A stretch of DNA of 64,000 nt from Treponema vincentii. Its GTDB lineage: Bacteria; Spirochaetota; Spirochaetia; Treponematales; Treponemataceae. Numbering within the stretch: position 1 is the stretch's first letter; each line of letters opens with the position of its first letter. The DNA is taken from NCBI RefSeq assembly GCF_018336815.1, contig NZ_CP050497.1:372001-436000 (forward strand). Reading direction: 5' to 3'. Under the pieces are notes generated by a model. The model did not search any database. It had not been told where the DNA came from and was given only the letters and a program-made list of their open reading frames with translations. Positions 1-64,000 of this stretch are shown in pieces. Position numbers and translations under genes: made by a program.

Positions 1-792
1 GGGTGCCCCTCGGGTCTTTGTACGGGGCTTGCCGCCGACGACACCAATAAGCTTCTCTATGCCGCATTCGGGCAAGGCGATACCTTTACGATTCATAAGT
101 ATGACACGACCGCTTCATCTTGGAGTAAGGTGTCCGGAGTGACAGCGCAGTCTGTTATTGGAACGAATATTGTGTTTGCAATTAAATCAGAAGAGAGCGG
201 AAAGACAACAACCTATACGATAAGTACCATTGAGAATGGTGCGGTATCAAGCACATGGTCAAACGGAAAATTTCCGGTAGGCGCAGCACGTGAATACTGC
301 TTGTTGGAAGACGGTCTTTACGATAAAACGGGTGCAAAGGTAGCCGGTTGTCCTTCATCGGGATTAAAAGGTATTTGTGAAGGCCCCTCAAGTTCTGTCT
401 TCGTTTTTGACAATAGCAAGCTGTACTGTTACGACGGCAGTGCTTGGACAGACACCAAACATAAGGTAAGTGCCCCGCAAAGTATTACCTATTTGCCGAG
501 CAAGCAGTTAGTGCTGATCAGCGGTATAAAGGGCTTTGGAGAAATTAAACTCGCAGGCGCTGATCTTACCGGTGCGCAATCGATTCAAGCGGGTTCTACA
601 GATTCTTCTGTCCCGCCTGCGAATATTCATCAATATAATAACAGCGTCGGAAAATATACGATCAATCTCATCAAGGCGTTTGATACCGATACCGGTTATA
701 TCGTCTATGTCGGTGTAAACGATCCCAACGCGAAATATACCGGCTTGTGGGGACTCTATAAGCCGGAGCGAATAGAATGGAACCGTGAGTAA
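1..792 (+). CDS. Hypothetical protein, 5'-truncated by the window edge
   Basis: The frame is open from base 1 to the TAA at 790-792, so the N-terminus lies outside the window; the GTG at 130 is in frame but is probably internal. The visible 263 residues are rich in Gly, Ser, Thr and aromatics. They contain short YxYDGSxW-like and KYDTTASSW-like repeats, suggesting an all-beta, possibly propeller-like exported or surface protein. No catalytic motif or named family is recognised. The stop overlaps the GTG start of the rarA gene by 8 nt, so the two are probably cotranscribed. Function is unknown. Confidence 0.75.
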   Translation, partial: GCPSGLCTGLAADDTNKLLYAAFGQGDTFTIHKYDTTASSWSKVSGVTAQSVIGTNIVFAIKSEESGKTTTYTISTIENGAVSSTWSNGKFPVGAAREYCLLEDGLYDKTGAKVAGCPSSGLKGICEGPSSSVFVFDNSKLYCYDGSAWTDTKHKVSAPQSITYLPSKQLVLISGIKGFGEIKLAGADLTGAQSIQAGSTDSSVPPANIHQYNNSVGKYTINLIKAFDTDTGYIVYVGVNDPNAKYTGLWGLYKPERIEWNRE

Positions 793-3020
793 AGATTTAT
801 TCGAGACAGCAGCGGCGGCGGAACGGCTTCCGCTTGCTGCACGAATGCGCCCCCGCAGTCTTGACGAGTATATCGGTCAGGAACACATTGTCGGAAAAGG
901 GAGGCTTTTAAGAAGAGCGATCCAAGCGGACAGGCTTTCGTCCGTTATCTTTTTCGGGCCGCCGGGGACGGGAAAAACAACCCTTGCTCAAGTTATTGCC
1001 AATCATACCAAAAGTAATTTTTTAAGTTTAAACGCCGTCCTTGCAGGTGTACAGCAGATACGCGATGCGATTGCATCGGCGGAACAATATAAAAAACTCT
1101 ACGGAAAACCGACCATCCTCTTTGTCGATGAAGTACACCGATGGAACCGCGCCCAACAGGATGCTTTGCTGCCGTGGGTAGAAAACGGAACCGTTATCTT
1201 TATCGGTGCGACAACCGAAAATCCTTTTTTTGAAGTGAATAAAGCCTTAGTGAGTCGCAGTCGGGTATTTCAGCTCAAGGCGCTCACCGATGCCGATCTG
1301 TACCGGACGGTGGAACGATGCTTGCAGGATACGGAACGGGGCTACGGAAAGTGGAAGGTTTCTTTTACCGAAGGCGCATTGGAACACCTCGTCGAAACCG
1401 CCGCAGGAGATGCTCGCAGTCTCTTAAATGCGCTTGAGTTAGCCGTTGAAACCTCTGTTGATAACTGGCCGCCGCCTGCCGGTACGGAAATCATCATCGA
1501 TATGCAGGCCGCTGAGGAAAGTATCCAGCAAAAAGCGGTACTCTACGATAAGGACGGCGATTACCACTACGATATCATCAGTGCCTTTATAAAATCCATC
1601 CGAGGGAGCGATCCCGATGCTGCGCTCTACTGGCTTGCCCGAATGGTGCGGGCAGGGGAGTCCCCTCACTTTATCTTTCGGCGTATGCTTATATCCGCTT
1701 GCGAGGATATCGGACTTGCCGATCCTCACGCGCTGACCGTTGTTACAAGCGCGGCGGCAGCCTTTGACCGTATCGGTTTGCCGGAGGGAAGGTATCATCT
1801 GACCCATGCGGCGCTGTATCTTGCGACATGTCCCAAATCGAACAGCTCGCTCGGTTTTTTTGACGCTCTCAAGGCGGTAGAAAAGGAACAGACCGAAGTG
1901 CCGAATCACCTGAAAGACGCAAACCGTGATGGAGAATCGCTCGGACACGGAGAAGGGTACCTGTATCCTCATGCCTACCGTGACCACTGGATTGCGCAGC
2001 AGTACTTACCCGATGAACTGGTCGGTAGGGTATTTTACACACCCGGATACACCGGCTATGAAGAAAAGATACGGAACGAGGTACTGGCAAAGCGGGAAAC
2101 TCAGCTGGCTGCCATATATGAGGCTGCCGAGGGAAAGAAGGATGCCTTTACGGTTGAGGATTGGCAGGCACGGACGGAAGGCAGCAGCGCCGAAATACTG
2201 GAGCAGATACGGGACACCCTTATCGGGCTGGCAAACCTGTCCGCCGATGACCGCGTGTTGGTGTACAGGGCTGACGGGGGGCTTTTACTGTGGCCGAGTA
2301 CCCGTATCACCCTTAACGGATGTACCGCAGGAATATTTGAACACCAAGAAGCCTTGCAATCCGCACAGCGGTATGCAGAAACCTTTGAATTTTTAAACCG
2401 TCCGATTATGACCATTATTCCAGCCTGTACCCACCCTAGTGAAAAAACACCTGCCGCTACTCAGCTCGATGAAAAAGCTGCGGCTTCGCCAGATGGTAAG
2501 GTTCTTTTTCCCGAACTGGCGTTTGATGCCGTCCTTTCGTATAATCCCGCTGCGACTGCGGACGGTTTTGCAGCGTTCTTTTCCCGTATCACGCAAGAGC
2601 ACACCGGCGGCGCACGTATCTTATTTGCATTCCCGCTTCCACAACAGGGGCTGAGGCTGTCGGCACTGCTTCCGTCTGACGAAGCCGTAAATCGGTTTGC
2701 CGATGCCGAGGCCGCATTTTTTTTCCGACAGCCGAAATAAGCGTACCGCATGGACGGAGAATACCGTTGCGGATATCGCCGAAAAAGCAGGCTATCGCAT
2801 ACAGCTGCTGAAAAAAGTAGACTATCAGGAAAAGCGGCTGGTAACACAGGCGGAACTCGACCGTTGGTTCTCAGCTGAATCCGAATACGGCACGGCAATC
2901 CGCAAGGCTTTTGGTTCGGAAAAAGGAACGCTCGAAAAAATCATTCAGCAGCTGGAACAGCGGTGTAGAAAACCTGCCGTGTATACCCGCACCGTCGTAT
3001 ACATGAGCATTTCCCTTTAG
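785..3020 (+). CDS. rarA: RarA/MgsA-type AAA+ ATPase with C-terminal extension, frameshifted near the 3' end
   Basis: Replication-associated recombination protein A, a clamp-loader-like AAA+ ATPase acting at stalled forks. The GTG-started frame (785-2740, 651 aa) shows Walker A GPPGTGKTT, Walker B LFVDEVHR, the sensor motif GATTENPFFEVN and the C-terminal RarA lid/tetramerisation region. It continues into an extra domain of about 200 residues, as in the RarA/unknown-domain fusion proteins. The frame ends early at 2740, just after a T8 run (2717-2724). Removing one T joins it to the frame ending at 3020, which reads on as a charged helical tail (residues such as TVADIAEKAGYRIQLL). The full protein would be about 744 aa. 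I see the shift directly; whether it is a sequencing error is inference. The ribosome-binding site is weak. Confidence 0.85.
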
Positions 3021-3070
3021 AGGAACTCCACCATAACGGCGTTTTACCCAATCCTTAGTTTCTATTCTTA

Positions 3071-3961
3071 TTACGAATTACATATCGCATCGATATGCCG
3101 GAGCAGCTGTTCGCAGGTATACCCGCTGATCAGGTAGGCATTCGCACTGCGGCTGTCGAAAAATACGTAGTCGCCGCTTTGCAGGGGCGTAAACGAAAAT
3201 CGCAGTTCCGTGCCGTCGCCGAGCGCTAAACGCACCCGTACCGTTTGAGGACTTTGCAATGGCGGCGCACTGTATATGTCGATACAGGAGAATTTTTCTA
3301 AAAAGTTTTCCAATGCGCGGAACGCATTGCCGTTCGCTTCCGTTCGGATTACAGGGTGATTCCCATATTCCAAGCCTTGGATGCCCGTGCCACGGAAAAG
3401 CGCCGCATATATCTGTAAGTCGAGCCAGAACGGAGCGGCGACCGTTAAAAAAGGTTCAAACGCATTATCGATTAAAAACACCTTTACGCTTGTTCCCGTC
3501 CGCACATACCGACCGGCGCCGGCCGCATCGGTCATTCCGAAAAAGAGCTCAGAAAGAACGGTTTTATCCTTCCGCACAAAGACAATACGCGAAGCGTGTC
3601 CGTCATCGATTTGGTAATCGGGATAATCCTGCGGGCGTGCCGATATGGGGAGAAAGGAGCGGCCGGCGCCGAGCAGCGAAAAAAAGCGGCCGATAATTTC
3701 CTGCCTGACCGAATAGCTGCCGTTTCCGGTGCGGAGATAAAAGCGGGCGCCCTCTTTAATCAGCGTCATTTCGCCCATCTCTACCGGTTCAGCCCTTGTC
3801 GGAATAGAAAACCGGATTTCCGCAACCTCGCGGATATCCTGTTCATGCATCAAGCTGCTCGAAAAGACGCCCGCCCGGGAAGACCGGTGTAAAAAGCTCA
3901 GCGCATAGCAGCAGAGCAGCGCGCAGAGGATGATAAACAGAACCTTTGTTTCTTTTTTCAT
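3071..3961 (-). CDS. DUF4340-like membrane-anchored protein of a Gld-type ABC cassette
   Basis: A 296-aa protein with one N-terminal membrane segment (about residues 6-24, after MKKETK) followed by a large extracytoplasmic domain. Gene order and overall shape match the DUF4340 proteins that accompany GldG-like ABC transporters. In this family the protein is thought to be an accessory envelope component; its substrate is unknown. Its ATG overlaps the stop of the upstream GldG-like gene by 4 nt (ATGA), so it is the last gene of a translationally coupled four-gene operon. No lipobox is present. Family assignment rests mostly on context. Confidence 0.7.
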   Translation of the reverse strand: MKKETKVLFIILCALLCCYALSFLHRSSRAGVFSSSLMHEQDIREVAEIRFSIPTRAEPVEMGEMTLIKEGARFYLRTGNGSYSVRQEIIGRFFSLLGAGRSFLPISARPQDYPDYQIDDGHASRIVFVRKDKTVLSELFFGMTDAAGAGRYVRTGTSVKVFLIDNAFEPFLTVAAPFWLDLQIYAALFRGTGIQGLEYGNHPVIRTEANGNAFRALENFLEKFSCIDIYSAPPLQSPQTVRVRLALGDGTELRFSFTPLQSGDYVFFDSRSANAYLISGYTCEQLLRHIDAICNS

Positions 3962-5526
3962 GCGCGGTTCCTCCGCCGGAGGATGTATAGCGCGGCGCCT
4001 GCACCGATAATCAGCAGGGTGACCAGCACAAGGTTAAAGATACGGGCGGCGGCGATAATACGGTTAAACGCTGCATCGCTTTCAAAATAGCGGAAAGGCA
4101 AAACCGCCGGCTGTTTGTTTTTCAGCTGCAAAAGCGCATCCTGCCGCGCAATCCAGTACACGGTATTCACCATAAAGTCCAAATTCGCATCGGAATTTGT
4201 GTATTCTACGGCGGAACTCACGCAATACTCATCCGCAACCACCAAGAGCCGCGCATTGTCTGCTCCGCTGATACCGCTCACCGCATTGACGCCCCGCTCG
4301 CTGAAGGCTGCAAGCGGATAGGCTGCGTGTTCTCCATTCGCGGCTGCGGCAAGCTGAGTTCCGTGCGGGTCGGTGTTATACGGCGGCTGTTGCAGCGCCG
4401 ACCGAGTGCTTGAAACAAGCAGCGGAAGCGGCGTCTTCCCCCGCGCGGCGGTACAAACAACCTCCGACGGCCAGAAAAACTGCACGGGCTTTGCCGCAGA
4501 TAGCAGCGGAGGAAGGGCTTCCGCCTCCTGCCGGAACACCTGAATCCAAAATGGGTAGTTGATATGCTCGTACCGAGTGCCGTCGGCGGCCGGTAATGTC
4601 ATGCGGAAGTTTACGGGATCCATCACAAGATTAGTCTGCACCGCAAAGCCGGAGCGGGCGAGCAGTTCAAGCAGTCCGTTATCTTTTTTGGGTGTTGCCT
4701 CCCAGCTGCCGCCGATGTCCACGGTGTTTGCGGACACAAAAAAGACGGCGGAACCGTGCCTGTTAATGAAAGTATCAACAGCCGTCAGCATATCGGCATC
4801 AAAATAGGAAGAACCGATGACCAATAGTGGAATTTCGGGGTGCAGCTCCGGATAAGGCTTGGTCAACGTAATCGATACAAAACCCGCATACTCAAGCCAC
4901 GGCAGTACATATCTATAATTACCCGTTGCGCCGTTTTCTGCACCGCCTTCGGGAAACGCAACATAAACGGAGCGGTCGAGTTTTCTCCCCTGCGCATCCT
5001 GATTCATCTCGGAAATGAAACGCGCAATATCAGCCTCAAGGGTGTAGATATCGGAGAGGAACGGAATTACCCTGCTTTCCCCGCGGTATTCGCAGAGCAA
5101 TCCCGAATAGAGGTTTTGCAGCACCTGCGTATTATTGCTGTTCCGCTCAATTTGTCGAGCGACAATACCGAGCTGATTCAGCTGCTGCGGGGAAAGCTCT
5201 TCCGTATCCTTGTATAGCACGATGCAGCGTCCCTCCGCAGTACGCTGATATTCTGCGAGGATGTCTTCAACATATTGCAGCGACGGCAGAAACCCGTCAA
5301 TATTATACGAGCGGAACCATGTAATCGTTACCGTTCCTTCGAGGCTGTTCAGTATCGATCGGGTATAGGCTGAAAGCGAATAGGTGTGCTGCCTTGTCAT
5401 ATCAAGCCGGGCATAGAGCCGCTGTGAAAGCAGCGCTGCCGTTACTATGATGGCGCCCAGCAGCAGGGCTTGAATACGGTACTCTTTTACGCTGCGCATC
5501 TTTATGTTTATCGGTTTTGTTTTCAT
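3958..5526 (-). CDS. GldG-like ABC transporter auxiliary protein
   Basis: A 522-aa protein with an N-terminal membrane segment (about 15-35), a long periplasmic domain and a C-terminal membrane segment (about 495-515) followed by a basic RRRNRA tail. This two-anchor layout is typical of GldG/ABC-type uncharacterised transport proteins. The periplasmic part contains the ThuA/GATase-like strand ending in LLVIGSSYFD. ATGA overlaps on both sides couple it to the permease upstream and the DUF4340 gene downstream. In Bacteroidetes the GldAFG set supports gliding. Here that role is not implied, and export or lipid handling is equally possible. Confidence 0.75.
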   Translation of the reverse strand: MKTKPINIKMRSVKEYRIQALLLGAIIVTAALLSQRLYARLDMTRQHTYSLSAYTRSILNSLEGTVTITWFRSYNIDGFLPSLQYVEDILAEYQRTAEGRCIVLYKDTEELSPQQLNQLGIVARQIERNSNNTQVLQNLYSGLLCEYRGESRVIPFLSDIYTLEADIARFISEMNQDAQGRKLDRSVYVAFPEGGAENGATGNYRYVLPWLEYAGFVSITLTKPYPELHPEIPLLVIGSSYFDADMLTAVDTFINRHGSAVFFVSANTVDIGGSWEATPKKDNGLLELLARSGFAVQTNLVMDPVNFRMTLPAADGTRYEHINYPFWIQVFRQEAEALPPLLSAAKPVQFFWPSEVVCTAARGKTPLPLLVSSTRSALQQPPYNTDPHGTQLAAAANGEHAAYPLAAFSERGVNAVSGISGADNARLLVVADEYCVSSAVEYTNSDANLDFMVNTVYWIARQDALLQLKNKQPAVLPFRYFESDAAFNRIIAAARIFNLVLVTLLIIGAGAALYILRRRNRA

Positions 5527-6257
5527 CGGCTTTCCTCCTGAACGTACAGTAAAAAGACCGAAAGCCCCTGCGCCGCGACGATGAGCAATATATAGAAGAA
5601 GAAATCACGGGTGTCGAAAATACCGCGCGCGGCCGATTCAAAATGAAGCGTAAAAGAGCAATAGCGCAGTATTTTTACAATGGCTGACGGGAGCGGCAAA
5701 ACTTGAGCAAGCACGTGGCTTGCGGTAAAAAAGATACCGGTAAAAAAGCTGAGCAAAAAGCTGACAGCGGTGTGCGCAGAGATATTTGAAAGTGCGAGCG
5801 ACCATGCGGTAAAGGCTGCGCCGAAGAAGAGGACGGCACAATACGAAAGAAAAAACGGAAAAAAATCAAAATAGACAAGCGGAATAACCGAAAGCGGAAT
5901 TACCATCGTAAGCGTGGCGGCTCCTGCAAAACAGACGAGCAGGGCTGCATATTTTGCCGCGGCAAGCAGGCGTTTATCCACCGGATAGGCGGCAAGGAGC
6001 CGGTCGGTGCCGTGCTTTTTTTCATCAGTCCAGCTGTTCATCGCAAGCAGGGGAATGACAATACAGAACAGGAACGGCAGATTGAGGAAAAAAGAGCGGA
6101 AGTCCGACAGCCCCGCCGAAAACCAGTATCCTGAACCCACAAACGGAAGCGCCGCCCCGAGGTAAAGCACGAGCGCTGCCGCATACAGCGCGGGGCTGTA
6201 TATGAGGGTATGCAGTTCCTTGTTAAAAAGCGCCTTAAACGCCGGAAAACGATTCAT
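5523..6257 (-). CDS. ABC transporter permease, GldF/ABC-2 type
   Basis: A 244-aa integral membrane protein with about six hydrophobic segments spread over the full length, typical of ABC-2/GldF permeases. A cytoplasmic loop (WTDEKKHGTDRLLAAYP, about 77-93) matches the conserved region of ABC-2 permeases that contacts the ATPase. It starts 4 nt inside the end of the ATPase gene and overlaps the GldG-like gene by 4 nt. It should form the transmembrane channel with the ATPase of 6254-7141. The transported substrate cannot be deduced. Confidence 0.82.
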   Translation of the reverse strand: MNRFPAFKALFNKELHTLIYSPALYAAALVLYLGAALPFVGSGYWFSAGLSDFRSFFLNLPFLFCIVIPLLAMNSWTDEKKHGTDRLLAAYPVDKRLLAAAKYAALLVCFAGAATLTMVIPLSVIPLVYFDFFPFFLSYCAVLFFGAAFTAWSLALSNISAHTAVSFLLSFFTGIFFTASHVLAQVLPLPSAIVKILRYCSFTLHFESAARGIFDTRDFFFYILLIVAAQGLSVFLLYVQEESR

Positions 6258-7141
6258 CGCCGCCCCCGCTTACCGGCTTCCGATTGTTCGGCACCTACCG
6301 CAGATGATGGCGTTTCTGAATATGAGCGCTTCCGTCCCGCGGCTTCGGAAGCGGCAGATTCACGGAACTCGCGGGTGGTAACTCCGGCGTACTGTTCAAA
6401 GGTTTTGAACAAAAGCGTATCGGAAGCAGCATCTTCTTCAATGCCGAAGTCCTCGTATAAACGCTCAGCAAGTTCCGCCCGTGTTCCTCCGGCAATCTGC
6501 CGTCCCTTGTGGAGCAGGATATGCTGCGAGCATATTCGTCCGGCAAGCTCAAGCTGATGGGTGCAAAGGATGACCGCCGCATACGTGGATAGCGCGAGTA
6601 TCTTTTTTTCAAAGTCTTTCAGCTGGAACGGATCAAGGCCGGACGCGGGTTCGTCCAAGAGGACGAGGCGGGGGTGATGGATAATCGCTTGCGCAAGCCC
6701 TACCCGCTGCCGGTATCCCTTCGATAACTCTTTAATCCGTTTGGCGTATACTTCTTGCAAATCGGTAAACTCAACCGCCTCGTCAAGCAGGTCTTGCTGC
6801 ACGCCGTTACCGAAACCGCGCATTTGCAGCGTAAAAAGCAAGAACTCCCGCACCGTCATCAAATCATAGAGCGGGTTTTGCTCATACAAAATCCCGATAT
6901 TCCGCTTAGCCTCGATCGGTTCGTTCAAAATGGAATATCCGCAAATCGATACATCTCCGGAAGAGGGCAAGCGGTACCCGCTGATGCTGTTCAATACCGT
7001 ACTTTTCCCCGCCCCGTTTAATCCGAGCAGGGAGTAGATACCTCCAGCCTCCGCGGTAAAACTGATGTGTTCGCAGCCGGTTTGCCGCTTCTTTCCTGTG
7101 CCGTAATATTTACAGATGTCTTGTACTTCAAGGATAATCAC
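6254..7141 (-). CDS. ABC transporter ATP-binding protein, GldA-like
   Basis: An ATPase subunit of about 295 aa with Walker A GLNGAGKST, a Q-loop, signature LSKGYRQR and Walker B LVLLDEPASGLDP, followed by the H-loop CTHQLE. I chose the GTG at 7139-7141 (VIILEVQD) because ATPases of this family start there and GGCAGAGG lies just upstream. The frame stays open to 7246, but that part runs through a dispersed repeat (7177-7243). The acidic, Glu/Arg-rich tail after the ATPase domain is unusual and lacks known motifs. It is the first gene of a four-gene operon with 4-nt overlaps. Confidence 0.85.
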   Translation of the reverse strand: MIILEVQDICKYYGTGKKRQTGCEHISFTAEAGGIYSLLGLNGAGKSTVLNSISGYRLPSSGDVSICGYSILNEPIEAKRNIGILYEQNPLYDLMTVREFLLFTLQMRGFGNGVQQDLLDEAVEFTDLQEVYAKRIKELSKGYRQRVGLAQAIIHHPRLVLLDEPASGLDPFQLKDFEKKILALSTYAAVILCTHQLELAGRICSQHILLHKGRQIAGGTRAELAERLYEDFGIEEDAASDTLLFKTFEQYAGVTTREFRESAASEAAGRKRSYSETPSSAVGAEQSEAGKRGRR

Positions 7142-7176
7142 TGTTGCCTCTGCCGGTACTATATCACTTTTCGGAT

Positions 7177-7243
7177 AATCAACAAACCCCGACGCAGAGT
7201 GTAGCTGAAAAACAGCAGGTATTAAATCTCCGTACGAATAAAT
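7177..7243 (+). repeat. Family D dispersed repeat (CCCCGACGC type)
   Basis: It carries the start ATCAACA..CCCCGACGC and the end GGTATTAAA..CTCCGTACGAATAAA shared with copies near 14930, 31948, 38375 and 55080. It lies in the leader of the Gld-type operon and is read through by the longest version of the ATPase frame. Confidence 0.6.
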
Positions 7244-7282
7244 CACGTAGCTTTTTTATCAAAATCGGATTATAGTATTTGA

Positions 7283-7930
7283 GTGAACAAAAGACACAAT
7301 CTTATTCTAACGATATTAATACATCTGCTAACTTTTATCGCAGGATTTCTGAACGGTGTATTTTTTATTACAGCCGGTACGGCGGTCAGCCATCACACTG
7401 GTACTATTACTCGTGTAGCGCTTACTCTTTCCAAAGGAGCTGTTGCGGAGGCAGCCGCCTTTTTATTGCTTATTCTTTCTTTTTATATCGGAGCATGTAT
7501 CTCCGGTATGCTTTTTCATAAGAGTGATTGCACATTCTCAAAACGCTACGGTATTCTTTTATTGGTTTTCTCAACAGTGTTTTTCGCGATCGCCGTTATA
7601 AGGCCGCCATTACGTATTGTCCTTTCAATAACATGTATGGTACTCGGCATACAAAACGGTATGTTCATTCCATATAATGGCATATTGATACGCACCTCGC
7701 ATTTTAGCGGCTATTTAACGGATGCGGGACTCGCGATGGGAAAAGTCATTCGTGGAAAACGGCAAGAGCTGCTACGCAGTGTACACTATCTGTCCGGTAT
7801 CATATATTTTGCCGCCGGTGCGGCAGCTTCCGCATTTACACCGTCTTCTTCCGGTTTTTACGTCAGTGCATTTCTCTATTTTTTTACTGCGATATTTTAT
7901 TTTGCCTTTCTTGGAAAATCTATAACCTAA
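7283..7930 (+). CDS. YoaK/DUF1275-family membrane protein
   Basis: A 215-aa membrane protein beginning at GTG 7283. It has six or seven hydrophobic helices. The first (LTFIAGFLNGVFF..AGTAVSHHTGT) resembles the DUF1275 signature, in which a Gly-rich helix and a conserved HxTGN/T motif follow each other. A second conserved-looking stretch, GIQNGM..RTSHFSGYLTDAG (around residues 122-147), matches the family's internal repeat. DUF1275 proteins are often annotated as putative transporters, but no substrate is established. There is no obvious operon partner, and the intergenic space after it carries repeat debris. Confidence 0.75.
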   Translation: MNKRHNLILTILIHLLTFIAGFLNGVFFITAGTAVSHHTGTITRVALTLSKGAVAEAAAFLLLILSFYIGACISGMLFHKSDCTFSKRYGILLLVFSTVFFAIAVIRPPLRIVLSITCMVLGIQNGMFIPYNGILIRTSHFSGYLTDAGLAMGKVIRGKRQELLRSVHYLSGIIYFAAGAAASAFTPSSSGFYVSAFLYFFTAIFYFAFLGKSIT

Positions 7931-7944
7931 GTATAATGCGGTAG

Positions 7945-8050
7945 ATGGTGTTGATTTTAGAAGAGAGGCATCAAATCGGACAAAGTTCCGCCATGGACGG
8001 TGGATGATGTAAAGCAGTAACAAGTTTTTGCTGAAAATGAGAATATTCAA
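7945..8050. repeat. Fragment of family B hairpin repeat
   Basis: It contains CCGCCATGGACGGTGG followed by a sequence like AGCAGTAACAAGTTTTT. Both match the repeat island at 57530-57590, where the same palindrome reads CCGCCATGGACGGCGG. Only a fragment is present, ending about 35 bp before the promoter of the Abi gene. Confidence 0.6.
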
Positions 8051-8082
8051 AAAGTATCTGGTAATAATGTTTTGATACAGAA

Positions 8083-8111
8083 TTGCAATCAAATTTATTA
8101 TATGCTATTAT
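8083..8111 (+). promoter_or_regulatory. Candidate sigma70 promoter for the abi leader RNA
   Basis: TTGCAA (8083-8088), a 17-nt spacer and TATTAT (8106-8111). It would start transcription near 8118-8120, just before the CCTCCC hairpin, leaving a short structured leader. Confidence 0.55.
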
Positions 8112-8118
8112 TATTGTA

Positions 8119-8168
8119 ACAGGACCTCCCGCACCTCTCAACGATGTGACCCATGGGAGGACGTTTTT
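8119..8168 (+). ncRNA. Candidate abiF-type leader RNA: terminator-like hairpin that hides the RBS
   Basis: CCTCCC (8125-8130) can pair with GGGAGG (8155-8160), with an inner CAC/GTG pairing possible. A T5 run follows (8164-8168), directly before the ATG. The GGGAGG is also the only ribosome-binding site of the Abi gene. As transcribed, this would be a short RNA ending at an intrinsic terminator, with read-through giving an mRNA whose RBS is masked. From memory, conserved small RNAs lie upstream of AbiF-family genes and can act as RNA antitoxins. That this is one of them is inference from position and shape. Confidence 0.55.
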
Positions 8169-9053
8169 ATGACTAAACAAGTAAAAAATCCTATTACCTT
8201 TGATCAACAAGTATATTTGCTAAAATCGCGCGGATGTATTATAGATGATGACACCTTCTGCGAAGAAAAGCTGCAGTTGATAAATTATTATAGACTTTCA
8301 GCTTATTTCCTTCCGTTTAAGAATAAAGATGGCTCATATAAAAGAGAAACATCTTTTAAGCGAGTATATCGGATATATCAATTTGATAGCAAATTACGGA
8401 GTATTCTATTATCTGCGCTTGAAGAAATCGAAATTTTCTTACGGTGTAATTTTGCGTATTTTCATGCACATAAGTATGGCTCTCTGGGCTATCTTAATCC
8501 GGATACTTTTTCTGAGAAACATGACAGCAATAAGTTTATAGAAATGATTAAGCGCGAGATTGAAAAGAATAAAAAAGTCCTGTTTGTAAAGCATCATATT
8601 GAAGAATATGGGGGTCAATTCCCTCTGTGGGTTATAACGGAACTCTTTACATTCGGAATGCTTTCATATTTTTATGCAGACTTACTAAGTCTAGATCAAA
8701 AAGAGCTGTCAAAAAAACTGTATAATAATATACCCAAAAATATCATAAGTTATTTACGGTGCTGCACCGATTTACGGAATATTTGCGCTCATTATGGACG
8801 CCTCTATTACAGAATTTTCCCGGCAATTCCGGCTTCTGTTAGTGTGGAGAAAAATGCAGAACGGCGCTTGTGGGGGCAACTACAAGCAGTAAAATTTTTA
8901 TTTCCTGATGTAGAAAAATGGAACAATATAATTCTTCAAAAAATGAAAATTCTTCTGCGACTTTATGCAAAAGATATTGATTTACAGCATATTGGATTTC
9001 CTCTTGATTGGGATACACATTTAAAATTATGTCCAAGATTGAAAAAGTCTTAA
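8169..9053 (+). CDS. Abi_2 family (AbiF/AbiD-like) HEPN abortive-infection protein
   Basis: A 294-aa member of the Abi_2 group. The N-terminus shows the typical pattern QVYLLKSRGC, then INYYRLSAYFLPF (about 38-50), a central FDSKLRSILLSALEEIE helix, and a C-terminal RNICAH (Arg203-His208). The last fits the R-x4-H catalytic motif of HEPN ribonucleases. Such proteins are RNA-targeting toxins or phage-defence effectors. The gene is noticeably more AT-rich than its neighbours, stands alone and is flanked by repeat debris and a selenoprotein gene, all suggesting horizontal acquisition. Its RBS lies in the right arm of the leader hairpin, so translation is probably restrained by that structure. 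Confidence 0.88.
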   Translation: MTKQVKNPITFDQQVYLLKSRGCIIDDDTFCEEKLQLINYYRLSAYFLPFKNKDGSYKRETSFKRVYRIYQFDSKLRSILLSALEEIEIFLRCNFAYFHAHKYGSLGYLNPDTFSEKHDSNKFIEMIKREIEKNKKVLFVKHHIEEYGGQFPLWVITELFTFGMLSYFYADLLSLDQKELSKKLYNNIPKNIISYLRCCTDLRNICAHYGRLYYRIFPAIPASVSVEKNAERRLWGQLQAVKFLFPDVEKWNNIILQKMKILLRLYAKDIDLQHIGFPLDWDTHLKLCPRLKKS

Positions 9054-9126
9054 ATTTGTATTTACAAAGACGATAAACATCTTGAAATAGATAAAAAGGA
9101 GAGGAATCTCATTTCGGTAACCCCAA

Positions 9127-9160
9127 CAATCGATTTTCAAAAGAGGTTGAAAATCGATTG
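9127..9160. repeat. Perfect 13-bp inverted repeat downstream of the selenoprotein gene
   Basis: Arms CAATCGATTTTCA and TGAAAATCGATTG are separated by 8 nt. They lie between the convergent abi and selenoprotein genes. No T run follows on either strand, so it is not a classic terminator. Confidence 0.6.
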
Positions 9161-9196
9161 CCGGAGGCGTTCATCCTGCGGGGATAATTTCAACGG

Positions 9197-9481
9197 CTAA
9201 TATGCCATCCCTTCTACTGCTAAAGAATCCATCCACAGCATCTTAACCACTGTAACGGTCAGTGTGCCGTTTTCGGTTTGAGTGCCCTTGCGTACATAGA
9301 CGGTAATACCGTCAGCAGTATAGGTGTCGTAGTCATCGAGCGAATCAGGCGAACCGGCAAACACGGCCGGTTGAGGTACGACGCCGCCTCACGTGCGGCA
9401 TCCGCCTAAATAGGTATACACGCTGGTTTCATTGTGTTTTGCAAGAAAAGCTCTTGCTTTTTCATCAACAGTAACTGTCAT
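9197..9481 (-). CDS. Small selenoprotein with CxxU motif (in-frame UGA), HesB-like/CC-Se type
   Basis: The ATG (9481-9479) has a strong GGAGG 4 nt upstream. The frame reads 30 codons, meets TGA at 9391-9389, then continues 63 codons of good protein to TAG at 9197. The product is 94 aa with selenocysteine at position 31, in GGC-R-T-U-GG (Cys28-x-x-Sec31). Both sides of the UGA look coding: an acidic helix before it, and beta-strand-like TADGITVYVRKG and LTVTVVKM after it. A SECIS-like hairpin sits just downstream. It resembles the small HesB-like CC/Se-motif (seleno)proteins, whose function is unknown but is presumed to be redox or metal-related. A plain stop-codon pseudogene is the alternative. 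Confidence 0.82.
9352..9372 (-). promoter_or_regulatory. Bacterial SECIS-like element
   Basis: The perfect 7-bp stem AACCGGC/GCCGGTT encloses a 7-nt loop CGUGUUU. The loop starts 23 nt after the UGA. Bacterial SECIS elements place the loop about 16-37 nt downstream, with a G among the first two loop bases; here the second base is G. Confidence 0.75.
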
Positions 9482-9489
9482 AGTTCCTC

Positions 9490-9640
9490 CTATAAAAAGT
9501 CAAGAAGAAAGTATCAACTTTCGATTGACTTTTTACGCACGTTCGCAACGAAGTGAGAACGTGCTTATGATATACAAGTTTGCGTTTAAGCAAACTTGAG
9601 TAACTAAAAGCCGTGCTATTTGTACGGATTTTAGTTTACA
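9490..9640. repeat. Cluster of four consecutive hairpins
   Basis: In order: AAAAAGTCAA/TTGACTTTTT with an inner GAAAGT/ACTTTC; GCACGTTC/GAACGTGC; CAAGTTTGC/GCAAACTTG; and ACTAAAA-CCGT/ACGG-TTTTAGT. The CAAGTTT-type hairpin recurs at 40365, 57575 and 57756. The cluster lies upstream of the selenoprotein gene. The rest of the gap to 9761 is AT-rich with nothing recognisable. Confidence 0.65.
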
Positions 9641-9761
9641 CTCCTTTTTCTTCAATATATTAAAACATTAAAGAAATTTTTCAATTATAGGATTTATTCC
9701 TAGTTTCTGAAAGTAATATAAAAAAAATTTTACTTTTCGTCAAATCTATTGAAAAAATATC

Positions 9762-9905
9762 AGGGTAAACGTATCAGGCATTTTTTTTAAGGTTCCCCAC
9801 AAAATCGGGAGGCTGTTCAAGCAGAGTTGAACTTCTTCGCGCTTCAAATGCTTGCCCAATCTCCCGATTTTGTGATTTATATTTACTCGTCTGATGCATC
9901 TACCT
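9762..9905 (-). repeat. Family A palindromic element, copy A1 (reverse orientation)
   Basis: The outer ends are AGGGTAAACGTATCAG and CTGATGCATCTACC. Inner arms CACAAAATCGGGAG/CTCCCGATTTTGTG surround a centre with GTTCAAGCAGAGTTGAA. The right end overlaps the 3' end of the GH3 gene and encodes its last residues (VDASDE) and stop. Confidence 0.75.
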
Positions 9906-11190
9906 TTCTTCTTTCATATACGACGGCGGCTTCTTTTGCGTGTCGAAATTTTTCCCAATCAGGTGTATGCGGTATCAAGAAGCCGTCTGGGCAGATAGGC
10001 TTGCTTGTATCGATGAGTTGCACTTTTTGCTTGGCGGTTAAAACATGCAGTACCGCTTCGTCAAGCCGCTTTGCAAACGCAGTATCAGTGCGGGCTTTTT
10101 CGGCAATGGCTTCAACCAACGGATAAATCTTAGACAGCGAGCACATAACCATGTCGCAGCCGGCTGCGATTGCACGCACGGCGTTTTCTTCGGGCGAAGC
10201 GCCGTTCCGGTTTAATGCCTGCATTGCAATATCGTCCGTGATGATAAGGCCGGAAAAGCCCAATACATTACGGAGTAGGGCAATTCCTTTTGTAGAAAAA
10301 CAGAACGGCGCGGCTTCGACTGCCGGTACCGTAATATGAGAAATGAGAACCGCTGCCGCATCGTCCGTAATTGAAGGCTGGAATACTGAGCAATAGCGGC
10401 TGAGGAAGGCTTCATAGTCAACGGTTAATTCGGCAGCACTTTTGTGTAAATCCGCGGCGCTGTTGCCGGGAAAGTGTTTGACCGCTGCAAGAATACCGGT
10501 GTTCTGCATACCCCGTACTGCAGCGGCGGCGTATTGCCCTGCTTGTTCCGGTTCCGAGCTGAATGTCCGCGTACCAAGCGCCGTTGCAACGTCTTCCGTT
10601 CCTGCTTCCGCAACCGGAGCCAGATTAAGATGGAGACCAAGCTCCCGCATCTGCTGTCCCAATAACCGGTAGAGTTCCTCAGTTTCCTCGACGGAAAAAC
10701 GCTTGCCGATTTCCTCTGCGGCGGGAAGCGGCGCGGTGATGCGGCGGGTTCGGTAGACAGTGCCGCCCTCGTTATCAAGTGCAAAAAGCGGCGGGACAAA
10801 AGTACGGCCTGAACGCTGCGCCGTGCTTTGAAATCCTTGTGCGGCCGATTCTAAAAAGTCTGCAACCGCTTGGGGCGTGTCTGCGATATTATAGCCAAAT
10901 AAAAGCACGGCGCCCGGAACGGTTCCCTTGAACGATGCGATGCTTTTTGCATCCGCCGTTTTGCTCCCCGCAATATTGACCATCAGTACTTGCGCCGCTT
11001 TTTCTTCAAGCGAAAGCTGAGAAACAACGGCACGGAGGGACGCCTCATTTTGAGATGAGGCCATATATTCTGAGGCGGCTGTTGATACGGTGAGATTGCG
11101 AGACTGCGCAAATAAAGCGGAAAGGGTAAAAACGAAAACGGCTGCAGCCGTCATACAACAGCTGCAGCGTATTTTTTTTAGCGATAACAT
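9883..11190 (-). CDS. Exported GH3 glycosidase, beta-N-acetylhexosaminidase (NagZ-like)
   Basis: A 435-aa protein with a signal peptide (hydrophobic 13-27, then FAQS). The family 3 barrel follows: LFALDNEGGTVYR (about 136-147), the KHFPG loop at 238-242 with Asp247 and His249 of the shortened D-x-H catalytic loop, and LIITDD (315-320) carrying the nucleophile Asp. These are the marks of NagZ-type beta-N-acetylglucosaminidases, which act on peptidoglycan fragments. The PGHG of typical NagZ reads PGNS here, so the general acid/base loop is atypical. It has no C-terminal GH3 domain. Its last codons lie inside repeat A1, suggesting the original 3' end was replaced. Confidence 0.85.
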   Translation of the reverse strand: MLSLKKIRCSCCMTAAAVFVFTLSALFAQSRNLTVSTAASEYMASSQNEASLRAVVSQLSLEEKAAQVLMVNIAGSKTADAKSIASFKGTVPGAVLLFGYNIADTPQAVADFLESAAQGFQSTAQRSGRTFVPPLFALDNEGGTVYRTRRITAPLPAAEEIGKRFSVEETEELYRLLGQQMRELGLHLNLAPVAEAGTEDVATALGTRTFSSEPEQAGQYAAAAVRGMQNTGILAAVKHFPGNSAADLHKSAAELTVDYEAFLSRYCSVFQPSITDDAAAVLISHITVPAVEAAPFCFSTKGIALLRNVLGFSGLIITDDIAMQALNRNGASPEENAVRAIAAGCDMVMCSLSKIYPLVEAIAEKARTDTAFAKRLDEAVLHVLTAKQKVQLIDTSKPICPDGFLIPHTPDWEKFRHAKEAAVVYERRKVDASDE

Positions 11191-11245
11191 AAAAAAGCGG
11201 TACCGGAGAAGCGAATATCTTTGTCCATTACCGGCAGAGCGGCTG

Positions 11246-13126
11246 TTAACGGATTTCTGCGAGTGAGTCGCCTTCTGCTACCTGCACACCGGCTGCAGCC
11301 ACAAAGTGAATAATGCCCGCCTTATGCGCATTGATTTCCAATTCCATCTTCATCGATTCAAGCATGATAACCGTTTGTCCCTCGCTAACCTGTGCGCCTT
11401 CCGCAACAGTGTAGCGTAATAACGTACCGGCAACGGGCGCAGCAAGTTTTTCGCCGCCGACTCCGACTGAGGCTTTCCCCTGCGGGGCGGGCTGCTGTGC
11501 TGTAGGTTTGGATGCTGCAGCCGGTTGTGCCGCGACAGATGCCACCGAAGCAGCGGATGAAGCTGTCGCCGGTTTTGCCGATACAGGCGCTGACGCTTTT
11601 TGAGCTGGTGCGGAACCGGTATTTTCTTTTACGCTGACTGTGTATGCGGTGCCGTTTACGGTGAATGTTCCGTTAGATGAAGAAACCGCATAATCGGTTC
11701 CGTTCACCGTTACCGTATACGAACCGCTGCCGTTCGCGGTACCCTTAGCTTTTTTCTCCGCTCCCGTAAACACAACGGGGCCTTTACTGCGCTCTTTAAA
11801 GAACTTGGGCGCAACTTTGGGGAACATCGCATACGTCAGAACATCTTCGATAGAATTGCCCGCTCCGTTTTCCTTTGCTTCGGCTTTTATTTTATCCAGC
11901 TCATTAGGGATGAGGTCGGCAGGACGTGCCGTTACAGGGGCTTCTATCTTTGCTTCCGCCAAAGCGACTTTTACCAGCTCTTCATTGCACGGAGCGGGCG
12001 TTTTACCATACCGGCCGATAAGCAGGTCGCGGGTTTCTGCAGTCAGTTTTTTATACCGTCCGAACAGCACATTAAACACCGACTGAGTACCGACAATCTG
12101 GCTGGTCGGGGTAACAAGCGGAATATAGCCGCAGTCCTTTTGAACAATCGGGATTTCTTTTAAGACTGCATCTATTTTGTCGGAGGCTTTAAGGTCGCGC
12201 AGCTGATTTTCAAGGTTGGAAAGCATACCGCCCGGAACCTGCGACACGAGAATACGGGTATCTGCACCGAGGAAGCTCGATTCAAACTGAGCGTAATGTT
12301 TGCGTACTTCACGGAAATAGGCCGCAATTTCGAGGAGTAGGTTGATATCCAAACCGGTATCCCATTCAGTACCGCGGAAAATTTCTACCATAGTTTCGGT
12401 TGGGCTGTGCGAGGTTCCCATCGACATCGACGAAATAGCCGTGTCCAAGATATCCGCTCCCGCTTCCGCTGCTTTAAGCAGTGTCGCTACGGAAAGCCCT
12501 GTTGTTGCATGGGTATGAATATTGATCGGAATACTCGTCTTCTTTTTAATCGCCGTTACTAAATCGAATGCTTCCATCGGCTTTAAAAGCCCTGCCATAT
12601 CTTTAATACAGATGGAATCGGCACCGAATTCCGTATACGTTTTTGCCAGTTCCGCATAGTTTTCGATAGTATGATACGGAGTTGTTGCAAAGGAGATCGC
12701 CATTTGAACATGCTTACCGGTTTTCTTTGCTGCATCCGCTGCACGTTTAAGGTTGCGCGGGTCATTGAGCGCATCAAAGATACGGAACACCCCGACACCG
12801 TTATCGGCAGCAGCTTTTACAAACGCATCGACGACATCATCGGCATAGTGTCGGTAACCCAATAAGTTTTGTCCGCGCAGCAACATCATAATGGGAGTAT
12901 TCGGCAGCGCCTTATGCAAAGAGCGCAGCCGCTCCCACGGATCTTCATTTAAAAAACGGATACATGAATCGAACGTCGCTCCGCCCCATGCTTCCAAACT
13001 CCAATATCCGACGCTATCCAGCTTGCTGCAAATAGGCAGCATATCTGCGGTTGTCATGCGCGTTGCATGTAAAGACTGATGCGCATCCCGTAATACCAGA
13101 TCGGAAATCCGAACTTTGTGTGCCAT
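11246..13126 (-). CDS. oadA: Oxaloacetate decarboxylase alpha / pyruvate carboxylase B-type carboxyltransferase with biotinyl domain
   Basis: A 626-aa biotin-dependent carboxyltransferase. The HMGL-like barrel begins DLVLRDAHQSLHATR and holds the metal/substrate motifs of the family (VSQVPGGMLSNL, HTHATTG). The conserved carboxylase domain follows, then an Ala/Pro-rich linker, then a biotin carrier domain whose ESMKMEL puts the biotin on about Lys593. I chose ATG 13126-13124 because AGGAG lies 8 nt upstream; a longer frame to 13198 exists. The linker holds two short repeats containing TVNGT. No beta or gamma sodium-pump subunit is in the window, so whether this is a Na+ pump subunit or a soluble pyruvate/oxaloacetate enzyme is open. 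Confidence 0.87.
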   Translation of the reverse strand: MAHKVRISDLVLRDAHQSLHATRMTTADMLPICSKLDSVGYWSLEAWGGATFDSCIRFLNEDPWERLRSLHKALPNTPIMMLLRGQNLLGYRHYADDVVDAFVKAAADNGVGVFRIFDALNDPRNLKRAADAAKKTGKHVQMAISFATTPYHTIENYAELAKTYTEFGADSICIKDMAGLLKPMEAFDLVTAIKKKTSIPINIHTHATTGLSVATLLKAAEAGADILDTAISSMSMGTSHSPTETMVEIFRGTEWDTGLDINLLLEIAAYFREVRKHYAQFESSFLGADTRILVSQVPGGMLSNLENQLRDLKASDKIDAVLKEIPIVQKDCGYIPLVTPTSQIVGTQSVFNVLFGRYKKLTAETRDLLIGRYGKTPAPCNEELVKVALAEAKIEAPVTARPADLIPNELDKIKAEAKENGAGNSIEDVLTYAMFPKVAPKFFKERSKGPVVFTGAEKKAKGTANGSGSYTVTVNGTDYAVSSSNGTFTVNGTAYTVSVKENTGSAPAQKASAPVSAKPATASSAASVASVAAQPAAASKPTAQQPAPQGKASVGVGGEKLAAPVAGTLLRYTVAEGAQVSEGQTVIMLESMKMELEINAHKAGIIHFVAAAGVQVAEGDSLAEIR

Positions 13127-13310
13127 ACCATTACTCCTATGCGGTTCATACATTGAACATTGGTTTATAATGATATTGTTTATCGGTGGTTTTTGCAAGG
13201 TGTTTTTTGACAGGTTATTTTAAGAGAGCTGTTTTTGGTAGATACGGATGAATCGCGCCGACTAATCCGAGCAAAGACTAATCGGCGGATTGGTGCGTTT
13301 TAAAATTCAG

Positions 13311-14732
13311 TTACTTTCTGATATAATTATTGACGTCATACGGTTTACCCGCATTATAATCATGCAAGACAGCCGCAACGGTACCGCTCAACAACAATAA
13401 GCTGATAAGGTTCGGGATAACCATAATACCGTTAAAGAAGTCTACCAATTCCCATACTAAATCGATTTTCAGCAAGCTGCCTAAAAAGATAAATACTACG
13501 ACCAACAGTTGATATGGTACTAAGCCTTTTGAGCCGAACAGATACCGGATATTGGTTTCGCCAAAATAATACCAACCGATAATCGTGGAGAATGCAAAAA
13601 AGAATAAACAGATTGCAATAAAAAGGTAACCGAAAGTGTGCCCGAAAAGATGCTGTGAAAACGCCTCTTGAACCAGCTGAATACCTTTCATTACCGGCTG
13701 CCCGTTTTCAAACTTGATAATTCCTGCGCTGAGTACGGTAAAAACGGTAATATTCAAAACAACGAAGGTGTCGATAAAGACGGCGACAATTCCCAATACA
13801 CCCTGTTCAACGGGGCTGTCTACGGTTGCAACTGCATGCGCATGCGGCGTTGAACCCATACCTGCTTCATTGGAGAAAAGACCGCGTGCAATACCGTAAC
13901 GGGCTGCACGTCCCATACCGAAACCTAAAGCTCCGCCCCAAACAGATCTCGGGTTAAATGCCCCTTTAAAGATCATCGCGAACATTGCCGGAATATTGGA
14001 CGCATTCATCAAAATAACGATGATTCCGACAATAATATAAACAATCGCCATCAACGGAACAACCTTTTCGGTAACGGAAGCGATACGCTTTACACCTCCC
14101 ATAAAAATGATACCGGCAATAACGGCAAGGATAACTCCTGTTATCCATGTGGGGACGGAGAATGCATTTAAAAACGCATCGGAAATTGAGTTCGCTTGAA
14201 CCATATTACCCATAAATCCGAGCGCGAGGATAATTGCGATGGAAAAGAACGCCGCAAGGAATTTTGCAAAGCCCGTATTTCCTAATCCGCGGGAAATGTA
14301 ATATGCAGGGCCGCCGACTGTCTGTCCTGAATTATCTTTTGTTTTGTAAACTTGTGCGATACAAGCCTCGGCAAAGTTTGTTGCCATACCTGCCAATGCG
14401 GCAAGCCACATCCAAAAGATTGCTCCCGGGCCACCCATAATCAGCGCAGTCATTGCACCGACTAGGTTACCGGTTCCTACCTGTGCGGCAATAGCGGTTG
14501 CGACAGCTTGAAAAGAACTCATCCCATGCTTTCCCGCTTTTTCTCCTTTTAATGAAAAATTACTGAAAAGTCTGCGCCATCCGGCGCCGAACTTTGAAAA
14601 TTGTACGCCTTTGAGTCGAAGGGTGAAAAACAACCCTGTTCCGCAGAGCAGGGGAATGAGGAAATACGGACCCCATACAAAGCTGTTTATGCTGCCAACT
14701 AAATTAGTAAGATTTTGTAAAAACGCTTCCAT
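13311..14732 (-). CDS. alsT: AGCS-family sodium:alanine/glycine symporter
   Basis: A 473-aa integral membrane symporter with 10-12 hydrophobic helices. AGCS marks are present: QVGTGNLVGAMTAL near residue 86, GGPGAIFWMWLAAL, and the GLFSNEAGMGSTPHAHA motif around 285-300, which lines the amino-acid/Na+ site. Family members import alanine or glycine with sodium. The ATG follows a GGAGG-type site (14743-14747). It stands alone on the minus strand upstream of oadA with a 110-nt gap. Nothing in its leader looks like a glycine riboswitch. Confidence 0.9.
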   Translation of the reverse strand: MEAFLQNLTNLVGSINSFVWGPYFLIPLLCGTGLFFTLRLKGVQFSKFGAGWRRLFSNFSLKGEKAGKHGMSSFQAVATAIAAQVGTGNLVGAMTALIMGGPGAIFWMWLAALAGMATNFAEACIAQVYKTKDNSGQTVGGPAYYISRGLGNTGFAKFLAAFFSIAIILALGFMGNMVQANSISDAFLNAFSVPTWITGVILAVIAGIIFMGGVKRIASVTEKVVPLMAIVYIIVGIIVILMNASNIPAMFAMIFKGAFNPRSVWGGALGFGMGRAARYGIARGLFSNEAGMGSTPHAHAVATVDSPVEQGVLGIVAVFIDTFVVLNITVFTVLSAGIIKFENGQPVMKGIQLVQEAFSQHLFGHTFGYLFIAICLFFFAFSTIIGWYYFGETNIRYLFGSKGLVPYQLLVVVFIFLGSLLKIDLVWELVDFFNGIMVIPNLISLLLLSGTVAAVLHDYNAGKPYDVNNYIRK

Positions 14733-14934
14733 ACAAATAGAACCTCCAATTAATAATCTTTGAATATCGTATCATATATTGTCGGTGCTCGCAAGTATAT
14801 AATTATTTTTTTATCTATTTATAAATATTTTTAATAAACTTAAAAAATGAATAATAAGTAAGAGAGCGTTATAAAGAGTTGTCGATCGGTAGGTTTTTAG
14901 AATGTCCCAATTAATAATTTATTCGTGCGGAAAA

Positions 14935-14972
14935 TTTAACCCCGACGATCCGCATCGGGGTTGTTGATTCCA
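14935..14972 (-). terminator. Terminator-like hairpin after pepD (family D half-copy)
   Basis: AACCCCGAT/TCGGGGTT with a short loop and an AT-rich tail on the minus strand, followed by CCGCACGAATAAA. These are the ends seen in the family D repeats. Confidence 0.5.
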
Positions 14973-14986
14973 TTGGATTATATTTC

Positions 14987-16426
14987 TTACCGCATATTTT
15001 CCAGCAGTTTAACGATAAATTTCCACATCCGCTCGGCTGAGGAAATACTCAAATGCTCATTTGGGGTATGGACATCGTATAAATTCGGACCGAAGCTGAC
15101 GGCGTCAATGTCGGGGATGGTCTTTTTGATAAGACCGCACTCCAGCCCTGCGTGAACGGCGGACACAATCGGCTCTTTTCCGGTAAGGTCTTTGTATGTT
15201 TTTACGGCAACATCCCGGGCGCGAGACTGCGGTGAATACTCCCACGCGGGGTACTCCGACACCTTGTTAAAGACGCCGCCGGTACGCTCCGCGCAGAGCT
15301 GCAGCACCTGCACAATTTCATCCAGTTCGCTCTTCACCGAGCTGCGCACCGAAATCGTAAATGTCAAGGTTTCTCCGTCGACGGCGAGGATACCGTTATT
15401 CAAGCTGGTTTGTACCAATCCGGGGATATCCATACTCATGTATTGCACCCCGTCGGGAACCATTGTCATAAAGTCTATGATGCCGCCGCTGACCGTGCCG
15501 TTATACATCATCTTAGGCAGAGCCGTCGCCGCTTCGGCTGTGATGCGGATATCTTTGTCGGCAACGCGGTATTCCGCTTTGATTGCTTCGGCAAGTTTTG
15601 CGATGGCTGCTTGTGCGCGGGCGGCATCCTCGACGGTGATAATTGCCTGCGCTTCTTTTGCAATGGCATTATGCTTCGAGCCGCCTGAAATGGACACGAT
15701 ATGCACAGTCTGCTCCGCCTTTACTGCGGACAAAATCCGCCCCAGCAGTTTGATGGCGTTTGCACGCTGCTTGATAATCTCCATACCGGAATGCCCGCCG
15801 AGTAGCCCGTCGACTTTGACGGAGAGCGCCTGTCCCTTCAACGGTTCCGTTTCAATCTTAAAATCGATATGGGTATTGGCGCCGCCTGCACAGCTGACTA
15901 AAAAGACGCCTTCCTCTTCGGAATCGACATTGAACAGAATCCTCCCCTGCAAATGGTCGGCTTTTAACGCTCGCGCACCGTCCATGCCGACTTCTTCGGT
16001 TGTGGTAACTAAGACCTCAAGCGGCGGATGTGCAAGCGACTTGGAATCAAGAATTGCCAACGCATACGCGACCGCGATGCCGTCGTCTCCGCCGAGCGTT
16101 GTGCGGTCGGCGTGGAGATTGTCGCCGTCTACAATCAACTTGATCGGGTCTTTCAAAAAATCGTGATTAGAATCCGCCGTTTTCTCGCAGACCATATCCA
16201 TGTGACCCTGCAATATCACCGTCGGGGATTTTTCATATCCTGCCGTCCCGGGCTTTTTGATAATGACGTTGAGCGCCTCATCCTGATACACTTCAAGTGA
16301 ACGTTCTTTTGCAAAATGCACCAAAAAATCGCTGATGGCTTTTTCGTTGTGTGAACCGCGCGGTACAGCCGATATTTCGGCAAACCAATGGAATACTTCT
16401 TTGGGTTGAATGTTTTCTATAGTCAT
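14987..16426 (-). CDS. pepD: Aminoacyl-histidine dipeptidase (M20 family, PepD)
   Basis: A 479-aa zinc dipeptidase. Metal and catalytic regions of the M20/PepD group are clear: VILQGHMDMVCE (His and Asp), TTLGGDDGIAVAYALA (bridging Asp), TTTEEVGMDGA (catalytic Glu pair), FNVDSEEEG, and near the end VHAGLECGLI. The lid carries the GGLLGGHSG-type motif. I chose ATG 16426-16424, which has GAGGAGGAAC just upstream, over a longer frame from 16477. It should release histidine and other residues from dipeptides in the cytoplasm, fitting an amino-acid-fermenting treponeme. No operon partner is apparent. Confidence 0.92.
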   Translation of the reverse strand: MTIENIQPKEVFHWFAEISAVPRGSHNEKAISDFLVHFAKERSLEVYQDEALNVIIKKPGTAGYEKSPTVILQGHMDMVCEKTADSNHDFLKDPIKLIVDGDNLHADRTTLGGDDGIAVAYALAILDSKSLAHPPLEVLVTTTEEVGMDGARALKADHLQGRILFNVDSEEEGVFLVSCAGGANTHIDFKIETEPLKGQALSVKVDGLLGGHSGMEIIKQRANAIKLLGRILSAVKAEQTVHIVSISGGSKHNAIAKEAQAIITVEDAARAQAAIAKLAEAIKAEYRVADKDIRITAEAATALPKMMYNGTVSGGIIDFMTMVPDGVQYMSMDIPGLVQTSLNNGILAVDGETLTFTISVRSSVKSELDEIVQVLQLCAERTGGVFNKVSEYPAWEYSPQSRARDVAVKTYKDLTGKEPIVSAVHAGLECGLIKKTIPDIDAVSFGPNLYDVHTPNEHLSISSAERMWKFIVKLLENMR

Positions 16427-16609
16427 AATTGTTCCTCCTGAGCGGAAATAGTGGATTTCTCTAAACCATCGAAACATCGCTTAGAGTTCCTTTCAGTGTA
16501 TCATAATTTTACGAATGTTACAGGGTGTCCGTCCGTATTGTCACATCGTATTTTAGATGATATTATCAGAATCTCTATATTATTAATTTATAAATGGAAA
16601 GGAAATGTT

Positions 16610-17893
16610 ATGGATACGATGTCGGCAGTGAGGACACGGGAAGAAATTCTGTTTGACATTATGCAAACGACATCCCGGTTATACAGTATTCGCGATAAAG
16701 ATATTTTATTGGAAAGGATATTAACTGAGGCACGGCAGGCTTTAAATGCTGACGCAGGTTCCATTTATCTGGTAGATGGGAATCATCTGGTTATTCATTA
16801 TGCCCAAAACGAAACGCTACAAAAGCGATTAAAGCCGGGAGAAAAGCTTCCGTTTCATGTTTTTTCGTTTCCAATCAATAACACGACTATTGCAGGTTCG
16901 GCTGCGATGACCAGACAGTTGATCAATGAACCGAATGTCTATGCTATTTCTCCCGATAAACAGTATAAATTCGGTACGGTCAGCGATGTTGCGACAGGCT
17001 ATAAAACAGTATCGACGTTGACGATGCCGTTAATTGCGATTTCCGGCAATGTATTGGGCGTCCTGCAAATGATCAATGCGCTAGACGTACATGGCCATAT
17101 CTGCGCCTTTACTTCCGACGACGAAATGTTTCTCTCTCATTTTGCAGCAAATGCTGCCGCAACGCTTATGCACGCATCGTTAACTCGCGAGATGATTCTT
17201 CGTATGGTGCAAATGGCTGAGCTGCATGATCCGCGGGAGACGGGGTTACATGTACATCGGGTTGCTAACTATGCAGTAGAAATTTATGACCGCTGGGCGT
17301 TTAACCATAATATCAACCGGCATGAACGAGAAAAATTCCGAGATGCACTTAAAATCGCTGCTATGCTGCATGACGTCGGAAAGATCGGAATTTCGGATTT
17401 GATACTTAAAAAGCCCAGTAAACTCACACCGGAAGAATATCAAATTATGCAGAGCCATACATGGCGCGGAGCAAAATTATTTTTGTCGGGAAATTCGGCG
17501 GTTGATACTATGTCGCGGGATATTGCCTTGCGGCACCATGAAAACTGGGATGGAACCGGTTATCCCGGGCATATCGCTGAAGAGACCGGCGCAATAGTAA
17601 AATACAACCGTACGCACACTGCTGCACAGGGGCTTATTGGTGAAGAAATTCCGCTTGGCGCCCGTATTACCTCACTTGCAGATGTCTACGATGCGCTTTC
17701 CTGCAAACGGATTTATAAAGAAGAATGGACTGATGATAAAGTTTTGGAAGAGATACGGCGGCTGCGCGGTGTAAAATTCGACCCCGAAATTACCGATGCT
17801 TTTTTGGAAATTATACCGAGAATTAAAGCCATCAAGGAACATTTTTCAGAAGCCGCTGCGTCTCACGGTCAAGCGCTTGAGCAAATTCCATAA
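16610..17893 (+). CDS. GAF-HD-GYP cyclic-di-GMP phosphodiesterase-type protein
   Basis: A 427-aa soluble signalling protein. Residues about 15-190 form a GAF-type sensor (LNADAGSIYLVDGNHLVIHYAQ; GVLQMINALD). This is followed by an HD-GYP domain with MLHDVGKIGI, RHHENWDGTGYPG and TSLADVYDALS. The HD pair, the downstream HH and the intact GYP are present, so hydrolysis of cyclic-di-GMP is likely. ATG 16610 has AAGGAAAT just upstream; the frame is open back to 16451 without better support. Its 3' end overlaps the convergent yqxD gene by 62 nt. Confidence 0.88.
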   Translation: MDTMSAVRTREEILFDIMQTTSRLYSIRDKDILLERILTEARQALNADAGSIYLVDGNHLVIHYAQNETLQKRLKPGEKLPFHVFSFPINNTTIAGSAAMTRQLINEPNVYAISPDKQYKFGTVSDVATGYKTVSTLTMPLIAISGNVLGVLQMINALDVHGHICAFTSDDEMFLSHFAANAAATLMHASLTREMILRMVQMAELHDPRETGLHVHRVANYAVEIYDRWAFNHNINRHEREKFRDALKIAAMLHDVGKIGISDLILKKPSKLTPEEYQIMQSHTWRGAKLFLSGNSAVDTMSRDIALRHHENWDGTGYPGHIAEETGAIVKYNRTHTAAQGLIGEEIPLGARITSLADVYDALSCKRIYKEEWTDDKVLEEIRRLRGVKFDPEITDAFLEIIPRIKAIKEHFSEAAASHGQALEQIP

Positions 17894-18290
17894 TTTCTTT
17901 CTTGCCGAACGCTTTTGTCCGTTGGGGAGCAAGTCCGTTTACCGATAATTCATACATAAAATTCCGAATAGATAAACGTTCTCCGATATTTTCAGGCGTG
18001 TATACAATACCGCGGTCGTTAATAACCCTGATATGCACATCGACAAGTTGTTTTGCAAGCGGAATATCACGGGTAACAACCATATCCCCTTGCACAGCAT
18101 GGGCAAGGATGTACATATCCGCTGCTTGATCTTCGGCTTCGGTTATAATCGAGGTACAATAAGAATTTTTCGGAATAGGAATAAGACGGTTAGCGGCAAA
18201 GACAGCTTTAACTTGCAGTCGCTTTGCCGTTTTACAAATAATTTCGCGGATACGCACCGGACAGGAGTCCGCATCGACAAAGATGGTCAT
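17832..18290 (-). CDS. yqxD: YaiI/YqxD family DUF188 protein
   Basis: A 152-aa protein starting MTIFVDADSCPV, the hallmark of the YaiI/YqxD (DUF188) family. It keeps the later VVTRDIPLAKQL, RGIVYTPENI and NGLAPQRTKAFGKKE motifs. The family has a PIN-like fold and is presumed to be a nuclease, but has no established substrate. The ATG overlaps the zapA stop by 4 nt, so it ends the infC-rpmI-rplT-zapB-like-zapA-yqxD gene string. Its 3' end overlaps the convergent HD-GYP gene. Confidence 0.88.
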   Translation of the reverse strand: MTIFVDADSCPVRIREIICKTAKRLQVKAVFAANRLIPIPKNSYCTSIITEAEDQAADMYILAHAVQGDMVVTRDIPLAKQLVDVHIRVINDRGIVYTPENIGERLSIRNFMYELSVNGLAPQRTKAFGKKEIMEFAQALDRETQRLLKNVP

Positions 18291-18625
18291 GCTTGAGCAT
18301 CGTTTGACGGAGCAAGCGAGTAGATAATCGAATCGATATCTTCGATCATTTTTCGTGCCGACTGCTCAATTAAAACCTCTGTTTCGTCTTGCGGAAGTGT
18401 TCCTTGCGGATTAAGCCGTTCTTTGCTCAATTCATCCGAAAGCAGAATACCGGCGATAATCGCAACACGCAAAGAATCGTTCACGCCGGATGTTTGCTGA
18501 ACTTCCGACACGACTTTTTTATAATGATTATAGATGGCCTGTAAATATTCAGCGGGTTGGTCTGCCGCAAGCGCAAATGACGTACCTAACAGATCGATTT
18601 GCAACCGCCCTTTGCGTTCGGCCAT
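18287..18625 (-). CDS. zapA: Cell division protein ZapA
   Basis: A 112-aa ZapA-family protein: RLQIDLLGTSFALAA at the N-terminus and the helical DSLRVAIIAGILLSDEL in the second half, the usual core of these FtsZ-binding proteins. ZapA bundles FtsZ protofilaments at mid-cell. It lies 2 nt after a coiled-coil gene that may be its ZapB-like partner and overlaps yqxD by 4 nt. The tail is acidic and extended (QDETEVLIEQSARKMIED), of unknown role. Confidence 0.82.
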   Translation of the reverse strand: MAERKGRLQIDLLGTSFALAADQPAEYLQAIYNHYKKVVSEVQQTSGVNDSLRVAIIAGILLSDELSKERLNPQGTLPQDETEVLIEQSARKMIEDIDSIIYSLAPSNDAQA

Positions 18626-18627
18626 CG

Positions 18628-19104
18628 TTAAAAAATATCCAGTTGATTGGAATGATTTACAGATTCTTGCGGAGCCGACTGTACTGTTGTTTCAGGTGTG
18701 GAAACGGGAGCCTGAGTCTCCGTTGGTTCATCCGCTATGGGGTCCGGTTGTTCCGTAACAACAGGCGCTGATGGTTCTGTCTGTGTTTCCGCAGCGTCAC
18801 TTATCGAAGATTCGTTTGCTGCCGGGGCCGTTCCATATATGGCAGATGTCGCGGTGGAATTCGCCGCTTGATACACGGTATCTTCAAATGCGCTCAAGTG
18901 ATTGAGCGCATTGATGATGCCTTCCTCGATCTTAGCTTGGTCGTTTTTAAAGACAAGTACTATATTCTCCAACTCTTCGATTCGTTTTTGGCGATCGTGC
19001 AGTTCAAGTTTTAATAAATCGTTCTCATCTTTGAGTGTCTGCATCAGCTCAATCGCTTTTGAGACTCTTGCTTCAAGCTGTTTAATTTGATCGAGGTTTA
19101 ACAT
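18628..19104 (-). CDS. Coiled-coil protein, ZapB-like
   Basis: A 158-aa protein. The first 75 residues are an uninterrupted coiled coil with heptad leucines and isoleucines (IKQLEARVSKAIELMQTL and following). The rest is a low-complexity Thr/Pro/Glu-rich tail ending SNQLDIF. Position just before zapA suggests a ZapB-type divisome partner. The sequence itself supports only a coiled coil with a disordered tail. It starts 4 nt after rplT ends, so it is likely cotranscribed with the ribosomal genes. Confidence 0.65.
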   Translation of the reverse strand: MLNLDQIKQLEARVSKAIELMQTLKDENDLLKLELHDRQKRIEELENIVLVFKNDQAKIEEGIINALNHLSAFEDTVYQAANSTATSAIYGTAPAANESSISDAAETQTEPSAPVVTEQPDPIADEPTETQAPVSTPETTVQSAPQESVNHSNQLDIF

Positions 19105-19107
19105 ACG

Positions 19108-19467
19108 TTAGGCTCCTAATGCTTTTTTTGACTGTTCGACAACGCTTTTAAAAGCGACCGGATCTTCGATAGCCATATTGGATAAGGCTTTGCGGTTTAA
19201 AGTGATACCCGCTTTTGCCATTCCATTGATAAAACGTGAATAGCTCATTCCTTCCGCACGAACAGCGGCATTTATTCTGCTGATCCACAAGCGGCGCATA
19301 TCGCCTTTGCGGTCGCGGCGTGCTTCAAAGCTATGAGTAAGCGCTTTTACAACAGCGTCTTTTGCAGCTTTATAGTTCGTACCTCTGCGTCCGCGGAATC
19401 CCTTTGCTAACTTTAAAATCTTCTTGCGTCTGTGGATGCGTTTATTTGAACATAACGATCTCGGCAT
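19108..19467 (-). CDS. rplT: 50S ribosomal protein L20
   Basis: A 119-aa bL20: basic N-terminus [20 protein letters not shown], then [19 protein letters not shown] and the C-terminal [13 protein letters not shown]. The length matches the family. L20 binds 23S rRNA early in assembly and usually represses its own infC-rpmI-rplT operon. It is the third gene of that classical set, 24 nt after rpmI. Confidence 0.97.
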
Positions 19468-19491
19468 TGTATTCTCCTAAATAATCAAAAA

Positions 19492-19698
19492 TTAATTGGT
19501 GCCGTAAGGAAGCAGCTGCTTTCTTACTTTTTTGCTGTCAGCTTCGGCTAAAATTCCGGCTTTGCGCAAATCGCGTTTGCGTTGCGGGGATTTCTTGGTC
19601 AAAATATGACGCAAATTCATTTGCTTGTACTTCACTTTACCGCTGCCGGTAAGCTTAAAACGTTTTGCTGCGGCACTCTTACTCTTCATCTTAGGCAT
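19492..19698 (-). CDS. rpmI: 50S ribosomal protein L35
   Basis: A 68-aa bL35 with the standard [21 protein letters not shown] start and [15 protein letters not shown] core. It is a small, very basic large-subunit protein located between infC (15-nt gap) and rplT (24-nt gap), the conserved order. Confidence 0.97.
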
Positions 19699-19713
19699 AG
19701 TACACCTCGTAAA

Positions 19714-20235
19714 TTATTTCTTTGATTTAGGCGCTAATGTCATTGACATGGTGCGCCCTTCCATTGCCGGAGGTTTTTCTACCGTTAAATCTCCGCCGAG
19801 TTTTGCCAGTACGTTATTTAATACGTCCAGCCCCAGCTCGGTATGGGCTAACTCCCGCCCCCGAAAGCGGATTGTTACTTTTACTTTATCGCCGTCATCA
19901 AGAAAATCCTGTATATGCCGTGCTTTAAAAGATAGATCATGGTCATTTATCTTAGGCTGCATACGAATTTCTTTGAGAACTTGCAGCTTCTGTTTTTTCT
20001 TGGAATCACGGAGCTTTTTTTCCAATTCAAAACGATACTTTCCATAGTCTAAGATCTTGCAAACGGGAGGATCCGCTTGCGGAGCCACTTCAACGAGGTC
20101 AAGATTAACGTCTTGAGCCATCCTAAGAGCTTCAAGGGTGGAAACAATGCCCTTTTGCTCCCCTGCATCATCAATTAAACGAACCTCGCGGACACGGATC
20201 TGTTCATTAATCCGCAAACCTTTATTCTCCGCCAA
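19714..20235 (-). CDS. infC: Translation initiation factor IF-3
   Basis: A 173-aa IF-3: N-domain [24 protein letters not shown], then [13 protein letters not shown], linker KKQK, C-domain [14 protein letters not shown] and [13 protein letters not shown]. The start is a TTG (20235-20233) with GGAGGAG just upstream. Rare start codons are a known feature of infC and part of its autocontrol. A clear sigma70 promoter lies 60-90 nt upstream. Confidence 0.96.
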
Positions 20236-20291
20236 CTATTCTCCTCCAGTACACTTTTCTTAATGCACATAAAATAAAGTTATAGGTCATA

Positions 20292-20321
20292 AGTATATCG
20301 AATTTTCTTTGAATATGTCAA
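20292..20321 (-). promoter_or_regulatory. Sigma70 promoter of the infC operon
   Basis: On the minus strand TTGACA (20321-20316) and TATACT (20297-20292) are separated by 18 nt. The leader to the infC start is about 50 nt and ends in GGAGGAG. Confidence 0.75.
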
Positions 20322-20527
20322 GATTAGTATCCAAGATAAGCATGGCAAACGTATCCGGCTGTTTTTGGCAGCAACGCAGCAGATAACCCATATATTTCAA
20401 GTAGAAATGGGCGCAGAGCGAGGCTGGGATTCCTTCTGGCATTTTCTTAGACTTTTTGGTATAATTACCGATATATCTCATAAGACTATTTGTTTTTTAT
20501 ACGCCTTACCGCTGAGGAGGATTTCGA

Positions 20528-22006
20528 ATGAAAAAATCATTGATACCGTTTATCTTATTCGGCTTAGTAATAATTGCTGCGGGTTGTAAAACTGCTCCGG
20601 AGGATAAAAAACCCGAACCGACACCCGTAGAAACTGCAAAAGCCTCTGCCTCGGATACACAGGCAGCACAGACTGAAAACAAATCCGAAACAATGCAAAA
20701 CTCGGCTACTACGGCTATGCTTTCCAATTCAGAAAAGGTCGAACCTAAAAAAAACGAGTCTCAAAAAGCTGAAGCAAAAACGCCTACGTCAACGCAAGTG
20801 CCCGCTCAGAAGGTAACACCTCGAAAGACGACAGCTCAATCGGGAAGCGCTGCTAAAAGCAAAACAGCTTCTCAAGTGAAAAATACTCAGACAAAGCCTG
20901 CTAAACAGGGTTCGGCGCAGCAGAAACCAGCAAAGTCAAATGTACCCGGTGCATCGGCTGCAAAAAACACTCAACCGAAGTCTTCCAAACAGGGACAAAC
21001 AGAACAAAAAACATCAAAATCCAAAGCTGTTGGGGAAAAAACACAGAAAAAAGGCACGACTGCAGAGGTAGCCAAAAAAGAAACCGCTAAAACGGCATCT
21101 GACAAACAAAACACTGCCGCTAAAGCGGCTCCTGCAAAACAGTCGGAAAACAAAAAAGCCGAAACAAAAGGATCGGCTGCCCATATTGCCGCTGCTCAAA
21201 TTACGGATATTTTATGGATGATTGAACAGGCTGATGCCTCTTTTGTTTCTAAACAGCACAAAGGCGCCGGAAAAATGTTTGTTACTATGTTCGCAAAATA
21301 TAAAGGAGACCTTACCGCTCAAGATTTCCATGAAGCGTTTTTTGCGTCCCCTGCTGATATGTGGAGCCTTGACGAGAAAAATGCGAAAGGGCTGTTGGAG
21401 ATCAATAAAAAAGATAAATTATTGACGCTGAAGCATCTTGCTGCAGGTGAAGGCGAAGGAGCAGCTGCTCTTGGAAAGTGGTTTGCATCGGTTACCCTTG
21501 CAGGACAAAAGCCGTTTGAAAAAGAATTAAATGTAACCGGTATCGGCGGACAAGCAGTAACAGGTGCGGCGGGTAAAACAGTAAAGGAGAAATCAAAAAA
21601 GACTTCGTTTATTGTCCCCTCTGCAAAAGCGGAGAATGAACAGCAAGCGCTGGCAATGCCGGTTATTCGCTCCGTCTCTCGTGACGCCGATACAATAGAG
21701 ATTATCTTTTCGGTTAACGATTCTCGGGTTAAAAACGCATACTTCTATTTTGACGTACCGGGAGAAGAATACTATCGCGATTCAGGTTCAATGATCGATG
21801 CAACAGGCAAGCCGGTAAACGGATGCCGCTCGTTCTCTACCGATGGGAAAAAATGCCAGTATGTACTCCGCAAAGATGCAACCAATAAAGACTGGTTCGG
21901 CAAGGCAACCCAGTGCTTCCTCGTCGTTTCCGATGTAAACCGTGTTGCCTCTCCATGGGAAGAACATCACCGCACTATCAGCGCCGCATCGCGCATCGCA
22001 AAATAG
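20528..22006 (+). CDS. Putative lipoprotein with long Lys/Ala/Thr/Gln-rich low-complexity region
   Basis: A 492-aa protein with a lipoprotein signal peptide (MKKSLIPFILFGL..AAGC, lipid Cys20). Residues about 25-215 are low complexity, built from imperfect KTAKQ/SAAKSK/AEQKTSKS-type units, highly basic and probably disordered and extended through the periplasm. The C-terminal 270 residues look folded but match no family I recognise. The run of lysines could bind peptidoglycan or nucleic acid; that is speculation. GAGGAGG precedes the ATG, and a TATAAT lies at 20460-20465. Confidence 0.75.
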   Translation: MKKSLIPFILFGLVIIAAGCKTAPEDKKPEPTPVETAKASASDTQAAQTENKSETMQNSATTAMLSNSEKVEPKKNESQKAEAKTPTSTQVPAQKVTPRKTTAQSGSAAKSKTASQVKNTQTKPAKQGSAQQKPAKSNVPGASAAKNTQPKSSKQGQTEQKTSKSKAVGEKTQKKGTTAEVAKKETAKTASDKQNTAAKAAPAKQSENKKAETKGSAAHIAAAQITDILWMIEQADASFVSKQHKGAGKMFVTMFAKYKGDLTAQDFHEAFFASPADMWSLDEKNAKGLLEINKKDKLLTLKHLAAGEGEGAAALGKWFASVTLAGQKPFEKELNVTGIGGQAVTGAAGKTVKEKSKKTSFIVPSAKAENEQQALAMPVIRSVSRDADTIEIIFSVNDSRVKNAYFYFDVPGEEYYRDSGSMIDATGKPVNGCRSFSTDGKKCQYVLRKDATNKDWFGKATQCFLVVSDVNRVASPWEEHHRTISAASRIAK

Positions 22007-22016
22007 CGACTATTGG

Positions 22017-22160
22017 TAGGGTAAACACATCAGACACTTTTTGAATACCCCGCAGAATAAATAAGCTGTTCAACCAGAATTTCGCCGCTATGCGGCTCAA
22101 ATGGTCTCACAGCTTATTTATTCTGCGTTCTTACCGATTCTATCTGATGTGTTTACCCTA
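22017..22160 (-). repeat. Family A palindromic element, copy A2 (reverse orientation)
   Basis: A complete 144-bp copy. The perfect outer inverted repeat is TAGGGTAAACACATCAGA/TCTGATGTGTTTACCCTA. The perfect inner arms are CGCAGAATAAATAAGCTGT and ACAGCTTATTTATTCTGCG. The centre holds TTCAACCAG and CTCAAATGGTC. It starts 11 bp after the lipoprotein stop and could act as its terminator. Confidence 0.85.
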
Positions 22161-22169
22161 CGGTTTTGA

Positions 22170-22262
22170 AAAAACTTTCCGTAAGCCTTTTGAAATAGAC
22201 TGTTAAGCAGTTGTACATCCGTGTACAACTGCTTAACGACGAGATTCGTGCATAACACAAAT
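22170..22262. repeat. Family B hairpin array with TCCG-loop palindrome
   Basis: TTTCCGTAAGCCTTTTGAAA is followed by the palindrome GTTAAGCAGTTGTACA-TCCG-TGTACAACTGCTTAAC (22202-22237), then CGAGATT..AAATCTCG. The same block recurs at 23370-23460. From 22263 to 22364 there is an imperfect CAACCT/AGGTTG hairpin and no gene. Confidence 0.7.
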
Positions 22263-22387
22263 CTCGCAACGTGCTAATAAAAAGATCATCCAACCACCAC
22301 TTCAACCTGACATTGCTTCGCAAGGCAGACAAAGTGTGGTGTTAGGTTGATTAACTAAAATATAATGAATGAATTTAAATGTGTGTT

Positions 22388-22400
22388 GGGGGGGGGGGGG
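22388..22400 (+). repeat. 13-G homopolymer, candidate phase-variation tract
   Basis: Thirteen consecutive G end 3 nt before ATG 22404, and the tract also lies inside the longer frame starting at 22365. Length changes would alter RBS spacing for the short start and reading frame for the long start. Confidence 0.8.
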
Positions 22401-22403
22401 CTG

Positions 22404-23261
22404 ATGAAAAAATCCGATTCTGAAAAAATCATACCTTTTATTCTTTCCGTAACGGCATTTCATGTTATCACTTATTTTATTGCCGGAATTATTGCATCGA
22501 GCGTTTTTAATTATAAACAATTATTCGCTCTGCCGATAATAGCCGATTATTTTAAACCGACTGAATCACAAACGGTTTATTTAGGGCCTTTAATACAAAT
22601 TATTCGTGGATTGCTATTCGGTCTGGTATTATTACCTTTTCGTCAATTTCTAAAAGCCGATAAAAACGGTTGGCTCTTGCTTTGGTCGGTTTTTCTGGTG
22701 TTTGGAATTATTAATACTCCCGCTGCTTCACCTGCATCAATCGAAGGAATAATCTATACAAAACTTCCGCTATGGTTTCATTTAATTGGTATGCCGGAAA
22801 TTGTTCTTCAAACATTGGTATTCAGTCTGCTGGTACATAGAAAATTATGTCCGGAAAACTATCGAGTACCCAAATATCTAACTGCCGTTATTGACTCCTT
22901 TGCAGCAACATGTATCTCTTTTTTCGGCTATACTATTATTTCGATACTATTTGCCTTTGCAGCAAAAGCGGACATCGATCAAACCGAAGTAAATATCAAG
23001 GTATTAGGACAATTTATTGCGCCGTTGGTGGCAACCTTTATTTGTGCAATGACAGGAACCGGTAAAATTATTTTAAAACATTTCGTTTTATATGCGGTAT
23101 CCGCCTTATCGATTTTGATCTACGGAAAAACAATTTTAGCTTCGGCTGAATTACTATATGCTCTATCGGCGCCGATATTGCCGGTAATAATCTCATTTTT
23201 ATTAATGAATCGAAAAAAGAAAAACAGTGATGTTTTGAAAAAGCAACCCAACACCGACTAA
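22404..23261 (+). CDS. Multi-pass membrane protein behind a poly-G tract
   Basis: A protein of about 285 aa with seven or eight hydrophobic helices, short polar loops and a basic C-terminal tail (NRKKKNSDVLKKQ). No transporter or enzyme motif is recognised. Two starts are possible: ATG 22365 (weak RBS, reads GGGG through the G tract) or ATG 22404, for which the G run itself would be the Shine-Dalgarno. I chose 22404. Either way G-tract slippage should change expression. It is isolated between two repeat clusters and is relatively AT-rich. Confidence 0.65.
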   Translation: MKKSDSEKIIPFILSVTAFHVITYFIAGIIASSVFNYKQLFALPIIADYFKPTESQTVYLGPLIQIIRGLLFGLVLLPFRQFLKADKNGWLLLWSVFLVFGIINTPAASPASIEGIIYTKLPLWFHLIGMPEIVLQTLVFSLLVHRKLCPENYRVPKYLTAVIDSFAATCISFFGYTIISILFAFAAKADIDQTEVNIKVLGQFIAPLVATFICAMTGTGKIILKHFVLYAVSALSILIYGKTILASAELLYALSAPILPVIISFLLMNRKKKNSDVLKKQPNTD

Positions 23262-23339
23262 CTTGTCAACAGAGCAATCCTCATTGTAAGTTCAACGGGG
23301 CAGCGAAAAACATCCTTGTTCGTTCCGATACGTTGAGTA

Positions 23340-23560
23340 TTTGCAGAAGCGGCATATACTGTAAAACCTTTCCGTAAGCCTTTTGAAATAGACTGTTAAG
23401 CGGTTGTACATCCGTGTACAACTGCTTAACGACGAGATTTGTGCATAACACAAATCTCGCTCCTGTATAAAACCACTGCCATCCTTGGCAGTTTTGATAC
23501 GTTGAGGATTAATTTTTTCGCAGCAACGACATATCGTAAAACCTTTCTGGACACTCCTAG
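23340..23560. repeat. Family B hairpin array (second copy)
   Basis: It repeats TTTCCGTAAGCCTTTTGAAA, GTTAAGCGGTTGTACA-TCCG-TGTACAACTGCTTAAC (23395-23430) and CGAGATTTGTG/CACAAATCTCG. These are followed by ACTGCCATCCTTGGCAGT and GATACGTTGAGGATTAA. No gene is supported between 23262 and 23813. Confidence 0.7.
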
Positions 23561-23747
23561 CATCTACACCGCCTCTTTGCAAAAGGCTATTTTTAAAAGC
23601 TGGGAGTTGCGCTTTGGGATAATGCGGTTGGTGCGGTGGGAGTGCGGTACATCGGATCGGCATAATGTGGTATTTATTATTATAGGCTAACAGGCAGTAA
23701 AAAGCAACTCTGTGCTCTGAGCCCAGAATCCCAGCCTCGCAACGATC

Positions 23748-23775
23748 TTGACTTAACGGGTAAATGTGATATAGT
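23748..23775 (+). promoter_or_regulatory. Sigma70 promoter of pdxK
   Basis: TTGACT (23748-23753), 16-nt spacer, TATAGT (23770-23775), about 38 nt before the ATG, with GAGGAG as ribosome-binding site. Confidence 0.65.
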
Positions 23776-23813
23776 TCTCACTCGTAGATATTTTCATAAT
23801 TGAGGAGTATAAA

Positions 23814-24623
23814 ATGGTAAAATTAGCGACGATTGCCGGTTCCGACGCATCAGGAGGAGCAGGGCTTGAGGCAGATTTAAAAACATTTCAGGAGTACGGT
23901 GGATATGGTATGGCAGCGATTACTTTGGTTGCTACCATGAATCCCCACAAAGATTGGAGCCATGAAGTGTTCCCGATCGGCGAAGATTCGTTGCGTGCAC
24001 AGCTCGAAACCATTTTTACCGGCGTCGGCGTTGATGCGGCAAAAACGGGAATGTTGGCAACCCCTTATGCAATCGAACTGGCTGCCGAGTATCTCGGTAA
24101 ATATAAGGTAGAAAACTACGTTCTTGATCCGGTGATGATCTGTAAAGGCGGAAATTTGCCGCTTAATCCCGAAATCAATGAGTTGTTGATTAAAAAACTG
24201 TTGCCGCTTGCAAAGATTATTACGCCGAATGTGTTTGAGGCCGGTCAGATTGCCCATGTTGATACGCCTTCAACGTTAGAAGAAATTAAAGATGCCGCAA
24301 AACGGATTTATGATATGGGAGCACCGTATGTGTTCATCAAAGGCGGCTCAAAATTGAAAGATGCGGAGACCTCCATCGATGTTTTCTACGATGGTAAGGA
24401 TTTCCAATATCTCGAAGCTGAGCTGATTAAAACCGAATGGACTCACGGGTGCGGTTGTACCGTTGCCGCTGCAATTACTGCGGGTTTAGGCTTCGGGCTT
24501 GAACCCTATGAAGCCGCTCTTCGCGCAAAGAAATTTATTACGTTAAGTTTACGGAACGGTTTTGCCCTCAATAAATGGGTTGGCCCGGGCAATCCCGCCG
24601 CGTGGCGAAAAGCATTCAATTAA
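23814..24623 (+). CDS. pdxK: Pyridoxine/pyridoxal/pyridoxamine kinase of the ThiD-like dual-Cys type
   Basis: A 269-aa ribokinase-fold kinase: IAGSDASGGAG at the N-terminus, DPVMICKGG with Cys110, KIITPNVFEAGQI, and the anion-hole motif HGCGCT (211-216) with Cys213 and Cys215. The Cys110 plus HG.GC pattern fits the Gram-positive-type CC pyridoxal kinases, which are often misnamed ThiD. It should phosphorylate vitamin B6 vitamers for salvage. Hydroxymethylpyrimidine kinase activity is the alternative. No other thiamine genes are nearby, which favours pdxK. Confidence 0.8.
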   Translation: MVKLATIAGSDASGGAGLEADLKTFQEYGGYGMAAITLVATMNPHKDWSHEVFPIGEDSLRAQLETIFTGVGVDAAKTGMLATPYAIELAAEYLGKYKVENYVLDPVMICKGGNLPLNPEINELLIKKLLPLAKIITPNVFEAGQIAHVDTPSTLEEIKDAAKRIYDMGAPYVFIKGGSKLKDAETSIDVFYDGKDFQYLEAELIKTEWTHGCGCTVAAAITAGLGFGLEPYEAALRAKKFITLSLRNGFALNKWVGPGNPAAWRKAFN

Positions 24624-24624
24624 A

Positions 24625-24693
24625 AATCGTCGGGCATCTCTATTTCAAAGGATGCGAAGCAAATCTAACCGAGTTTTTAGAGATGCCCTAAAG
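24625..24693. repeat. Family C hairpin, single module
   Basis: GGGCATCTCT and AGAGATGCCC enclose AAGGATGCGAAGCAAATCTA and CCGAGTTTTT. The same module ends the composite copies at 44572-44735 and 51105-51262. It lies directly after pdxK and may terminate it. Confidence 0.65.
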
Positions 24694-24803
24694 ATACACG
24701 GAGCGATTCCGAAAGTAACCTCCTTTTGGAAAAGCCCTGTGCTGTATAGCGAATATTCCGGTGTTTATCGATTCCGGTACCTTTTTATGTAAGGAAGAAA
24801 AAC

Positions 24804-26135
24804 ATGCGTGCAGTTGATATCATTATGAAAAAGCGCGGGTTTAGAGAAACCGGCGCAGGAACGCTCTCTCGGGAAGAAATTGCCTTTTTAGTGAATGGAT
24901 ATGTGGCCGGAGAGATTCCCGACTATCAAATGGCCGCATGGCTGATGGCGGTTTACTTTAACGGTATGACATTTGATGAAACCGCCGTTCTTACCGATGT
25001 AATGCTGCATTCCGGGGCAGTCATGGACTTGTCGGGGATTGAAGGCCCCTTTGTCGATAAACACTCCACCGGCGGTGTCGGAGATAAGCTTTCTCTGCCG
25101 CTTGCACCTATCGTAGCTGCCTGCGGGGTGAAGGTTCCGATGATGAGCGGTCGCGCACTCGGGCACACCGGTGGTACGCTCGATAAACTTGAATCGATTA
25201 CCGGATATAAGACCGGCCTTTCCGTTGAACAATTCCGAAATTATATTAAAAAAACCGGTTTTGCAATGACGGGGCAGACAAAAGAGATTGTCCCTGCCGA
25301 CCGGCTGATTTATGCCTTACGCGATGTTACCGCAACCGTCGAATCGGTGCCGCTCATTACGGCGAGTATTCTCTCCAAGAAGGTTGCCGAAGGCGCCGAA
25401 GCGCTGGTATTCGATGTCAAATGCGGAAGCGGCGCCTTTATGAAAACGCTGCCCGAAGCTGAAGCGCTCGCAAAGAGCCTTGTCGGTACCGGCACCGCGA
25501 TGGGTAAAAAAGTTATCGCGATGATAACCAATATGTATGAACCCTTAGGAAATGCAGTCGGTAACTTCTTGGAAATGGAAGAAACCTACAATGTTCTGAA
25601 AGGCACAGGACCGCAGGATGTAACCGACTTAACCTTACAACTTGCAAGTTGGATGCTCATACTTGGCGGTAAAGCCGGAACCAAGGAAGAAGGAATTCAA
25701 AAAGCGCAAGAGGCGCTTCGCAGCGGCAAAGCGCTTGAGCTGTTTTTAGAAAACATTACGTTGCAAGGCGGCAATGCGCAGCAGTTTGTTGCCGAATGCG
25801 GCAAGCGTCGCAGCCCGCACGCTTGCCGCATTAGGGCGGAGCAAGACGGCTTTATCGTGGATATCGATGCGTTCAAAATCGGTATTGCCGGAGTCAATCT
25901 TGGGGTCGGCCGTAATAAAACCACCGATGCGGTGTGTCCTGATGCCGGTATGATTCTGCATAAGCACGCAGGCGATGCCGTAAAAAAAGGCGACCTCATC
26001 ATGGACGTGTACGGTAAGGATGCGGAGTGCCTTCCGGCTGCTTCCGATATGATCAAAACAGCGATACGGTATGCAGCGGAGAAGCCGCAAATGCGTCCGC
26101 TGGTATTTAAAGAAATTTCTGCGGCCGACTTATAG
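24804..26135 (+). CDS. pdp: Pyrimidine-nucleoside / thymidine phosphorylase
   Basis: A 443-aa enzyme with VDKHSTGGVGDK (84-95), the family signature MSGRALGHTGGTLDKLES (114-131) and KVAEGAEALVFDVKCGSGAFMK. It catalyses phosphorolysis of thymidine/uridine to base and (deoxy)ribose-1-phosphate. The length fits pdp/deoA. The C-terminal alpha/beta domain includes GIAGVNLGVGRNKTTDA, GMILHKHAGDAVKKGD. It lies 22 nt upstream of recJ and is probably cotranscribed. Confidence 0.9.
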   Translation: MRAVDIIMKKRGFRETGAGTLSREEIAFLVNGYVAGEIPDYQMAAWLMAVYFNGMTFDETAVLTDVMLHSGAVMDLSGIEGPFVDKHSTGGVGDKLSLPLAPIVAACGVKVPMMSGRALGHTGGTLDKLESITGYKTGLSVEQFRNYIKKTGFAMTGQTKEIVPADRLIYALRDVTATVESVPLITASILSKKVAEGAEALVFDVKCGSGAFMKTLPEAEALAKSLVGTGTAMGKKVIAMITNMYEPLGNAVGNFLEMEETYNVLKGTGPQDVTDLTLQLASWMLILGGKAGTKEEGIQKAQEALRSGKALELFLENITLQGGNAQQFVAECGKRRSPHACRIRAEQDGFIVDIDAFKIGIAGVNLGVGRNKTTDAVCPDAGMILHKHAGDAVKKGDLIMDVYGKDAECLPAASDMIKTAIRYAAEKPQMRPLVFKEISAADL

Positions 26136-26156
26136 CCGCGCAGCCGGTACCATACA

Positions 26157-28287
26157 GTGAATTGGGAAAAAAAAGATATAGACCCGAGTGTTGTCCGCTC
26201 CATGGCGCAGCAATACGGCTGCACTCCGCTTGTTGCATCGATTTTGCTGCGGCGCGGCATTGCCGAAGGGAGCGAGGCGTTTTTTCACCTTGAAAACGAT
26301 CTGCGCTATGTGCATAATCCCTTTCTTTTTGTAAATATGGAGGATGCCGTTGACCGGATCCTCGATGCAAAGGAAGAAGGTGAGCGGGTACTTATTTTTG
26401 GAGACCGCGATGTGGACGGGATCACCGCCGTTACCGTGCTCTACGAAGCGCTTACCGATTTAGGCATCCCGACGACATGGCGTATTCCCACCGGCGACGA
26501 ACCGTACGGACTTTCCTGCGACGCAGTGGATGCGCATGAAACCGACGGCGGTACCCTCATCATTACCGTAGACTGCGGTATTTCCAATATTCAAGAAGTC
26601 GCCTACGCTGCGGAGAAAGGAATTGATGTTATCGTCATCGATCATCACACCCCGCAGGATACGCTTCCCGATGCCGCAGTAATCATTAACTGTAAGGTGC
26701 CGGACTCAGGGTATCCCAACGAACATCTTTCCGGATGCGCTACGGCGTGGAAGGTTGTTACTGCCCTGCGCTTCGGACTTCTCGACATTTATAAACAGCA
26801 GATTTGCCTGTTAAATGTCCGCCCCGTCAACGATGCATTCGCAGTGGAAGCTATCCATACGGTCAATTTAGTTGAAACGGCTCGAATCACCGAAACGATT
26901 ATCCCCGGTATGGTTCCGTTTTCAGATACTCGGCTCGGCAGATTTTTGCAGGGGCAGCAGATTTTTGTCTGGGATAAAGAGTTGCAGCTCAAGCAGCTGG
27001 AAAAAGTGTTCGGTAAGTCGGTTGAGTTTTATGTGAGTGATTTTAGACTTGAATGCGCAAAGATTGCGCCTCAGCTTGCCGAGTTAAGCCTTTTGCGGTT
27101 AAAGAATTTATCGCGGATTGGCAAGTACAACGACACGCCGATGTCCGAACTCGACGGCTTTTTCAATATCTTTATTACGCTTGTTCAACAAGCGCATAAT
27201 ATGTACGGTGAAAAAGAAAAGCGTGAATTACAGCTCGTTGCGCTTTCGCTGCTTGCAGACTTGATGCAGCTGACCGGAGAAAACCGGATATTGGTAAAGC
27301 AAGGCTTAGCAGCTATCAATGCCGCGCCGCGTGCCGGTCTTTCCGAATTGATGATAAAACAGGGGCTTATCGGTAAGCACATCGGAACCAACGATATTGC
27401 GTGGAATATTACGCCCGTTATCAATGCAACCGGACGGATGGGTAAACCGGAAACGGCGATCCGGCTCTTCCTTGAGCAAAACGCAGCGGTACGCAATGAA
27501 CTTGCAGATGCAGTTATTGCAATGAACGAGGAGCGGAAAGAACTCGGAAAGACCGGCTGGGCAATTGCCGAACCGATTGCGCGGGAAAGTCTTGCAAAAT
27601 ACCGCGAAAAGCTTACCGTTGTCGTAAGCGATAAAATCCACCGCGGCATTACCGGTATTCTTTCAAATAGGCTTGCGGATAAGTTTAACGTGCCGAGTAT
27701 GGTTATCTGTCTTATGGAAGACGGAACCGCAGTCGGTTCGCTTCGTTCCGCCCGCGGCTATCGGGTGCTTTCTTTGCCGGAAGCATATCCCGATTTTTTT
27801 CCTCGACTATGGCGGACATTCATTTGCGGCAGGATTCAGCTTAATGCAGGAAAAACTTGCGCCGTTTTTAAAGAAAGTTCAGGAATTTACCGCGGCTATC
27901 GAATTTGACGAAAACTCCGAAAATCCTCCGCTTTCCATCGATGCGGAACTCCCTCATGATTATTTAACGCCTGATCTTTTAACCGTGCTCGACACCTTTG
28001 AACCCTACGGCGAAGGGTTTCCGGCGCTGCAATTTGCCGCTAAAGGAATCAAACTAACCGCCGCCTCAATTATGGGGAAAACCCAACCGCAGCATTTGCG
28101 TCTTACGTTCGATTGCGGAACATATAAATGGACAGCGGTGTATTGGCAGGCAGCGGATAAATTGAATGTTGAATTTAAGATCGGCGACAATATCGATGCC
28201 GTATTCACACTAAGCCGGAATACCTTTAACGGCAATACGGTACCTCAAATGGTTATTCAGGATATGCGGAAGACGCAGGGCGCGTAA
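26157..28287 (+). pseudogene. recJ: Single-stranded-DNA exonuclease RecJ, frameshifted as sequenced
   Basis: A DHH-family 5'-3' exonuclease. The first frame (GTG 26157 to 27908) shows FGDRDVDGITA (82-91), TVDCG (137-141) and VIDHHTP (160-166), then the DHHA1 region. After ARGYRVLSLPEAYPDFF the reading jumps to another frame, in which LDYGGHSFAAGFSL (the GG-H-xAAG motif) and the OB-like end continue to 28287. The switch occurs at a T7 run (27794-27800); six T would restore about 709 aa. The usual DYD reads DRD. The shift is seen directly. Because all motifs are preserved on both sides, a sequencing or assembly error is the likeliest cause. Confidence 0.85.
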
Positions 28288-28391
28288 ATAGGTATTACTC
28301 TTGTTTCGCATCATTAGGATAAAGATACCCAATACGGCTTAAATAATGCTGCTTGAAAACTTTTGTCGTGAGGCAAACGAAAGGAGAGAAT

Positions 28392-29531
28392 ATGGACAGC
28401 CAAAACCGGACGGAGACTGTACATCTTGATATCGGCTCGCGTATTCCCGAAAAAGCCGGGAGCGTGAGCCATACGGAAGACGAACGTTTCCTCCGCGAAT
28501 ACAAACAATCCAAGCGAAAAGGGCTGATTGCCTTTATTGCGGTGATTGCGCTGTTGACTTTGGTGTTCATTGCTTCGTTTTGTATCGGACGGTACTCGAT
28601 TAGTCCTGCACGAGTGTTACAAAGTATCGGGGACGGGATCAAAAACGGCGCCGGTGAATTTTCAAAATGGGGAACGGCGGAGGATACGGTTGTTTGGCTG
28701 GTGCGGATGCCGCGTATCTGTGCGGCTATTCTGGTGGGGGCTGCTCTGGCGGCGGCCGGCGCGACGTATCAAGGTCTGTTTCGTAACCCGATGGTTTCTC
28801 CGGATATTCTGGGAGCCTCGGCCGGCGCGAGTGTCGGCGCGTGTTTTATGATGCTGATGAATCAAAGTTCTGCTATGATTCAAGCGGGAGCTTTCGCAAC
28901 GGGCATTATAGCGGTTACGCTGTCCTATTTTCTCAGCAAGGCTATAGGCCGAGGCAGTAATATGATCCTGCTTTTGGTGCTGTGCGGTATGACCGTCAAC
29001 ACCCTGTTTCAAGCAGTGGTATCCATCATCAAATACCTTGCCGATACGGAATCTCAACTGCCGGAGATGACCTACTGGCTTATGGGCAGCATCGCTAAAG
29101 TGAGCTATCGCGATTTACTGTTTTTTATTATTCCGTTTGCCGTCGGGATTGTACCGATCGTTACACTGAGATGGAAGCTGAATGTTTTATCCTTTGGAGA
29201 GGATGAAGCAAAAGCGATGGGCGTTAATGTAGGCGCCGTGCGCGTGGTTTGCATTATCTGCGCGACCTTACTCACGGCGGCGGTTGTTTCCGTTGCAGGT
29301 ACAATCGGCTGGGTGGGGCTGATGATTCCTCATCTGGTACGTTTTTTGGTGGGGCCGAACAATAAAACATTGATTCCCCTGTCATTGCTGACCGGCGGAC
29401 TTTTCATGCTGATTATCGATAATTTTTGCAGGTCGCTTATGGCCTATGAGATTCCGCTCGGTGTGCTGACGTCGCTTTTAGGGGCGCCGTTCTTTATCTT
29501 TATTCTCTATAAAAGAAGAGGAGCTGCATAA
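28392..29531 (+). CDS. FecCD-family ABC importer permease (MolB-like)
   Basis: A 379-aa type II importer permease with about ten helices: VRMPRICAAILVGAALAAAGATYQGLFRNPM, then ILGASAGASVGA, and near the end GWVGLMIPHLVRFLVGPNNK, all typical of BtuC/FecCD. About 55 mostly polar residues precede the first helix. I chose ATG 28392, which has AAGGAG 5 nt upstream. It overlaps the ATPase gene by 1 nt. FecCD permeases carry Fe-siderophores, haem, cobalamin or oxyanions. The nearby di-Mop protein makes molybdate/tungstate the best guess. Confidence 0.85.
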   Translation: MDSQNRTETVHLDIGSRIPEKAGSVSHTEDERFLREYKQSKRKGLIAFIAVIALLTLVFIASFCIGRYSISPARVLQSIGDGIKNGAGEFSKWGTAEDTVVWLVRMPRICAAILVGAALAAAGATYQGLFRNPMVSPDILGASAGASVGACFMMLMNQSSAMIQAGAFATGIIAVTLSYFLSKAIGRGSNMILLLVLCGMTVNTLFQAVVSIIKYLADTESQLPEMTYWLMGSIAKVSYRDLLFFIIPFAVGIVPIVTLRWKLNVLSFGEDEAKAMGVNVGAVRVVCIICATLLTAAVVSVAGTIGWVGLMIPHLVRFLVGPNNKTLIPLSLLTGGLFMLIIDNFCRSLMAYEIPLGVLTSLLGAPFFIFILYKRRGAA

Positions 29532-30310
29532 TGGAATTGACGCTCAAACATGTTACCTGCGGTTACGGGACAACGCCGATTCTGAAAGATGTATCGCTGA
29601 CCCTTCGGCAAGGAGAAATTGTGTGCATTCTCGGCCCGAACGGAATTGGAAAGACTACGGTTTTTCGTTCGGTATTGGGATTTTTAAAATTGCTGGATGG
29701 AGAAGTGTTGCTGGATGGGGTTCCCAGAGACCGAATACGCGCAAGAGACTTTGCCAAATGCGTGGGGTATGTTCCGCAAAGCCATGAGCCTCCCTTTCCC
29801 TACTCCGTGCCGGATGTTGTGGTTATGGGGCGTGCCGCGCACCTGCGTCCCTTCGAGGCTCCGGGATTTGAAGAATACCGCATCGCCGATCAGGTTCTGA
29901 ACATGCTGGAGATTTCCTACCTGCGGGAAAAAACGTATACCCAGATTTCCGGCGGCGAGCGGCAGATGGTTCTCATTGCCCGTGCATTGGCGCAAAACTC
30001 CAGTCTATTGGTTATGGATGAGCCTACTGCCAATCTGGACTTCGGCAATCAGATTCATGTATTGCAGAGTATTAAAAAGCTCACCGCCTCCGGCTTAGGA
30101 GTTTTGATGACAACTCACAATCCTGATCATGCCTTTTTGTGCTGCCATAGGGTTATTTTGCTGACAAAAGACAAGCAGGTGCTGGAAGGAACCGTTGACG
30201 AAATCGTTACTGAAGAAAACCTGCGCAAAGCTTATGGCGTAGAGGTTCGGATCACCACAACAGTTACGGAGGCCGGAGAAAAGATTCGAAGCTGCGTTCC
30301 GCTGTTATGA
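29531..30310 (+). CDS. ABC importer ATP-binding protein (FecE/MolC-like)
   Basis: A 259-aa ATPase: Walker A GPNGIGKTT, Q-loop YVPQSHE, signature ISGGERQM, Walker B LLVMDEPTANLDF, H-loop TTHNP. It starts on the last base of the permease stop (TAATG). It powers the FecCD-type importer with the permease upstream and the binding lipoprotein downstream. Confidence 0.88.
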   Translation: MELTLKHVTCGYGTTPILKDVSLTLRQGEIVCILGPNGIGKTTVFRSVLGFLKLLDGEVLLDGVPRDRIRARDFAKCVGYVPQSHEPPFPYSVPDVVVMGRAAHLRPFEAPGFEEYRIADQVLNMLEISYLREKTYTQISGGERQMVLIARALAQNSSLLVMDEPTANLDFGNQIHVLQSIKKLTASGLGVLMTTHNPDHAFLCCHRVILLTKDKQVLEGTVDEIVTEENLRKAYGVEVRITTTVTEAGEKIRSCVPLL

Positions 30311-30342
30311 ACCGGACTGTTTTTCAGTCTGATTTATATAGA

Positions 30343-30373
30343 AGAAAACCTTGACTGTTGTTAGAGGTTTTCT
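30343..30373 (+). promoter_or_regulatory. Hairpin between ATPase and binding-protein genes
   Basis: AGAAAACCT (30343-30351) pairs with AGGTTTTCT (30365-30373) across a 13-nt loop. No T run follows. It may stabilise or partly separate the downstream binding-protein message. Confidence 0.5.
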
Positions 30374-30419
30374 GTAGATTCAGTTTACCTGTATCAGGGA
30401 ATTATTGAGGAGGAAAATG

Positions 30420-31463
30420 ATGAAAAAGATGCTCGCATTGCTGTTATCCGTGATGATGGCATTGATGCTGTTTACGGCGTGTACCGCTAAAAAAGAGACT
30501 CCTGCCACTCGTACTGTTGTGGATATGTCCGGAACTGAGGTTACGATCCCCGCTCAGGTCAACACGTATGTAGAGAGCTGGTTCGCCCACAACGCTGTTG
30601 ATCTGATGCTGAATAAGGCTGAGGGTATGCTGGTTACCTGTGTCAACAAGAATTCGCAGCCGTGGATGTATATCGTATGTCCGAATTTCTACAAGGCTGT
30701 TTCGACTAACTTCTCCGCAGATATGAATCTGGAAGAGATTATAGCTGCCAAGCCCGATGTAGTGTTCGGTTCCAACGAAAAATACCGTGAGATGTTCACC
30801 GCGGTCGGCATTCCCTTTATCAACTGTTCGTTCAAAACATATAACGAGATGATACGATCCGTACAGCTTACCGCCGAAGTTTTCGGAGGAGAAGCTGTTG
30901 ATATTGCTAACCGTTATACGGCTTATCTTAAAGAGCGGCTGGACTGGGTTGCAAAACGCGTAGGAGATATCCCCGAAGAAAACCGCACAACGGTAGCGCA
31001 CGGCAATTCTATCTATGAGCTGAATTTCGACGGCGCCAACACCATCATCGATGAGTGGATCAAATATGCCGGCGGTATCAACGCAGCTGCCGAAGGGATG
31101 ACAGGTAATCTGCAAACCATTTCTATGGAGCAGGTGCTGCAGTGGGATCCCGATGTTCTGATTACCGGAAAACCCAAGAAACAGGTGGAGCAGGTTATGT
31201 CCGATCCTGCATGGGCAAATCTTAAAGCGGTGAAGAACGGACGGGTGTATTCCAATCCCAAGGGAGTTTTCGCATGGGATCGTTATGGCGTGGAGTCTGC
31301 ACTGCAGCCCCAGTGGTGTGCAAAGCTGCTGTATCCGGAGTTGTTTGAAGATTTTGACATTGCGCAGGAACTGAAAAACTTCTATCACACGTTCTTCTAC
31401 TATGAACTCAGCGATCAGCAGGCGCAGATGATTTTGAATTATGAAACGCCTAAATTAGACTAA
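30420..31463 (+). CDS. ABC importer substrate-binding lipoprotein (FepB/BtuF/MolA fold)
   Basis: A protein of about 347 aa with a lipoprotein signal (MKKMLALLLS..LFTAC). The class III periplasmic-binding fold is shown by VVDMSGTEVTIPAQV, LEEIIAAKPDVVFG, the long linking helix and WDPDVLITGKPKKQVEQV. I chose ATG 30420 because GAGGAGG lies 6 nt upstream; ATG 30417 is also possible. Its ligand pocket cannot be read from sequence. It follows the permease and ATPase and precedes the Mop gene, arguing for an oxyanion ligand rather than a siderophore. Confidence 0.82.
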   Translation: MKKMLALLLSVMMALMLFTACTAKKETPATRTVVDMSGTEVTIPAQVNTYVESWFAHNAVDLMLNKAEGMLVTCVNKNSQPWMYIVCPNFYKAVSTNFSADMNLEEIIAAKPDVVFGSNEKYREMFTAVGIPFINCSFKTYNEMIRSVQLTAEVFGGEAVDIANRYTAYLKERLDWVAKRVGDIPEENRTTVAHGNSIYELNFDGANTIIDEWIKYAGGINAAAEGMTGNLQTISMEQVLQWDPDVLITGKPKKQVEQVMSDPAWANLKAVKNGRVYSNPKGVFAWDRYGVESALQPQWCAKLLYPELFEDFDIAQELKNFYHTFFYYELSDQQAQMILNYETPKLD

Positions 31464-31495
31464 TTTTCGATCATTCGATAATTTGGAGGTTCTAA

Positions 31496-31915
31496 ATGAA
31501 ACTAAGCGCAAGAAATCAGTTCCCCGGTACCGTAACTAAGGTGGCCGAGGGAGCCGTCAACGGCATTGTTACGATTGATGTCAACGGAACGCCCGTGTCC
31601 GCAACGATCTCTATGAATGCCATACGGGAGCTGGGATTGGCACCGGGCAAAAAGGCCTACGCTGTCATCAAAGCCACGGAGGTTATGGTCGGCCGTGGTG
31701 AACATCTGCCCCTGAGCGCCCGCAACCAATTTCCCGGCAAGGTACTGGGAGTAGAAAAGGGTGCCGTCAATTCCATCGTACGCATCAGTGCGCTGGGCAG
31801 TTGTACCATCTCCGCCACCATTTCCAACAACGCTGTAGAGGAACTCGGCTTGAAAGAGGGCGAGGCTGCTCTGGCTGTTATCAAAGCTACTTCCGTGATG
31901 GTTGGTATTGACTGA
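31496..31915 (+). CDS. Di-Mop molybdenum/tungsten-binding protein (molbindin)
   Basis: A 139-aa protein consisting of two tandem Mop (TOBE-like) domains of about 68 residues. Each starts LSARNQFPG.V..V..GAVN and ends with VIKAT.VMVG. Such molbindins bind molybdate or tungstate and buffer the cytoplasmic pool. It has a good GGAGG and follows the FecCD-type importer by 32 nt. The pair is what one expects of an H. influenzae MolBCA-like molybdate/tungstate uptake locus. Confidence 0.88.
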   Translation: MKLSARNQFPGTVTKVAEGAVNGIVTIDVNGTPVSATISMNAIRELGLAPGKKAYAVIKATEVMVGRGEHLPLSARNQFPGKVLGVEKGAVNSIVRISALGSCTISATISNNAVEELGLKEGEAALAVIKATSVMVGID

Positions 31916-31925
31916 TTTTCAGGAG

Positions 31926-32122
31926 CTGGGCAAGTGTATCAGACCAATCAACAACCCCGACGCGAGCGTCGGGGTATTAAAGCCTCCGCACGAATAAAGA
32001 GAAATGGCAGAAAAAGTGGGGGTGTGAGACCATTTGAACCGCAAAGAGGTTCAATTCCGGTTGAACAGCTCCACTTTTTCTGCGGGAATAGTAAACAAGC
32101 ATCTGATGCGTTTACCCTGCGT
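31926..32122 (+). repeat. Family A element copy A3 carrying a family D insertion
   Basis: The left end GGGCAAGTGTATCAGA and right end TCTGATGCGTTTACCC match family A ends. Inner arms GCAGAAAAAGTGG/CCACTTTTTCTGC pair. About 50 bp of family D sequence (CAACCCCGACGCGAGCGTCGGGG..CTCCGCACGAATAAA) sit between the left end and the inner arm, where the other copies have about 15 nt. Confidence 0.75.
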
Positions 32123-32133
32123 TTTGATACAGC

Positions 32134-32727
32134 TTAGCGACCCTGCCGAGACAAGGTAAGGTTTGCCAGCTCTTTGGGTAAGTCGCTGCCGGTCAGTGTG
32201 AGCGTATTATCGTCATTGCGGGTGTACTGGAGCTTCCACACTGCGTTCATGCTTTCACGGATTTCCTTTTTAGAGCCGTTTGTCCATGTTTCGGTTTCTT
32301 TACTTCTTACGGTAAAGGTAACTTCGGTATCGGTAGCAGTCCAGAAACCTTCCCACTCCGTCGATGAAGTAAAGCCTTGCAGCCATTCGATTTCCATGCT
32401 GCCGTCGCGGTCAAACTCGACCTTGACTGCCTTATTTTCATCGCGGGCAATCCATTTACCCATAACCGAATTTCCCGTTTGTGCAGCGGCATCGTTCATC
32501 ATCGGGCGCCGGTTGAACTCTCCGCTTTTGCCGTCAGGTTGCATTTGGCGTTCGTTAAACTCGCCGCCTTTACCGTTATGCGGCATCGGACGTTCCGCGG
32601 CTCCGGCATCATTATGATGTTTCCAATCTTTTGAATTCGACTGATGCGGTTTTGCAAAAACGGCTCCCACCGCTAATACCGCAACGATACCGAATGCCGC
32701 AGCCTTTTTCACCATTTGTTTGTTCAT
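32134..32727 (-). CDS. Exported protein with His/Asn/Gly-rich linker and lipocalin-like C-domain
   Basis: A 197-aa protein with a signal peptide ending VGAVFAKP. Residues about 26-80 are polar and carry two imperfect repeats of the type (M)PHNGKGGEFNER / QPDGKSGEFNRR. The C-terminal half has alternating strands (GKWIARDENKAVKVEFDRDG, WEGFWTATDTEVTFTV) like small lipocalin-like or DUF-type beta-barrel domains. No function is assigned. It is divergent from the exported-protein/two-component operon at 32897 and could be part of the same response; that is inference. Confidence 0.65.
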   Translation of the reverse strand: MNKQMVKKAAAFGIVAVLAVGAVFAKPHQSNSKDWKHHNDAGAAERPMPHNGKGGEFNERQMQPDGKSGEFNRRPMMNDAAAQTGNSVMGKWIARDENKAVKVEFDRDGSMEIEWLQGFTSSTEWEGFWTATDTEVTFTVRSKETETWTNGSKKEIRESMNAVWKLQYTRNDDNTLTLTGSDLPKELANLTLSRQGR

Positions 32728-32896
32728 TTGTATACTCCTAAAAAAACAAAGTACGGTTGTTTAAGTTTTCACACCGTCTGTGCACGACTATACCGTATTG
32801 GGCTTGCCGTATCATGAAGCCTGCATTGGAAAAAGATTAAAATATTTTAATCGGGAATTTTGACACAAAACGGAAAGAATACGGTATGATACGGTT

Positions 32897-33472
32897 ATGA
32901 CTACCCGTAAGACATTGAGTGTCTCTATCATATCGGTATGTATCTTTCTTATTATGCACAGTGCACTTTTTGCAGATAAACCGAAGGACGCTAAACATGC
33001 ATTTTCGTACCGCGGTATGCGGATGGCAAATGCCGACGGCCTTTTTTATGTTACAAAAATAGAAACCGAAATCGAGCAAGCCGGCATTATCGAAATAGAG
33101 ATTAAATTCAATATGCCTGCCGATCCGCGTACACTCCAAAAAAAACATATCAGCATAAACGGTCAGTTTTTACCTGCCGATGCGCTAATTGCTTTTAACA
33201 AAGCAGGTGATAAAATAAAAATATTGATTCGGGACTCTTTTTTATCTGCGGGAAAAGATACGCCAAATCGTCCGTTTCATCTTGATTTACCGGAAGCGAA
33301 AAGCTTTAATCATATTCCGCTCTATCTTTCACACTTTGATGATATGGAATGCAACAAAGAATATAAATTTAGATTTTTAAATATTCCGCCGCAGAAACCT
33401 CCTAAGGAAATGCACGAAGAAATGCATAATCATCACCATTATGAATATGTTCGTTTTGAGGAAAAAGATTGA
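32897..33472 (+). CDS. Exported protein with His-rich C-terminus, first gene of a two-component operon
   Basis: A 191-aa protein with a cleavable signal peptide (hydrophobic 10-24, ending LFA-DK). The central part is beta-rich (GIIEIEIKFNMPADPRTLQ..ISINGQFLPADAL), resembling an immunoglobulin-like or CopC-like domain. The end, HEEMHNHHHYEY, could bind metal. The stop overlaps the ATG of the response regulator (TGATG), indicating translational coupling. A role as periplasmic sensor accessory for the kinase is plausible but unproven. No homologue is recognised. Confidence 0.65.
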   Translation: MTTRKTLSVSIISVCIFLIMHSALFADKPKDAKHAFSYRGMRMANADGLFYVTKIETEIEQAGIIEIEIKFNMPADPRTLQKKHISINGQFLPADALIAFNKAGDKIKILIRDSFLSAGKDTPNRPFHLDLPEAKSFNHIPLYLSHFDDMECNKEYKFRFLNIPPQKPPKEMHEEMHNHHHYEYVRFEEKD

Positions 33473-34158
33473 TGGCACGGGTATTAATCGTTGAAGATGA
33501 TTCGGGCATTGCCGAATTCTTACAGCTTGAACTTGAGCATGAAGGATATGATATTCTCTACGCTGCAGACGGCAGAACCGCTTTGGATATTTTTGAAAAG
33601 AATGAGCCGGATCTTGTGCTGCTCGACATTATGCTTCCCCAGCTGAACGGACTTGAAGTGTTGCGGCGAATCAGAAAAACGTCGAATACGCCGGTTATTA
33701 TGCTCACCGCGCGGGGGGATACATTCGATAAGGTGAGCGGTCTTGATTCCGGGGCGGATGACTATCTTGCAAAACCGTTTGAGATTGAAGAGCTGCTTGC
33801 GCGGATGAGGGCTGTGATGCGCCGGAATAATGCACAGGGAATAACGCCGTTAAAACTGCGCGGTATCGAACTTAATCCGAACAGTATGGAAGTAACGGTA
33901 AACAAAGAACGGGTTATGTTGTCGAAAACCGAATACCTTTTGTTGAAGACATTGCTTGAACACAAGAACACCGTTTTAAGCCGCGATACCATCATCAATA
34001 CGGTATGGGGTGCAGATCATTACATCGATGAAAATTCGGTCGATGTGTATGTGCGATATTTGCGTGCAAAAATCGATGACAAAACCGGTGAGGAATACAT
34101 CTCTACGGTACGCGGCGTCGGCTATGTTATACGGGACACCGGCAATGCAAGCATCTGA
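33472..34158 (+). CDS. OmpR-family response regulator
   Basis: A 228-aa regulator: receiver domain with the acidic pair in VEDD, phospho-acceptor in LVLLDIMLP, Thr in VIMLTARG, Lys in YLAKPFEIEEL. A winged-helix DNA-binding domain follows (LSKTEYLLLKTLLEHKN, VDVYVRYLRAKID, ISTVRGVGYVI). ATG 33472 overlaps the stop of the exported-protein gene by 1 nt. The stop lies inside the start of the kinase gene, a typical coupled pair. Confidence 0.92.
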   Translation: MARVLIVEDDSGIAEFLQLELEHEGYDILYAADGRTALDIFEKNEPDLVLLDIMLPQLNGLEVLRRIRKTSNTPVIMLTARGDTFDKVSGLDSGADDYLAKPFEIEELLARMRAVMRRNNAQGITPLKLRGIELNPNSMEVTVNKERVMLSKTEYLLLKTLLEHKNTVLSRDTIINTVWGADHYIDENSVDVYVRYLRAKIDDKTGEEYISTVRGVGYVIRDTGNASI

Positions 34159-35552
34159 TTCACCGGTACGGCAGCTCCGCATATCGACGGTACGGCAGCT
34201 TTCACTGCGCTTCTCTCTTTTGTTTGCCGTGATGATTGCCCTTTTTTCCGCCGGTATTATTGTGCTGCTTCGTTCCGGCGTTAGGCAGCAGCAAAACCGC
34301 GAACTTATTTCCGCCGCTCGAATTATTGCCGAAGCACTGAAGAACGGCCGCGTACAAGAAATTGATGCGGAGCTTCCGTATTATATTACGTTTTCCGTGT
34401 ATCAGAGCGGCACGCAGGAAGTGATTGCAACGAACGACCCTTTTTTACCGATGCTGCCGGTAACACCCCGCCGTGCAGAACGGTATACGGCAAAGCAATA
34501 CTTTATCGACGGCGATTTAAATATTCTCTACTATGCAGTATCCGTTCATGCGGGGGAGGCTTACGTTATACAGACGGCGTTGAATATGGATTCCGATACG
34601 GCGGAGTCCATTATTTCCGGCATACCGAGCATTCTCGCCGTGGTTACCGTCCCGTTGCTGCTGCTTTCGTACATCGCGGTGTTTTTTATGACAAAACGTA
34701 CAATGCGAAGCGTTCGTGCTATGACCGATGCGGCAAAGAACATCAGCGGCTCCAATTTAACCGACCGGCTTCCCGTTACGGATAAGGACGACGACTTTGA
34801 TGTCCTTGCAAAAAACATTGAACGATTTGCTTTCTCGCCTGCAAACCGATTTTGAACGGGAGCGCCGGTTTACAGCTGATGTGTCGCACGAGTTAAAAAC
34901 ACCGCTTGCCGTAATTCTCGGTCATGCCAATCTGCTGCGTCGTTGGGGAAAGCACGATCCCGACCGTTTGGAAAAATCGCTTTCGGCACTGATCCGCGAA
35001 GCACATTCGATGGAAGCTATTATCGAAAATTTGCTGCAAATGACCCGGCTTGAAAACGGGCATATACGGATTCATAAAACGCCTGTTCCCGTTGCCGAAT
35101 TTTTTACGCGGCTTATCGACAGTACACAAAGCTACGCACCGAATGTGAGCTTTACCGAAAGTATTGGGGTGCCAACCGTGTATACGGATGAAGCGCTGCT
35201 CCATCAAGTATGCACTATTATAATTTCCAACAGCGTAAAATTTGCCGGAGAATATACTCATATCGAACTTTCGGTACAGCCGCTTTTAGAAGCAGAGCGC
35301 CTTCCTGATGCGCCTGCATCGGAAGGCGCATATATTATTTCGATTTCGGATAACGGTCCGGGAATTGCGCAAGATATACTGCTACATATATTTGAGCGCT
35401 TTTACCGCGGAGATGCCGCACATACGAGAGGTGCAGGCGGTGCGGGACTTGGATTGTCGATAGCGGCAAGCATTGTGCATGCGCTCGGCGGTTCAATCAG
35501 TGCCGTAAATACTCAAGACACAGGCGCCTGTATAATGCTGCAGCTGCCGTGA
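34145..35552 (+). pseudogene. Sensor histidine kinase, frameshifted as sequenced
   Basis: The ATG at 34145 lies 14 nt inside the response-regulator gene. The product has TM1 (FSLLFAVMIALFSAGIIVLL), an extracytoplasmic domain of about 110 residues, TM2, and a HAMP domain (MRSVRAMTDAAKNISGSNLTDRLP). At an A6 run (34810-34815) the frame breaks; with five A it continues VLAKTLNDLLSRL. Then follow HisKA (FTADVSHELKTPLA, His codon at 34887), the N box region, SDNGPGI, and GAGLGLSIAASI. The repaired protein is about 468 aa. Both parts keep every motif, so a sequencing overcall is more likely than decay. Confidence 0.87.
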
Positions 35553-35561
35553 TTCCTAATT

Positions 35562-35640
35562 AAGGCAACCGTACCAGAAATAATTTAAGCGGTTGCCTTC
35601 CTTTTGTGTGAAATTTTATTCAAAATTTCGCACATTTTTT
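35562..35640 (+). terminator. Two-hairpin terminator after the kinase gene
   Basis: AAGGCAACC/GGTTGCCTT (35562-35599) is followed by GTGTGAAATTTT-ATTC-AAAATTTCGCAC and a run of seven T. A related pair precedes repeat A5 near 40170-40490, so this is also the left part of a composite element. Confidence 0.65.
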
Positions 35641-35653
35641 TAGCAGATGAAAC

Positions 35654-35800
35654 AGGTAAACATATTAGGCAAAGTAGAGCAAAAGCGCAAAATAATTGGG
35701 GCTGTGAGACCATTTGAACAGCGAAGTGGTTCAACTCTGGTCGAACAGTCCTAATTATTTTGCGGGGCTGTTAAAAAAAATCGCCTAATGCGTTTATCAT
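35654..35800 (+). repeat. Family A palindromic element, copy A4
   Basis: Ends AGGTAAACATATTAGGC and GCCTAATGCGTTTATC pair with two mismatches. Inner arms CGCAAAATAATT/AATTATTTTGCG and the centre hairpin TTGAAC..GGTTCAA with GACCA/TGGTC are present. It lies between the kinase gene and the cyclase gene; 35801-35929 holds no gene. Confidence 0.8.
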
Positions 35801-35929
35801 GGCACGCAGGACGTTCACTTGACAAAAAATACCGAGAATATACACTATAGGTAATCATTAATATATCGGCAGGTCGTTGAAAGACGTTCCTTCAGGTTAT
35901 AAGCTATTCTAAAAATATAGGACATTGTG

Positions 35930-38308
35930 ATGAGCGAAATCGAAGATGAAAAGTTAGAAACAGTACATACACAGACAGCAAAATTCCCTTATATGCTGCA
36001 AATTGTTTCCCTTGTTATTTTGGCTGCATTGATGTTTATGCCGTTCGGCATGGATAAAATGGATCTGCTCAATTATGAGCAAACTCCGCAGCTCTTGTAC
36101 CCGTTTACGGTTCTATTCTCAGGGTTAGTTCAAAGGAATTTACATTTTTTTTATATAAGCTGTTTCTCCTTTTTTTTATTGCCCGTAGCATTTCTCATTA
36201 TTTTAACTTCTATCTTTAATAAAAAAATAACACAGAATATCGTTATTATTTCTGCTTTTGTTGCAGTAACATTTTATCTTGCAGCTGCTATTTCGGGGAT
36301 GATGACATTTGCCAACACTATACGCTGGTTTCAGGGGTTAAGTATTTTAGTATACGCTGCTTTTTTTACTGCTTTTATTTTTCATGTCTTTTTAATCAGT
36401 CGCGGGATTCCTTTGATAAAAGCAAATAATGAGGCGTACTCTGAATACAAGCAGCTGATTTTGGAAGATGAAAAAACGGATAAACTGAATAAACCACAGG
36501 TAAGCACTAAATCGGGAACAATAGTAGCCGAACAACCGGAAGGGAAAAGATTCAATATAAATATAAAAGAACAAATCCAAAACTTGATCGGGCGAGTAAA
36601 AGATCCTGACAAGAAAACGCATCTAAAAAATAAAATTGCAGCGGTGATTCTTGTTACAATTATTGTTAATATTTCTGTCTTTATTTATACGGATTTAAAG
36701 AACTACAAATTGCTTTTAACGCAAAATGTCAATACAACCGGTAAGAATCAAGCCGAACAGGTTGCGGCCATTTATGATTTTTCAGATGGGCTTCATGCAA
36801 AAATAAGCGCCTTTCTTGAAGGCATAAAAAAGACAAATGCATCTTCTCCATTTCCGCATCGCCGTGTAGATATTATTACAACAGACAGTAACGAGCCGGT
36901 GTTTCTTGATAAGATTAATGACACTACAGTACTTCCCGATTTCAATGTATTCTCGTATACAACGGAGCAGGGGGCGGTGCGTAATATACCGGCAGAAGAA
37001 AAACGCATTACTGCGGAAGAAGCTGCTCTTTACATACAACATTTTCAAAATACACTCACTCGAAGTCAGCCTATTTATAAACCGGAAAAGGGTTCCTGCA
37101 TATATATATATCCTATAACCTTTTCGCGCAAAGACGGTCAAAGGCTGGTTGGTTTCGCCGTTGTAACATATATGAAAGAAATACTGGAGCGTCCGTATTT
37201 TCAAGCAAAAGTATTTATCTTTGCACTTGCAGCAGTTTTTGCATACGCTGCAATTATCATTACGCTTTTCCTTGCCGATTTTATTGCCGAGCCTATTATT
37301 CAGCTTTGCGTAAATATTAGAAAGACGACCAATATATTAAACGAAATATTTTCGGGTAATGCAAAGATTGAGGCAAACAGACTTGTATTTGAAGATAATC
37401 TGAAAACACGCGATGAAATAAAAACACTTTCGAAGGAAATAAAAAATATTATTACGCTTGTGCGTGGTATGCTTCCATATATTTCGTTCCATACCCTTCG
37501 AAATGCAGAAAAAGATGTCGGTTCAAAAAGTATCTCGCGGAATCTTTGTTTCCTTTTTACCGATATTAGAGGCTTTACGAAACTTTGTGAAAAATTGCCG
37601 GCAAGAGAGGTTATATCGATGTTAAATCGCTATCTTAACATCGAAACTAAAATTATTTTTGATAACGGTGGTGATGTTGATAAGTATGTCGGGGACGAAA
37701 TGATGGCTTTTTTTGCAGGTCCAAGAAAAGAGATAAATGCTTGTAAGGCAGCGATGGAAATACGGGAAGCGCTTTATCGTGAACACCAAGCAGCTATGAA
37801 AGTAGGAAGAGAAACAATTTCACTCGGTATCGGTATAAATACGGGTTATGTTATATTCGGCCCTGTCGGTTCCGAAACAAGAAAAGATTTCACTTCCATT
37901 GGCGATACGGTTAATTTGGCAGCACGGCTTGAAGGTGCAAATAAACAATATGGATCAAAGACTATTATTTCTGAAGCCGTCTACAACAATTTGAACAATG
38001 CATTTATTTGCCGTGAACTTGATTATATAACAGTAAAAGGGAAAACAGAAGTTGTGCGTATTTTTGAAGTTTTGCAAGAAACCAAAAAAAATACCAGCGA
38101 TAAAATTTATGATTTAAAAAAGCTTTTTGAAACAGGACTTGACTATTATCGACAACGCAAATGGAAGACCGCAGAAAAGTATTTTATGGAATGTGTAGAA
38201 AAATATAACGATCAACCTGCAAAAGTTTTCTTAGACAGAATAGCTCATTATCGCAGTTCTCCACCTCCGGCAGACTGGAAGGGTGTCTTTGCTATGCGGA
38301 TGAAATAA
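35930..38308 (+). CDS. Membrane-bound class III adenylate/guanylate cyclase
   Basis: A 792-aa protein. Residues 1-170 hold about four membrane helices. A further membrane helix comes near 240, then an extracytoplasmic sensor region to about 420, another membrane helix, and a HAMP-like linker. The cyclase domain follows with LFTDIRGFTKL (metal Asp about 545), GGDVDKYVGDEMMAFF (second Asp about 589) and SIGDTVNLAARLEG. Both metal aspartates are intact, so it should make cAMP (or cGMP). The C-terminal 80 residues look like a TPR-type helical tail. GTG 35927 could replace ATG 35930. No partner gene is adjacent. Confidence 0.85.
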   Translation: MSEIEDEKLETVHTQTAKFPYMLQIVSLVILAALMFMPFGMDKMDLLNYEQTPQLLYPFTVLFSGLVQRNLHFFYISCFSFFLLPVAFLIILTSIFNKKITQNIVIISAFVAVTFYLAAAISGMMTFANTIRWFQGLSILVYAAFFTAFIFHVFLISRGIPLIKANNEAYSEYKQLILEDEKTDKLNKPQVSTKSGTIVAEQPEGKRFNINIKEQIQNLIGRVKDPDKKTHLKNKIAAVILVTIIVNISVFIYTDLKNYKLLLTQNVNTTGKNQAEQVAAIYDFSDGLHAKISAFLEGIKKTNASSPFPHRRVDIITTDSNEPVFLDKINDTTVLPDFNVFSYTTEQGAVRNIPAEEKRITAEEAALYIQHFQNTLTRSQPIYKPEKGSCIYIYPITFSRKDGQRLVGFAVVTYMKEILERPYFQAKVFIFALAAVFAYAAIIITLFLADFIAEPIIQLCVNIRKTTNILNEIFSGNAKIEANRLVFEDNLKTRDEIKTLSKEIKNIITLVRGMLPYISFHTLRNAEKDVGSKSISRNLCFLFTDIRGFTKLCEKLPAREVISMLNRYLNIETKIIFDNGGDVDKYVGDEMMAFFAGPRKEINACKAAMEIREALYREHQAAMKVGRETISLGIGINTGYVIFGPVGSETRKDFTSIGDTVNLAARLEGANKQYGSKTIISEAVYNNLNNAFICRELDYITVKGKTEVVRIFEVLQETKKNTSDKIYDLKKLFETGLDYYRQRKWKTAEKYFMECVEKYNDQPAKVFLDRIAHYRSSPPPADWKGVFAMRMK

Positions 38309-38374
38309 ATGGCAGGAAAGCTTTTATACACTGCATTTTTTAGAGTTTCTCTGCGATATTTACCAAATATATTA

Positions 38375-38445
38375 CGAGCCAACATCCCCGACGCAGAGCA
38401 TACGTTGCACAGCAATAAGGGGTTAACCCCTCTGCACGAATAAAA
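38375..38445. repeat. Family D repeat copy
   Basis: It begins AGCCAACATCCCCGACGCAGAG, carries GGGGTTAACCCC and ends CTCTGCACGAATAAA. It shares its ends with the copies at 7177, 31948 and 55080, and abuts the terminator of the cyclase and htrA genes. Confidence 0.55.
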
Positions 38446-38487
38446 AAAAAGCGCCGATTAATCTTGACGGTTAATCGGCGCTTTTCA
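38446..38487. terminator. Bidirectional terminator between cyclase and htrA
   Basis: AAAAGCGCCGATTAA pairs with TTAATCGGCGCTTTT across a 9-nt loop, with A-rich and T-rich flanks, so it works on both strands for the convergent genes. Confidence 0.8.
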
Positions 38488-38507
38488 TTTTCAGCTTTTA
38501 TCTTAAC

Positions 38508-40010
38508 TTAAAACTTATAGCGTAAAGTCGATAGTGTTTGTCCTTCACGCAGTACATCGAACCACACTTCTTTTTTGATCTTTGATAATTCACGATAGAA
38601 TTCGCGCATATTGGTTACCGGTACATCATTTACCGCAGTAATAATATCACCTGATTTAAGCCCGATAATAACGGCGGGCGTTTTATTGGTAATGTTGGTT
38701 ACCAGCACGCCTGTTTGTTTTTTATCAAGCTTTAATTTATCGCGTATTTCATCACTGAGTTCGTAACCGATAAATCCCGGCCATAATTTCGACGAGTCGG
38801 TAACGATTTTCTGATCCCGCTCTTCAATCTTTACAGAGAATGTTTGTTCTTTACCATCGCGGATAACCACAAATTCAGCGGTAGTGTTGCTACGAAGATC
38901 GCCGACATCGCGGACAAGTTGATCGACGCTCTTAACCTCTTTACCGTTCAGCTTAACGACAAAATCGCCCGGACGGATGCCGCCTTTAAATGCAGGAGAC
39001 CCTAAGAAGATGTCGATAGCCAAAGCGCCGGTTTTTTCACCGAGCCCCAGAGCTTTCATAACCGTTTCGTCGGCGCTCGTCAGTTGGACACCAACCCATC
39101 CATATTTCAATTTACCGTCGGAAATAAGTGAGTCGATTGCTCCTTTGACGTTGTTGATCGGAATGGAAAAACCAAGTCCCTGTGACCCTCCGCTTGATGA
39201 TGCAATCCATGTGTTAATACCGATAACTTGCCCGTAGATATTGACGAGCGGGCCGCCGGAGTTTCCCTGATTGATGGCGGCATCGGTTTGAATAAAGTCG
39301 TTGATGTTATTATTCGGACCGCCCGACCGCCCGACCGCGCTGACCATACCGCGGGTAACCGTCGAAACATACCCGAGCGGAGAACCGACAGCAAAGACAA
39401 TATCGCCAACCTCTACCGCATCGGAATTTCCCAATTCAGCAATAGCAATATCTTTTTCGGTGGATTCAAATGAAACCAGTGCAATATCTCGTCGCTGATC
39501 TCCGCCGACCAGTTTTCCTTCTGCGGTATGTCCGTTATATAACTTGACGATAATCTTTTCAGCCGTACCGGTAACATGCTGATTAGTCAGCACATAATAG
39601 GTATTGCCGTTCTTACGAACGATAACACCCGAACCCATCCCTTCTGATTTATATTCTTGCTCGCCGCTATCGTTCCCTTCTGATTTTTCACCGTTATTCT
39701 GATTAGGCATTCCAAAAAAGAACCACGGAAAACCGTCTCCCGAAAGGGGATTGCGGACTTTTTTAATTTCCGTAACCGATAGCGTTACTACTGACGGTAA
39801 AATTGCCGCCGATACTTGCCGGTTCGCACTTTGCAGCCCTTCCAACAAGGAAATCGTCTCTTTTGTAATTGCTTCCGAATGCTTTGTGTCAGCATATACT
39901 GTTGTTGCAGAAGCAGGACTTGCAGAGCAGGATGATACAAAAATCATTACAACCATGCTCAACAGTGCGGTAAATGACAGTACCGTTTGAAATCTTTGTC
40001 TTAAATGCAT
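38508..40010 (-). CDS. htrA: HtrA/DegP-family periplasmic serine protease (lipoprotein)
   Basis: A 500-aa protease/chaperone of the envelope. The signal ends in a lipobox-like FVSSC (Cys28). The trypsin-like domain has the triad His145 (LTNQHV), Asp175 (RRDIALV) and Ser251 (GNSGGP). Two PDZ domains follow, one starting near YGWVGVQL and the other near WPGFIGYEL with the loop GLKSGDIITAVN. I chose ATG 40010-40008 because GGAGG lies about 7 nt upstream. It has a GAAAACTTCT/AGAAGTTTTC hairpin about 90 nt upstream and a shared bidirectional terminator downstream. Confidence 0.93.
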   Translation of the reverse strand: MHLRQRFQTVLSFTALLSMVVMIFVSSCSASPASATTVYADTKHSEAITKETISLLEGLQSANRQVSAAILPSVVTLSVTEIKKVRNPLSGDGFPWFFFGMPNQNNGEKSEGNDSGEQEYKSEGMGSGVIVRKNGNTYYVLTNQHVTGTAEKIIVKLYNGHTAEGKLVGGDQRRDIALVSFESTEKDIAIAELGNSDAVEVGDIVFAVGSPLGYVSTVTRGMVSAVGRSGGPNNNINDFIQTDAAINQGNSGGPLVNIYGQVIGINTWIASSSGGSQGLGFSIPINNVKGAIDSLISDGKLKYGWVGVQLTSADETVMKALGLGEKTGALAIDIFLGSPAFKGGIRPGDFVVKLNGKEVKSVDQLVRDVGDLRSNTTAEFVVIRDGKEQTFSVKIEERDQKIVTDSSKLWPGFIGYELSDEIRDKLKLDKKQTGVLVTNITNKTPAVIIGLKSGDIITAVNDVPVTNMREFYRELSKIKKEVWFDVLREGQTLSTLRYKF

Positions 40011-40089
40011 ACGTTTACCTCCAACATAAGAACGCCGCGAAAGAATTTTCACAGCCTCTGTAATTTCGCAAATAAAAAATAAAGCCGAG

Positions 40090-40130
40090 GAAAACTTCTT
40101 AAAACTGAAGTTTTGAGAAGTTTTCAATTA
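40090..40130. promoter_or_regulatory. Hairpin in the htrA leader
   Basis: GAAAACTTCT-AAAAC and GTTTT-AGAAGTTTTC form a long stem with a GAA-type loop. It is a candidate attenuator or RNA-stability element, and its arms resemble the first hairpin of family C. Confidence 0.5.
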
Positions 40131-40169
40131 CTTCTTAAACATATAAAATACTATTATGATACACGTATC

Positions 40170-40500
40170 GGCTAGAGCAATCGCATTAAAAAATTTTTAG
40201 CGATTGTCTTCCTTCTGTGCGAAATTTCATAGGTATAAGGTGAGCGTCTACAATGATGCCTTCATCAACTGATGAACATCCCTGTCCATCAGTTGATAAC
40301 GAATTTTGGCAAAGCCAAAATATCGCTTCTGCTCTAACCACCGCCGTCCGTGGCGGATGTATTAACCGTCAAGTTTTCTTTCGAAAACTTGCGTATTGAT
40401 GTGTGCGCTTTTCGCGCACGAATGCAACAGTTTCCAAAATTCATATTTTGTTCAACTGTTGCATTTTAAGGAAATAAAATTTCGTACATTTTTTCAGCAA
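40170..40500. repeat. Family B hairpin array inserted into the left hairpin of copy A5
   Basis: The left half GCGATTGTCTTCC..GTGCGAAATTTCAT (to about 40231) and the right half AAAATTTCGTACATTTTTTCAGCA (from about 40477) correspond to one uninterrupted hairpin at 35590-35645. Between them lie consecutive hairpins: ATCAACTGATG/CATCAGTTGAT; AATTTTGGC/GCCAAAAT; CCGCC-GTCCGT-GGCGG; CAAGTTTTC/GAAAACTTG; GTGCGC/GCGCAC; AATGCAACAGTT/AACTGTTGCATT. No gene is supported from 40011 to 40700. Confidence 0.7.
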
Positions 40501-40502
40501 AG

Positions 40503-40645
40503 GGGTAAACGCATCAGACGAATAGAATATAGATCGCAAAATCAGGAGGGTGGGCAAGCATTTGAACCGCGAAGAGGTTCAACTCTGCTTGAACAGCCTC
40601 CTGATTTTGCGGGGTGATCAACAAAACGTCTGATGTGTTTACCCT
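40503..40645 (+). repeat. Family A palindromic element, copy A5
   Basis: Outer ends GGGTAAACGCATCAGACG/CGTCTGATGTGTTTACCC pair almost perfectly. Inner arms are CGCAAAATCAGGAGG/CCTCCTGATTTTGCG. The centre has AAGCA/TGCTT around TTGAACC..GGTTCAA. It lies 55 bp before metN. Confidence 0.85.
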
Positions 40646-40700
40646 GACGCATCGGCAATAATAACTTGACAGAGCTTTTATATTTTGTTTGTATGTACGG

Positions 40701-41702
40701 ATGATACGGTTAGTAAACGTAAACAAACGGTACGGAGAACTTCAAGCGGTGGATAATATCAGCCTTGAAATTCCTTCCAATACGATTTTCGGGATTATCG
40801 GAAAAAGCGGCGCGGGAAAATCGACGCTCGTGCGGCTGATAAGCCTTTTGGAACCGGTGGATTCGGGCGAGATTTACTATGGTGACTCCCGCGTAGACAC
40901 CTTGACAGGCAAGCTCTTACGCAATCAACATAAAAAAATCGGGATGATTTTTCAGAATTTCAATTTATTTGCATCGCGCACGGCTGCGGGCAATATCGCC
41001 TATCCGCTTGAAATTGCCGGAATGCCGAAGCGTGCTATCGCAGCAAAAGTGGAAGAAATGCTGAATGTTGTCGGGCTTGAAGGACGCGGCGATGCACGGG
41101 TAAGTACCCTATCCGGTGGACAAAAACAGCGGGTGGCTATTGCCCGTGCCTTGGCGGTTTCTCCCGATATCCTCTTTTGCGACGAAGCGACGAGCGCACT
41201 TGACCCGCAGACAACACGCTCAATTTTGGAGCTGCTCAAGCGGCTGCAAAAGGATATGAATTTAAGTGTTGTGATGATAACGCATCAGATGGAAGTGGTG
41301 CGCGATTGTTGCCAGCAAGTGGCCGTTATCGATAACGGCGCCGTGGCGGAAACGGGTTCCGTGCGTGAAATCTTTTCTGCGCCGAAGTCGGAAGTAACCA
41401 AAGACTTCTTAATGCATATCAACCCGCTCAATCCCGAAGACACACAGCTTATCCGATGGTCTAAAAGCGGCGGCGCCTATACGCTCCGGTTCTCCGGTGA
41501 ACCCACGAGTGAGCCGGTTTTGAGTAAAATTTCCCGCGATTATGGCATTGAATTTAATATCTGTGCAGGCGGTATGCAAAAGGTCGGTGAAACGGTGGTC
41601 GGAACCCTCTTTGTCGATATTAACGGTTCACCCGAAGATATGCAAAAAGCGTTTGCTTATCTTAATCAAAACGGCATCAAAGTAGAGGAGACACATCAAT
41701 GA
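40701..41702 (+). CDS. metN: Methionine ABC transporter ATP-binding protein MetN
   Basis: A 333-aa ATPase: Walker A GKSGAGKST, signature LSGGQKQRVA, Walker B ILFCDEATSALDP, H-loop THQME. A C-terminal NIL domain of about 80 residues starts after the helical linker and senses methionine in MetN proteins. I chose ATG 40701 over TTG 40689. The start lacks a strong RBS. It overlaps metI by 4 nt. No MetQ binding protein is in the window, so that subunit must be encoded elsewhere. Confidence 0.88.
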   Translation: MIRLVNVNKRYGELQAVDNISLEIPSNTIFGIIGKSGAGKSTLVRLISLLEPVDSGEIYYGDSRVDTLTGKLLRNQHKKIGMIFQNFNLFASRTAAGNIAYPLEIAGMPKRAIAAKVEEMLNVVGLEGRGDARVSTLSGGQKQRVAIARALAVSPDILFCDEATSALDPQTTRSILELLKRLQKDMNLSVVMITHQMEVVRDCCQQVAVIDNGAVAETGSVREIFSAPKSEVTKDFLMHINPLNPEDTQLIRWSKSGGAYTLRFSGEPTSEPVLSKISRDYGIEFNICAGGMQKVGETVVGTLFVDINGSPEDMQKAFAYLNQNGIKVEETHQ

Positions 41703-42361
41703 GTTCATGGTCAACGTTAGTACAGCTTGTGGGAACAGCGACGGCGCAAACGCTCATAATGGTATTCTTTTCTACGCTTTTTTCTTTTATACTCGGAGCG
41801 CCGCTCGGCGTGCTGCTATGCATCACTGCGGAGGGGAACCTTATGCCGAGACCGGTGTTGCATCAACTTATCGACCGGGTGGTAAACGTATTACGTTCAT
41901 TCCCGTTTATTATATTGATGATTTTGCTCTTTCCGTTTTCGCGGCTCATCATCGGTACCAGCATCGGAACCGCCGCAACGGTCGTGCCGCTTTCCATCGC
42001 CGCCGCCCCCTTTGTTGCACGGGTTATCGAAAGCGCCTTGCTGGAAATCGACCGCGGTGTTATCCAAGCGGCTCTTGCGATGGGCTCTTCTACTATGGAG
42101 ATTATCTTTAAAGTGATGATACCGGAAGCGCTGCCGCCCCTCGTTGCAGGCATTACGCTCACTATTATCAACCTTATCGGATATTCGGCAATGGCGGGTG
42201 CAATCGGCGGCGGCGGCCTTGGCGATTTGGCAATCCGATACGGCTATCAGCGGTTCCGCAGTGATATTATGCTGGCGGCGGTCATCGTCATTTTAGTGAT
42301 GGTAGAGCTTATTCAATTTATCGGCACGAGGATCAGTACGGCGCTTGCAAAACAGCGGTAG
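41699..42361 (+). CDS. metI: Methionine ABC transporter permease MetI
   Basis: A 220-aa MetI-type permease with about five helices: NVLRSFPFIILMILLFPFSR, then the EAA-like loop GSSTMEIIFKVMIPEALPPL that couples to MetN, and GYSAMAGAIGGGGLGDLAIRYGYQRF, the family hallmark. It overlaps metN by 4 nt (ATGA). It should import D-/L-methionine with MetN and an unlinked MetQ. Confidence 0.9.
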   Translation: MSSWSTLVQLVGTATAQTLIMVFFSTLFSFILGAPLGVLLCITAEGNLMPRPVLHQLIDRVVNVLRSFPFIILMILLFPFSRLIIGTSIGTAATVVPLSIAAAPFVARVIESALLEIDRGVIQAALAMGSSTMEIIFKVMIPEALPPLVAGITLTIINLIGYSAMAGAIGGGGLGDLAIRYGYQRFRSDIMLAAVIVILVMVELIQFIGTRISTALAKQR

Positions 42362-42457
42362 GAGATACTCGCTCACTGTCTTTTGTAAAGACTGGGAAGC
42401 TGCATTAAGGATGAAGAGGTAGTACTGATTAATTAGCCTTCCTACTAAAAAGCTGAG

Positions 42458-42490
42458 AGAAAGGGCAAACATGTCAGATTTGTTTGCCCT
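42458..42490 (-). terminator. Hairpin between metI and lsrF
   Basis: AGGGCAAACA and TGTTTGCCCT pair around a 9-nt loop. On the minus strand TTTCTCTC follows, so it can terminate lsrF. The GGGCAAACATGTCAGA arm looks like a decayed family A end. Confidence 0.5.
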
Positions 42491-42500
42491 GGTCGTACCT

Positions 42501-43385
42501 TTATTTTTTATTAATTTGTTCCGTATAGAATTCAAATGCTTCTTTGTCGGTATATTTGTGGTGAACGATTTTTCCGATTGCATCGGCCATCGCGATAGGA
42601 TGAGCACTCTGAAAAATATTGCGTCCCATATCAAGCCCTCTGGCTCCGTCGCGGATTGAATGATAGGCCAATGCGAGCGCTTCTTGTGCGGGGAGCTTTT
42701 TCCCGCCGGCTACTACAATCGGTACCGGACATGCAGCAACGATTTCTTCAAAATCTTCGCAATAATATGTTTTTATAATGTTTGCACCGAGTTCGGCAAT
42801 AATACGTGTTGCAAGTTTAAAATACTGTGCGGTGCGTTCCATATTCTTACCGACTGCGACTACGCCAAGGGTCGGTATGCTATAGCGAATGCCTGCATTA
42901 ATAACCGCAGAAAGATTGTCGATGCTTTCCAGCTGACCGTCGCCGCCGATAAAAGTCTGAACTGCAAGGCAGTCGGCATTCATCCTTATCGCATCTTCAA
43001 TATTGACGGCAACAACTTCATGGGTTAAGTCATCCTGTACCATAGAGGAACCGGAAGACACTCTGAGCGCAATAGCTTTTTTGCAGTCGGGACGCACACA
43101 GGTGCGCAATGCTCCTCGTGTTGCCATAAGGACATCGACATGATCATTAAGCTGGGGAATTAAAAGGTCGAGCCGTTCGAGCCCCGAAACTGACCCCATA
43201 AAATAACCGTGATCAAATGCGAACATCACGGTATTACCGGTTTGAGGATTAAAAATATTCGACAGGTGTTTTTTCATACCCCAGTCGAGATTGCCAGCCC
43301 CTTTTACATAAAATGCTCCGTCAACGGCAAAAGGGACATCCGTGTGATAATCGTGAGCTGTTTTTAAACCGTCTAAATCTGCCAT
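42501..43385 (-). CDS. lsrF: 3-hydroxy-2,4-pentadione-5-phosphate thiolase LsrF
   Basis: A 294-aa class I aldolase-fold enzyme that ends phospho-AI-2 breakdown by thiolysis to DHAP and acetyl-CoA. GNTVMFAFDHGYFMGSVSGLE and VAGGKKLPAQEALA match LsrF, and the Schiff-base lysine is Lys205 in ANIIKTYYCE. The length agrees with the enterobacterial enzyme. It is the last gene of lsrACDBF, 82 nt after lsrB and separated from it by a hairpin (43418-43454). Confidence 0.93.
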   Translation of the reverse strand: MADLDGLKTAHDYHTDVPFAVDGAFYVKGAGNLDWGMKKHLSNIFNPQTGNTVMFAFDHGYFMGSVSGLERLDLLIPQLNDHVDVLMATRGALRTCVRPDCKKAIALRVSSGSSMVQDDLTHEVVAVNIEDAIRMNADCLAVQTFIGGDGQLESIDNLSAVINAGIRYSIPTLGVVAVGKNMERTAQYFKLATRIIAELGANIIKTYYCEDFEEIVAACPVPIVVAGGKKLPAQEALALAYHSIRDGARGLDMGRNIFQSAHPIAMADAIGKIVHHKYTDKEAFEFYTEQINKK

Positions 43386-43417
43386 ACTATCATTCCTATC
43401 ATTAAAAGTGATACAGG

Positions 43418-43454
43418 GAACCTCTAAAAACGGCTGTGTCTTTAAAGGTTCCCC
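43418..43454 (-). promoter_or_regulatory. Hairpin between lsrB and lsrF
   Basis: GGGAACCT-TAAA and TTTAAAGGTTCCC pair around a short loop. It resembles family C arms and may set lsrF expression below that of lsrB. Confidence 0.5.
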
Positions 43455-43466
43455 TATAACCTCTAT

Positions 43467-44546
43467 TTAGAAGTTATACTTATCCATGTTTTCTTTTGTG
43501 AATACTGCACGCTCCGGAAGCAATACAACACCGGAATCGTTTGCCGTATAAGATTTCGGATCAAGTACCGTGTTCGGCTGAATAGTTACCTTACCGATGG
43601 TAGGAATATCGATTGTGTCGCCGACTTTCATACTGTGTCCTGTTGCTGCCCAGTAGGCGAGGTAACAGGAAATTGCACCTTGAATACCGCAATCCCACAA
43701 GCCCCAGCGAGTAAGAATACCTGCACGGCAATAGTCCTTAATCGCATTCGGTGTTGCAAAACCGGTAATGGTTACCTTTTTCTGATTAAGACCAAGGTTT
43801 TGTGCGGCTTGACATTGACCGGGAAGAGCAGTCGAGTCGTTACAAATAATTAAGTCGATATCTTTGTGAGCAGACAGAACCGCTTCTCCAACTGTAATTG
43901 CACGTTCCGCATCTTGGTTGGAATAGTAGTTATCCGGCGCAACATTAACCCATTTGGGATACTTTTGGCGAATATAAGCTTCGCCTGCGACATGCCATGA
44001 ATTCTGATCGGTAACCGTTGCCTGAGAATAGTGCCAGCAGTATTTGATAACATCCGTATCAGGATTTTTACCTCTTTCTTTAAGAGAGGTAACGCCCATA
44101 TCAACAAGCATTTTGCCGAGGATATCGGGGGTTCCCTGAGATGTCATAAGCTGCCGTGCATCAGGATTGGAATCGGAGTCCCATGTCATAACGGCAAGGC
44201 CGGCTTTGCGAGCTGCTTTCAATGCTTGATCGACACCGGCTGCATCAACGGTCGAAATTGAGATTGCATCGGCACCTTGCTGAATAGCATTGTTAATGAT
44301 ATTAACCTGATTCGCCACTGCTGCATCGGGGCTGCCGTCATACTTTACGGTAAAACCGACCTGCTTTGCCAGTTTTTGAGCACCTTCATTTGCTACTTCA
44401 AAAAAAGCATTGCCGCTGATTTTCGGAATAAATACGACAACAACGTCTTTCTTTGAACCACCAGAGCCCTGATCACTTGAGCCGCCGGCAAATACCGGTA
44501 CGCCGACCAAGAGCGCTGCCAACATAATCGACATCAGTTTTTTCAT
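43467..44546 (-). CDS. lsrB: Autoinducer-2 ABC transporter substrate-binding protein LsrB
   Basis: A 359-aa exported binding protein. The signal peptide ends GVPVFAGG, with no lipid cysteine. AI-2 pocket positions known from enteric LsrB are present: Lys in FIPKISG, Asp in TWDSDSNP, Asp-Gln in TVTDQNSW, and Pro and Ala in ATPNAI. The end VLLPERAVFTKENMDKYNF is almost that of E. coli LsrB. This separates it from ribose and rhamnose binders. It lies downstream of lsrD across a 230-nt repeat region. Confidence 0.93.
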   Translation of the reverse strand: MKKLMSIMLAALLVGVPVFAGGSSDQGSGGSKKDVVVVFIPKISGNAFFEVANEGAQKLAKQVGFTVKYDGSPDAAVANQVNIINNAIQQGADAISISTVDAAGVDQALKAARKAGLAVMTWDSDSNPDARQLMTSQGTPDILGKMLVDMGVTSLKERGKNPDTDVIKYCWHYSQATVTDQNSWHVAGEAYIRQKYPKWVNVAPDNYYSNQDAERAITVGEAVLSAHKDIDLIICNDSTALPGQCQAAQNLGLNQKKVTITGFATPNAIKDYCRAGILTRWGLWDCGIQGAISCYLAYWAATGHSMKVGDTIDIPTIGKVTIQPNTVLDPKSYTANDSGVVLLPERAVFTKENMDKYNF

Positions 44547-44571
44547 TTTTTACCTCCTGATTTTGTCGTCC

Positions 44572-44735
44572 GTTGTTTTAATCTAAGGAAACACTCTAAA
44601 AACCGCAAGTTTTTAGAGTGTTTCCTTAGATTTAGTTGCGATGTTTTTTGATAAGTCATAACAATATAAAGACTTATCAAAAAGACTCGTCGGGCATCTC
44701 TAAAAATCTAACCGAGTTTTTAGAGATGCCCTATA
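44572..44735. repeat. Family C composite element between lsrD and lsrB
   Basis: Three hairpins in order: GGAAACACTCTAAAAAC/GTTTTTAGAGTGTTTCC (perfect); TTTTTGATAAGTC/GACTTATCAAAAA; GGGCATCTCTAAAAA/TTTTTAGAGATGCCC. The same three-part layout with different but matching arms is at 51105-51262. Inside an operon it may protect the lsrB message or limit read-through. Confidence 0.75.
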
Positions 44736-44776
44736 GACATCTTTAAAAAATAAAATTTGTTTTTTAAAAATGCCCC

Positions 44777-45769
44777 CTATCGCTTGCGGAAAATACCGGT
44801 TAGATTGCTCGAAAAGCCTTTCCCGGAAAATCCGCGAGATGCAACAATAATAAGCAGTAACATGCCGACCGGTATATCAAGATACTGAGTATTGACTCCT
44901 GCCATCGATAAACCGAATCGCATAATTCCGATTACCAGCGCAGAAAGCGCCGTCCCGAAAATACTGCCACTCCCCCCGGTAATTGCCGTACCGCCGAGTA
45001 CGACGGCCGTTATAATCGGCAGAGTTAATTCTTTACCAAAGTCAGCCTTTGCGGTACCGAGATATGAGGTAAGTACAATCCCGGCGATTGCCGCACCGGC
45101 CCCGGAAAGCGCATACGTCGTCATCTTGATAAATCGCGTATTTACCCCGGAAAATTCGGCAGCATTCGAGTTAATACCGCACAAATACACGGAACGTCCG
45201 TAGGCAGTACGGTGCAGAATAATATAGGCAATTATTGCCATAATTAAAAACAATAAAATTTGAGAAGGAATAATTCCAAAAAAACGGAACTGCGTAACTG
45301 CCGTAAATGCAGCAGGGAAACCGCTAATACCCTTGTACAATTCAACCTTTGCAATACGGGTAATCGAAACCGCTAAACCGGAATATAAAAACGAACCGCC
45401 GAGTGTTACAACCATGGGCGGTACATTGGTATACGCAATGATAAAACCGCTTAACAGTCCGCACAGTATACCTGCAATAATCGCAAGCAAACAGGCCACA
45501 TAGATATTTACACCGCTTTGAAAAAATACGCCTATAACAATCGATGAAAGGCCGACTATTGAACCTGCTTGAATATCCATCCCGCCGGCAATAATAACCA
45601 TCGTTACAAAAAGCGAGATGATGCAGATCGAAATAAAGTCATTGATTGAACCGAGCAGTACAATCGGACGTAAAAAGCGCGGGTTCAACATACCGAATAA
45701 GATAATTTCGCATACAATAACGGCAATCAGCAATAATTCATTTGTAAAAGCAAACCGTTTCTTTCCCAT
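44777..45769 (-). CDS. lsrD: Autoinducer-2 ABC transporter permease LsrD
   Basis: A 330-aa BPD_transp_2 family permease with about ten helices. GGMDIQAGSIVGLSSI, then NSNAAEFSGVNTRFIKM, and the closing VLGGTAITGGSGSIFGTALSALVIGIM are typical of RbsC/LsrC/LsrD. It lies 4 nt after lsrC and should form the heterodimeric AI-2 channel with it. The assignment as D rather than C is by order. Confidence 0.9.
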   Translation of the reverse strand: MGKKRFAFTNELLLIAVIVCEIILFGMLNPRFLRPIVLLGSINDFISICIISLFVTMVIIAGGMDIQAGSIVGLSSIVIGVFFQSGVNIYVACLLAIIAGILCGLLSGFIIAYTNVPPMVVTLGGSFLYSGLAVSITRIAKVELYKGISGFPAAFTAVTQFRFFGIIPSQILLFLIMAIIAYIILHRTAYGRSVYLCGINSNAAEFSGVNTRFIKMTTYALSGAGAAIAGIVLTSYLGTAKADFGKELTLPIITAVVLGGTAITGGSGSIFGTALSALVIGIMRFGLSMAGVNTQYLDIPVGMLLLIIVASRGFSGKGFSSNLTGIFRKR

Positions 45770-45773
45770 ATAG

Positions 45774-46778
45774 CTACCTACTCTCCGTTCCGGCTGTCTT
45801 TGCTAAGAGGCGCGTTCTCCGTGCCTTTTCAGCCGCATAATGCTGTACCAGCCCGTCTATCGTAACAATCGTGATCAATAAAATACCGGTAATCGTGCTG
45901 TCATAATCGGAAGAAAATTTTAAAAATACGAGGATGCGGTCTATCGACGCCATGATGATGGCTCCTATCAGCGCGCCGAACAACGAACCTACACCGCCGG
46001 ACAGACTGATGCCGCCTAGAACGCAGGCCGCAATCGCTTTCATTTCGTAACCGTTTCCTGCAATCGGCGTAACAAATCCGATGCGGCTTACATAGATACA
46101 ACCGGCTGCGGCGGCAAAGAACGAACTGAGCACAAAGGCGCTTATCCGCGTGCGTTTTACGGGAATGCCGACCAGCTCAGCGCCGCCGATATTGTCCCCT
46201 ACGGCATAAAAATTTCGTCCTATGGCAATACGCCGCAGCAACAGTGAACCACCGACTGCGATAATGAATGTTGCCAAGTAAATGTAAGTGATACCGCCGA
46301 CAGTCGCTTGACTGACCGCCTTGTACTCAAACGGAATGTTTTCAACCCATTTTCCGCCGGTATAGACATAGATAAGACCGCGGATAACACCGTTCATACC
46401 AAGTGTCATAATAATGGAAGGAATGCCGAGATATACGAGCCCATAGCCGTTTATGAGTCCGCATACAATACCGATTCCGACAGCTGCTAAAATAGCAAGC
46501 GACCACGGACTGCCGTCACGAATTAACGTTGCGCTTACCGCAGCAGTCAACCCCATCACTGCACCGACTGAAACGTCGATTTCACCGATAATCAGTACAA
46601 ATGCGATACCGATAGACAAAAGCGCAAATACGACGCTTGAGTTTACCGTCTGCATTAAATTTCGCGTACCGAGAAAATCGGGATTAACAATACCGACAAG
46701 AAGAAAAAGTATAACTACTACCGCAAGCGAAAAGAGGCTTCTTGCCTTAAAAATCCGCTTAAAGGATATATACTGCAT
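45774..46778 (-). CDS. lsrC: Autoinducer-2 ABC transporter permease LsrC
   Basis: A 334-aa BPD_transp_2 family permease, about ten helices, with GEIDVSVGAVMGLTAAVSA, NIGGAELVGIPVKRTRI and CVLGGISLSGGVGSLFGALIGA. Its ATG follows the lsrA stop with no gap (TAAATG). It pairs with LsrD to form the membrane part of the AI-2 importer. Confidence 0.9.
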   Translation of the reverse strand: MQYISFKRIFKARSLFSLAVVVILFLLVGIVNPDFLGTRNLMQTVNSSVVFALLSIGIAFVLIIGEIDVSVGAVMGLTAAVSATLIRDGSPWSLAILAAVGIGIVCGLINGYGLVYLGIPSIIMTLGMNGVIRGLIYVYTGGKWVENIPFEYKAVSQATVGGITYIYLATFIIAVGGSLLLRRIAIGRNFYAVGDNIGGAELVGIPVKRTRISAFVLSSFFAAAAGCIYVSRIGFVTPIAGNGYEMKAIAACVLGGISLSGGVGSLFGALIGAIIMASIDRILVFLKFSSDYDSTITGILLITIVTIDGLVQHYAAEKARRTRLLAKTAGTESR

Positions 46779-48281
46779 TTATCCAACCATCCCTTTTTCT
46801 ACACCGAATGAAGCAGCCATCAGCGCCTGTTCGTTTATTTCATCTTTTGAAAATTCATGATTAATTCTACCACGGTACATGGTAACGACCCGATCGCTCA
46901 TCGTAATGATTTCTTCCATATCGGAACTGATCAGTAAGATAGCTACGCCTGTTTTTTTAAGCTCTTTGATAATCGCGTACACATCACTGCGAGCTCCCGC
47001 ATCAACACCGCGCGTCGGTTCGTCAAGAATAACAAGGTGCGGATTTGTAGAAAAACATCTTCCGATAATCACTTTTTGCTGATTGCCGCCGGAAAGAGAA
47101 CCCATTATCTGGCCGTCGCCGGTAACTTTAATATGAAATTCATCGATGTATTTTTTTGCAAGCGATTTTTCTTGTACGGTATTGATAAGCATTCGCTTTA
47201 ACGTTGTAAGTCTTATGGAAGTAATATTATTACGCACCGTTGTCAATTTAAAAATCCCGTTTAAAAACCGGTCTTCGGGAAGATAATTGATCCCCTTTGC
47301 AATGATCCGCTTAGTCTTCAACCCCGTAATATCTTCTCCGTTTAAATACACTTTTCCGCCCAGCACCTTATCGCGGCCGTAAAGCGTCGTTGCGAGCTCC
47401 GTTTTACCGGCTCCTACGACACCGGTCATACCGAGAACTTCTCCGGGATAGACATCAAGATTGACATCGGCAAAACCGTAACCGCTGAGATTTTTAAGTG
47501 AAAGTACCGGCTCTTTTTTTTCGGCTTCCGTCGTATCAATCGTTTCTTCTTCGAGCATTTTTTCGACACTTTCAGGTGCGAGCCCTTTTAACAACATATC
47601 GTATGTAAAGTCTTTGGTGTCGCCATCCATCGTAATAGTACCATCTATCAAAAGCGCAATGCGGTTTGCTATAGCAAATACTTCATTTAAACGATGTGTT
47701 ATATAAATGACGCCGACTTTCTTTTTTTTCAATTCGGCGATAATGTTAAAAAGAGAGTTAACCTCTTCAAACGTAAGTGAAGACGTCGGTTCGTCAAAAA
47801 ACATGATGCGCGCCTCACGCATCAGACCGCGTAAGATTTCTACCAACTGCTGTTCCGCAATCGAGAGCGTACGCGCTGTTCTATCAAAATCGAGCTTCCA
47901 GCCGAGCTGCTGTATAATATCCATAAGACGCTTATGAAGTTCTTTCTTTTTACCGGGAATCCCCATCAAAATATTTTCTTCAAGCGTCATATTTGAAAAA
48001 AGCATCGGCTCCTGCGGTATAAGATATACTCCCGCATGCAGCGAGGCCGATGGACTTCCGAAATGAATAGGTTTTCCGTCTACAAGGATATCTCCGCTTT
48101 CCGGTCTGTTTATTCCCATAATGGTCTTTACCAGCGTGCTTTTACCGGCGCCGTTACCTCCGATAAGGGCAAGGATGTCTCCCGGGTAGACATTAAGGTC
48201 AACGCCTTTAAGTACGGCATTGGAACCGAAAGATTTATAGATTTTCTTTACCGACAGCAACGGCGCTGCGTTTTCATCCAT
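46779..48281 (-). CDS. lsrA: Autoinducer-2 ABC transporter ATP-binding protein LsrA
   Basis: A 500-aa tandem ATPase of the sugar-importer type. The first domain has GGNGAGKSTL, LSIAEQQLVEI, IMFFDEPTSSL. The second has GVVGAGKTEL, LSGGNQQKVIIGR, LVILDEPTRGVD, as in LsrA/RbsA. I chose ATG 48281-48279 (MDENAAPLL) with GAGAGG upstream over a longer frame to 48386. It is the first gene of lsrACDBF, divergent from lsrR across about 300 nt. Confidence 0.92.
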   Translation of the reverse strand: MDENAAPLLSVKKIYKSFGSNAVLKGVDLNVYPGDILALIGGNGAGKSTLVKTIMGINRPESGDILVDGKPIHFGSPSASLHAGVYLIPQEPMLFSNMTLEENILMGIPGKKKELHKRLMDIIQQLGWKLDFDRTARTLSIAEQQLVEILRGLMREARIMFFDEPTSSLTFEEVNSLFNIIAELKKKKVGVIYITHRLNEVFAIANRIALLIDGTITMDGDTKDFTYDMLLKGLAPESVEKMLEEETIDTTEAEKKEPVLSLKNLSGYGFADVNLDVYPGEVLGMTGVVGAGKTELATTLYGRDKVLGGKVYLNGEDITGLKTKRIIAKGINYLPEDRFLNGIFKLTTVRNNITSIRLTTLKRMLINTVQEKSLAKKYIDEFHIKVTGDGQIMGSLSGGNQQKVIIGRCFSTNPHLVILDEPTRGVDAGARSDVYAIIKELKKTGVAILLISSDMEEIITMSDRVVTMYRGRINHEFSKDEINEQALMAASFGVEKGMVG

Positions 48282-48382
48282 AGGTTGTTTCCTCTCTCGC
48301 TCAAGAGTAAAAATTAAAGAACTTTTGTTCTTGATATGAACATTTATCAATAAATTAAGTATAAGACGAAAAAAACGATTTG

Positions 48383-48442
48383 TCAAATGTATATTTGATA
48401 AAATAGCAAAATTTCAGCGAGATAGAGATTTCTTGCTATTTT
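48383..48442. promoter_or_regulatory. Candidate LsrR operators in the lsrA-lsrR intergenic region
   Basis: TCAAAT-GTAT-ATTTGA (48383-48398) is a short operator-like palindrome, and AAAATAGCAA/TTGCTATTTT (48400-48409, 48433-48442) a wider one. Both lie between the divergent starts. They fit regulator binding, but no consensus can be tested here. Confidence 0.45.
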
Positions 48443-48579
48443 AAAGTTTTATCAATTAATTTATGAAGAAAACGAATATTTAGTCCTAATAATCTGTTAG
48501 TTAAATCTTGTTTTTTTAGATCTAATGTGATAATATGTTCATAGTGTGATATTTTGTTCGTTTGGGAGAAAAAAATACA

Positions 48580-49506
48580 ATGGCGGATGATTGGGAAAAA
48601 GAGCTTATCGTACGTATTGCATGGTATTATTACATACAAAAGAAAACGCAAAAAGAAATAGCTGATATGCTCGGTATTTCCCGTATGCGTGTTATAAGAT
48701 TGCTTGAAAAGGCTGAACGGGAAAACGTTGTGCAAATCAGCATTCATAACGATTTTAGAGGCAGGTTGAAAACTGAGCAAGAGCTGATCGATATCTACCG
48801 GCTTGATGATGCCTTTGTAATCCCTTCCGATGAACGTCATACCTCCGAAACGCTTAACGATGCGGTTGCGAAGGCGGCTGCCATGTACATCGACGAACAC
48901 TTTTCCGACACACCCATCATCAATATCGGATATGGTGATACGACCGGACGGTTTATGAACTATTTTTCGCAAATTTCAAAAAAGAAACCGACGTATATCT
49001 CGCTCACCGGTGGCGTTAGTATTTATCTGCTCAATACACAGCTCTCTGCCGGAAATGCATCACTCTACCTTATTCCTGCCCCTTTCGTTGCATCGACAAA
49101 AGAAATTGTTGACGCAATAAAAAAGGAAACAGCCGTTATTGAAATTTCGCGGATGCACCCGACGGCAAGTTGTTCGGTTATCGGTATCGGCGGTATGGAT
49201 GATAATGCGACTGTTATTAAGTCCGGTATCATACAAAAAAACGATTTCGATTTTCTCAAAATGCGCGGCGCTGCGGGTGATGTGCTTGCTCATTTTTTTG
49301 ACGAAAACGGAACTTTTATTCCGGTTTCTACCGAAGAACGCCTTATTACGTATTCACCGGAAGCATTAAAGAAACTGCACAATGTCATTGCTGTTGCTGC
49401 AGGAACGGTCAAACGCCCCGCAATCAGAGCGGCGCTTCGGGGACAGTATCCGAATATTCTCATAACGGATGAAACGACTGCACAATGGCTCATTGAAAAT
49501 AAATAA
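48580..49506 (+). CDS. lsrR: LsrR-like SorC/DeoR-family transcriptional regulator
   Basis: A 308-aa regulator. The N-terminal helix-turn-helix is YYIQKKTQKEIADMLGISRMRVIRLLEKA. It is followed by the sugar-binding domain of SorC/LsrR proteins (NIGYGDTTGRFMNYF, HPTASCSVIGIGGM, GAAGDVLAHFFDENG). LsrR represses the lsr genes until phospho-AI-2 binds. ATG 48580 has GGGAG upstream; TTG 48562 is less likely. It is divergent from lsrA and 20 nt before lsrK. Confidence 0.9.
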   Translation: MADDWEKELIVRIAWYYYIQKKTQKEIADMLGISRMRVIRLLEKAERENVVQISIHNDFRGRLKTEQELIDIYRLDDAFVIPSDERHTSETLNDAVAKAAAMYIDEHFSDTPIINIGYGDTTGRFMNYFSQISKKKPTYISLTGGVSIYLLNTQLSAGNASLYLIPAPFVASTKEIVDAIKKETAVIEISRMHPTASCSVIGIGGMDDNATVIKSGIIQKNDFDFLKMRGAAGDVLAHFFDENGTFIPVSTEERLITYSPEALKKLHNVIAVAAGTVKRPAIRAALRGQYPNILITDETTAQWLIENK

Positions 49507-49526
49507 AGGATTATTGGGAGATAATT

Positions 49527-51101
49527 ATGAGTGAAAAGTATTTGATGGCTATAGATGCCGGTACGGGGAGTGTTCGCGCTGTCATTTTTGATGTAAAAGG
49601 AAATCAAATCGAATGCGTGCAGCAAGAATGGGAACATCTTGAAGATCCGAAATATCCCGGGAGTATGAACTTCGATTGGGGAAAAAATTGGGACTATGCG
49701 CGCCGCTGTATCGCCGGGGTAATGGAAAAATCACACATCAACAATGCCGACATCGTTGCCGTTTCGACAACTTGTATGCGCGAAGGGATTATCTTATACG
49801 ATAAGACAGGAAAAGAAATCTGGGCATGTGCCAATGTCGATGCGCGTAGTACCGACGAAGTGGTACAGCTTAAAAAAAAGTCGCTCTCCCTTGAACATGA
49901 ACTCTACCTTGAGACCGGACAAACGTATTCGCTCAGTGCGTTGCCGCGTATCCTTTGGGTAAAAAATAATTTGCCGGAAGTATATGAGAACATTGCTTCT
50001 ATCGGTATGTTTAACGACTGGCTCATCTATAAAATGAGCGGGAAACTGGTTGTGGAACCGAGTAACGGCTCTACAAGCGGGCTTTTTTCATTGACAAAGC
50101 GGACATGGGATAAAACGATTGCAGAGCGTTGCGGTCTTAAAAGCGATATCTTCCCGCCGGTACAGGAATGCGGTACGCTCGTTTCCCACGTCAGCAAAGA
50201 GGGCGCTAAAGAAACCGGATTGAAAGAAGGAACCCCTATTATTGTCGGCGGCGGAGATGCTCAGCTCGGCACAATCGGAGTCGGCGTAACGGAAGCGAAC
50301 GAAGCGGCTGTTTTCGGCGGGACATTTTGGCAATATGAATATAACACCGCAAGCGGAAGCATATCGGACGACTGCGATATACGGGTGAACTGCCATGTAC
50401 AGCCGAACCTTTGGCAGTATGAAGCGCTTGCATTTAAGCCCGGCCTGATGATGCGCTGGTATCGCGACGGATTTTGTACTGAAGAACAAAAAGAAGCTGC
50501 CGCGCAAGGTAAAGATGTCTATGCGCTGATGGATGAACGCGCCGAAAAAATCCCGGTCGGTTCGAACGGTATGTTCTGCACATTTAGCGATGTTATGAAT
50601 TTTTCTGCATGGCGCCATGCAGCCCCTACGTTTACGAACTTCACCTTTGAAGCGGAGCTGTTCAATAAATATACCTTTTATCGTTCCATCCTCGAAAGCA
50701 CTGCGCTGATCACTTACGGTCATATGCAACTCGTTGCATCAAAAGGCGGCGGAATGCCGTCCGCGGTAACGTTCGGCGGCGGAGCTGCGAAGAGCCGGTT
50801 GTGGGCGCAAATCGTATGCGATGCACTCGGTGTTCCATTGCGCATACCGGTCGTAAAAGAAGCAACCGCGCTTGGGGCGGCAATGCTTGCGGCGACAGGT
50901 GTCGGTATATACGGCAGCATAAAAGAAGCGGCGGCGGCGATGGTGAAAATCGAAACGACACTACAGCCGAATATGGAACATCATAAAAAATACATGGAAA
51001 TGTATAAAATATGGCGGAATATATACGATGCCCAACTCGATTTGAGCGATCGTGGCATCACGCAGTACATGTGGGTTGCGCCGGGCATTACCGGAAAATA
51101 G
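49527..51101 (+). CDS. lsrK: Autoinducer-2 kinase LsrK
   Basis: A 524-aa FGGY-family kinase that phosphorylates AI-2 on entry. MAIDAGTGSVRAVIFD, SMNFDWGKNW, TCMREGI, ACANVDARS, PSNGSTSGL, VGGGDAQLG and VFGGTFWQ follow E. coli LsrK closely along the whole chain. The late FGGGAAKSRLWAQI is the ATP-site motif. It directly follows lsrR, as in lsrRK of enteric bacteria. Confidence 0.94.
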   Translation: MSEKYLMAIDAGTGSVRAVIFDVKGNQIECVQQEWEHLEDPKYPGSMNFDWGKNWDYARRCIAGVMEKSHINNADIVAVSTTCMREGIILYDKTGKEIWACANVDARSTDEVVQLKKKSLSLEHELYLETGQTYSLSALPRILWVKNNLPEVYENIASIGMFNDWLIYKMSGKLVVEPSNGSTSGLFSLTKRTWDKTIAERCGLKSDIFPPVQECGTLVSHVSKEGAKETGLKEGTPIIVGGGDAQLGTIGVGVTEANEAAVFGGTFWQYEYNTASGSISDDCDIRVNCHVQPNLWQYEALAFKPGLMMRWYRDGFCTEEQKEAAAQGKDVYALMDERAEKIPVGSNGMFCTFSDVMNFSAWRHAAPTFTNFTFEAELFNKYTFYRSILESTALITYGHMQLVASKGGGMPSAVTFGGGAAKSRLWAQIVCDALGVPLRIPVVKEATALGAAMLAATGVGIYGSIKEAAAAMVKIETTLQPNMEHHKKYMEMYKIWRNIYDAQLDLSDRGITQYMWVAPGITGK

Positions 51102-51104
51102 ACG

Positions 51105-51262
51105 GGAACTTCTAAAAACTTCAGGTTTTAGAAGTTTTCTTTAGATGTAACTTGCGATGTTTTAATTTAAGTCATTATATTATAAAGACTTAAATTAAAA
51201 CTCGACGGGCACCTCTATTCCGAAGGATGCGAAGCAAATCTAACCGAGTTTTTAGAGGTGCC
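51105..51262. repeat. Family C composite element between lsrK and the cupin gene
   Basis: Three hairpins: GGGAACTTCTAAAAAC/GGTTTTAGAAGTTTTC; GTTTTAATTTAAGTC/GACTTAAATTAAAAC (perfect); GGGCACCTCT/AGAGGTGCCC with the spacer AAGGATGCGAAGCAAATC. It parallels the copy at 44572 with compensating arm changes. Confidence 0.75.
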
Positions 51263-51284
51263 CAGAGCATAATAGGAGAATAAT

Positions 51285-51638
51285 ATGTTTATAGTAGATG
51301 AAAAGGATAAAGAGTATCGTTTTCAGGATCACGGGCCGAAGTATTTGATGAAAGGCCCTCGAATGAATTTTGCGATAGTGCAGTTTCAACCGGGACAGGA
51401 TTTTAGAGCGCATTATCACGACATAATGGAAGAAAATTTTTATATCCTTGAAGGTGAGGTAGATATTGTTGTCGATAACGTCGTGCATCATCTGACAAAG
51501 GGACAATTCATCCATATTGAACCTAAGGAAGTTCATTATGTTATCAATCGATCAAATGCCGTGATGCGCATGGTGTCGACGCTTGCTCCTTATCAAGACA
51601 ACGATAAGATTGAGGTGGATAATCCCGTCATTAATTGA
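51285..51638 (+). CDS. Cupin-domain protein linked to the AI-2 locus
   Basis: A 117-aa single-domain cupin. Metal ligands His43, His45, Glu49 or Glu50 (HYHDIMEE) and His84 (KEVHYVIN) are visible, with the strand YILEGEVDIVVDN between. It follows lsrK on the same strand. The window has no lsrG, the phospho-AI-2 isomerase that normally acts before LsrF. This cupin could supply that step, but this is only inference from context. An AATAGGAGAATAAT site precedes the ATG. Confidence 0.75.
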   Translation: MFIVDEKDKEYRFQDHGPKYLMKGPRMNFAIVQFQPGQDFRAHYHDIMEENFYILEGEVDIVVDNVVHHLTKGQFIHIEPKEVHYVINRSNAVMRMVSTLAPYQDNDKIEVDNPVIN

Positions 51639-51677
51639 AGAGTTTTAAATTAGAAAAATTTTATGGAGGAGGTATAT

Positions 51678-53453
51678 ATGAATAAGTGGAAGAAACAGGG
51701 AATCCGACTGATATTTACAGCGGCATTCATCGCAATTCTCGCATCTTGCGTATCGACCCGCGCTACAGTACTGACTGATCGTGTTCGTGTCATTCGAAAT
51801 CAGGAAGACATGAACGCACTGCTTGGTTTTAACGGCGGGTGGTCGGCAAACAGTACCATCGGTTTTTTGAACGGTGATATCCGCGAATGGAAAGCGGCCG
51901 ATACGGGTTTGCCGTTTGACGGTGTCGTCATCGAACGCGGTGCAGACGTCAAAGTGTGCGTACCCGGTAAAGTTATATCTTACGGACAAAAAACACTTTT
52001 CGTTCCGGCAGGAAAATTTATTAAAGTAAAATCGGGGGCAAAGCTTCAAATATGGAGCGGAAAAACCGTCAATGATTTCGATACGTTTCATTTTATCGTC
52101 GGCGGTACCGGAACAAGCAATCCTGAAGTGTCGCAAAAAGCAAATGACACGGCCGCGACAAGTGTTTTAAACGATACGTTCAATCATGCGATCGATGTCG
52201 ATAAGGGTGGTACGCTCATACTCGGTTCAAACAATGCAAACGCAAACGATTCAGCAGTTCTCTGGCTTGCAGACGGCAGATCCGTCGGAGCAGATGGGAA
52301 TCCGAGTCCGTACGCGGGTTCAATCCGCATTGACGGTGATCTCCAAATTTCATGCGGTGCCGGTGCAGGCGTTGCCAAAATCCGCACGGTACGAAATCTC
52401 AGAGGCGGCGGTTCGACGTTGATAGGACAAGGTAGATTGTACATTCACGGATTAAATAAAATACACGGAAACGCAATCTTTGCAATCAACGAATTCGACC
52501 GCGGAGAGTATTCCGACGGTATGGATTGGATCGACGAACCGTTTATTAAACTCGGTACGATCGAAATCGTTGCAGAAGGAATTGAAGGCATCTACAATCC
52601 CGATGGCACTGTCGACGGAAGCCCCGGTTATAGAAACAACGCGACGGCAGGCTTTTACTACGTCGCTCCAAGCGGTACAATCGATGTCGATCATATGATC
52701 GTAAAATGCAATAACAAGGGAACGACAGCGGATGCAACCGTTGCATTGGCGAATTTTAATACCGCACGCGGTATTCTCGGCGGTAAAGTAACGGAGACAG
52801 GACCGAAAGCTCGCTTGGGCAATGTATATGTCTACAATGCAGCCGAAAAAGACAAAGACGGTCCGCTTTCCGCGATATACACCGTGCAAGGTGTTTTCGA
52901 GGCGACTGTCGACGGCAAGGTAAAAGTGGAATGTCCGAACAGAGGAGCCGCTGCAATCGTCGCGACAGGGCATAATCGATGGACGGGTGCGGAAAAAACA
53001 ATTTCGAGGATGGGTTCGGTAGAAGTGACTGCAAAAGGAAAAAACGCATTTTTTCAAAGTGCAGCCTTTGATGGCTTCGGCACCTATGTAAAAGGTGATG
53101 TCAAAATCAGCGGATACAATGACGGAAAAATTGCTCCGTTTATCGGCGCGGTACCGCCGGGACCCGATATGGGAAAAGGCGGCAAGCCCGGTATTGCTCC
53201 TGAGGCAGAAGACGTACGCAATGAACAGTTTATCGTTCAAGGTGGTATCGTCGATATAGGCGGAAAAGTATCGGTTGAAAATACGAATAAAAATTTCTAC
53301 GTTCTCGTAAGCAACGAAAAAGGCGCGACGACGACGGTAGGTTCTCTGTCAATCAACGGAACGCCTATCAGTGCAAATGAAAATGCATCGTCAATCGGAG
53401 TAACGGGGCAATCTCGCTTTATAAACGAAGGTACATTTACGATTAAACAGTAA
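51678..53453 (+). CDS. Large putative lipoprotein, beta-helix-like, function unknown
   Basis: A 591-aa protein with a lipoprotein signal (LIFTAAFIAILASC, Cys about 23). The mature part has many short Gly/Asn-turned strands (GTIDVDHMIVKCNNKG, LGNVYVYNAAEKD, MGSVEVTAKGKNAFF). These look like a right-handed beta-helix or pectate-lyase-type surface protein. No catalytic motif is recognised. I chose ATG 51678, since GGAGGAGG lies just before it; ATG 51663 is inside that site. It follows the cupin gene by 39 nt and has its own terminator. Confidence 0.75.
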   Translation: MNKWKKQGIRLIFTAAFIAILASCVSTRATVLTDRVRVIRNQEDMNALLGFNGGWSANSTIGFLNGDIREWKAADTGLPFDGVVIERGADVKVCVPGKVISYGQKTLFVPAGKFIKVKSGAKLQIWSGKTVNDFDTFHFIVGGTGTSNPEVSQKANDTAATSVLNDTFNHAIDVDKGGTLILGSNNANANDSAVLWLADGRSVGADGNPSPYAGSIRIDGDLQISCGAGAGVAKIRTVRNLRGGGSTLIGQGRLYIHGLNKIHGNAIFAINEFDRGEYSDGMDWIDEPFIKLGTIEIVAEGIEGIYNPDGTVDGSPGYRNNATAGFYYVAPSGTIDVDHMIVKCNNKGTTADATVALANFNTARGILGGKVTETGPKARLGNVYVYNAAEKDKDGPLSAIYTVQGVFEATVDGKVKVECPNRGAAAIVATGHNRWTGAEKTISRMGSVEVTAKGKNAFFQSAAFDGFGTYVKGDVKISGYNDGKIAPFIGAVPPGPDMGKGGKPGIAPEAEDVRNEQFIVQGGIVDIGGKVSVENTNKNFYVLVSNEKGATTTVGSLSINGTPISANENASSIGVTGQSRFINEGTFTIKQ

Positions 53454-53482
53454 TCCGCGCATAGAACGAATACTTTAACGCT

Positions 53483-53517
53483 AACGGCCGTGCATAACGC
53501 GCGGCCGTTTTTTTTAT
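53483..53517 (+). terminator. Terminator after the large lipoprotein gene
   Basis: AACGGCCG/CGGCCGTT around GTGCATAACGC-type loop bases, followed by a run of eight T. Confidence 0.85.
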
Positions 53518-53716
53518 TCGTGCGGTATCTCCTTGGTAGAAATGTTGCTTAATCTATTTTGCCTAACCGGTCCCGCTTAGGCAAGGGGGATACCATCTCT
53601 CTTCTCTGTCCACAATGTCTTGTTTTTCTAATTGACCTTTCAGCGATAGTGTGAGAAAATAGAAAAGATGTTCTCATCGTAACAAACCAAATCTACAGAT
53701 GAGGGTCAGAAGGAGT

Positions 53717-55030
53717 ATGAAACCTATGTTAAAAAAATTGGTTAGCATTCTGTCTGCAGGGCTGATGATTGCGGCTCTTATGTCGTGTGCGCAGGAAAAA
53801 AAGGAAGAGGGGCCTATCACGCTTCATTATTGGACGCATGAAGATCCCGCCCGTACCGAGCTTGAAACAAAGCTGATCGCCGAATTTGAAAAGGATAACC
53901 CGAATATCAAAGTAGAGCGGACAACTCAGGGCGCTGCAAAGCTGATTGAGCTGGTACAGACCGCTTTTGCAGCTAATCAGGGACCGGATATTTTTAATTT
54001 GTCTATCGAAGATGAATATTCTTACGTTGCGAATGGCAGAGTTGCTCCGGTCGATCCCAAAGCTGCCGGTTATGCGGATCAGGCTGCTATCTATGACAGC
54101 TATTTGCCGGAAATCCTCAATGCGGTAACGAAAGACGGAAAAGTATACGGTTTGCCGCTTGAAATTACCAACTGGTGTATCTATATCAATAAGAAAATTT
54201 TCCGCGATGCCGGTTTGGATCCCGAAAAAGATTATCCCAAAACATGGGAGGATATGGTTGCCGTTTCCGAAAAATTGGTTATCCGCGACGGTGATATTCT
54301 GGTACGCAGAGGGTTCGATTTCCGCTATCCGTATTATCTTGTTGCCTTTGTTCCGATGGTGGAACAGCTCGGCGGTCAACTGATCAGCGATGATGGCAAA
54401 ACAGCGATTGTCGGGGATGAAGCATGGATCAAGTTCCTTACCTTTATGCGCGATTGGGGACCCTCCGGAAAGAACCTCGGTTCTCCTACCTACAAGAGCG
54501 CACGTAACCTGTTCAACAAAGACAATAACGATATTGCAATGGCAACGACCGGTTTATACCAGCAGGGACGAATCCGCAAGGATAATCCCGACTTCTATAA
54601 TAGTGGTGAATGGATGGTTGTTCCGTTCCCTCAATTTAAAGACGCAGTTAAAGAAGTTCCCGCTTGCTATTACGGACATTTCTTAATGGTTAACAACGAT
54701 ATTTCCAAGGCGAAGCAGGAGGCTGCATGGAAGCTCATCGGCTTTTTACTCAAGCACGGGGAAGATTATCTGCGGGAAGGCGGTAACATTATCCAGCCCA
54801 CCAAGGCCCTGCTCGAATCGCAAACACTCAAAGATATGCCGTATTCCGATGTGTTTATCAACGATATGAACAAAGGTCACATGGTGTACTACGGAGCGAA
54901 CAGTGCAGAGCTGCAAACAGCAATCCGCTCGGCAGTTGAATCGGTTATGCTGTCCGGCGTAGCTCCCGAAAAAGCGCTGGATTCTTTGCGGGCAACGGCG
55001 CAAGAAATTCTTGACGAAGAAAACAAATAG
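53717..55030 (+). CDS. Sugar ABC transporter substrate-binding lipoprotein
   Basis: A protein of about 437 aa in the family 1 extracellular solute-binding group. The lipoprotein signal ends LMSC. ITLHYWTHEDPARTELE, LIAEFEKDNPNIKVE, AFAANQGPDIFNL and the C-terminal AWKLIGFLLKHG are characteristic. Start is ATG 53717 or ATG 53726; AGGAG (53711-53715) is better spaced for the latter. It is the first gene of a binding protein-permease-permease set; the ATPase is not encoded here and may be a shared MsmK/UgpC type. The sugar is unknown. Confidence 0.87.
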   Translation: MKPMLKKLVSILSAGLMIAALMSCAQEKKEEGPITLHYWTHEDPARTELETKLIAEFEKDNPNIKVERTTQGAAKLIELVQTAFAANQGPDIFNLSIEDEYSYVANGRVAPVDPKAAGYADQAAIYDSYLPEILNAVTKDGKVYGLPLEITNWCIYINKKIFRDAGLDPEKDYPKTWEDMVAVSEKLVIRDGDILVRRGFDFRYPYYLVAFVPMVEQLGGQLISDDGKTAIVGDEAWIKFLTFMRDWGPSGKNLGSPTYKSARNLFNKDNNDIAMATTGLYQQGRIRKDNPDFYNSGEWMVVPFPQFKDAVKEVPACYYGHFLMVNNDISKAKQEAAWKLIGFLLKHGEDYLREGGNIIQPTKALLESQTLKDMPYSDVFINDMNKGHMVYYGANSAELQTAIRSAVESVMLSGVAPEKALDSLRATAQEILDEENK

Positions 55031-55044
55031 TTAAAACAGTCATT

Positions 55045-55084
55045 AACAGCCTCTAAAAAACGGTGTTTTTAGAGGCTGTTTTAT
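55045..55084 (+). terminator. Terminator after the sugar-binding protein gene
   Basis: AACAGCCTCTAAAAA pairs perfectly with TTTTTAGAGGCTGTT around a short loop, followed by TTATT. It likely sets a high binding-protein to permease ratio. Confidence 0.75.
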
Positions 55085-55225
55085 TCGTGCGGAGGGTTTA
55101 ATACCCCGACGCTTGCGTCGTAACAAAGGGTATTAAAGCCGACTGCAACCACCTTATAGAACATACCGTGCGAAACATTGAGCACGGTACCTGACGCTTG
55201 CGTCGGGGTTGTTGATTAAATCTGT
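55080..55225. repeat. Family D repeat, longest copy
   Basis: It starts TTATTCGTGCGGAGGGTTTAA and ends GACGCTTGCGTCGGGGTTGT, with ACCGTGCG/GCACGGT inside. It lies between the binding-protein and permease genes of one operon. Confidence 0.6.
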
Positions 55226-55280
55226 TCGACAACGAAACTATTGAACAGGTCTAGTATTCATCGGTAAAGGAAAAGCGGTT

Positions 55281-56216
55281 ATGTCTAACTCAAAAAAGAG
55301 CGGCGGTATCGAAAAAAAAATCGCACGGTGGGGTGTTATCTTCGTTACTCCCGCGGTGTTGTTTTTTACGGTATTCAGTTTTTATCCTATTATAAATGCG
55401 TTCATCGAAAGTTTTTTCGATAAGCGTGTACTCAGCAATATCCCCCCTAAGTTTGTAGGTCTACAAAATTATTTCTATATTTTTGACGCTTCCCGATACG
55501 ATAATCCGATGTCATTCTTAAATTCACTGCGTGCAACAGTTGTTTTTACATTGGGAACATTTATACCGCTTGTGATATTAAGTCTCTTGTTTGCGGTGCT
55601 TATCAGCTCATTGCAGCGGAACAGTTTAAAAAAAGTTTTTCAGATAGCCTATTATACGCCTGCTATTCTATCGTCGGTTGTCGCCGCTGCTATTTGGCTG
55701 CTTATTTTTGACCCTCGCGGATTGGGAAATTACTGGATTAATAAACTCCTTTCCACGCCCGGCGTTGACCATCAATGGTTGCTAAACAGTACGATGCTTC
55801 AACTTTCTACAATGATTGTATATTTTTGGAAGTATATCGGATACTTTGTTATTCTTTTTATTACCGGTCTTTCGACCATCCCTCCGGTAGTATACGAAGC
55901 AGCTTTAATCGATGGTGCAAATAGATTCCAAGTCTTTTGGTCGATTACGCTACCGCTCCTGAAACCGACGGTCGTATTGGTTTCAATTATGGCGATGCTG
56001 CAGTGTTTAAAAACGTTCAGCACCCAATATCTTTTTACCCAGAACGGAGCCTCGCTCGGACCGATTAACGTTATCACGTTGAATATCTATCAAACTGGTA
56101 TTAAGTTACAGCGGATTGGTCGTGCAAGTGCAATGAGTATCGTATTATTTTTGATCATGCTCTTTTTAACATGGCTACAATTCCGCTCGTCAAAGCCCGA
56201 CGAGACGGATTATTAA
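55281..56216 (+). CDS. Sugar ABC transporter permease (MalF-type)
   Basis: A 311-aa permease with six membrane helices: the first at about 18-38 and the rest from about 85 on. The EAA loop YEAALIDGANRFQVFWSITLPLLKP contacts the ATPase. This is the MalF/UgpA-like partner of the downstream permease. AAGGAA precedes the ATG. It is separated from the binding-protein gene by a terminator and a family D repeat. Confidence 0.9.
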   Translation: MSNSKKSGGIEKKIARWGVIFVTPAVLFFTVFSFYPIINAFIESFFDKRVLSNIPPKFVGLQNYFYIFDASRYDNPMSFLNSLRATVVFTLGTFIPLVILSLLFAVLISSLQRNSLKKVFQIAYYTPAILSSVVAAAIWLLIFDPRGLGNYWINKLLSTPGVDHQWLLNSTMLQLSTMIVYFWKYIGYFVILFITGLSTIPPVVYEAALIDGANRFQVFWSITLPLLKPTVVLVSIMAMLQCLKTFSTQYLFTQNGASLGPINVITLNIYQTGIKLQRIGRASAMSIVLFLIMLFLTWLQFRSSKPDETDY

Positions 56217-56247
56217 GAGAGCGCCGCAAGATGCATAGGAGTTAAAT

Positions 56248-57096
56248 ATGAAACAATCTATGACGACAGGAGTGCTTTCGGTTATCAAAATAGTATTATT
56301 GCTGGCGCTTGCTGCTTTTACCGTAATGCCGCTTATTTTTATGTTGACCGCTTCATTTATGTCGGGAAAAGAGATTATGCAGATGCCGTATAAATGGATA
56401 CCCGACAGCTGGCAGTATGTCAACTTTATAACAGCAATTAAAGGCAATGACGGCAATTACATTTACGTTCGGAATATTATCAACTCGTTTATCGTGGCAA
56501 TTAGCGTATCATTTACCACGGTTCTGCTCGCATCCATCACCGGTTATGGACTGGCTAAATTCAGATTCCGCGGACGGAACCTCATCTTTATGCTGATTAT
56601 GGCAACGATGATGATTCCGTTTGAAGCTATTATGATACCGCTGTACATGATTGCGACTAAGCTGCATATCCAAAATACATACACAGGTCTGATATTGCCC
56701 TTTATGGTGAGCGCATTCGGTATTTTTATGATGCGCCAATACCTTATTACCTTTCCGAATGAGTTTTTGGATGCAGCGCGTGTGGACGGTATGCATGAGT
56801 TTTCCATCTATTCGCATATCGTACTGCCGAATTGTAAACCTGTTATTGCAACGCTCGCAATCCTTTCGTTTAGAACGCAGTGGGATAACCTGCTGTGGCC
56901 GTTACTGGTTTCTCAGTCCGATACGATGAAAACCATCCCGCAGTATATCACCTCGTTTACGGCAGAACGGAGCACCGACGAAGGTGCAATGATGGCCGCT
57001 GCCGTTATTGCCAGCATTCCGATGATGTTGATCTTCTTCGGACTTTCCAAATACTTTATTGGGGGGTCGGTTGTATACGAATCCCGCAAAGGCTAA
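56248..57096 (+). CDS. Sugar ABC transporter permease (MalG-type)
   Basis: A 282-aa six-helix permease of the MalG/UgpE type with EAA-loop LDAARVDGMHEFSIYSHIVLPNCKP and the usual end FFGLSKYFIGGSVVYESRKG. It lies 31 nt after the first permease with GGAG upstream. It completes the importer apart from the ATPase. Confidence 0.9.
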   Translation: MKQSMTTGVLSVIKIVLLLALAAFTVMPLIFMLTASFMSGKEIMQMPYKWIPDSWQYVNFITAIKGNDGNYIYVRNIINSFIVAISVSFTTVLLASITGYGLAKFRFRGRNLIFMLIMATMMIPFEAIMIPLYMIATKLHIQNTYTGLILPFMVSAFGIFMMRQYLITFPNEFLDAARVDGMHEFSIYSHIVLPNCKPVIATLAILSFRTQWDNLLWPLLVSQSDTMKTIPQYITSFTAERSTDEGAMMAAAVIASIPMMLIFFGLSKYFIGGSVVYESRKG

Positions 57097-57848
57097 CCAC
57101 CTTTTGAAATATACGGGGCATCTACTTCGTTGCTGCGCACAAATTAATCCTCAACGTATCAAAGATACGCCTGCGGTTAATTTGTGCTCGCGCCTCGTAC
57201 CTGCCCCGTCTATTTTCAAAAGGCTTACGGCAAAAGCTTTTCAGAACCGCCAAGGATGGCGGGGGTATGAAGCAGAAACGAATTTAGACGTAAGGCTAAA
57301 TTCGTAGCTAACGAATGTACATGGACGTACATTCGTTAGCGTGCCTGCGGGTGTTATTCGCTCTGCGCCTTGTATCCGGTACCACTATTTTCAAAAGCGC
57401 TGGAAAGGCGGCACATCTGCGCCAAAACTATACATCCGTGTATAGTTTTGGCGCGAGTTTCGGCAGAAGCCGAAACATCGCTTCCGGTTATCACGAGCGG
57501 CATCCGTGCCGCTACTGACAATCCTCAACGTATCAGTACCGCCATGGACGGCGGTGGTTGTGAGCAGTAGCAAGTTTTTCGTTAGAAAAACTTGTCGTTA
57601 AAAAACGTACACGGATGTACGTTTTTTAACAGTCTATTTCAAAAGGCTTACGGAAAGGGGCATCTACTGTGCCACTATTTTCAAAAGCGCTGGAGATACG
57701 ACGCATCTACGGCGTTGCTCGTTCAGCGAAGTACGTCCGTGTACTTCGCTGAACACAAGTTTGACCAGTGTCAAACTTGTTTCTGCTTAATACGCGCGGC
57801 ATCCGTGCCGCTGTTGAGCGATGTACGTCCGAGTATATCGCTCAACGA
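57097..57848. repeat. Repeat island of consecutive palindromes (family B)
   Basis: The island holds at least ten hairpins and no credible gene. Long ones share the loop TCCG, its complement CGGA, or ATGGAC: 57307-57340, 57419-57454, 57597-57631, 57721-57754 and 57813-57846. Short ones are GCGGCA-TCCG-TGCCGC (57796-57811) and CCGCC-ATGGAC-GGCGG. Hairpins CAAGTTTTT/AAAAACTTG and CAAGTTTGA..TCAAACTTG are interspersed, with TCCTCAACGTATC and TTTCAAAAGGCTTACGG recurring between them. Confidence 0.75.
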
Positions 57849-57849
57849 C

Positions 57850-58300
57850 AGGGGCTGTCCCAAAAGTTTTGTTTTATTACCAATTGTATAGTCCCTGCTT
57901 CACAGAACTAACTGTATTTTTCTTTTCGCGTCAGTAACTCTTTCTCAAGTGCTTTCTTCGCTTTCTCCGGTTTTTTTTAACCGTCTTTGCTTTTTTTTCA
58001 CTGTTTTCTGCCAACGCTTCAAGCTTGTCGTTTATCTTTTGCGCAACCACTTTGATCTCTTCACTCGTAACCGTTGCTCCTTCTCCAAGCTCCTGTAAAT
58101 CTTTATCTCCATATATCTCATTTTCTTGTTCGGCAATCGTGTTAATTTCTTTTATCAACTCTTTTACTTTCTCATCAAGTTTCTTTTCGTACTTTTCTAC
58201 CGAGCCTTTCCACACAAACGTATATTTATTCGCTGCACTTTTTCTCGGCATTGCTTGGCAATCTGCCGCGACGAATAGCAACCGGTAAGGTAGCAGTATA
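57850..58300 (-). mobile_element. IS1182-like element remnant
   Basis: GGGGCTGTCCCAAAAGTTTTG at the left side looks like an IS terminal repeat. It is followed inward by the 3' part of a transposase on the minus strand. Only this end is present; the rest of the element is gone. Confidence 0.6.
57931..58281 (-). pseudogene. Transposase fragment, IS1182 family-like
   Basis: An open frame of 116 codons whose middle (FVWKGSVEKYEKKLDEKVKELIKEI..AEQEN, then EEIKVVAQKINDKL) resembles the charged helical segment of IS1182-type DDE transposases. The catalytic domain is absent. The 3' end is frameshifted at an A8 run (57971-57978 on the plus strand): another frame reads on as a lysine-rich tail EKAKKALEKELLTRKEKYS. 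The fragment is a non-functional leftover next to the palindrome island. Confidence 0.6.
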
Positions 58301-58438
58301 TCAATACTTTTAACAGCATCTGCGGCACCGCCATGAGTCGGTGATAACCTTACTATATAATTGACAGAATATACCGCATATCCTACACTGACTCCATAAG
58401 CTTCTCACAGATATAGATTCAATTTATTTAATGAGTGA

Positions 58439-58654
58439 TTGAGGATTATGGAATGCTTAATTAAGAATAGTGGCGTGCCGGTTTACGCATTCGCGAAAAC
58501 CGTCGGGCTTTCCGCTTGTAGCTTTTTGCCATTACTGAAAAGTTCCGGGCAGTGTTATTACGTTTCGCTTCATAAACTGCTGCTGCTTAAACCAACGGCA
58601 AAAAAACTATCGCTGCAATCCCTCACGCAAAGAACACACGGGCAGAAACCATGA
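58439..58654 (+). CDS. Doubtful small ORF upstream of addA
   Basis: A 71-codon frame whose TGA overlaps the addA ATG by 4 nt (ATGA). That overlap is the only argument for it. The product (LLKSSGQCYYVSLHKLLLLK and similar) has no recognisable motif or RBS. It may be the worn 3' end of a gene, perhaps addB, cut by the IS remnant, or may be non-coding. Nothing else is seen in 58301-58438. Confidence 0.2.
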   Translation: MRIMECLIKNSGVPVYAFAKTVGLSACSFLPLLKSSGQCYYVSLHKLLLLKPTAKKLSLQSLTQRTHGQKP

Positions 58655-61600
58655 TAGACATTTGCAAAGATTTAAACGAACATCAAAAACAGGCGGTAAA
58701 AACGGATGAAAATGCCGTTGTGGCGGCGGGCGCCGGTTCGGGCAAGACAAAGGTGCTGGCAAGCCGCTATGTGTACCTGATTACCGAAAAAAACTATCAG
58801 GTTGAAAATATCCTTGCCCTCACCTTTACGGACAAGGCGGCGGCGGAAATGCACCGGCGTATTTATCGGGAGCTGCAAAAGATGTATGCGGGAACCGATG
58901 ATGCGGTACAGCGGAACCGCGCCGGCGCTGCATTGGATTCTTTTTTTAAGGCGCAAATTATGACTATCGATGCATTCTGTCATAAGATTGCCGTAACCGC
59001 ATGCCGACGCTTCGGTATCAGTCCGGATTTCACTATCGATCTTACCGAATCGAAACGGCTCGCCTATAACCTTTCGCTGGATTTTTTCCTTGAACACCGC
59101 GCGGACACAAACCTGCAATATCTACTCGGCGATAAACCGATTACCGATTTTATCAACGACTTCTTTGTCAAAATATTAAACGATTACGTTACGGTCTCCC
59201 GCCCGATTGATTTTTCTGAGGCCTTGCAGAATCAGCTGACCGCTGCCGAACCATTATTTACCGGCTATCGCAAACAAGCCGAACGCATTCTCGGAGATAT
59301 TGCCGCTCATCTTGAAGGAAACGATAACTACATCAGCGCAGTAAAAGAAGCATACGTGCAACTCCCTGAATTCCCGCTTACGCTGCAAGACCCGCAGAGC
59401 CCTGTCTTTCTTGAACGGCTGAAAGCGATTTGCAGCGTTAAAAAAACGATGGGTTCAAAAAAGGATGAGGACGTAAAAGCGTGCAAGGCGCTCTGCGGTG
59501 AACTGAGCGGAAGCTCCGGCCGCTTGCAAAGTCTGTATCATTTTTATGCACACAAAGAGCAGATGCAAAAGATATACGCGCTTTGCAGTATTTTGCAGGA
59601 ACGGTTCATTGCCGAAAAAAAGCGGAGGAGCATACTGCATTTCGGCGACATTGCTCAGCTTGCCGTTGACGCGCTCATCACCGATCCCGACTTGCGGCTC
59701 TTTTATAAAAAACAAACCCATCGAATTATGATCGATGAATTTCAAGATAATAACAGCCTTCAGCGCGACCTCTTGTTTCTGCTTGCGGAAAAAGAAGAAC
59801 GTACCGACCAATCGATACCGAAGCCGGATGAGCTGGTGCCGGATAAACTTTTCTTTGTCGGGGACGAAAAACAATCGATCTATGCGTTTCGGGGCGCCGA
59901 TGTTTCGGTGTTCCGCACGCTGTCACAGGACTTACGGCAAGGAGGCGGTTCCGCTTCTATTAACTTGCAAACAAATTACCGCACTGAACCGGAACTGCTC
60001 AACTTTTTTAACAGCATATTTATGCGGGTCTTTTATTCGGAAACCAATCGACCCCTTATCGGCACCGTGCCTGCGTTTGAAGCGGAATTTATTCCCATCC
60101 TCAGCAGAGAGGCGGTTCCCCATTTAGCGCCTCAGACGGATATTTTATTTATCGACAAAAAACGCTTTCCGAAGGGCGCCGACACCGATACCGCTTTTCT
60201 CAAACCGATTGAATGCGAGGCGTATACACTTGCGCAAAAAATAGCCGCGCTCCATGACGAACACTACCTTGTATACGATGACGCCTCACAGTCTACCCGT
60301 CCCTGTACATGGTCGGATTTTGCCGTGCTGCTGCGCGCTTCGACGCATCAAGCAGTCTACGAACGGTTTTTCCGTGCATTTAAAATCCCGTACATTTCCG
60401 TACAGCAAAAAGGATTGTTCCACGACGCGCCGCTCAACGATATCTGCGCCTTGCTCCGCCTAGCGGTGTACCCGCATGACAGAGCCGTGTATGCCCAAGT
60501 ACTCCGCTCGCCGTTTGTCCACCTCAGCGACCGCTCTTTTACCCGATTGATGCTGCACAGCCTTGAGCATGCCCCCCAACCTTTTACTCCCTCCGCTGCC
60601 GAAGAACTGGATACGGAAGACCGGCAGTATTTCTTAAATGCCTGCGCCCTTTTTGAGCGGCTCCAAGGCTCTATCAAAAAAAAGAGTAATGCCGAATTGA
60701 TTACCGCACTGTGGTATGACGAAGGGTACCGGTACATATTGCTTACGGAGCCGCGCTACCACCGCTATCTGGAACTATACGACTACCTGTTTGCGCTTGC
60801 GGTAAAAGCGGATGCCACGGGGCAGAGTCTTTCGGCTTTTATCGACACACTGATTTCGTATATTCACGCGGAAGAGCGGGTCGAAGATATGGAAATTCCG
60901 CTCGAACACGGCGGCGACGCGGTTAAAATTATGACGGTACATAAGAGCAAGGGCTTGGAGTTCCCGATTGTCTGTATTCCCGACTGCGGCAATGCGGGAA
61001 AGTCTGAAAAAAAGGAAGGCATGGTCTTTTTGCACAAGGATTTAGGGCCGGTTATCCATTTGCCGCCGGAAACAAAAAACGATCCTTCCGTCAATATCTT
61101 TTTTGAGGAACTGCGGCAGGAAGCGAATGCTAAACACCTCGCCGAAACAAAGCGGCTCCTTTACGTCGCCGTTACGCGGGCTAAGGTTCGGCTGCTGATG
61201 AGCGGTGTGCAGGAAACCGACGGCGATATTGAGGAACTATCGGAAACGCCCCGAACTTTGGACGAAATCCGCCAACAGCTTGTACAACCTCAGAAGGAAG
61301 AAAATAACCGAAGTTTTTTTCAGCTCTTATTACCGGCGCTATCCGGAGATATCAACTGCGTACATTTTACGGAAGTGTTACCGCTCCCCGCCTCGACCGT
61401 ACAGTACACCGCAGAAGACCGGCAGCACTTCAATCTTGATAAAACCCGTGCCCTATACCGACAGGCTGCGGAAAAAAAACTTTCCACTTGCGGAACCGCG
61501 CGTCATACCGGCAACTCAATTTGAAAAAGACCGGCAGTGGCTCCGGTTAAGCGAAGCACCGCTTGCAATGCTTCAAAGTAAGGAAGCGCAAAGTATGGAA

Positions 61601-62150
61601 TATTCACAAACGATGGCTCAATCTAAAACTATGAAACATACCGAATTAAATGAACATATCGAGCAGGGCGACAATACCGGTGAAAAGGACGGCGATGAGC
61701 TTTCCTCCACCGAGTTCGGAACCTTGGTGCACAAAGCGATGGAAGCCCGCTTTTTTAGACCGCCCGTGTACACTGCCTGCAAAGTACGCCCGGGAAGTGG
61801 AAAAACTGTGCACCGCTTTTCTTTCTTCTCCGCTGGGACAAAAGGCGGCAGAGGCTTCATTCAGAAAGACCGAATACGGCTTTTTAACCCTCTACGAAGG
61901 GAAGCTCGTCATAGGGCAAATCGATTTGCTTTTTGAATACGAAGATACCGCGTATATCATCGATTATAAAACCGATCAAAAAATCTATCCTGAACAACAT
62001 CGAAGGCAGCTTTTAATCTACAAAGCTGCCGTAGAAAATTTTTATAAAATGGAAGGGTTCGGTCAAGCCCCCGGCGGACAACAGTCGCCCAAATCGGTTA
62101 AAGCCTATATTTTCTATCTCCGCAGCAAGACCGCCGTAGAGGTAGTGTAG
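58651..62150 (+). pseudogene. addA: AddA/RecB-like UvrD helicase-nuclease, two frameshifts as sequenced
   Basis: A DNA double-strand-break helicase with a C-terminal nuclease. Frame one (58651-61524, 957 aa) has AAGAGSGKT (Walker A, 25-33), ALTFTDKAAAEM, TIDAFC, RIMIDEFQDNN, FFVGDEKQSIYAFRGAD, VMTVHKSKGLEFP-like and LLYVAVTRAK. At an A8 run (61472-61479) it shifts into a second frame (FPLAEPRVIPATQFEKDRQW, TEFGTLVHKAME). At a T6 run (61751-61756) it shifts into a third, carrying GQIDLLF and IIDYKTDQ, the RecB-type nuclease motif. Each needs one base less. The joined protein is about 1165 aa. All motifs survive, so sequencing overcalls are likely. Confidence 0.85.
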
Positions 62151-62157
62151 GGCTAGC

Positions 62158-62195
62158 ATCCGTCTTGTTATTATAATAAAAGCAAGACGACAGAA
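62158..62195 (+). terminator. Weak hairpin between addA and the MCP gene
   Basis: CGTCTTG and CAAGACG pair around an AT-rich 15-nt loop. No T run follows, so termination is uncertain. Confidence 0.35.
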
Positions 62196-62239
62196 GCGTA
62201 ATGCATTATCAGTGTTTCCTTAGATTCTTAGGATAACCC

Positions 62240-64000
62240 CTAATGAGTTTTAAACTTATTCACTTCTTCTACTAGATTATCGATACTCTGTTTGTTTTTT
62301 TGCGTAATCTCGTTTACTTCCTGCATGGTATTGTTAATCTGCATCGCGCCCGCCGCCATTTCGTTCATGCTGTCAGTTATGATGCGGGTAAGATTATCAA
62401 GCTTTCGCATTTCCTGAGCGACCCCTTCACCGCCTTTCAGCATTTCTTCGGAGCCGGCTTGTACTTCCGCTGTTACCGTGTTGATGTTTTTAATAGCGGT
62501 TAAAACTTCTTTGCTGCCATGCTCCTGTTCCTTCATCGATTCCGTTAGGCTGGCGCTCATTTCTTTAACTTGCTGAGCAAGGTTGAATATTGCATTGAAC
62601 TTATCTTCTACCGTCTTTGATGAAGCGGAAAGCGTTTCTATTTCCGCTGAGAGCATTTTTAAGGTTGCGGTAATTGTCTTTCCTTGTGTTGCGGAATCTT
62701 CAGCAAGCTTGCGAATTTCATCGGCGACGACAGCAAAGCCTTTTCCAGCCTCTCCTGCATGCGCTGCTTCGATAGCAGCATTCATTGCGAGTAAGTTGGT
62801 TTGCGATGCAATGTGCTGAATAACGCTCGAAGCTTCTATCAGTGAACCTGATTCTTCCGCAATCTTCTGAGTTACGGTATTTGATGTTACAAGTGTTGCT
62901 TTGCCGTCGCCTGTCGCTGTTGTAAGGTCTTTAATAGCGTTGTCGGTTTTAGCAAGCGTCTGTGTGATGGAGGCAATATTTGCGACCATTTCTTCGATAG
63001 AGGACGAAGACTGAGCAACACTCGCTGCCTGCATTTCAATACCTGTATTCAATTGTTTGATAGTGCGAACAATTTCTTCAACGGTTGCAGCGGTTTCAGT
63101 AACGCTTGCTGCTTGAGTCATTGCCTGTTGTTTTACGCTGTCGATATTCGTACTGATTTGATGCACCGCGCTCGCCGTTTCGGTCATATTGGTAGAGAGC
63201 TCGTTTCCGATTTCTTCCATTTCATTGCAATTTACGCCTATCGATTTGATCGCGTTTCTTATTTTTGCAATCGTCTCATTAAAATATTCGGATAAGTCTG
63301 TTACCTCATCATTCCCCGTTACAGGAAGGTTTATGGTTAAATCACCTTCTCCCTGTGCGATGTTTTTTAAAGCCGAAACCGTTCGTTTAACCGGTTTTAT
63401 CATTCCTCGGGCTACTAAATAGACAATGATAACAGATCCTGCAAAAATACCAAATCCGATTAAAATCAGACTGAGCCGGAGTGTATTGACGGTTTCCATA
63501 AATTCGTGTACGGGCGCACATACAATAGTAGTCCATGCGGCTGATTTCAGTTTCGTATAAGCTGCAATTTTAGGAACCCCTTCGTACTCATAATAGCCGA
63601 TGCCGGGTTGCGAAGAAGCGATAGCATTCCGTTCAAATCTTCCGCAAGAATCTAATTCCATATTGCTCTGTCCTTCCTGACTGGGATTGAGCATACTTGT
63701 TACTGCATCAATATCCTGATCGGCAATCGTTGCTCCCGTCGGCCCTATGATGTAGCAATTGCCGCTTTTGCCGATGGTAATATCTTTGATATTATCTCTG
63801 AACCATAGACCGGAAATATCGGCTGATAAAACACCCGTGATGCGTTGCTCCTCATCATAAAGCGGAATCGAAAACGTACTGATCAACTTTTGAGTTGTTT
63901 TTGAAATCAGTAAGTCGGAAACAAAATGTTCCCCTTTCATTGAAGCTTTAAACCATGCCCTGTCGCTTACATTTACCGTGCCGCTTTTTGCATAACAAAT
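62240..64000 (-). CDS. Methyl-accepting chemotaxis protein, 5'-truncated by the window edge
   Basis: The frame is open to the window edge, so the N-terminus and first membrane helix are missing. The visible 586 residues begin in a dCache-like sensor ([48 protein letters not shown]). They continue with a membrane helix ([20 protein letters not shown]), a HAMP domain, and a long signalling coiled coil whose tip is [20 protein letters not shown] followed by [16 protein letters not shown]. It should control motility in response to small-molecule ligands through CheA. Its convergent neighbour is addA. Confidence 0.95.

Follow-up and report, generated by a model that had tools for sequence, protein, structure and literature searches.

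A probable ISAs1-type MITE family of Treponema vincentii with a compensating inner hairpin and probable exchange of interiors

The window, a 64,000-nucleotide stretch of the Treponema vincentii genome, contains five copies of a long nested palindrome, hairpin A, which belongs to a larger mobile unit. On the evidence of its sequence, the family A unit is very probably a MITE of ISAs1 type, because it is mobile and because its ends (CAGGGYAAMCGCATCAG) and its 10-bp target-site duplications are ISAs1-like. Taking all results together, we lean toward an explanation in which this MITE carries a folded inner hairpin that is under selection, while whole interiors are swapped between sites.

The five palindromes reported in the initial annotation were recovered, each within 5 bases of the position given there. 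Scored with a covariance model (R1), copy 1 (9763 to 9905, minus strand; arms ...AAAATCGGGAG/CTCCCGATTTT...) reaches 117.5 bits, copy 2 (22019 to 22158, minus strand; arms AGAATAAATAAGCTG/CAGCTTATTTATTCT) 137.3 bits, copy 3 (31928 to 32117, plus strand) 95.7 bits for 31972 to 32117, copy 4 (35654 to 35799, plus strand) 139.3 bits, and copy 5 (40503 to 40644, plus strand) 141.7 bits. The 16-base ends of copy 2 are identical in inverted orientation, and copy 3 has a foreign insert from 31945, beside its left end stem. A second stem varies as previously claimed, between AAGCA/TGCTT and GACCA/TGGTY, with CTCCA/TGGAG and CAGCA/TGCTG as further variants. The idea that the ~145-bp palindrome is the unit had to be given up: once the flanks revealed two upstream hairpins, H0 and H1, the single palindrome was rejected as the whole, of which it is the 3′ part.

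The complete unit starts with a CAGGG outer end and the short hairpin H0, continues through the terminator-like hairpin H1, and closes with the long hairpin A and a CCCTG end, measuring ∼235 bp without inserts. Its start lies ∼85 to 95 bases upstream of A in copies with a recognizable outer left end and no insert. In the unit at 35654, H0 occupies 35562 to 35599 (AAGGCAACCG...CGGTTGCCTT) and H1 35606 to 35633 (GTGTGAAATTTT/AAAATTTCGCAC, then ATTTTTTT), both on the plus strand. The unit at 40503, also on the plus strand, is bounded by target-site duplicates at 40164 to 40172 (CGTATCGGC) and 40648 to 40656 (CGCATCGGC), and the A that precedes the left duplicate is repeated on the right side as well; H0 lies at 40173 to 40212 (TAGAGCAATCGC...GCGATTGTC), and H1 (40215 to 40495) is split into a left part (40215 to 40228) and a right arm (40476 to 40495) by TD-2 (40260 to 40357, minus strand) and TD-1 (40361 to 40470, plus strand). 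Neither H0 nor H1 was recognized next to copy 1. For the apical part, a kink-turn-like and a T-loop-like fold were weighed by eye and dropped.

TD-1 and TD-2 are Rfam families of Treponema origin. Like the unit, they are multihairpin intergenic repeats of the same genome, and they nest inside it; their matches in the window lie beside or within the unit, and none overlaps hairpin A. They alone reach the Rfam gathering cutoff in the window, and Rfam membership of hairpin A was accordingly rejected; a permissive search of 40250 to 40700 added three matches, all far below gathering scores.

The end motif GGGTAAACRYATCAGR occurs at 17 places in the window with ≤3 mismatches (2.05 ± 1.48 in shuffles) and, with ≤1 mismatch, 70 times forward and 57 times reverse in the whole genome, compared to 0 for a reversed-pattern control. 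R1 returned 113 matches (E ≤ 0.01, both strands counted), equivalent to 81 distinct places in the genome, perhaps a lower bound since 150 of 1,489 first-look candidates were scored. Terminal inverted repeats like CAGGGYAAMCGCATCAG flank 33 of the 81 places on both sides, these being the places with a recognizable left end. Dozens of matches are present in each of four related genomes, and a genome of another genus (G052) has six places, with the H0-H1-A layout in two of three read.

Homologous loci in relatives lack the element at 40503, as the initial annotation had proposed to check: G004 and G001 are without the whole unit and show a precise empty site, a single ..TCGGC in place of the window's CGTATCGGC..CGCATCGGC. 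A copy in G006 (593895) is absent from the window (49508 to 49564) and from G002, with flanks 95 to 99% alike, and ∼15 border bases differ, so that this border is not precise. At 35654, what the relatives carry looks like deletion products or remnants and not like an empty site: G004 has kept the right part, the copy in G006 has an internal deletion, and G002 retains TTACCCTG; the reading of an empty site in G002 was dropped. Among the 33 copies testable for target-site duplication (the places with a recognizable outer left end), 9 have flanking direct repeats scoring ≥6, compared to 0.28% with shuffled flanks; the repeats are ∼10 bp long and exact 10-mers in 4 of the 9. Two of these 9 copies form a tandem duplication and are not independent. 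No duplicate was seen in the other 24, a number that includes 6 partial matches whose right end, as used, is not the true end. A diverged variant at 1496490 carries an exact 10-bp duplicate (AGTGAGGCAT), indicating that more than one variant moved. The marks of a MITE (terminal inverted repeats, target-site duplication, and empty sites in relatives) are all found.

The unit has no transposase and would be moved in trans by an ISAs1-type enzyme, a family name that we presume from the sequence type of these proteins. An ISAs1-type element of G092, from the same bacterial family, shares both the ends (CAGGGCAAACGCATGTAA; its first 14 bases equal a MITE end, 14/14) and the duplication length, with GCTTGACAAT duplicated in one of two copies read. 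ISAs1-type elements of G006 have ends CAGGGATTCCGCATTATA and 10-bp duplicates in 4 of 6 read. We did not find an intact ISAs1-type element with MITE ends in the T. vincentii genome itself: the single intact copy there (L153/L253) carries CACGGAAATC ends, and the PF01609 transposase L153 was rejected as the parent on this ground; L156 and L158 are fragments without a MITE-like end in the loci fetched (≤4 mismatches). Unlike the unit, four ISAs1-type elements show no A-like hairpin at their ends when inspected by eye. The family had gone unrecognized in the initial annotation, where the hairpins upstream of A, the unit's mobility, and its ISAs1-type ends were overlooked.

Copies lie close to gene starts or stops; the downstream frame is co-oriented in 51 and opposed in 23 of 78 cases, and a promoter-like TTGACW follows within 70 bases in 12 of 78, compared to 3 of 78 on the other strand. 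This context would suit a host regulatory RNA, a leader or terminator family spread by recombination only and without any transposon. The empty site with its duplication at 40503, the inverted ends and flanking repeats, and the ends held in common with an ISAs1-type element speak against such an origin and make it very improbable.

Hairpins of bacterial MITEs are often taken as by-products of inverted ends. The end stem of hairpin A (P1) would be self-complementary because it is the terminal inverted repeat; the inner hairpin (P2 to P4) and H1, by comparison, would hold their fold while the letters drift. We judged covariation by shuffles, slid alignments, and tree-aware counts. With 67 of the 81 copies aligned in MAFFT on sequence only, 95.7% of cells pair, and 36 of 41 stem pairs have changes on both sides. 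The 284 compensating cells compare with 69.5 ± 6.0 in 500 shuffles, none of which reaches 284, and with 21 to 63 in slid versions, an excess of the kind expected of a structured RNA family. Left out of this alignment were eight copies with a nested loop insert (L014, L022, and L117 to L122), the partial L123, L016 (inverted interior), L116, L029 and the window copy at 31928 (inserts of other kinds), and L038:1746, the second member of a tandem duplication. The claim that arms differ between copies yet remain self-complementary is thus borne out.

Tree-aware counts replaced raw counts of G-U and A-C mismatches, which are inflated by shared descent. Changes from Watson-Crick pairs to G-U and to A-C number 97:83 in P1 (P = 0.33) and 84:40 in P2 to P4 (P = 1e−4), by a binomial that takes inferred events as independent; the two differ from one another (Fisher P = 0.018), and H1 gives 18:16, in an analysis whose 66 distinct H1 arm pairs include TD-1 chimeras and wrong picks. 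The excess is uneven: positions 29 to 35 of P2 supply most of it, A-C outnumbers G-U by ∼7 to 1 in the A/T-rich middle (22 to 28), and neither P3 alone nor P4 alone has a significant excess. The G-U excess of the inner hairpin suggests selection on the RNA of one strand; the chances that selection acts on RNA rather than on DNA appear about even.

Compensation far above shuffled and slid controls, the same three-part layout with different arm sequences in G052, and a G-U excess in the inner hairpin with none in the end stem all favor selection on the fold. These observations suggest that selection, and not inheritance alone, preserves the folded shape, and we consider it probable that selection, rather than a mutational process, maintains the inner hairpin. 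The competing possibility is that template switching or gene conversion within the hairpin during replication uses one arm as the template for the other, while no fold is under selection. Such copying would account for P2 positions 24 to 28, where double changes are numerous and intermediates nearly absent, for arm lengths that vary jointly on both sides, for the lack of strand preference in H1 and P1, and for L016, whose inner hairpin is, by eye, inverted relative to the end stem. However, it does not predict the 84:40 excess, and arm crossover should often invert the loop, whereas 127 of 197 copies have an H1-like hairpin upstream only, 12 have one on each side, 7 (L016 among them) have one downstream only, and 51 have none on either side. 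In addition, copies at one site mostly fall into two kinds, almost identical or replaced entirely, rather than showing edits of single pairs. We regard arm-onto-arm copying as improbable.

Same-site comparisons point to exchange of whole blocks. Depending on the species, interiors at an orthologous site are near identical or wholly different between kept flanks; at several sites, both arms and the loop were replaced together, which means that much of the co-change at a given site is block replacement. One copy (RL184) is 64% like its ortholog, and its likeness to a copy from a different site is 93%. Among 54 same-site pairs, interior likeness is above 93% in 33, below 82% in 14, and between these values in 7. 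We are confident, though short of certain, that blocks are exchanged between copies; recombination or gene conversion would swap the entire interiors of existing variants between sites. Of the two options raised in the initial annotation, selection on a fold and a mechanism rewriting both arms together, both thus gained support, the first from the controls, the other genus, and the G-U excess and the second from these whole-interior replacements. The model alignment of the relatives covered 98 of 104 loci around copies; L240 to L245 were added later, by position only.

The 33 most similar pairs, a group picked by interior similarity in which pairs share loci, show 98.5% identity in the interior, 96.1% in the A ends, 94.5 to 95.1% in near flanks, and 88.8 to 93.4% in farther flanks. 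Because identity drops gradually outward from the element, element-centered exchange between species could also explain the high interior value. Per-base change in 35 same-locus pairs is 6.5% in P1, 3.0% in P2, 3.7% in P3, and 1.4% in P4, rates biased by the choice of pairs with few inner changes. These rates bear on the proposal that the fold serves transposition only, as a DNA hairpin or cruciform or through shielding by H0/H1 from read-through, and has no role in resident copies. Ends, duplications, and copy number do record past transposition, and the variant at 1496490 adds that more than one version moved. Yet at shared sites change is slower in the inner hairpin than in the ends, the opposite of what this proposal predicts, albeit with the same bias of pair choice, and the four ISAs1-type elements lack an A-like hairpin. 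A fold for transposition alone seems unlikely.

Returning to a selected inner hairpin, we infer that it most likely acts as plus-strand RNA, in cis near gene starts or ends, where it may serve in processing, attenuation, or insulation. A cis-acting RNA is our best guess for the function of family A; that this function operates at the level of the host is a tentative proposition, which we would not yet bet on. A stronger version, a transposon with a structured RNA cargo whose inserted copies are cis RNAs under purifying selection, with decaying ends and a block-exchanged cassette, is rather unlikely.

Parts of the unit recall known repeats. ISAs1 insertion sequences share its terminal CAGGG repeat and 10-bp duplications but differ in having a transposase and, in the ends read by eye, no A-like hairpin. 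ERIC/IRU and Correia/NEMIS are small MITEs of intergenic regions, transcribed into long hairpins near genes, as far as the excerpts of two papers describe them (PMC2229807, PMC10969869); the unit resembles them as a small intergenic MITE with hairpins and, by these descriptions, differs in its three separate hairpins, in arms that are strongly diverged between copies with compensation, and in its ISAs1-type ends. CIR elements of Caulobacter and Brucella likewise combine two hairpin arms with a linker and, in the excerpted description, have a GANTC motif and lack end repeats (PMC2229807). BOX, RUP, and SPRITE of Streptococcus pneumoniae resemble the unit, by the excerpted account, in their terminator-like hairpins and in being inserted into one another (PMC10969869). 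Family A was not described in the PubMed Central excerpts on Treponema repeats or MITEs, TD RNAs, ISAs1 MITEs, T. vincentii and T. medium repeats, or ERIC-like compensatory change.

The ends and the interior of family A appear to follow separate evolutionary rules, and the 81 places, together with the dozens in each of four relatives, constitute a natural experiment. It becomes testable whether what maintains a bacterial transposon hairpin is a function of its RNA, transposition, or nothing more than palindrome mutation. If the RNA cargo reading were true, a single genome would keep dozens of structurally equivalent, sequence-distinct versions of one RNA.

All five copies of hairpin A, the ∼145-bp nested palindrome, that the initial annotation had placed in the window were recovered there (at 9763, 22019, 31928, 35654, and 40503); its end motif, at ≤3 mismatches, occurs at 17 places in the window versus 2.05 ± 1.48 expected by chance. 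Across the 2.71-Mb genome (G000), the motif with ≤1 mismatch was found at 127 places and its reversed control at none. A covariance model of A (R1) built from 16 copies (alignment A1) gave at least 113 matches among the best 150 of 1,489 candidates scored; because hairpin A matches on both strands, these represent at least 81 distinct places. Among 40 genomes searched, five have A, this one included, and all five belong to its own genus; matches per positive genome, strands counted apart, range from at least 64 to 79 among ≤79 candidates scored in each. Two congeners, G003 and G005, gave no match in this search. At a laxer cutoff applied to nine genomes, G052 from another genus yielded nine matches at six places, G049 one marginal match (E 0.0125), and the remaining seven none.

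The covariation between arms, proposed from the window, holds genome-wide. Aligned by sequence alone, 67 of the 81 A copies (alignment A4; outside it are L014, L022, L117-L122, the partial L123, L016, window copy 31928, L029, L116, and L038:1746) yield a consensus structure of 41 pairs, 36 of which are altered on both sides; 95.7% of cells are paired, and 284 are double changed, versus 69.5 ± 6.0 in shuffles. In slid controls of this alignment, paired cells did not exceed 44.0%, nor double-changed cells 63. The length of P2, a stem of the inner hairpin (P2-P4), also differs between copies in both arms jointly (columns 50/108 and 51/107).

The unit exceeds the palindrome, with hairpins H1 and H0 lying upstream. 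H1, a palindrome (e.g., GTGCGAAATTTT/AAAATTTCGCAC) with a T-rich run after it, stands upstream of most A copies; of 197 copies, 150 have an identifiable H1, whose arm pairs come in 66 distinct versions with 738 of 792 cells Watson-Crick, and a stricter criterion places an H1-like hairpin upstream in 139 of the 197. H0 (AGGGCAACCGC...GCGGTTGCC, then TTCCTTCT) precedes H1 in many copies, and its left arm is similar to the left end of A. Judged by eye, H0 and H1 look like intrinsic terminators for transcripts heading toward A. The copies at 1158962(−) and 1159168(+), facing outward around one common H1, are perhaps a fuller form of the unit. The unit consists of three hairpins that hold their fold while their sequence changes.

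This three-hairpin unit is mobile. At 40503, G004 and G001 are unbroken where the window has H0-H1-A with nested TD elements (window borders CGTATCGGC and CGCATCGGC), and the H1-plus-A copy at G006:593895 is missing from the window and G002 between closely similar flanks, with ∼15 border bases unmatched. An empty site at 35654 was ruled out, as relatives carry deletions or remnants there. Flanking duplicates scoring ≥6 occur at 9 of 33 places with a recognizable outer end (shuffled flanks, 0.28%), those at 1258821 and 1259066 reflecting one local tandem duplication and not being independent; exact 10-mers among the nine are GGAATATCAA, ATATATCTTG, TAACCACCCT, and AGTGAGGCAT. The other 24 places have no flanking duplicate; at 6 of them the match is only partial and its right end incorrect. 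At G000 1258821-1259326, the unit plus its flank is duplicated locally in tandem.

Judging from its ends, the family A unit is almost certainly a MITE of the ISAs1 type. Its outer end is CAGGG and its duplication ∼10 bp. Elements of the group with PF01609 transposases, assigned to ISAs1 by protein type, include one in G006 with ends CAGGGATTCCGCATTATA and 10-bp duplicates in 4 of 6 copies read. An element of G092, from another genus, has ends CAGGGCAAACGCATGTAA, its first 14 bases identical to a MITE end, and a duplicate (GCTTGACAAT) in one of two copies read. By pattern search, MITE-like ends number 35 + 41 in G000 and 18 + 19 in G092; G092 yielded no hairpin A, and no intact element with MITE-like ends was found in G000. 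The ISAs1-type elements at L247 and L161 have target duplicates that include TTGACA (GCTTGACAAT and CGCTTGACAA), and MITE copies frequently lie directly upstream of TTGACW; sites close to −35 boxes may be favored for insertion.

With open frames as a mechanical proxy for genes, the nearest frames around 78 copies are both co-oriented with A in 30, divergent in 21, both opposed in 11, convergent in 10, and incomplete in 6. Downstream frames are co-oriented in 51 cases versus opposed in 23, of which 16 end ≤16 bases from the element. TTGACW occurs ≤70 bases downstream of A in 12 of 78 copies, versus 3 of 78 on the other strand and 5 of 156 stretches farther downstream.

Several copies are nested or rearranged. 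A TD-2-like palindrome interrupts the apical loop of A at an identical point (TTTGAACC|ATCTTC...) in L014, L022, L117, L118, L119, L121, and L122 of G000, with a remnant in L123 and a different insert in L120; either a composite has spread, or insertion has recurred at a single site. Likewise, a TD-1-like sequence splits H1 at one common point (window 40361-40470; L001, L004, L035, L036, and L054), either as a composite or by site-specific nesting. Four TD-2 matches on alternating strands cluster at window 57246-57812 (57246-57344 +, 57416-57513 −, 57538-57634 +, and 57717-57812 −). In L016 (1501-1643; G000 601506-601648), the orientation of P2-P4 appears reversed with respect to the end stem and junctions, and another repeat (CAACAACCCCGACGC..GCGTCGGGGT) is inserted close to the left end of some copies (window 31945-31984 and L029).

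From 81 candidate orthologous pairs defined by flanks, we compared the 54 that matched in both flanks and were similar in length; loci recur among the pairs, which are not independent. In 14, interiors are <82% identical (73.4%), versus 82.2% for ends and 85.3 to 94.8% for flanks beyond 15 bases: the interior is swapped, and the flanks, often also H1 or the ends, are retained. Several of these copies have a closer match at another site than in their ortholog (93.3% versus 64.4% for RL184). Variants are therefore redistributed by exchange, and block exchange between A copies is very likely. In 33 pairs, interiors are >93% identical (98.5% pooled over 3,508 positions), versus 96.1% for A ends, 96.5% for the H1 zone, 95.0% for the H0 zone, 94.5 to 95.1% for the first 40 bases downstream, and 88.8 to 93.4% for farther flanks. 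Unexchanged interiors thus look more conserved than their surroundings, a comparison biased by grouping pairs on interior identity; with the seven intermediate pairs counted as unexchanged, our own arithmetic gives ∼96% interior versus ∼91% flank identity. Element-centered exchange between species could also produce this gradient.

When C becomes T in a G-C pair, the resulting mismatch is G-U if read on one strand but A-C if read on the other; the type of mismatch hence reveals which strand's fold is tolerated. Raw G-U:A-C counts are 56:52 (78 own copies) and 73:46 (104 relatives' copies) in the end stem P1, versus 109:23 and 135:19 in P2-P4. After parsimony on a tree built from 176 distinct copies to lessen the effect of shared descent, the counts are 97:83 in P1 (P = 0.33), 69:33 in P2 (P = 5 × 10^−4), 7:5 in P3, 7:2 in P4, and 84:40 in P2-P4 pooled (P = 1 × 10^−4; contrast with P1, P = 0.018). 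P1 and H1 (18:16) provide an internal control for strand-biased mutation. Within P2, the excess is patchy, strong at 29-35 and reversed at 22-28, and therefore the signal is suggestive. The fold of the inner hairpin is probably under selection, with RNA a likelier target than DNA. The unit resembles ERIC and Correia elements, MITEs with RNA hairpins; compared with known hairpin MITEs, it is unusual in its depth of compensating change, in the contrast between ends and interior, and in exchange at fixed sites.
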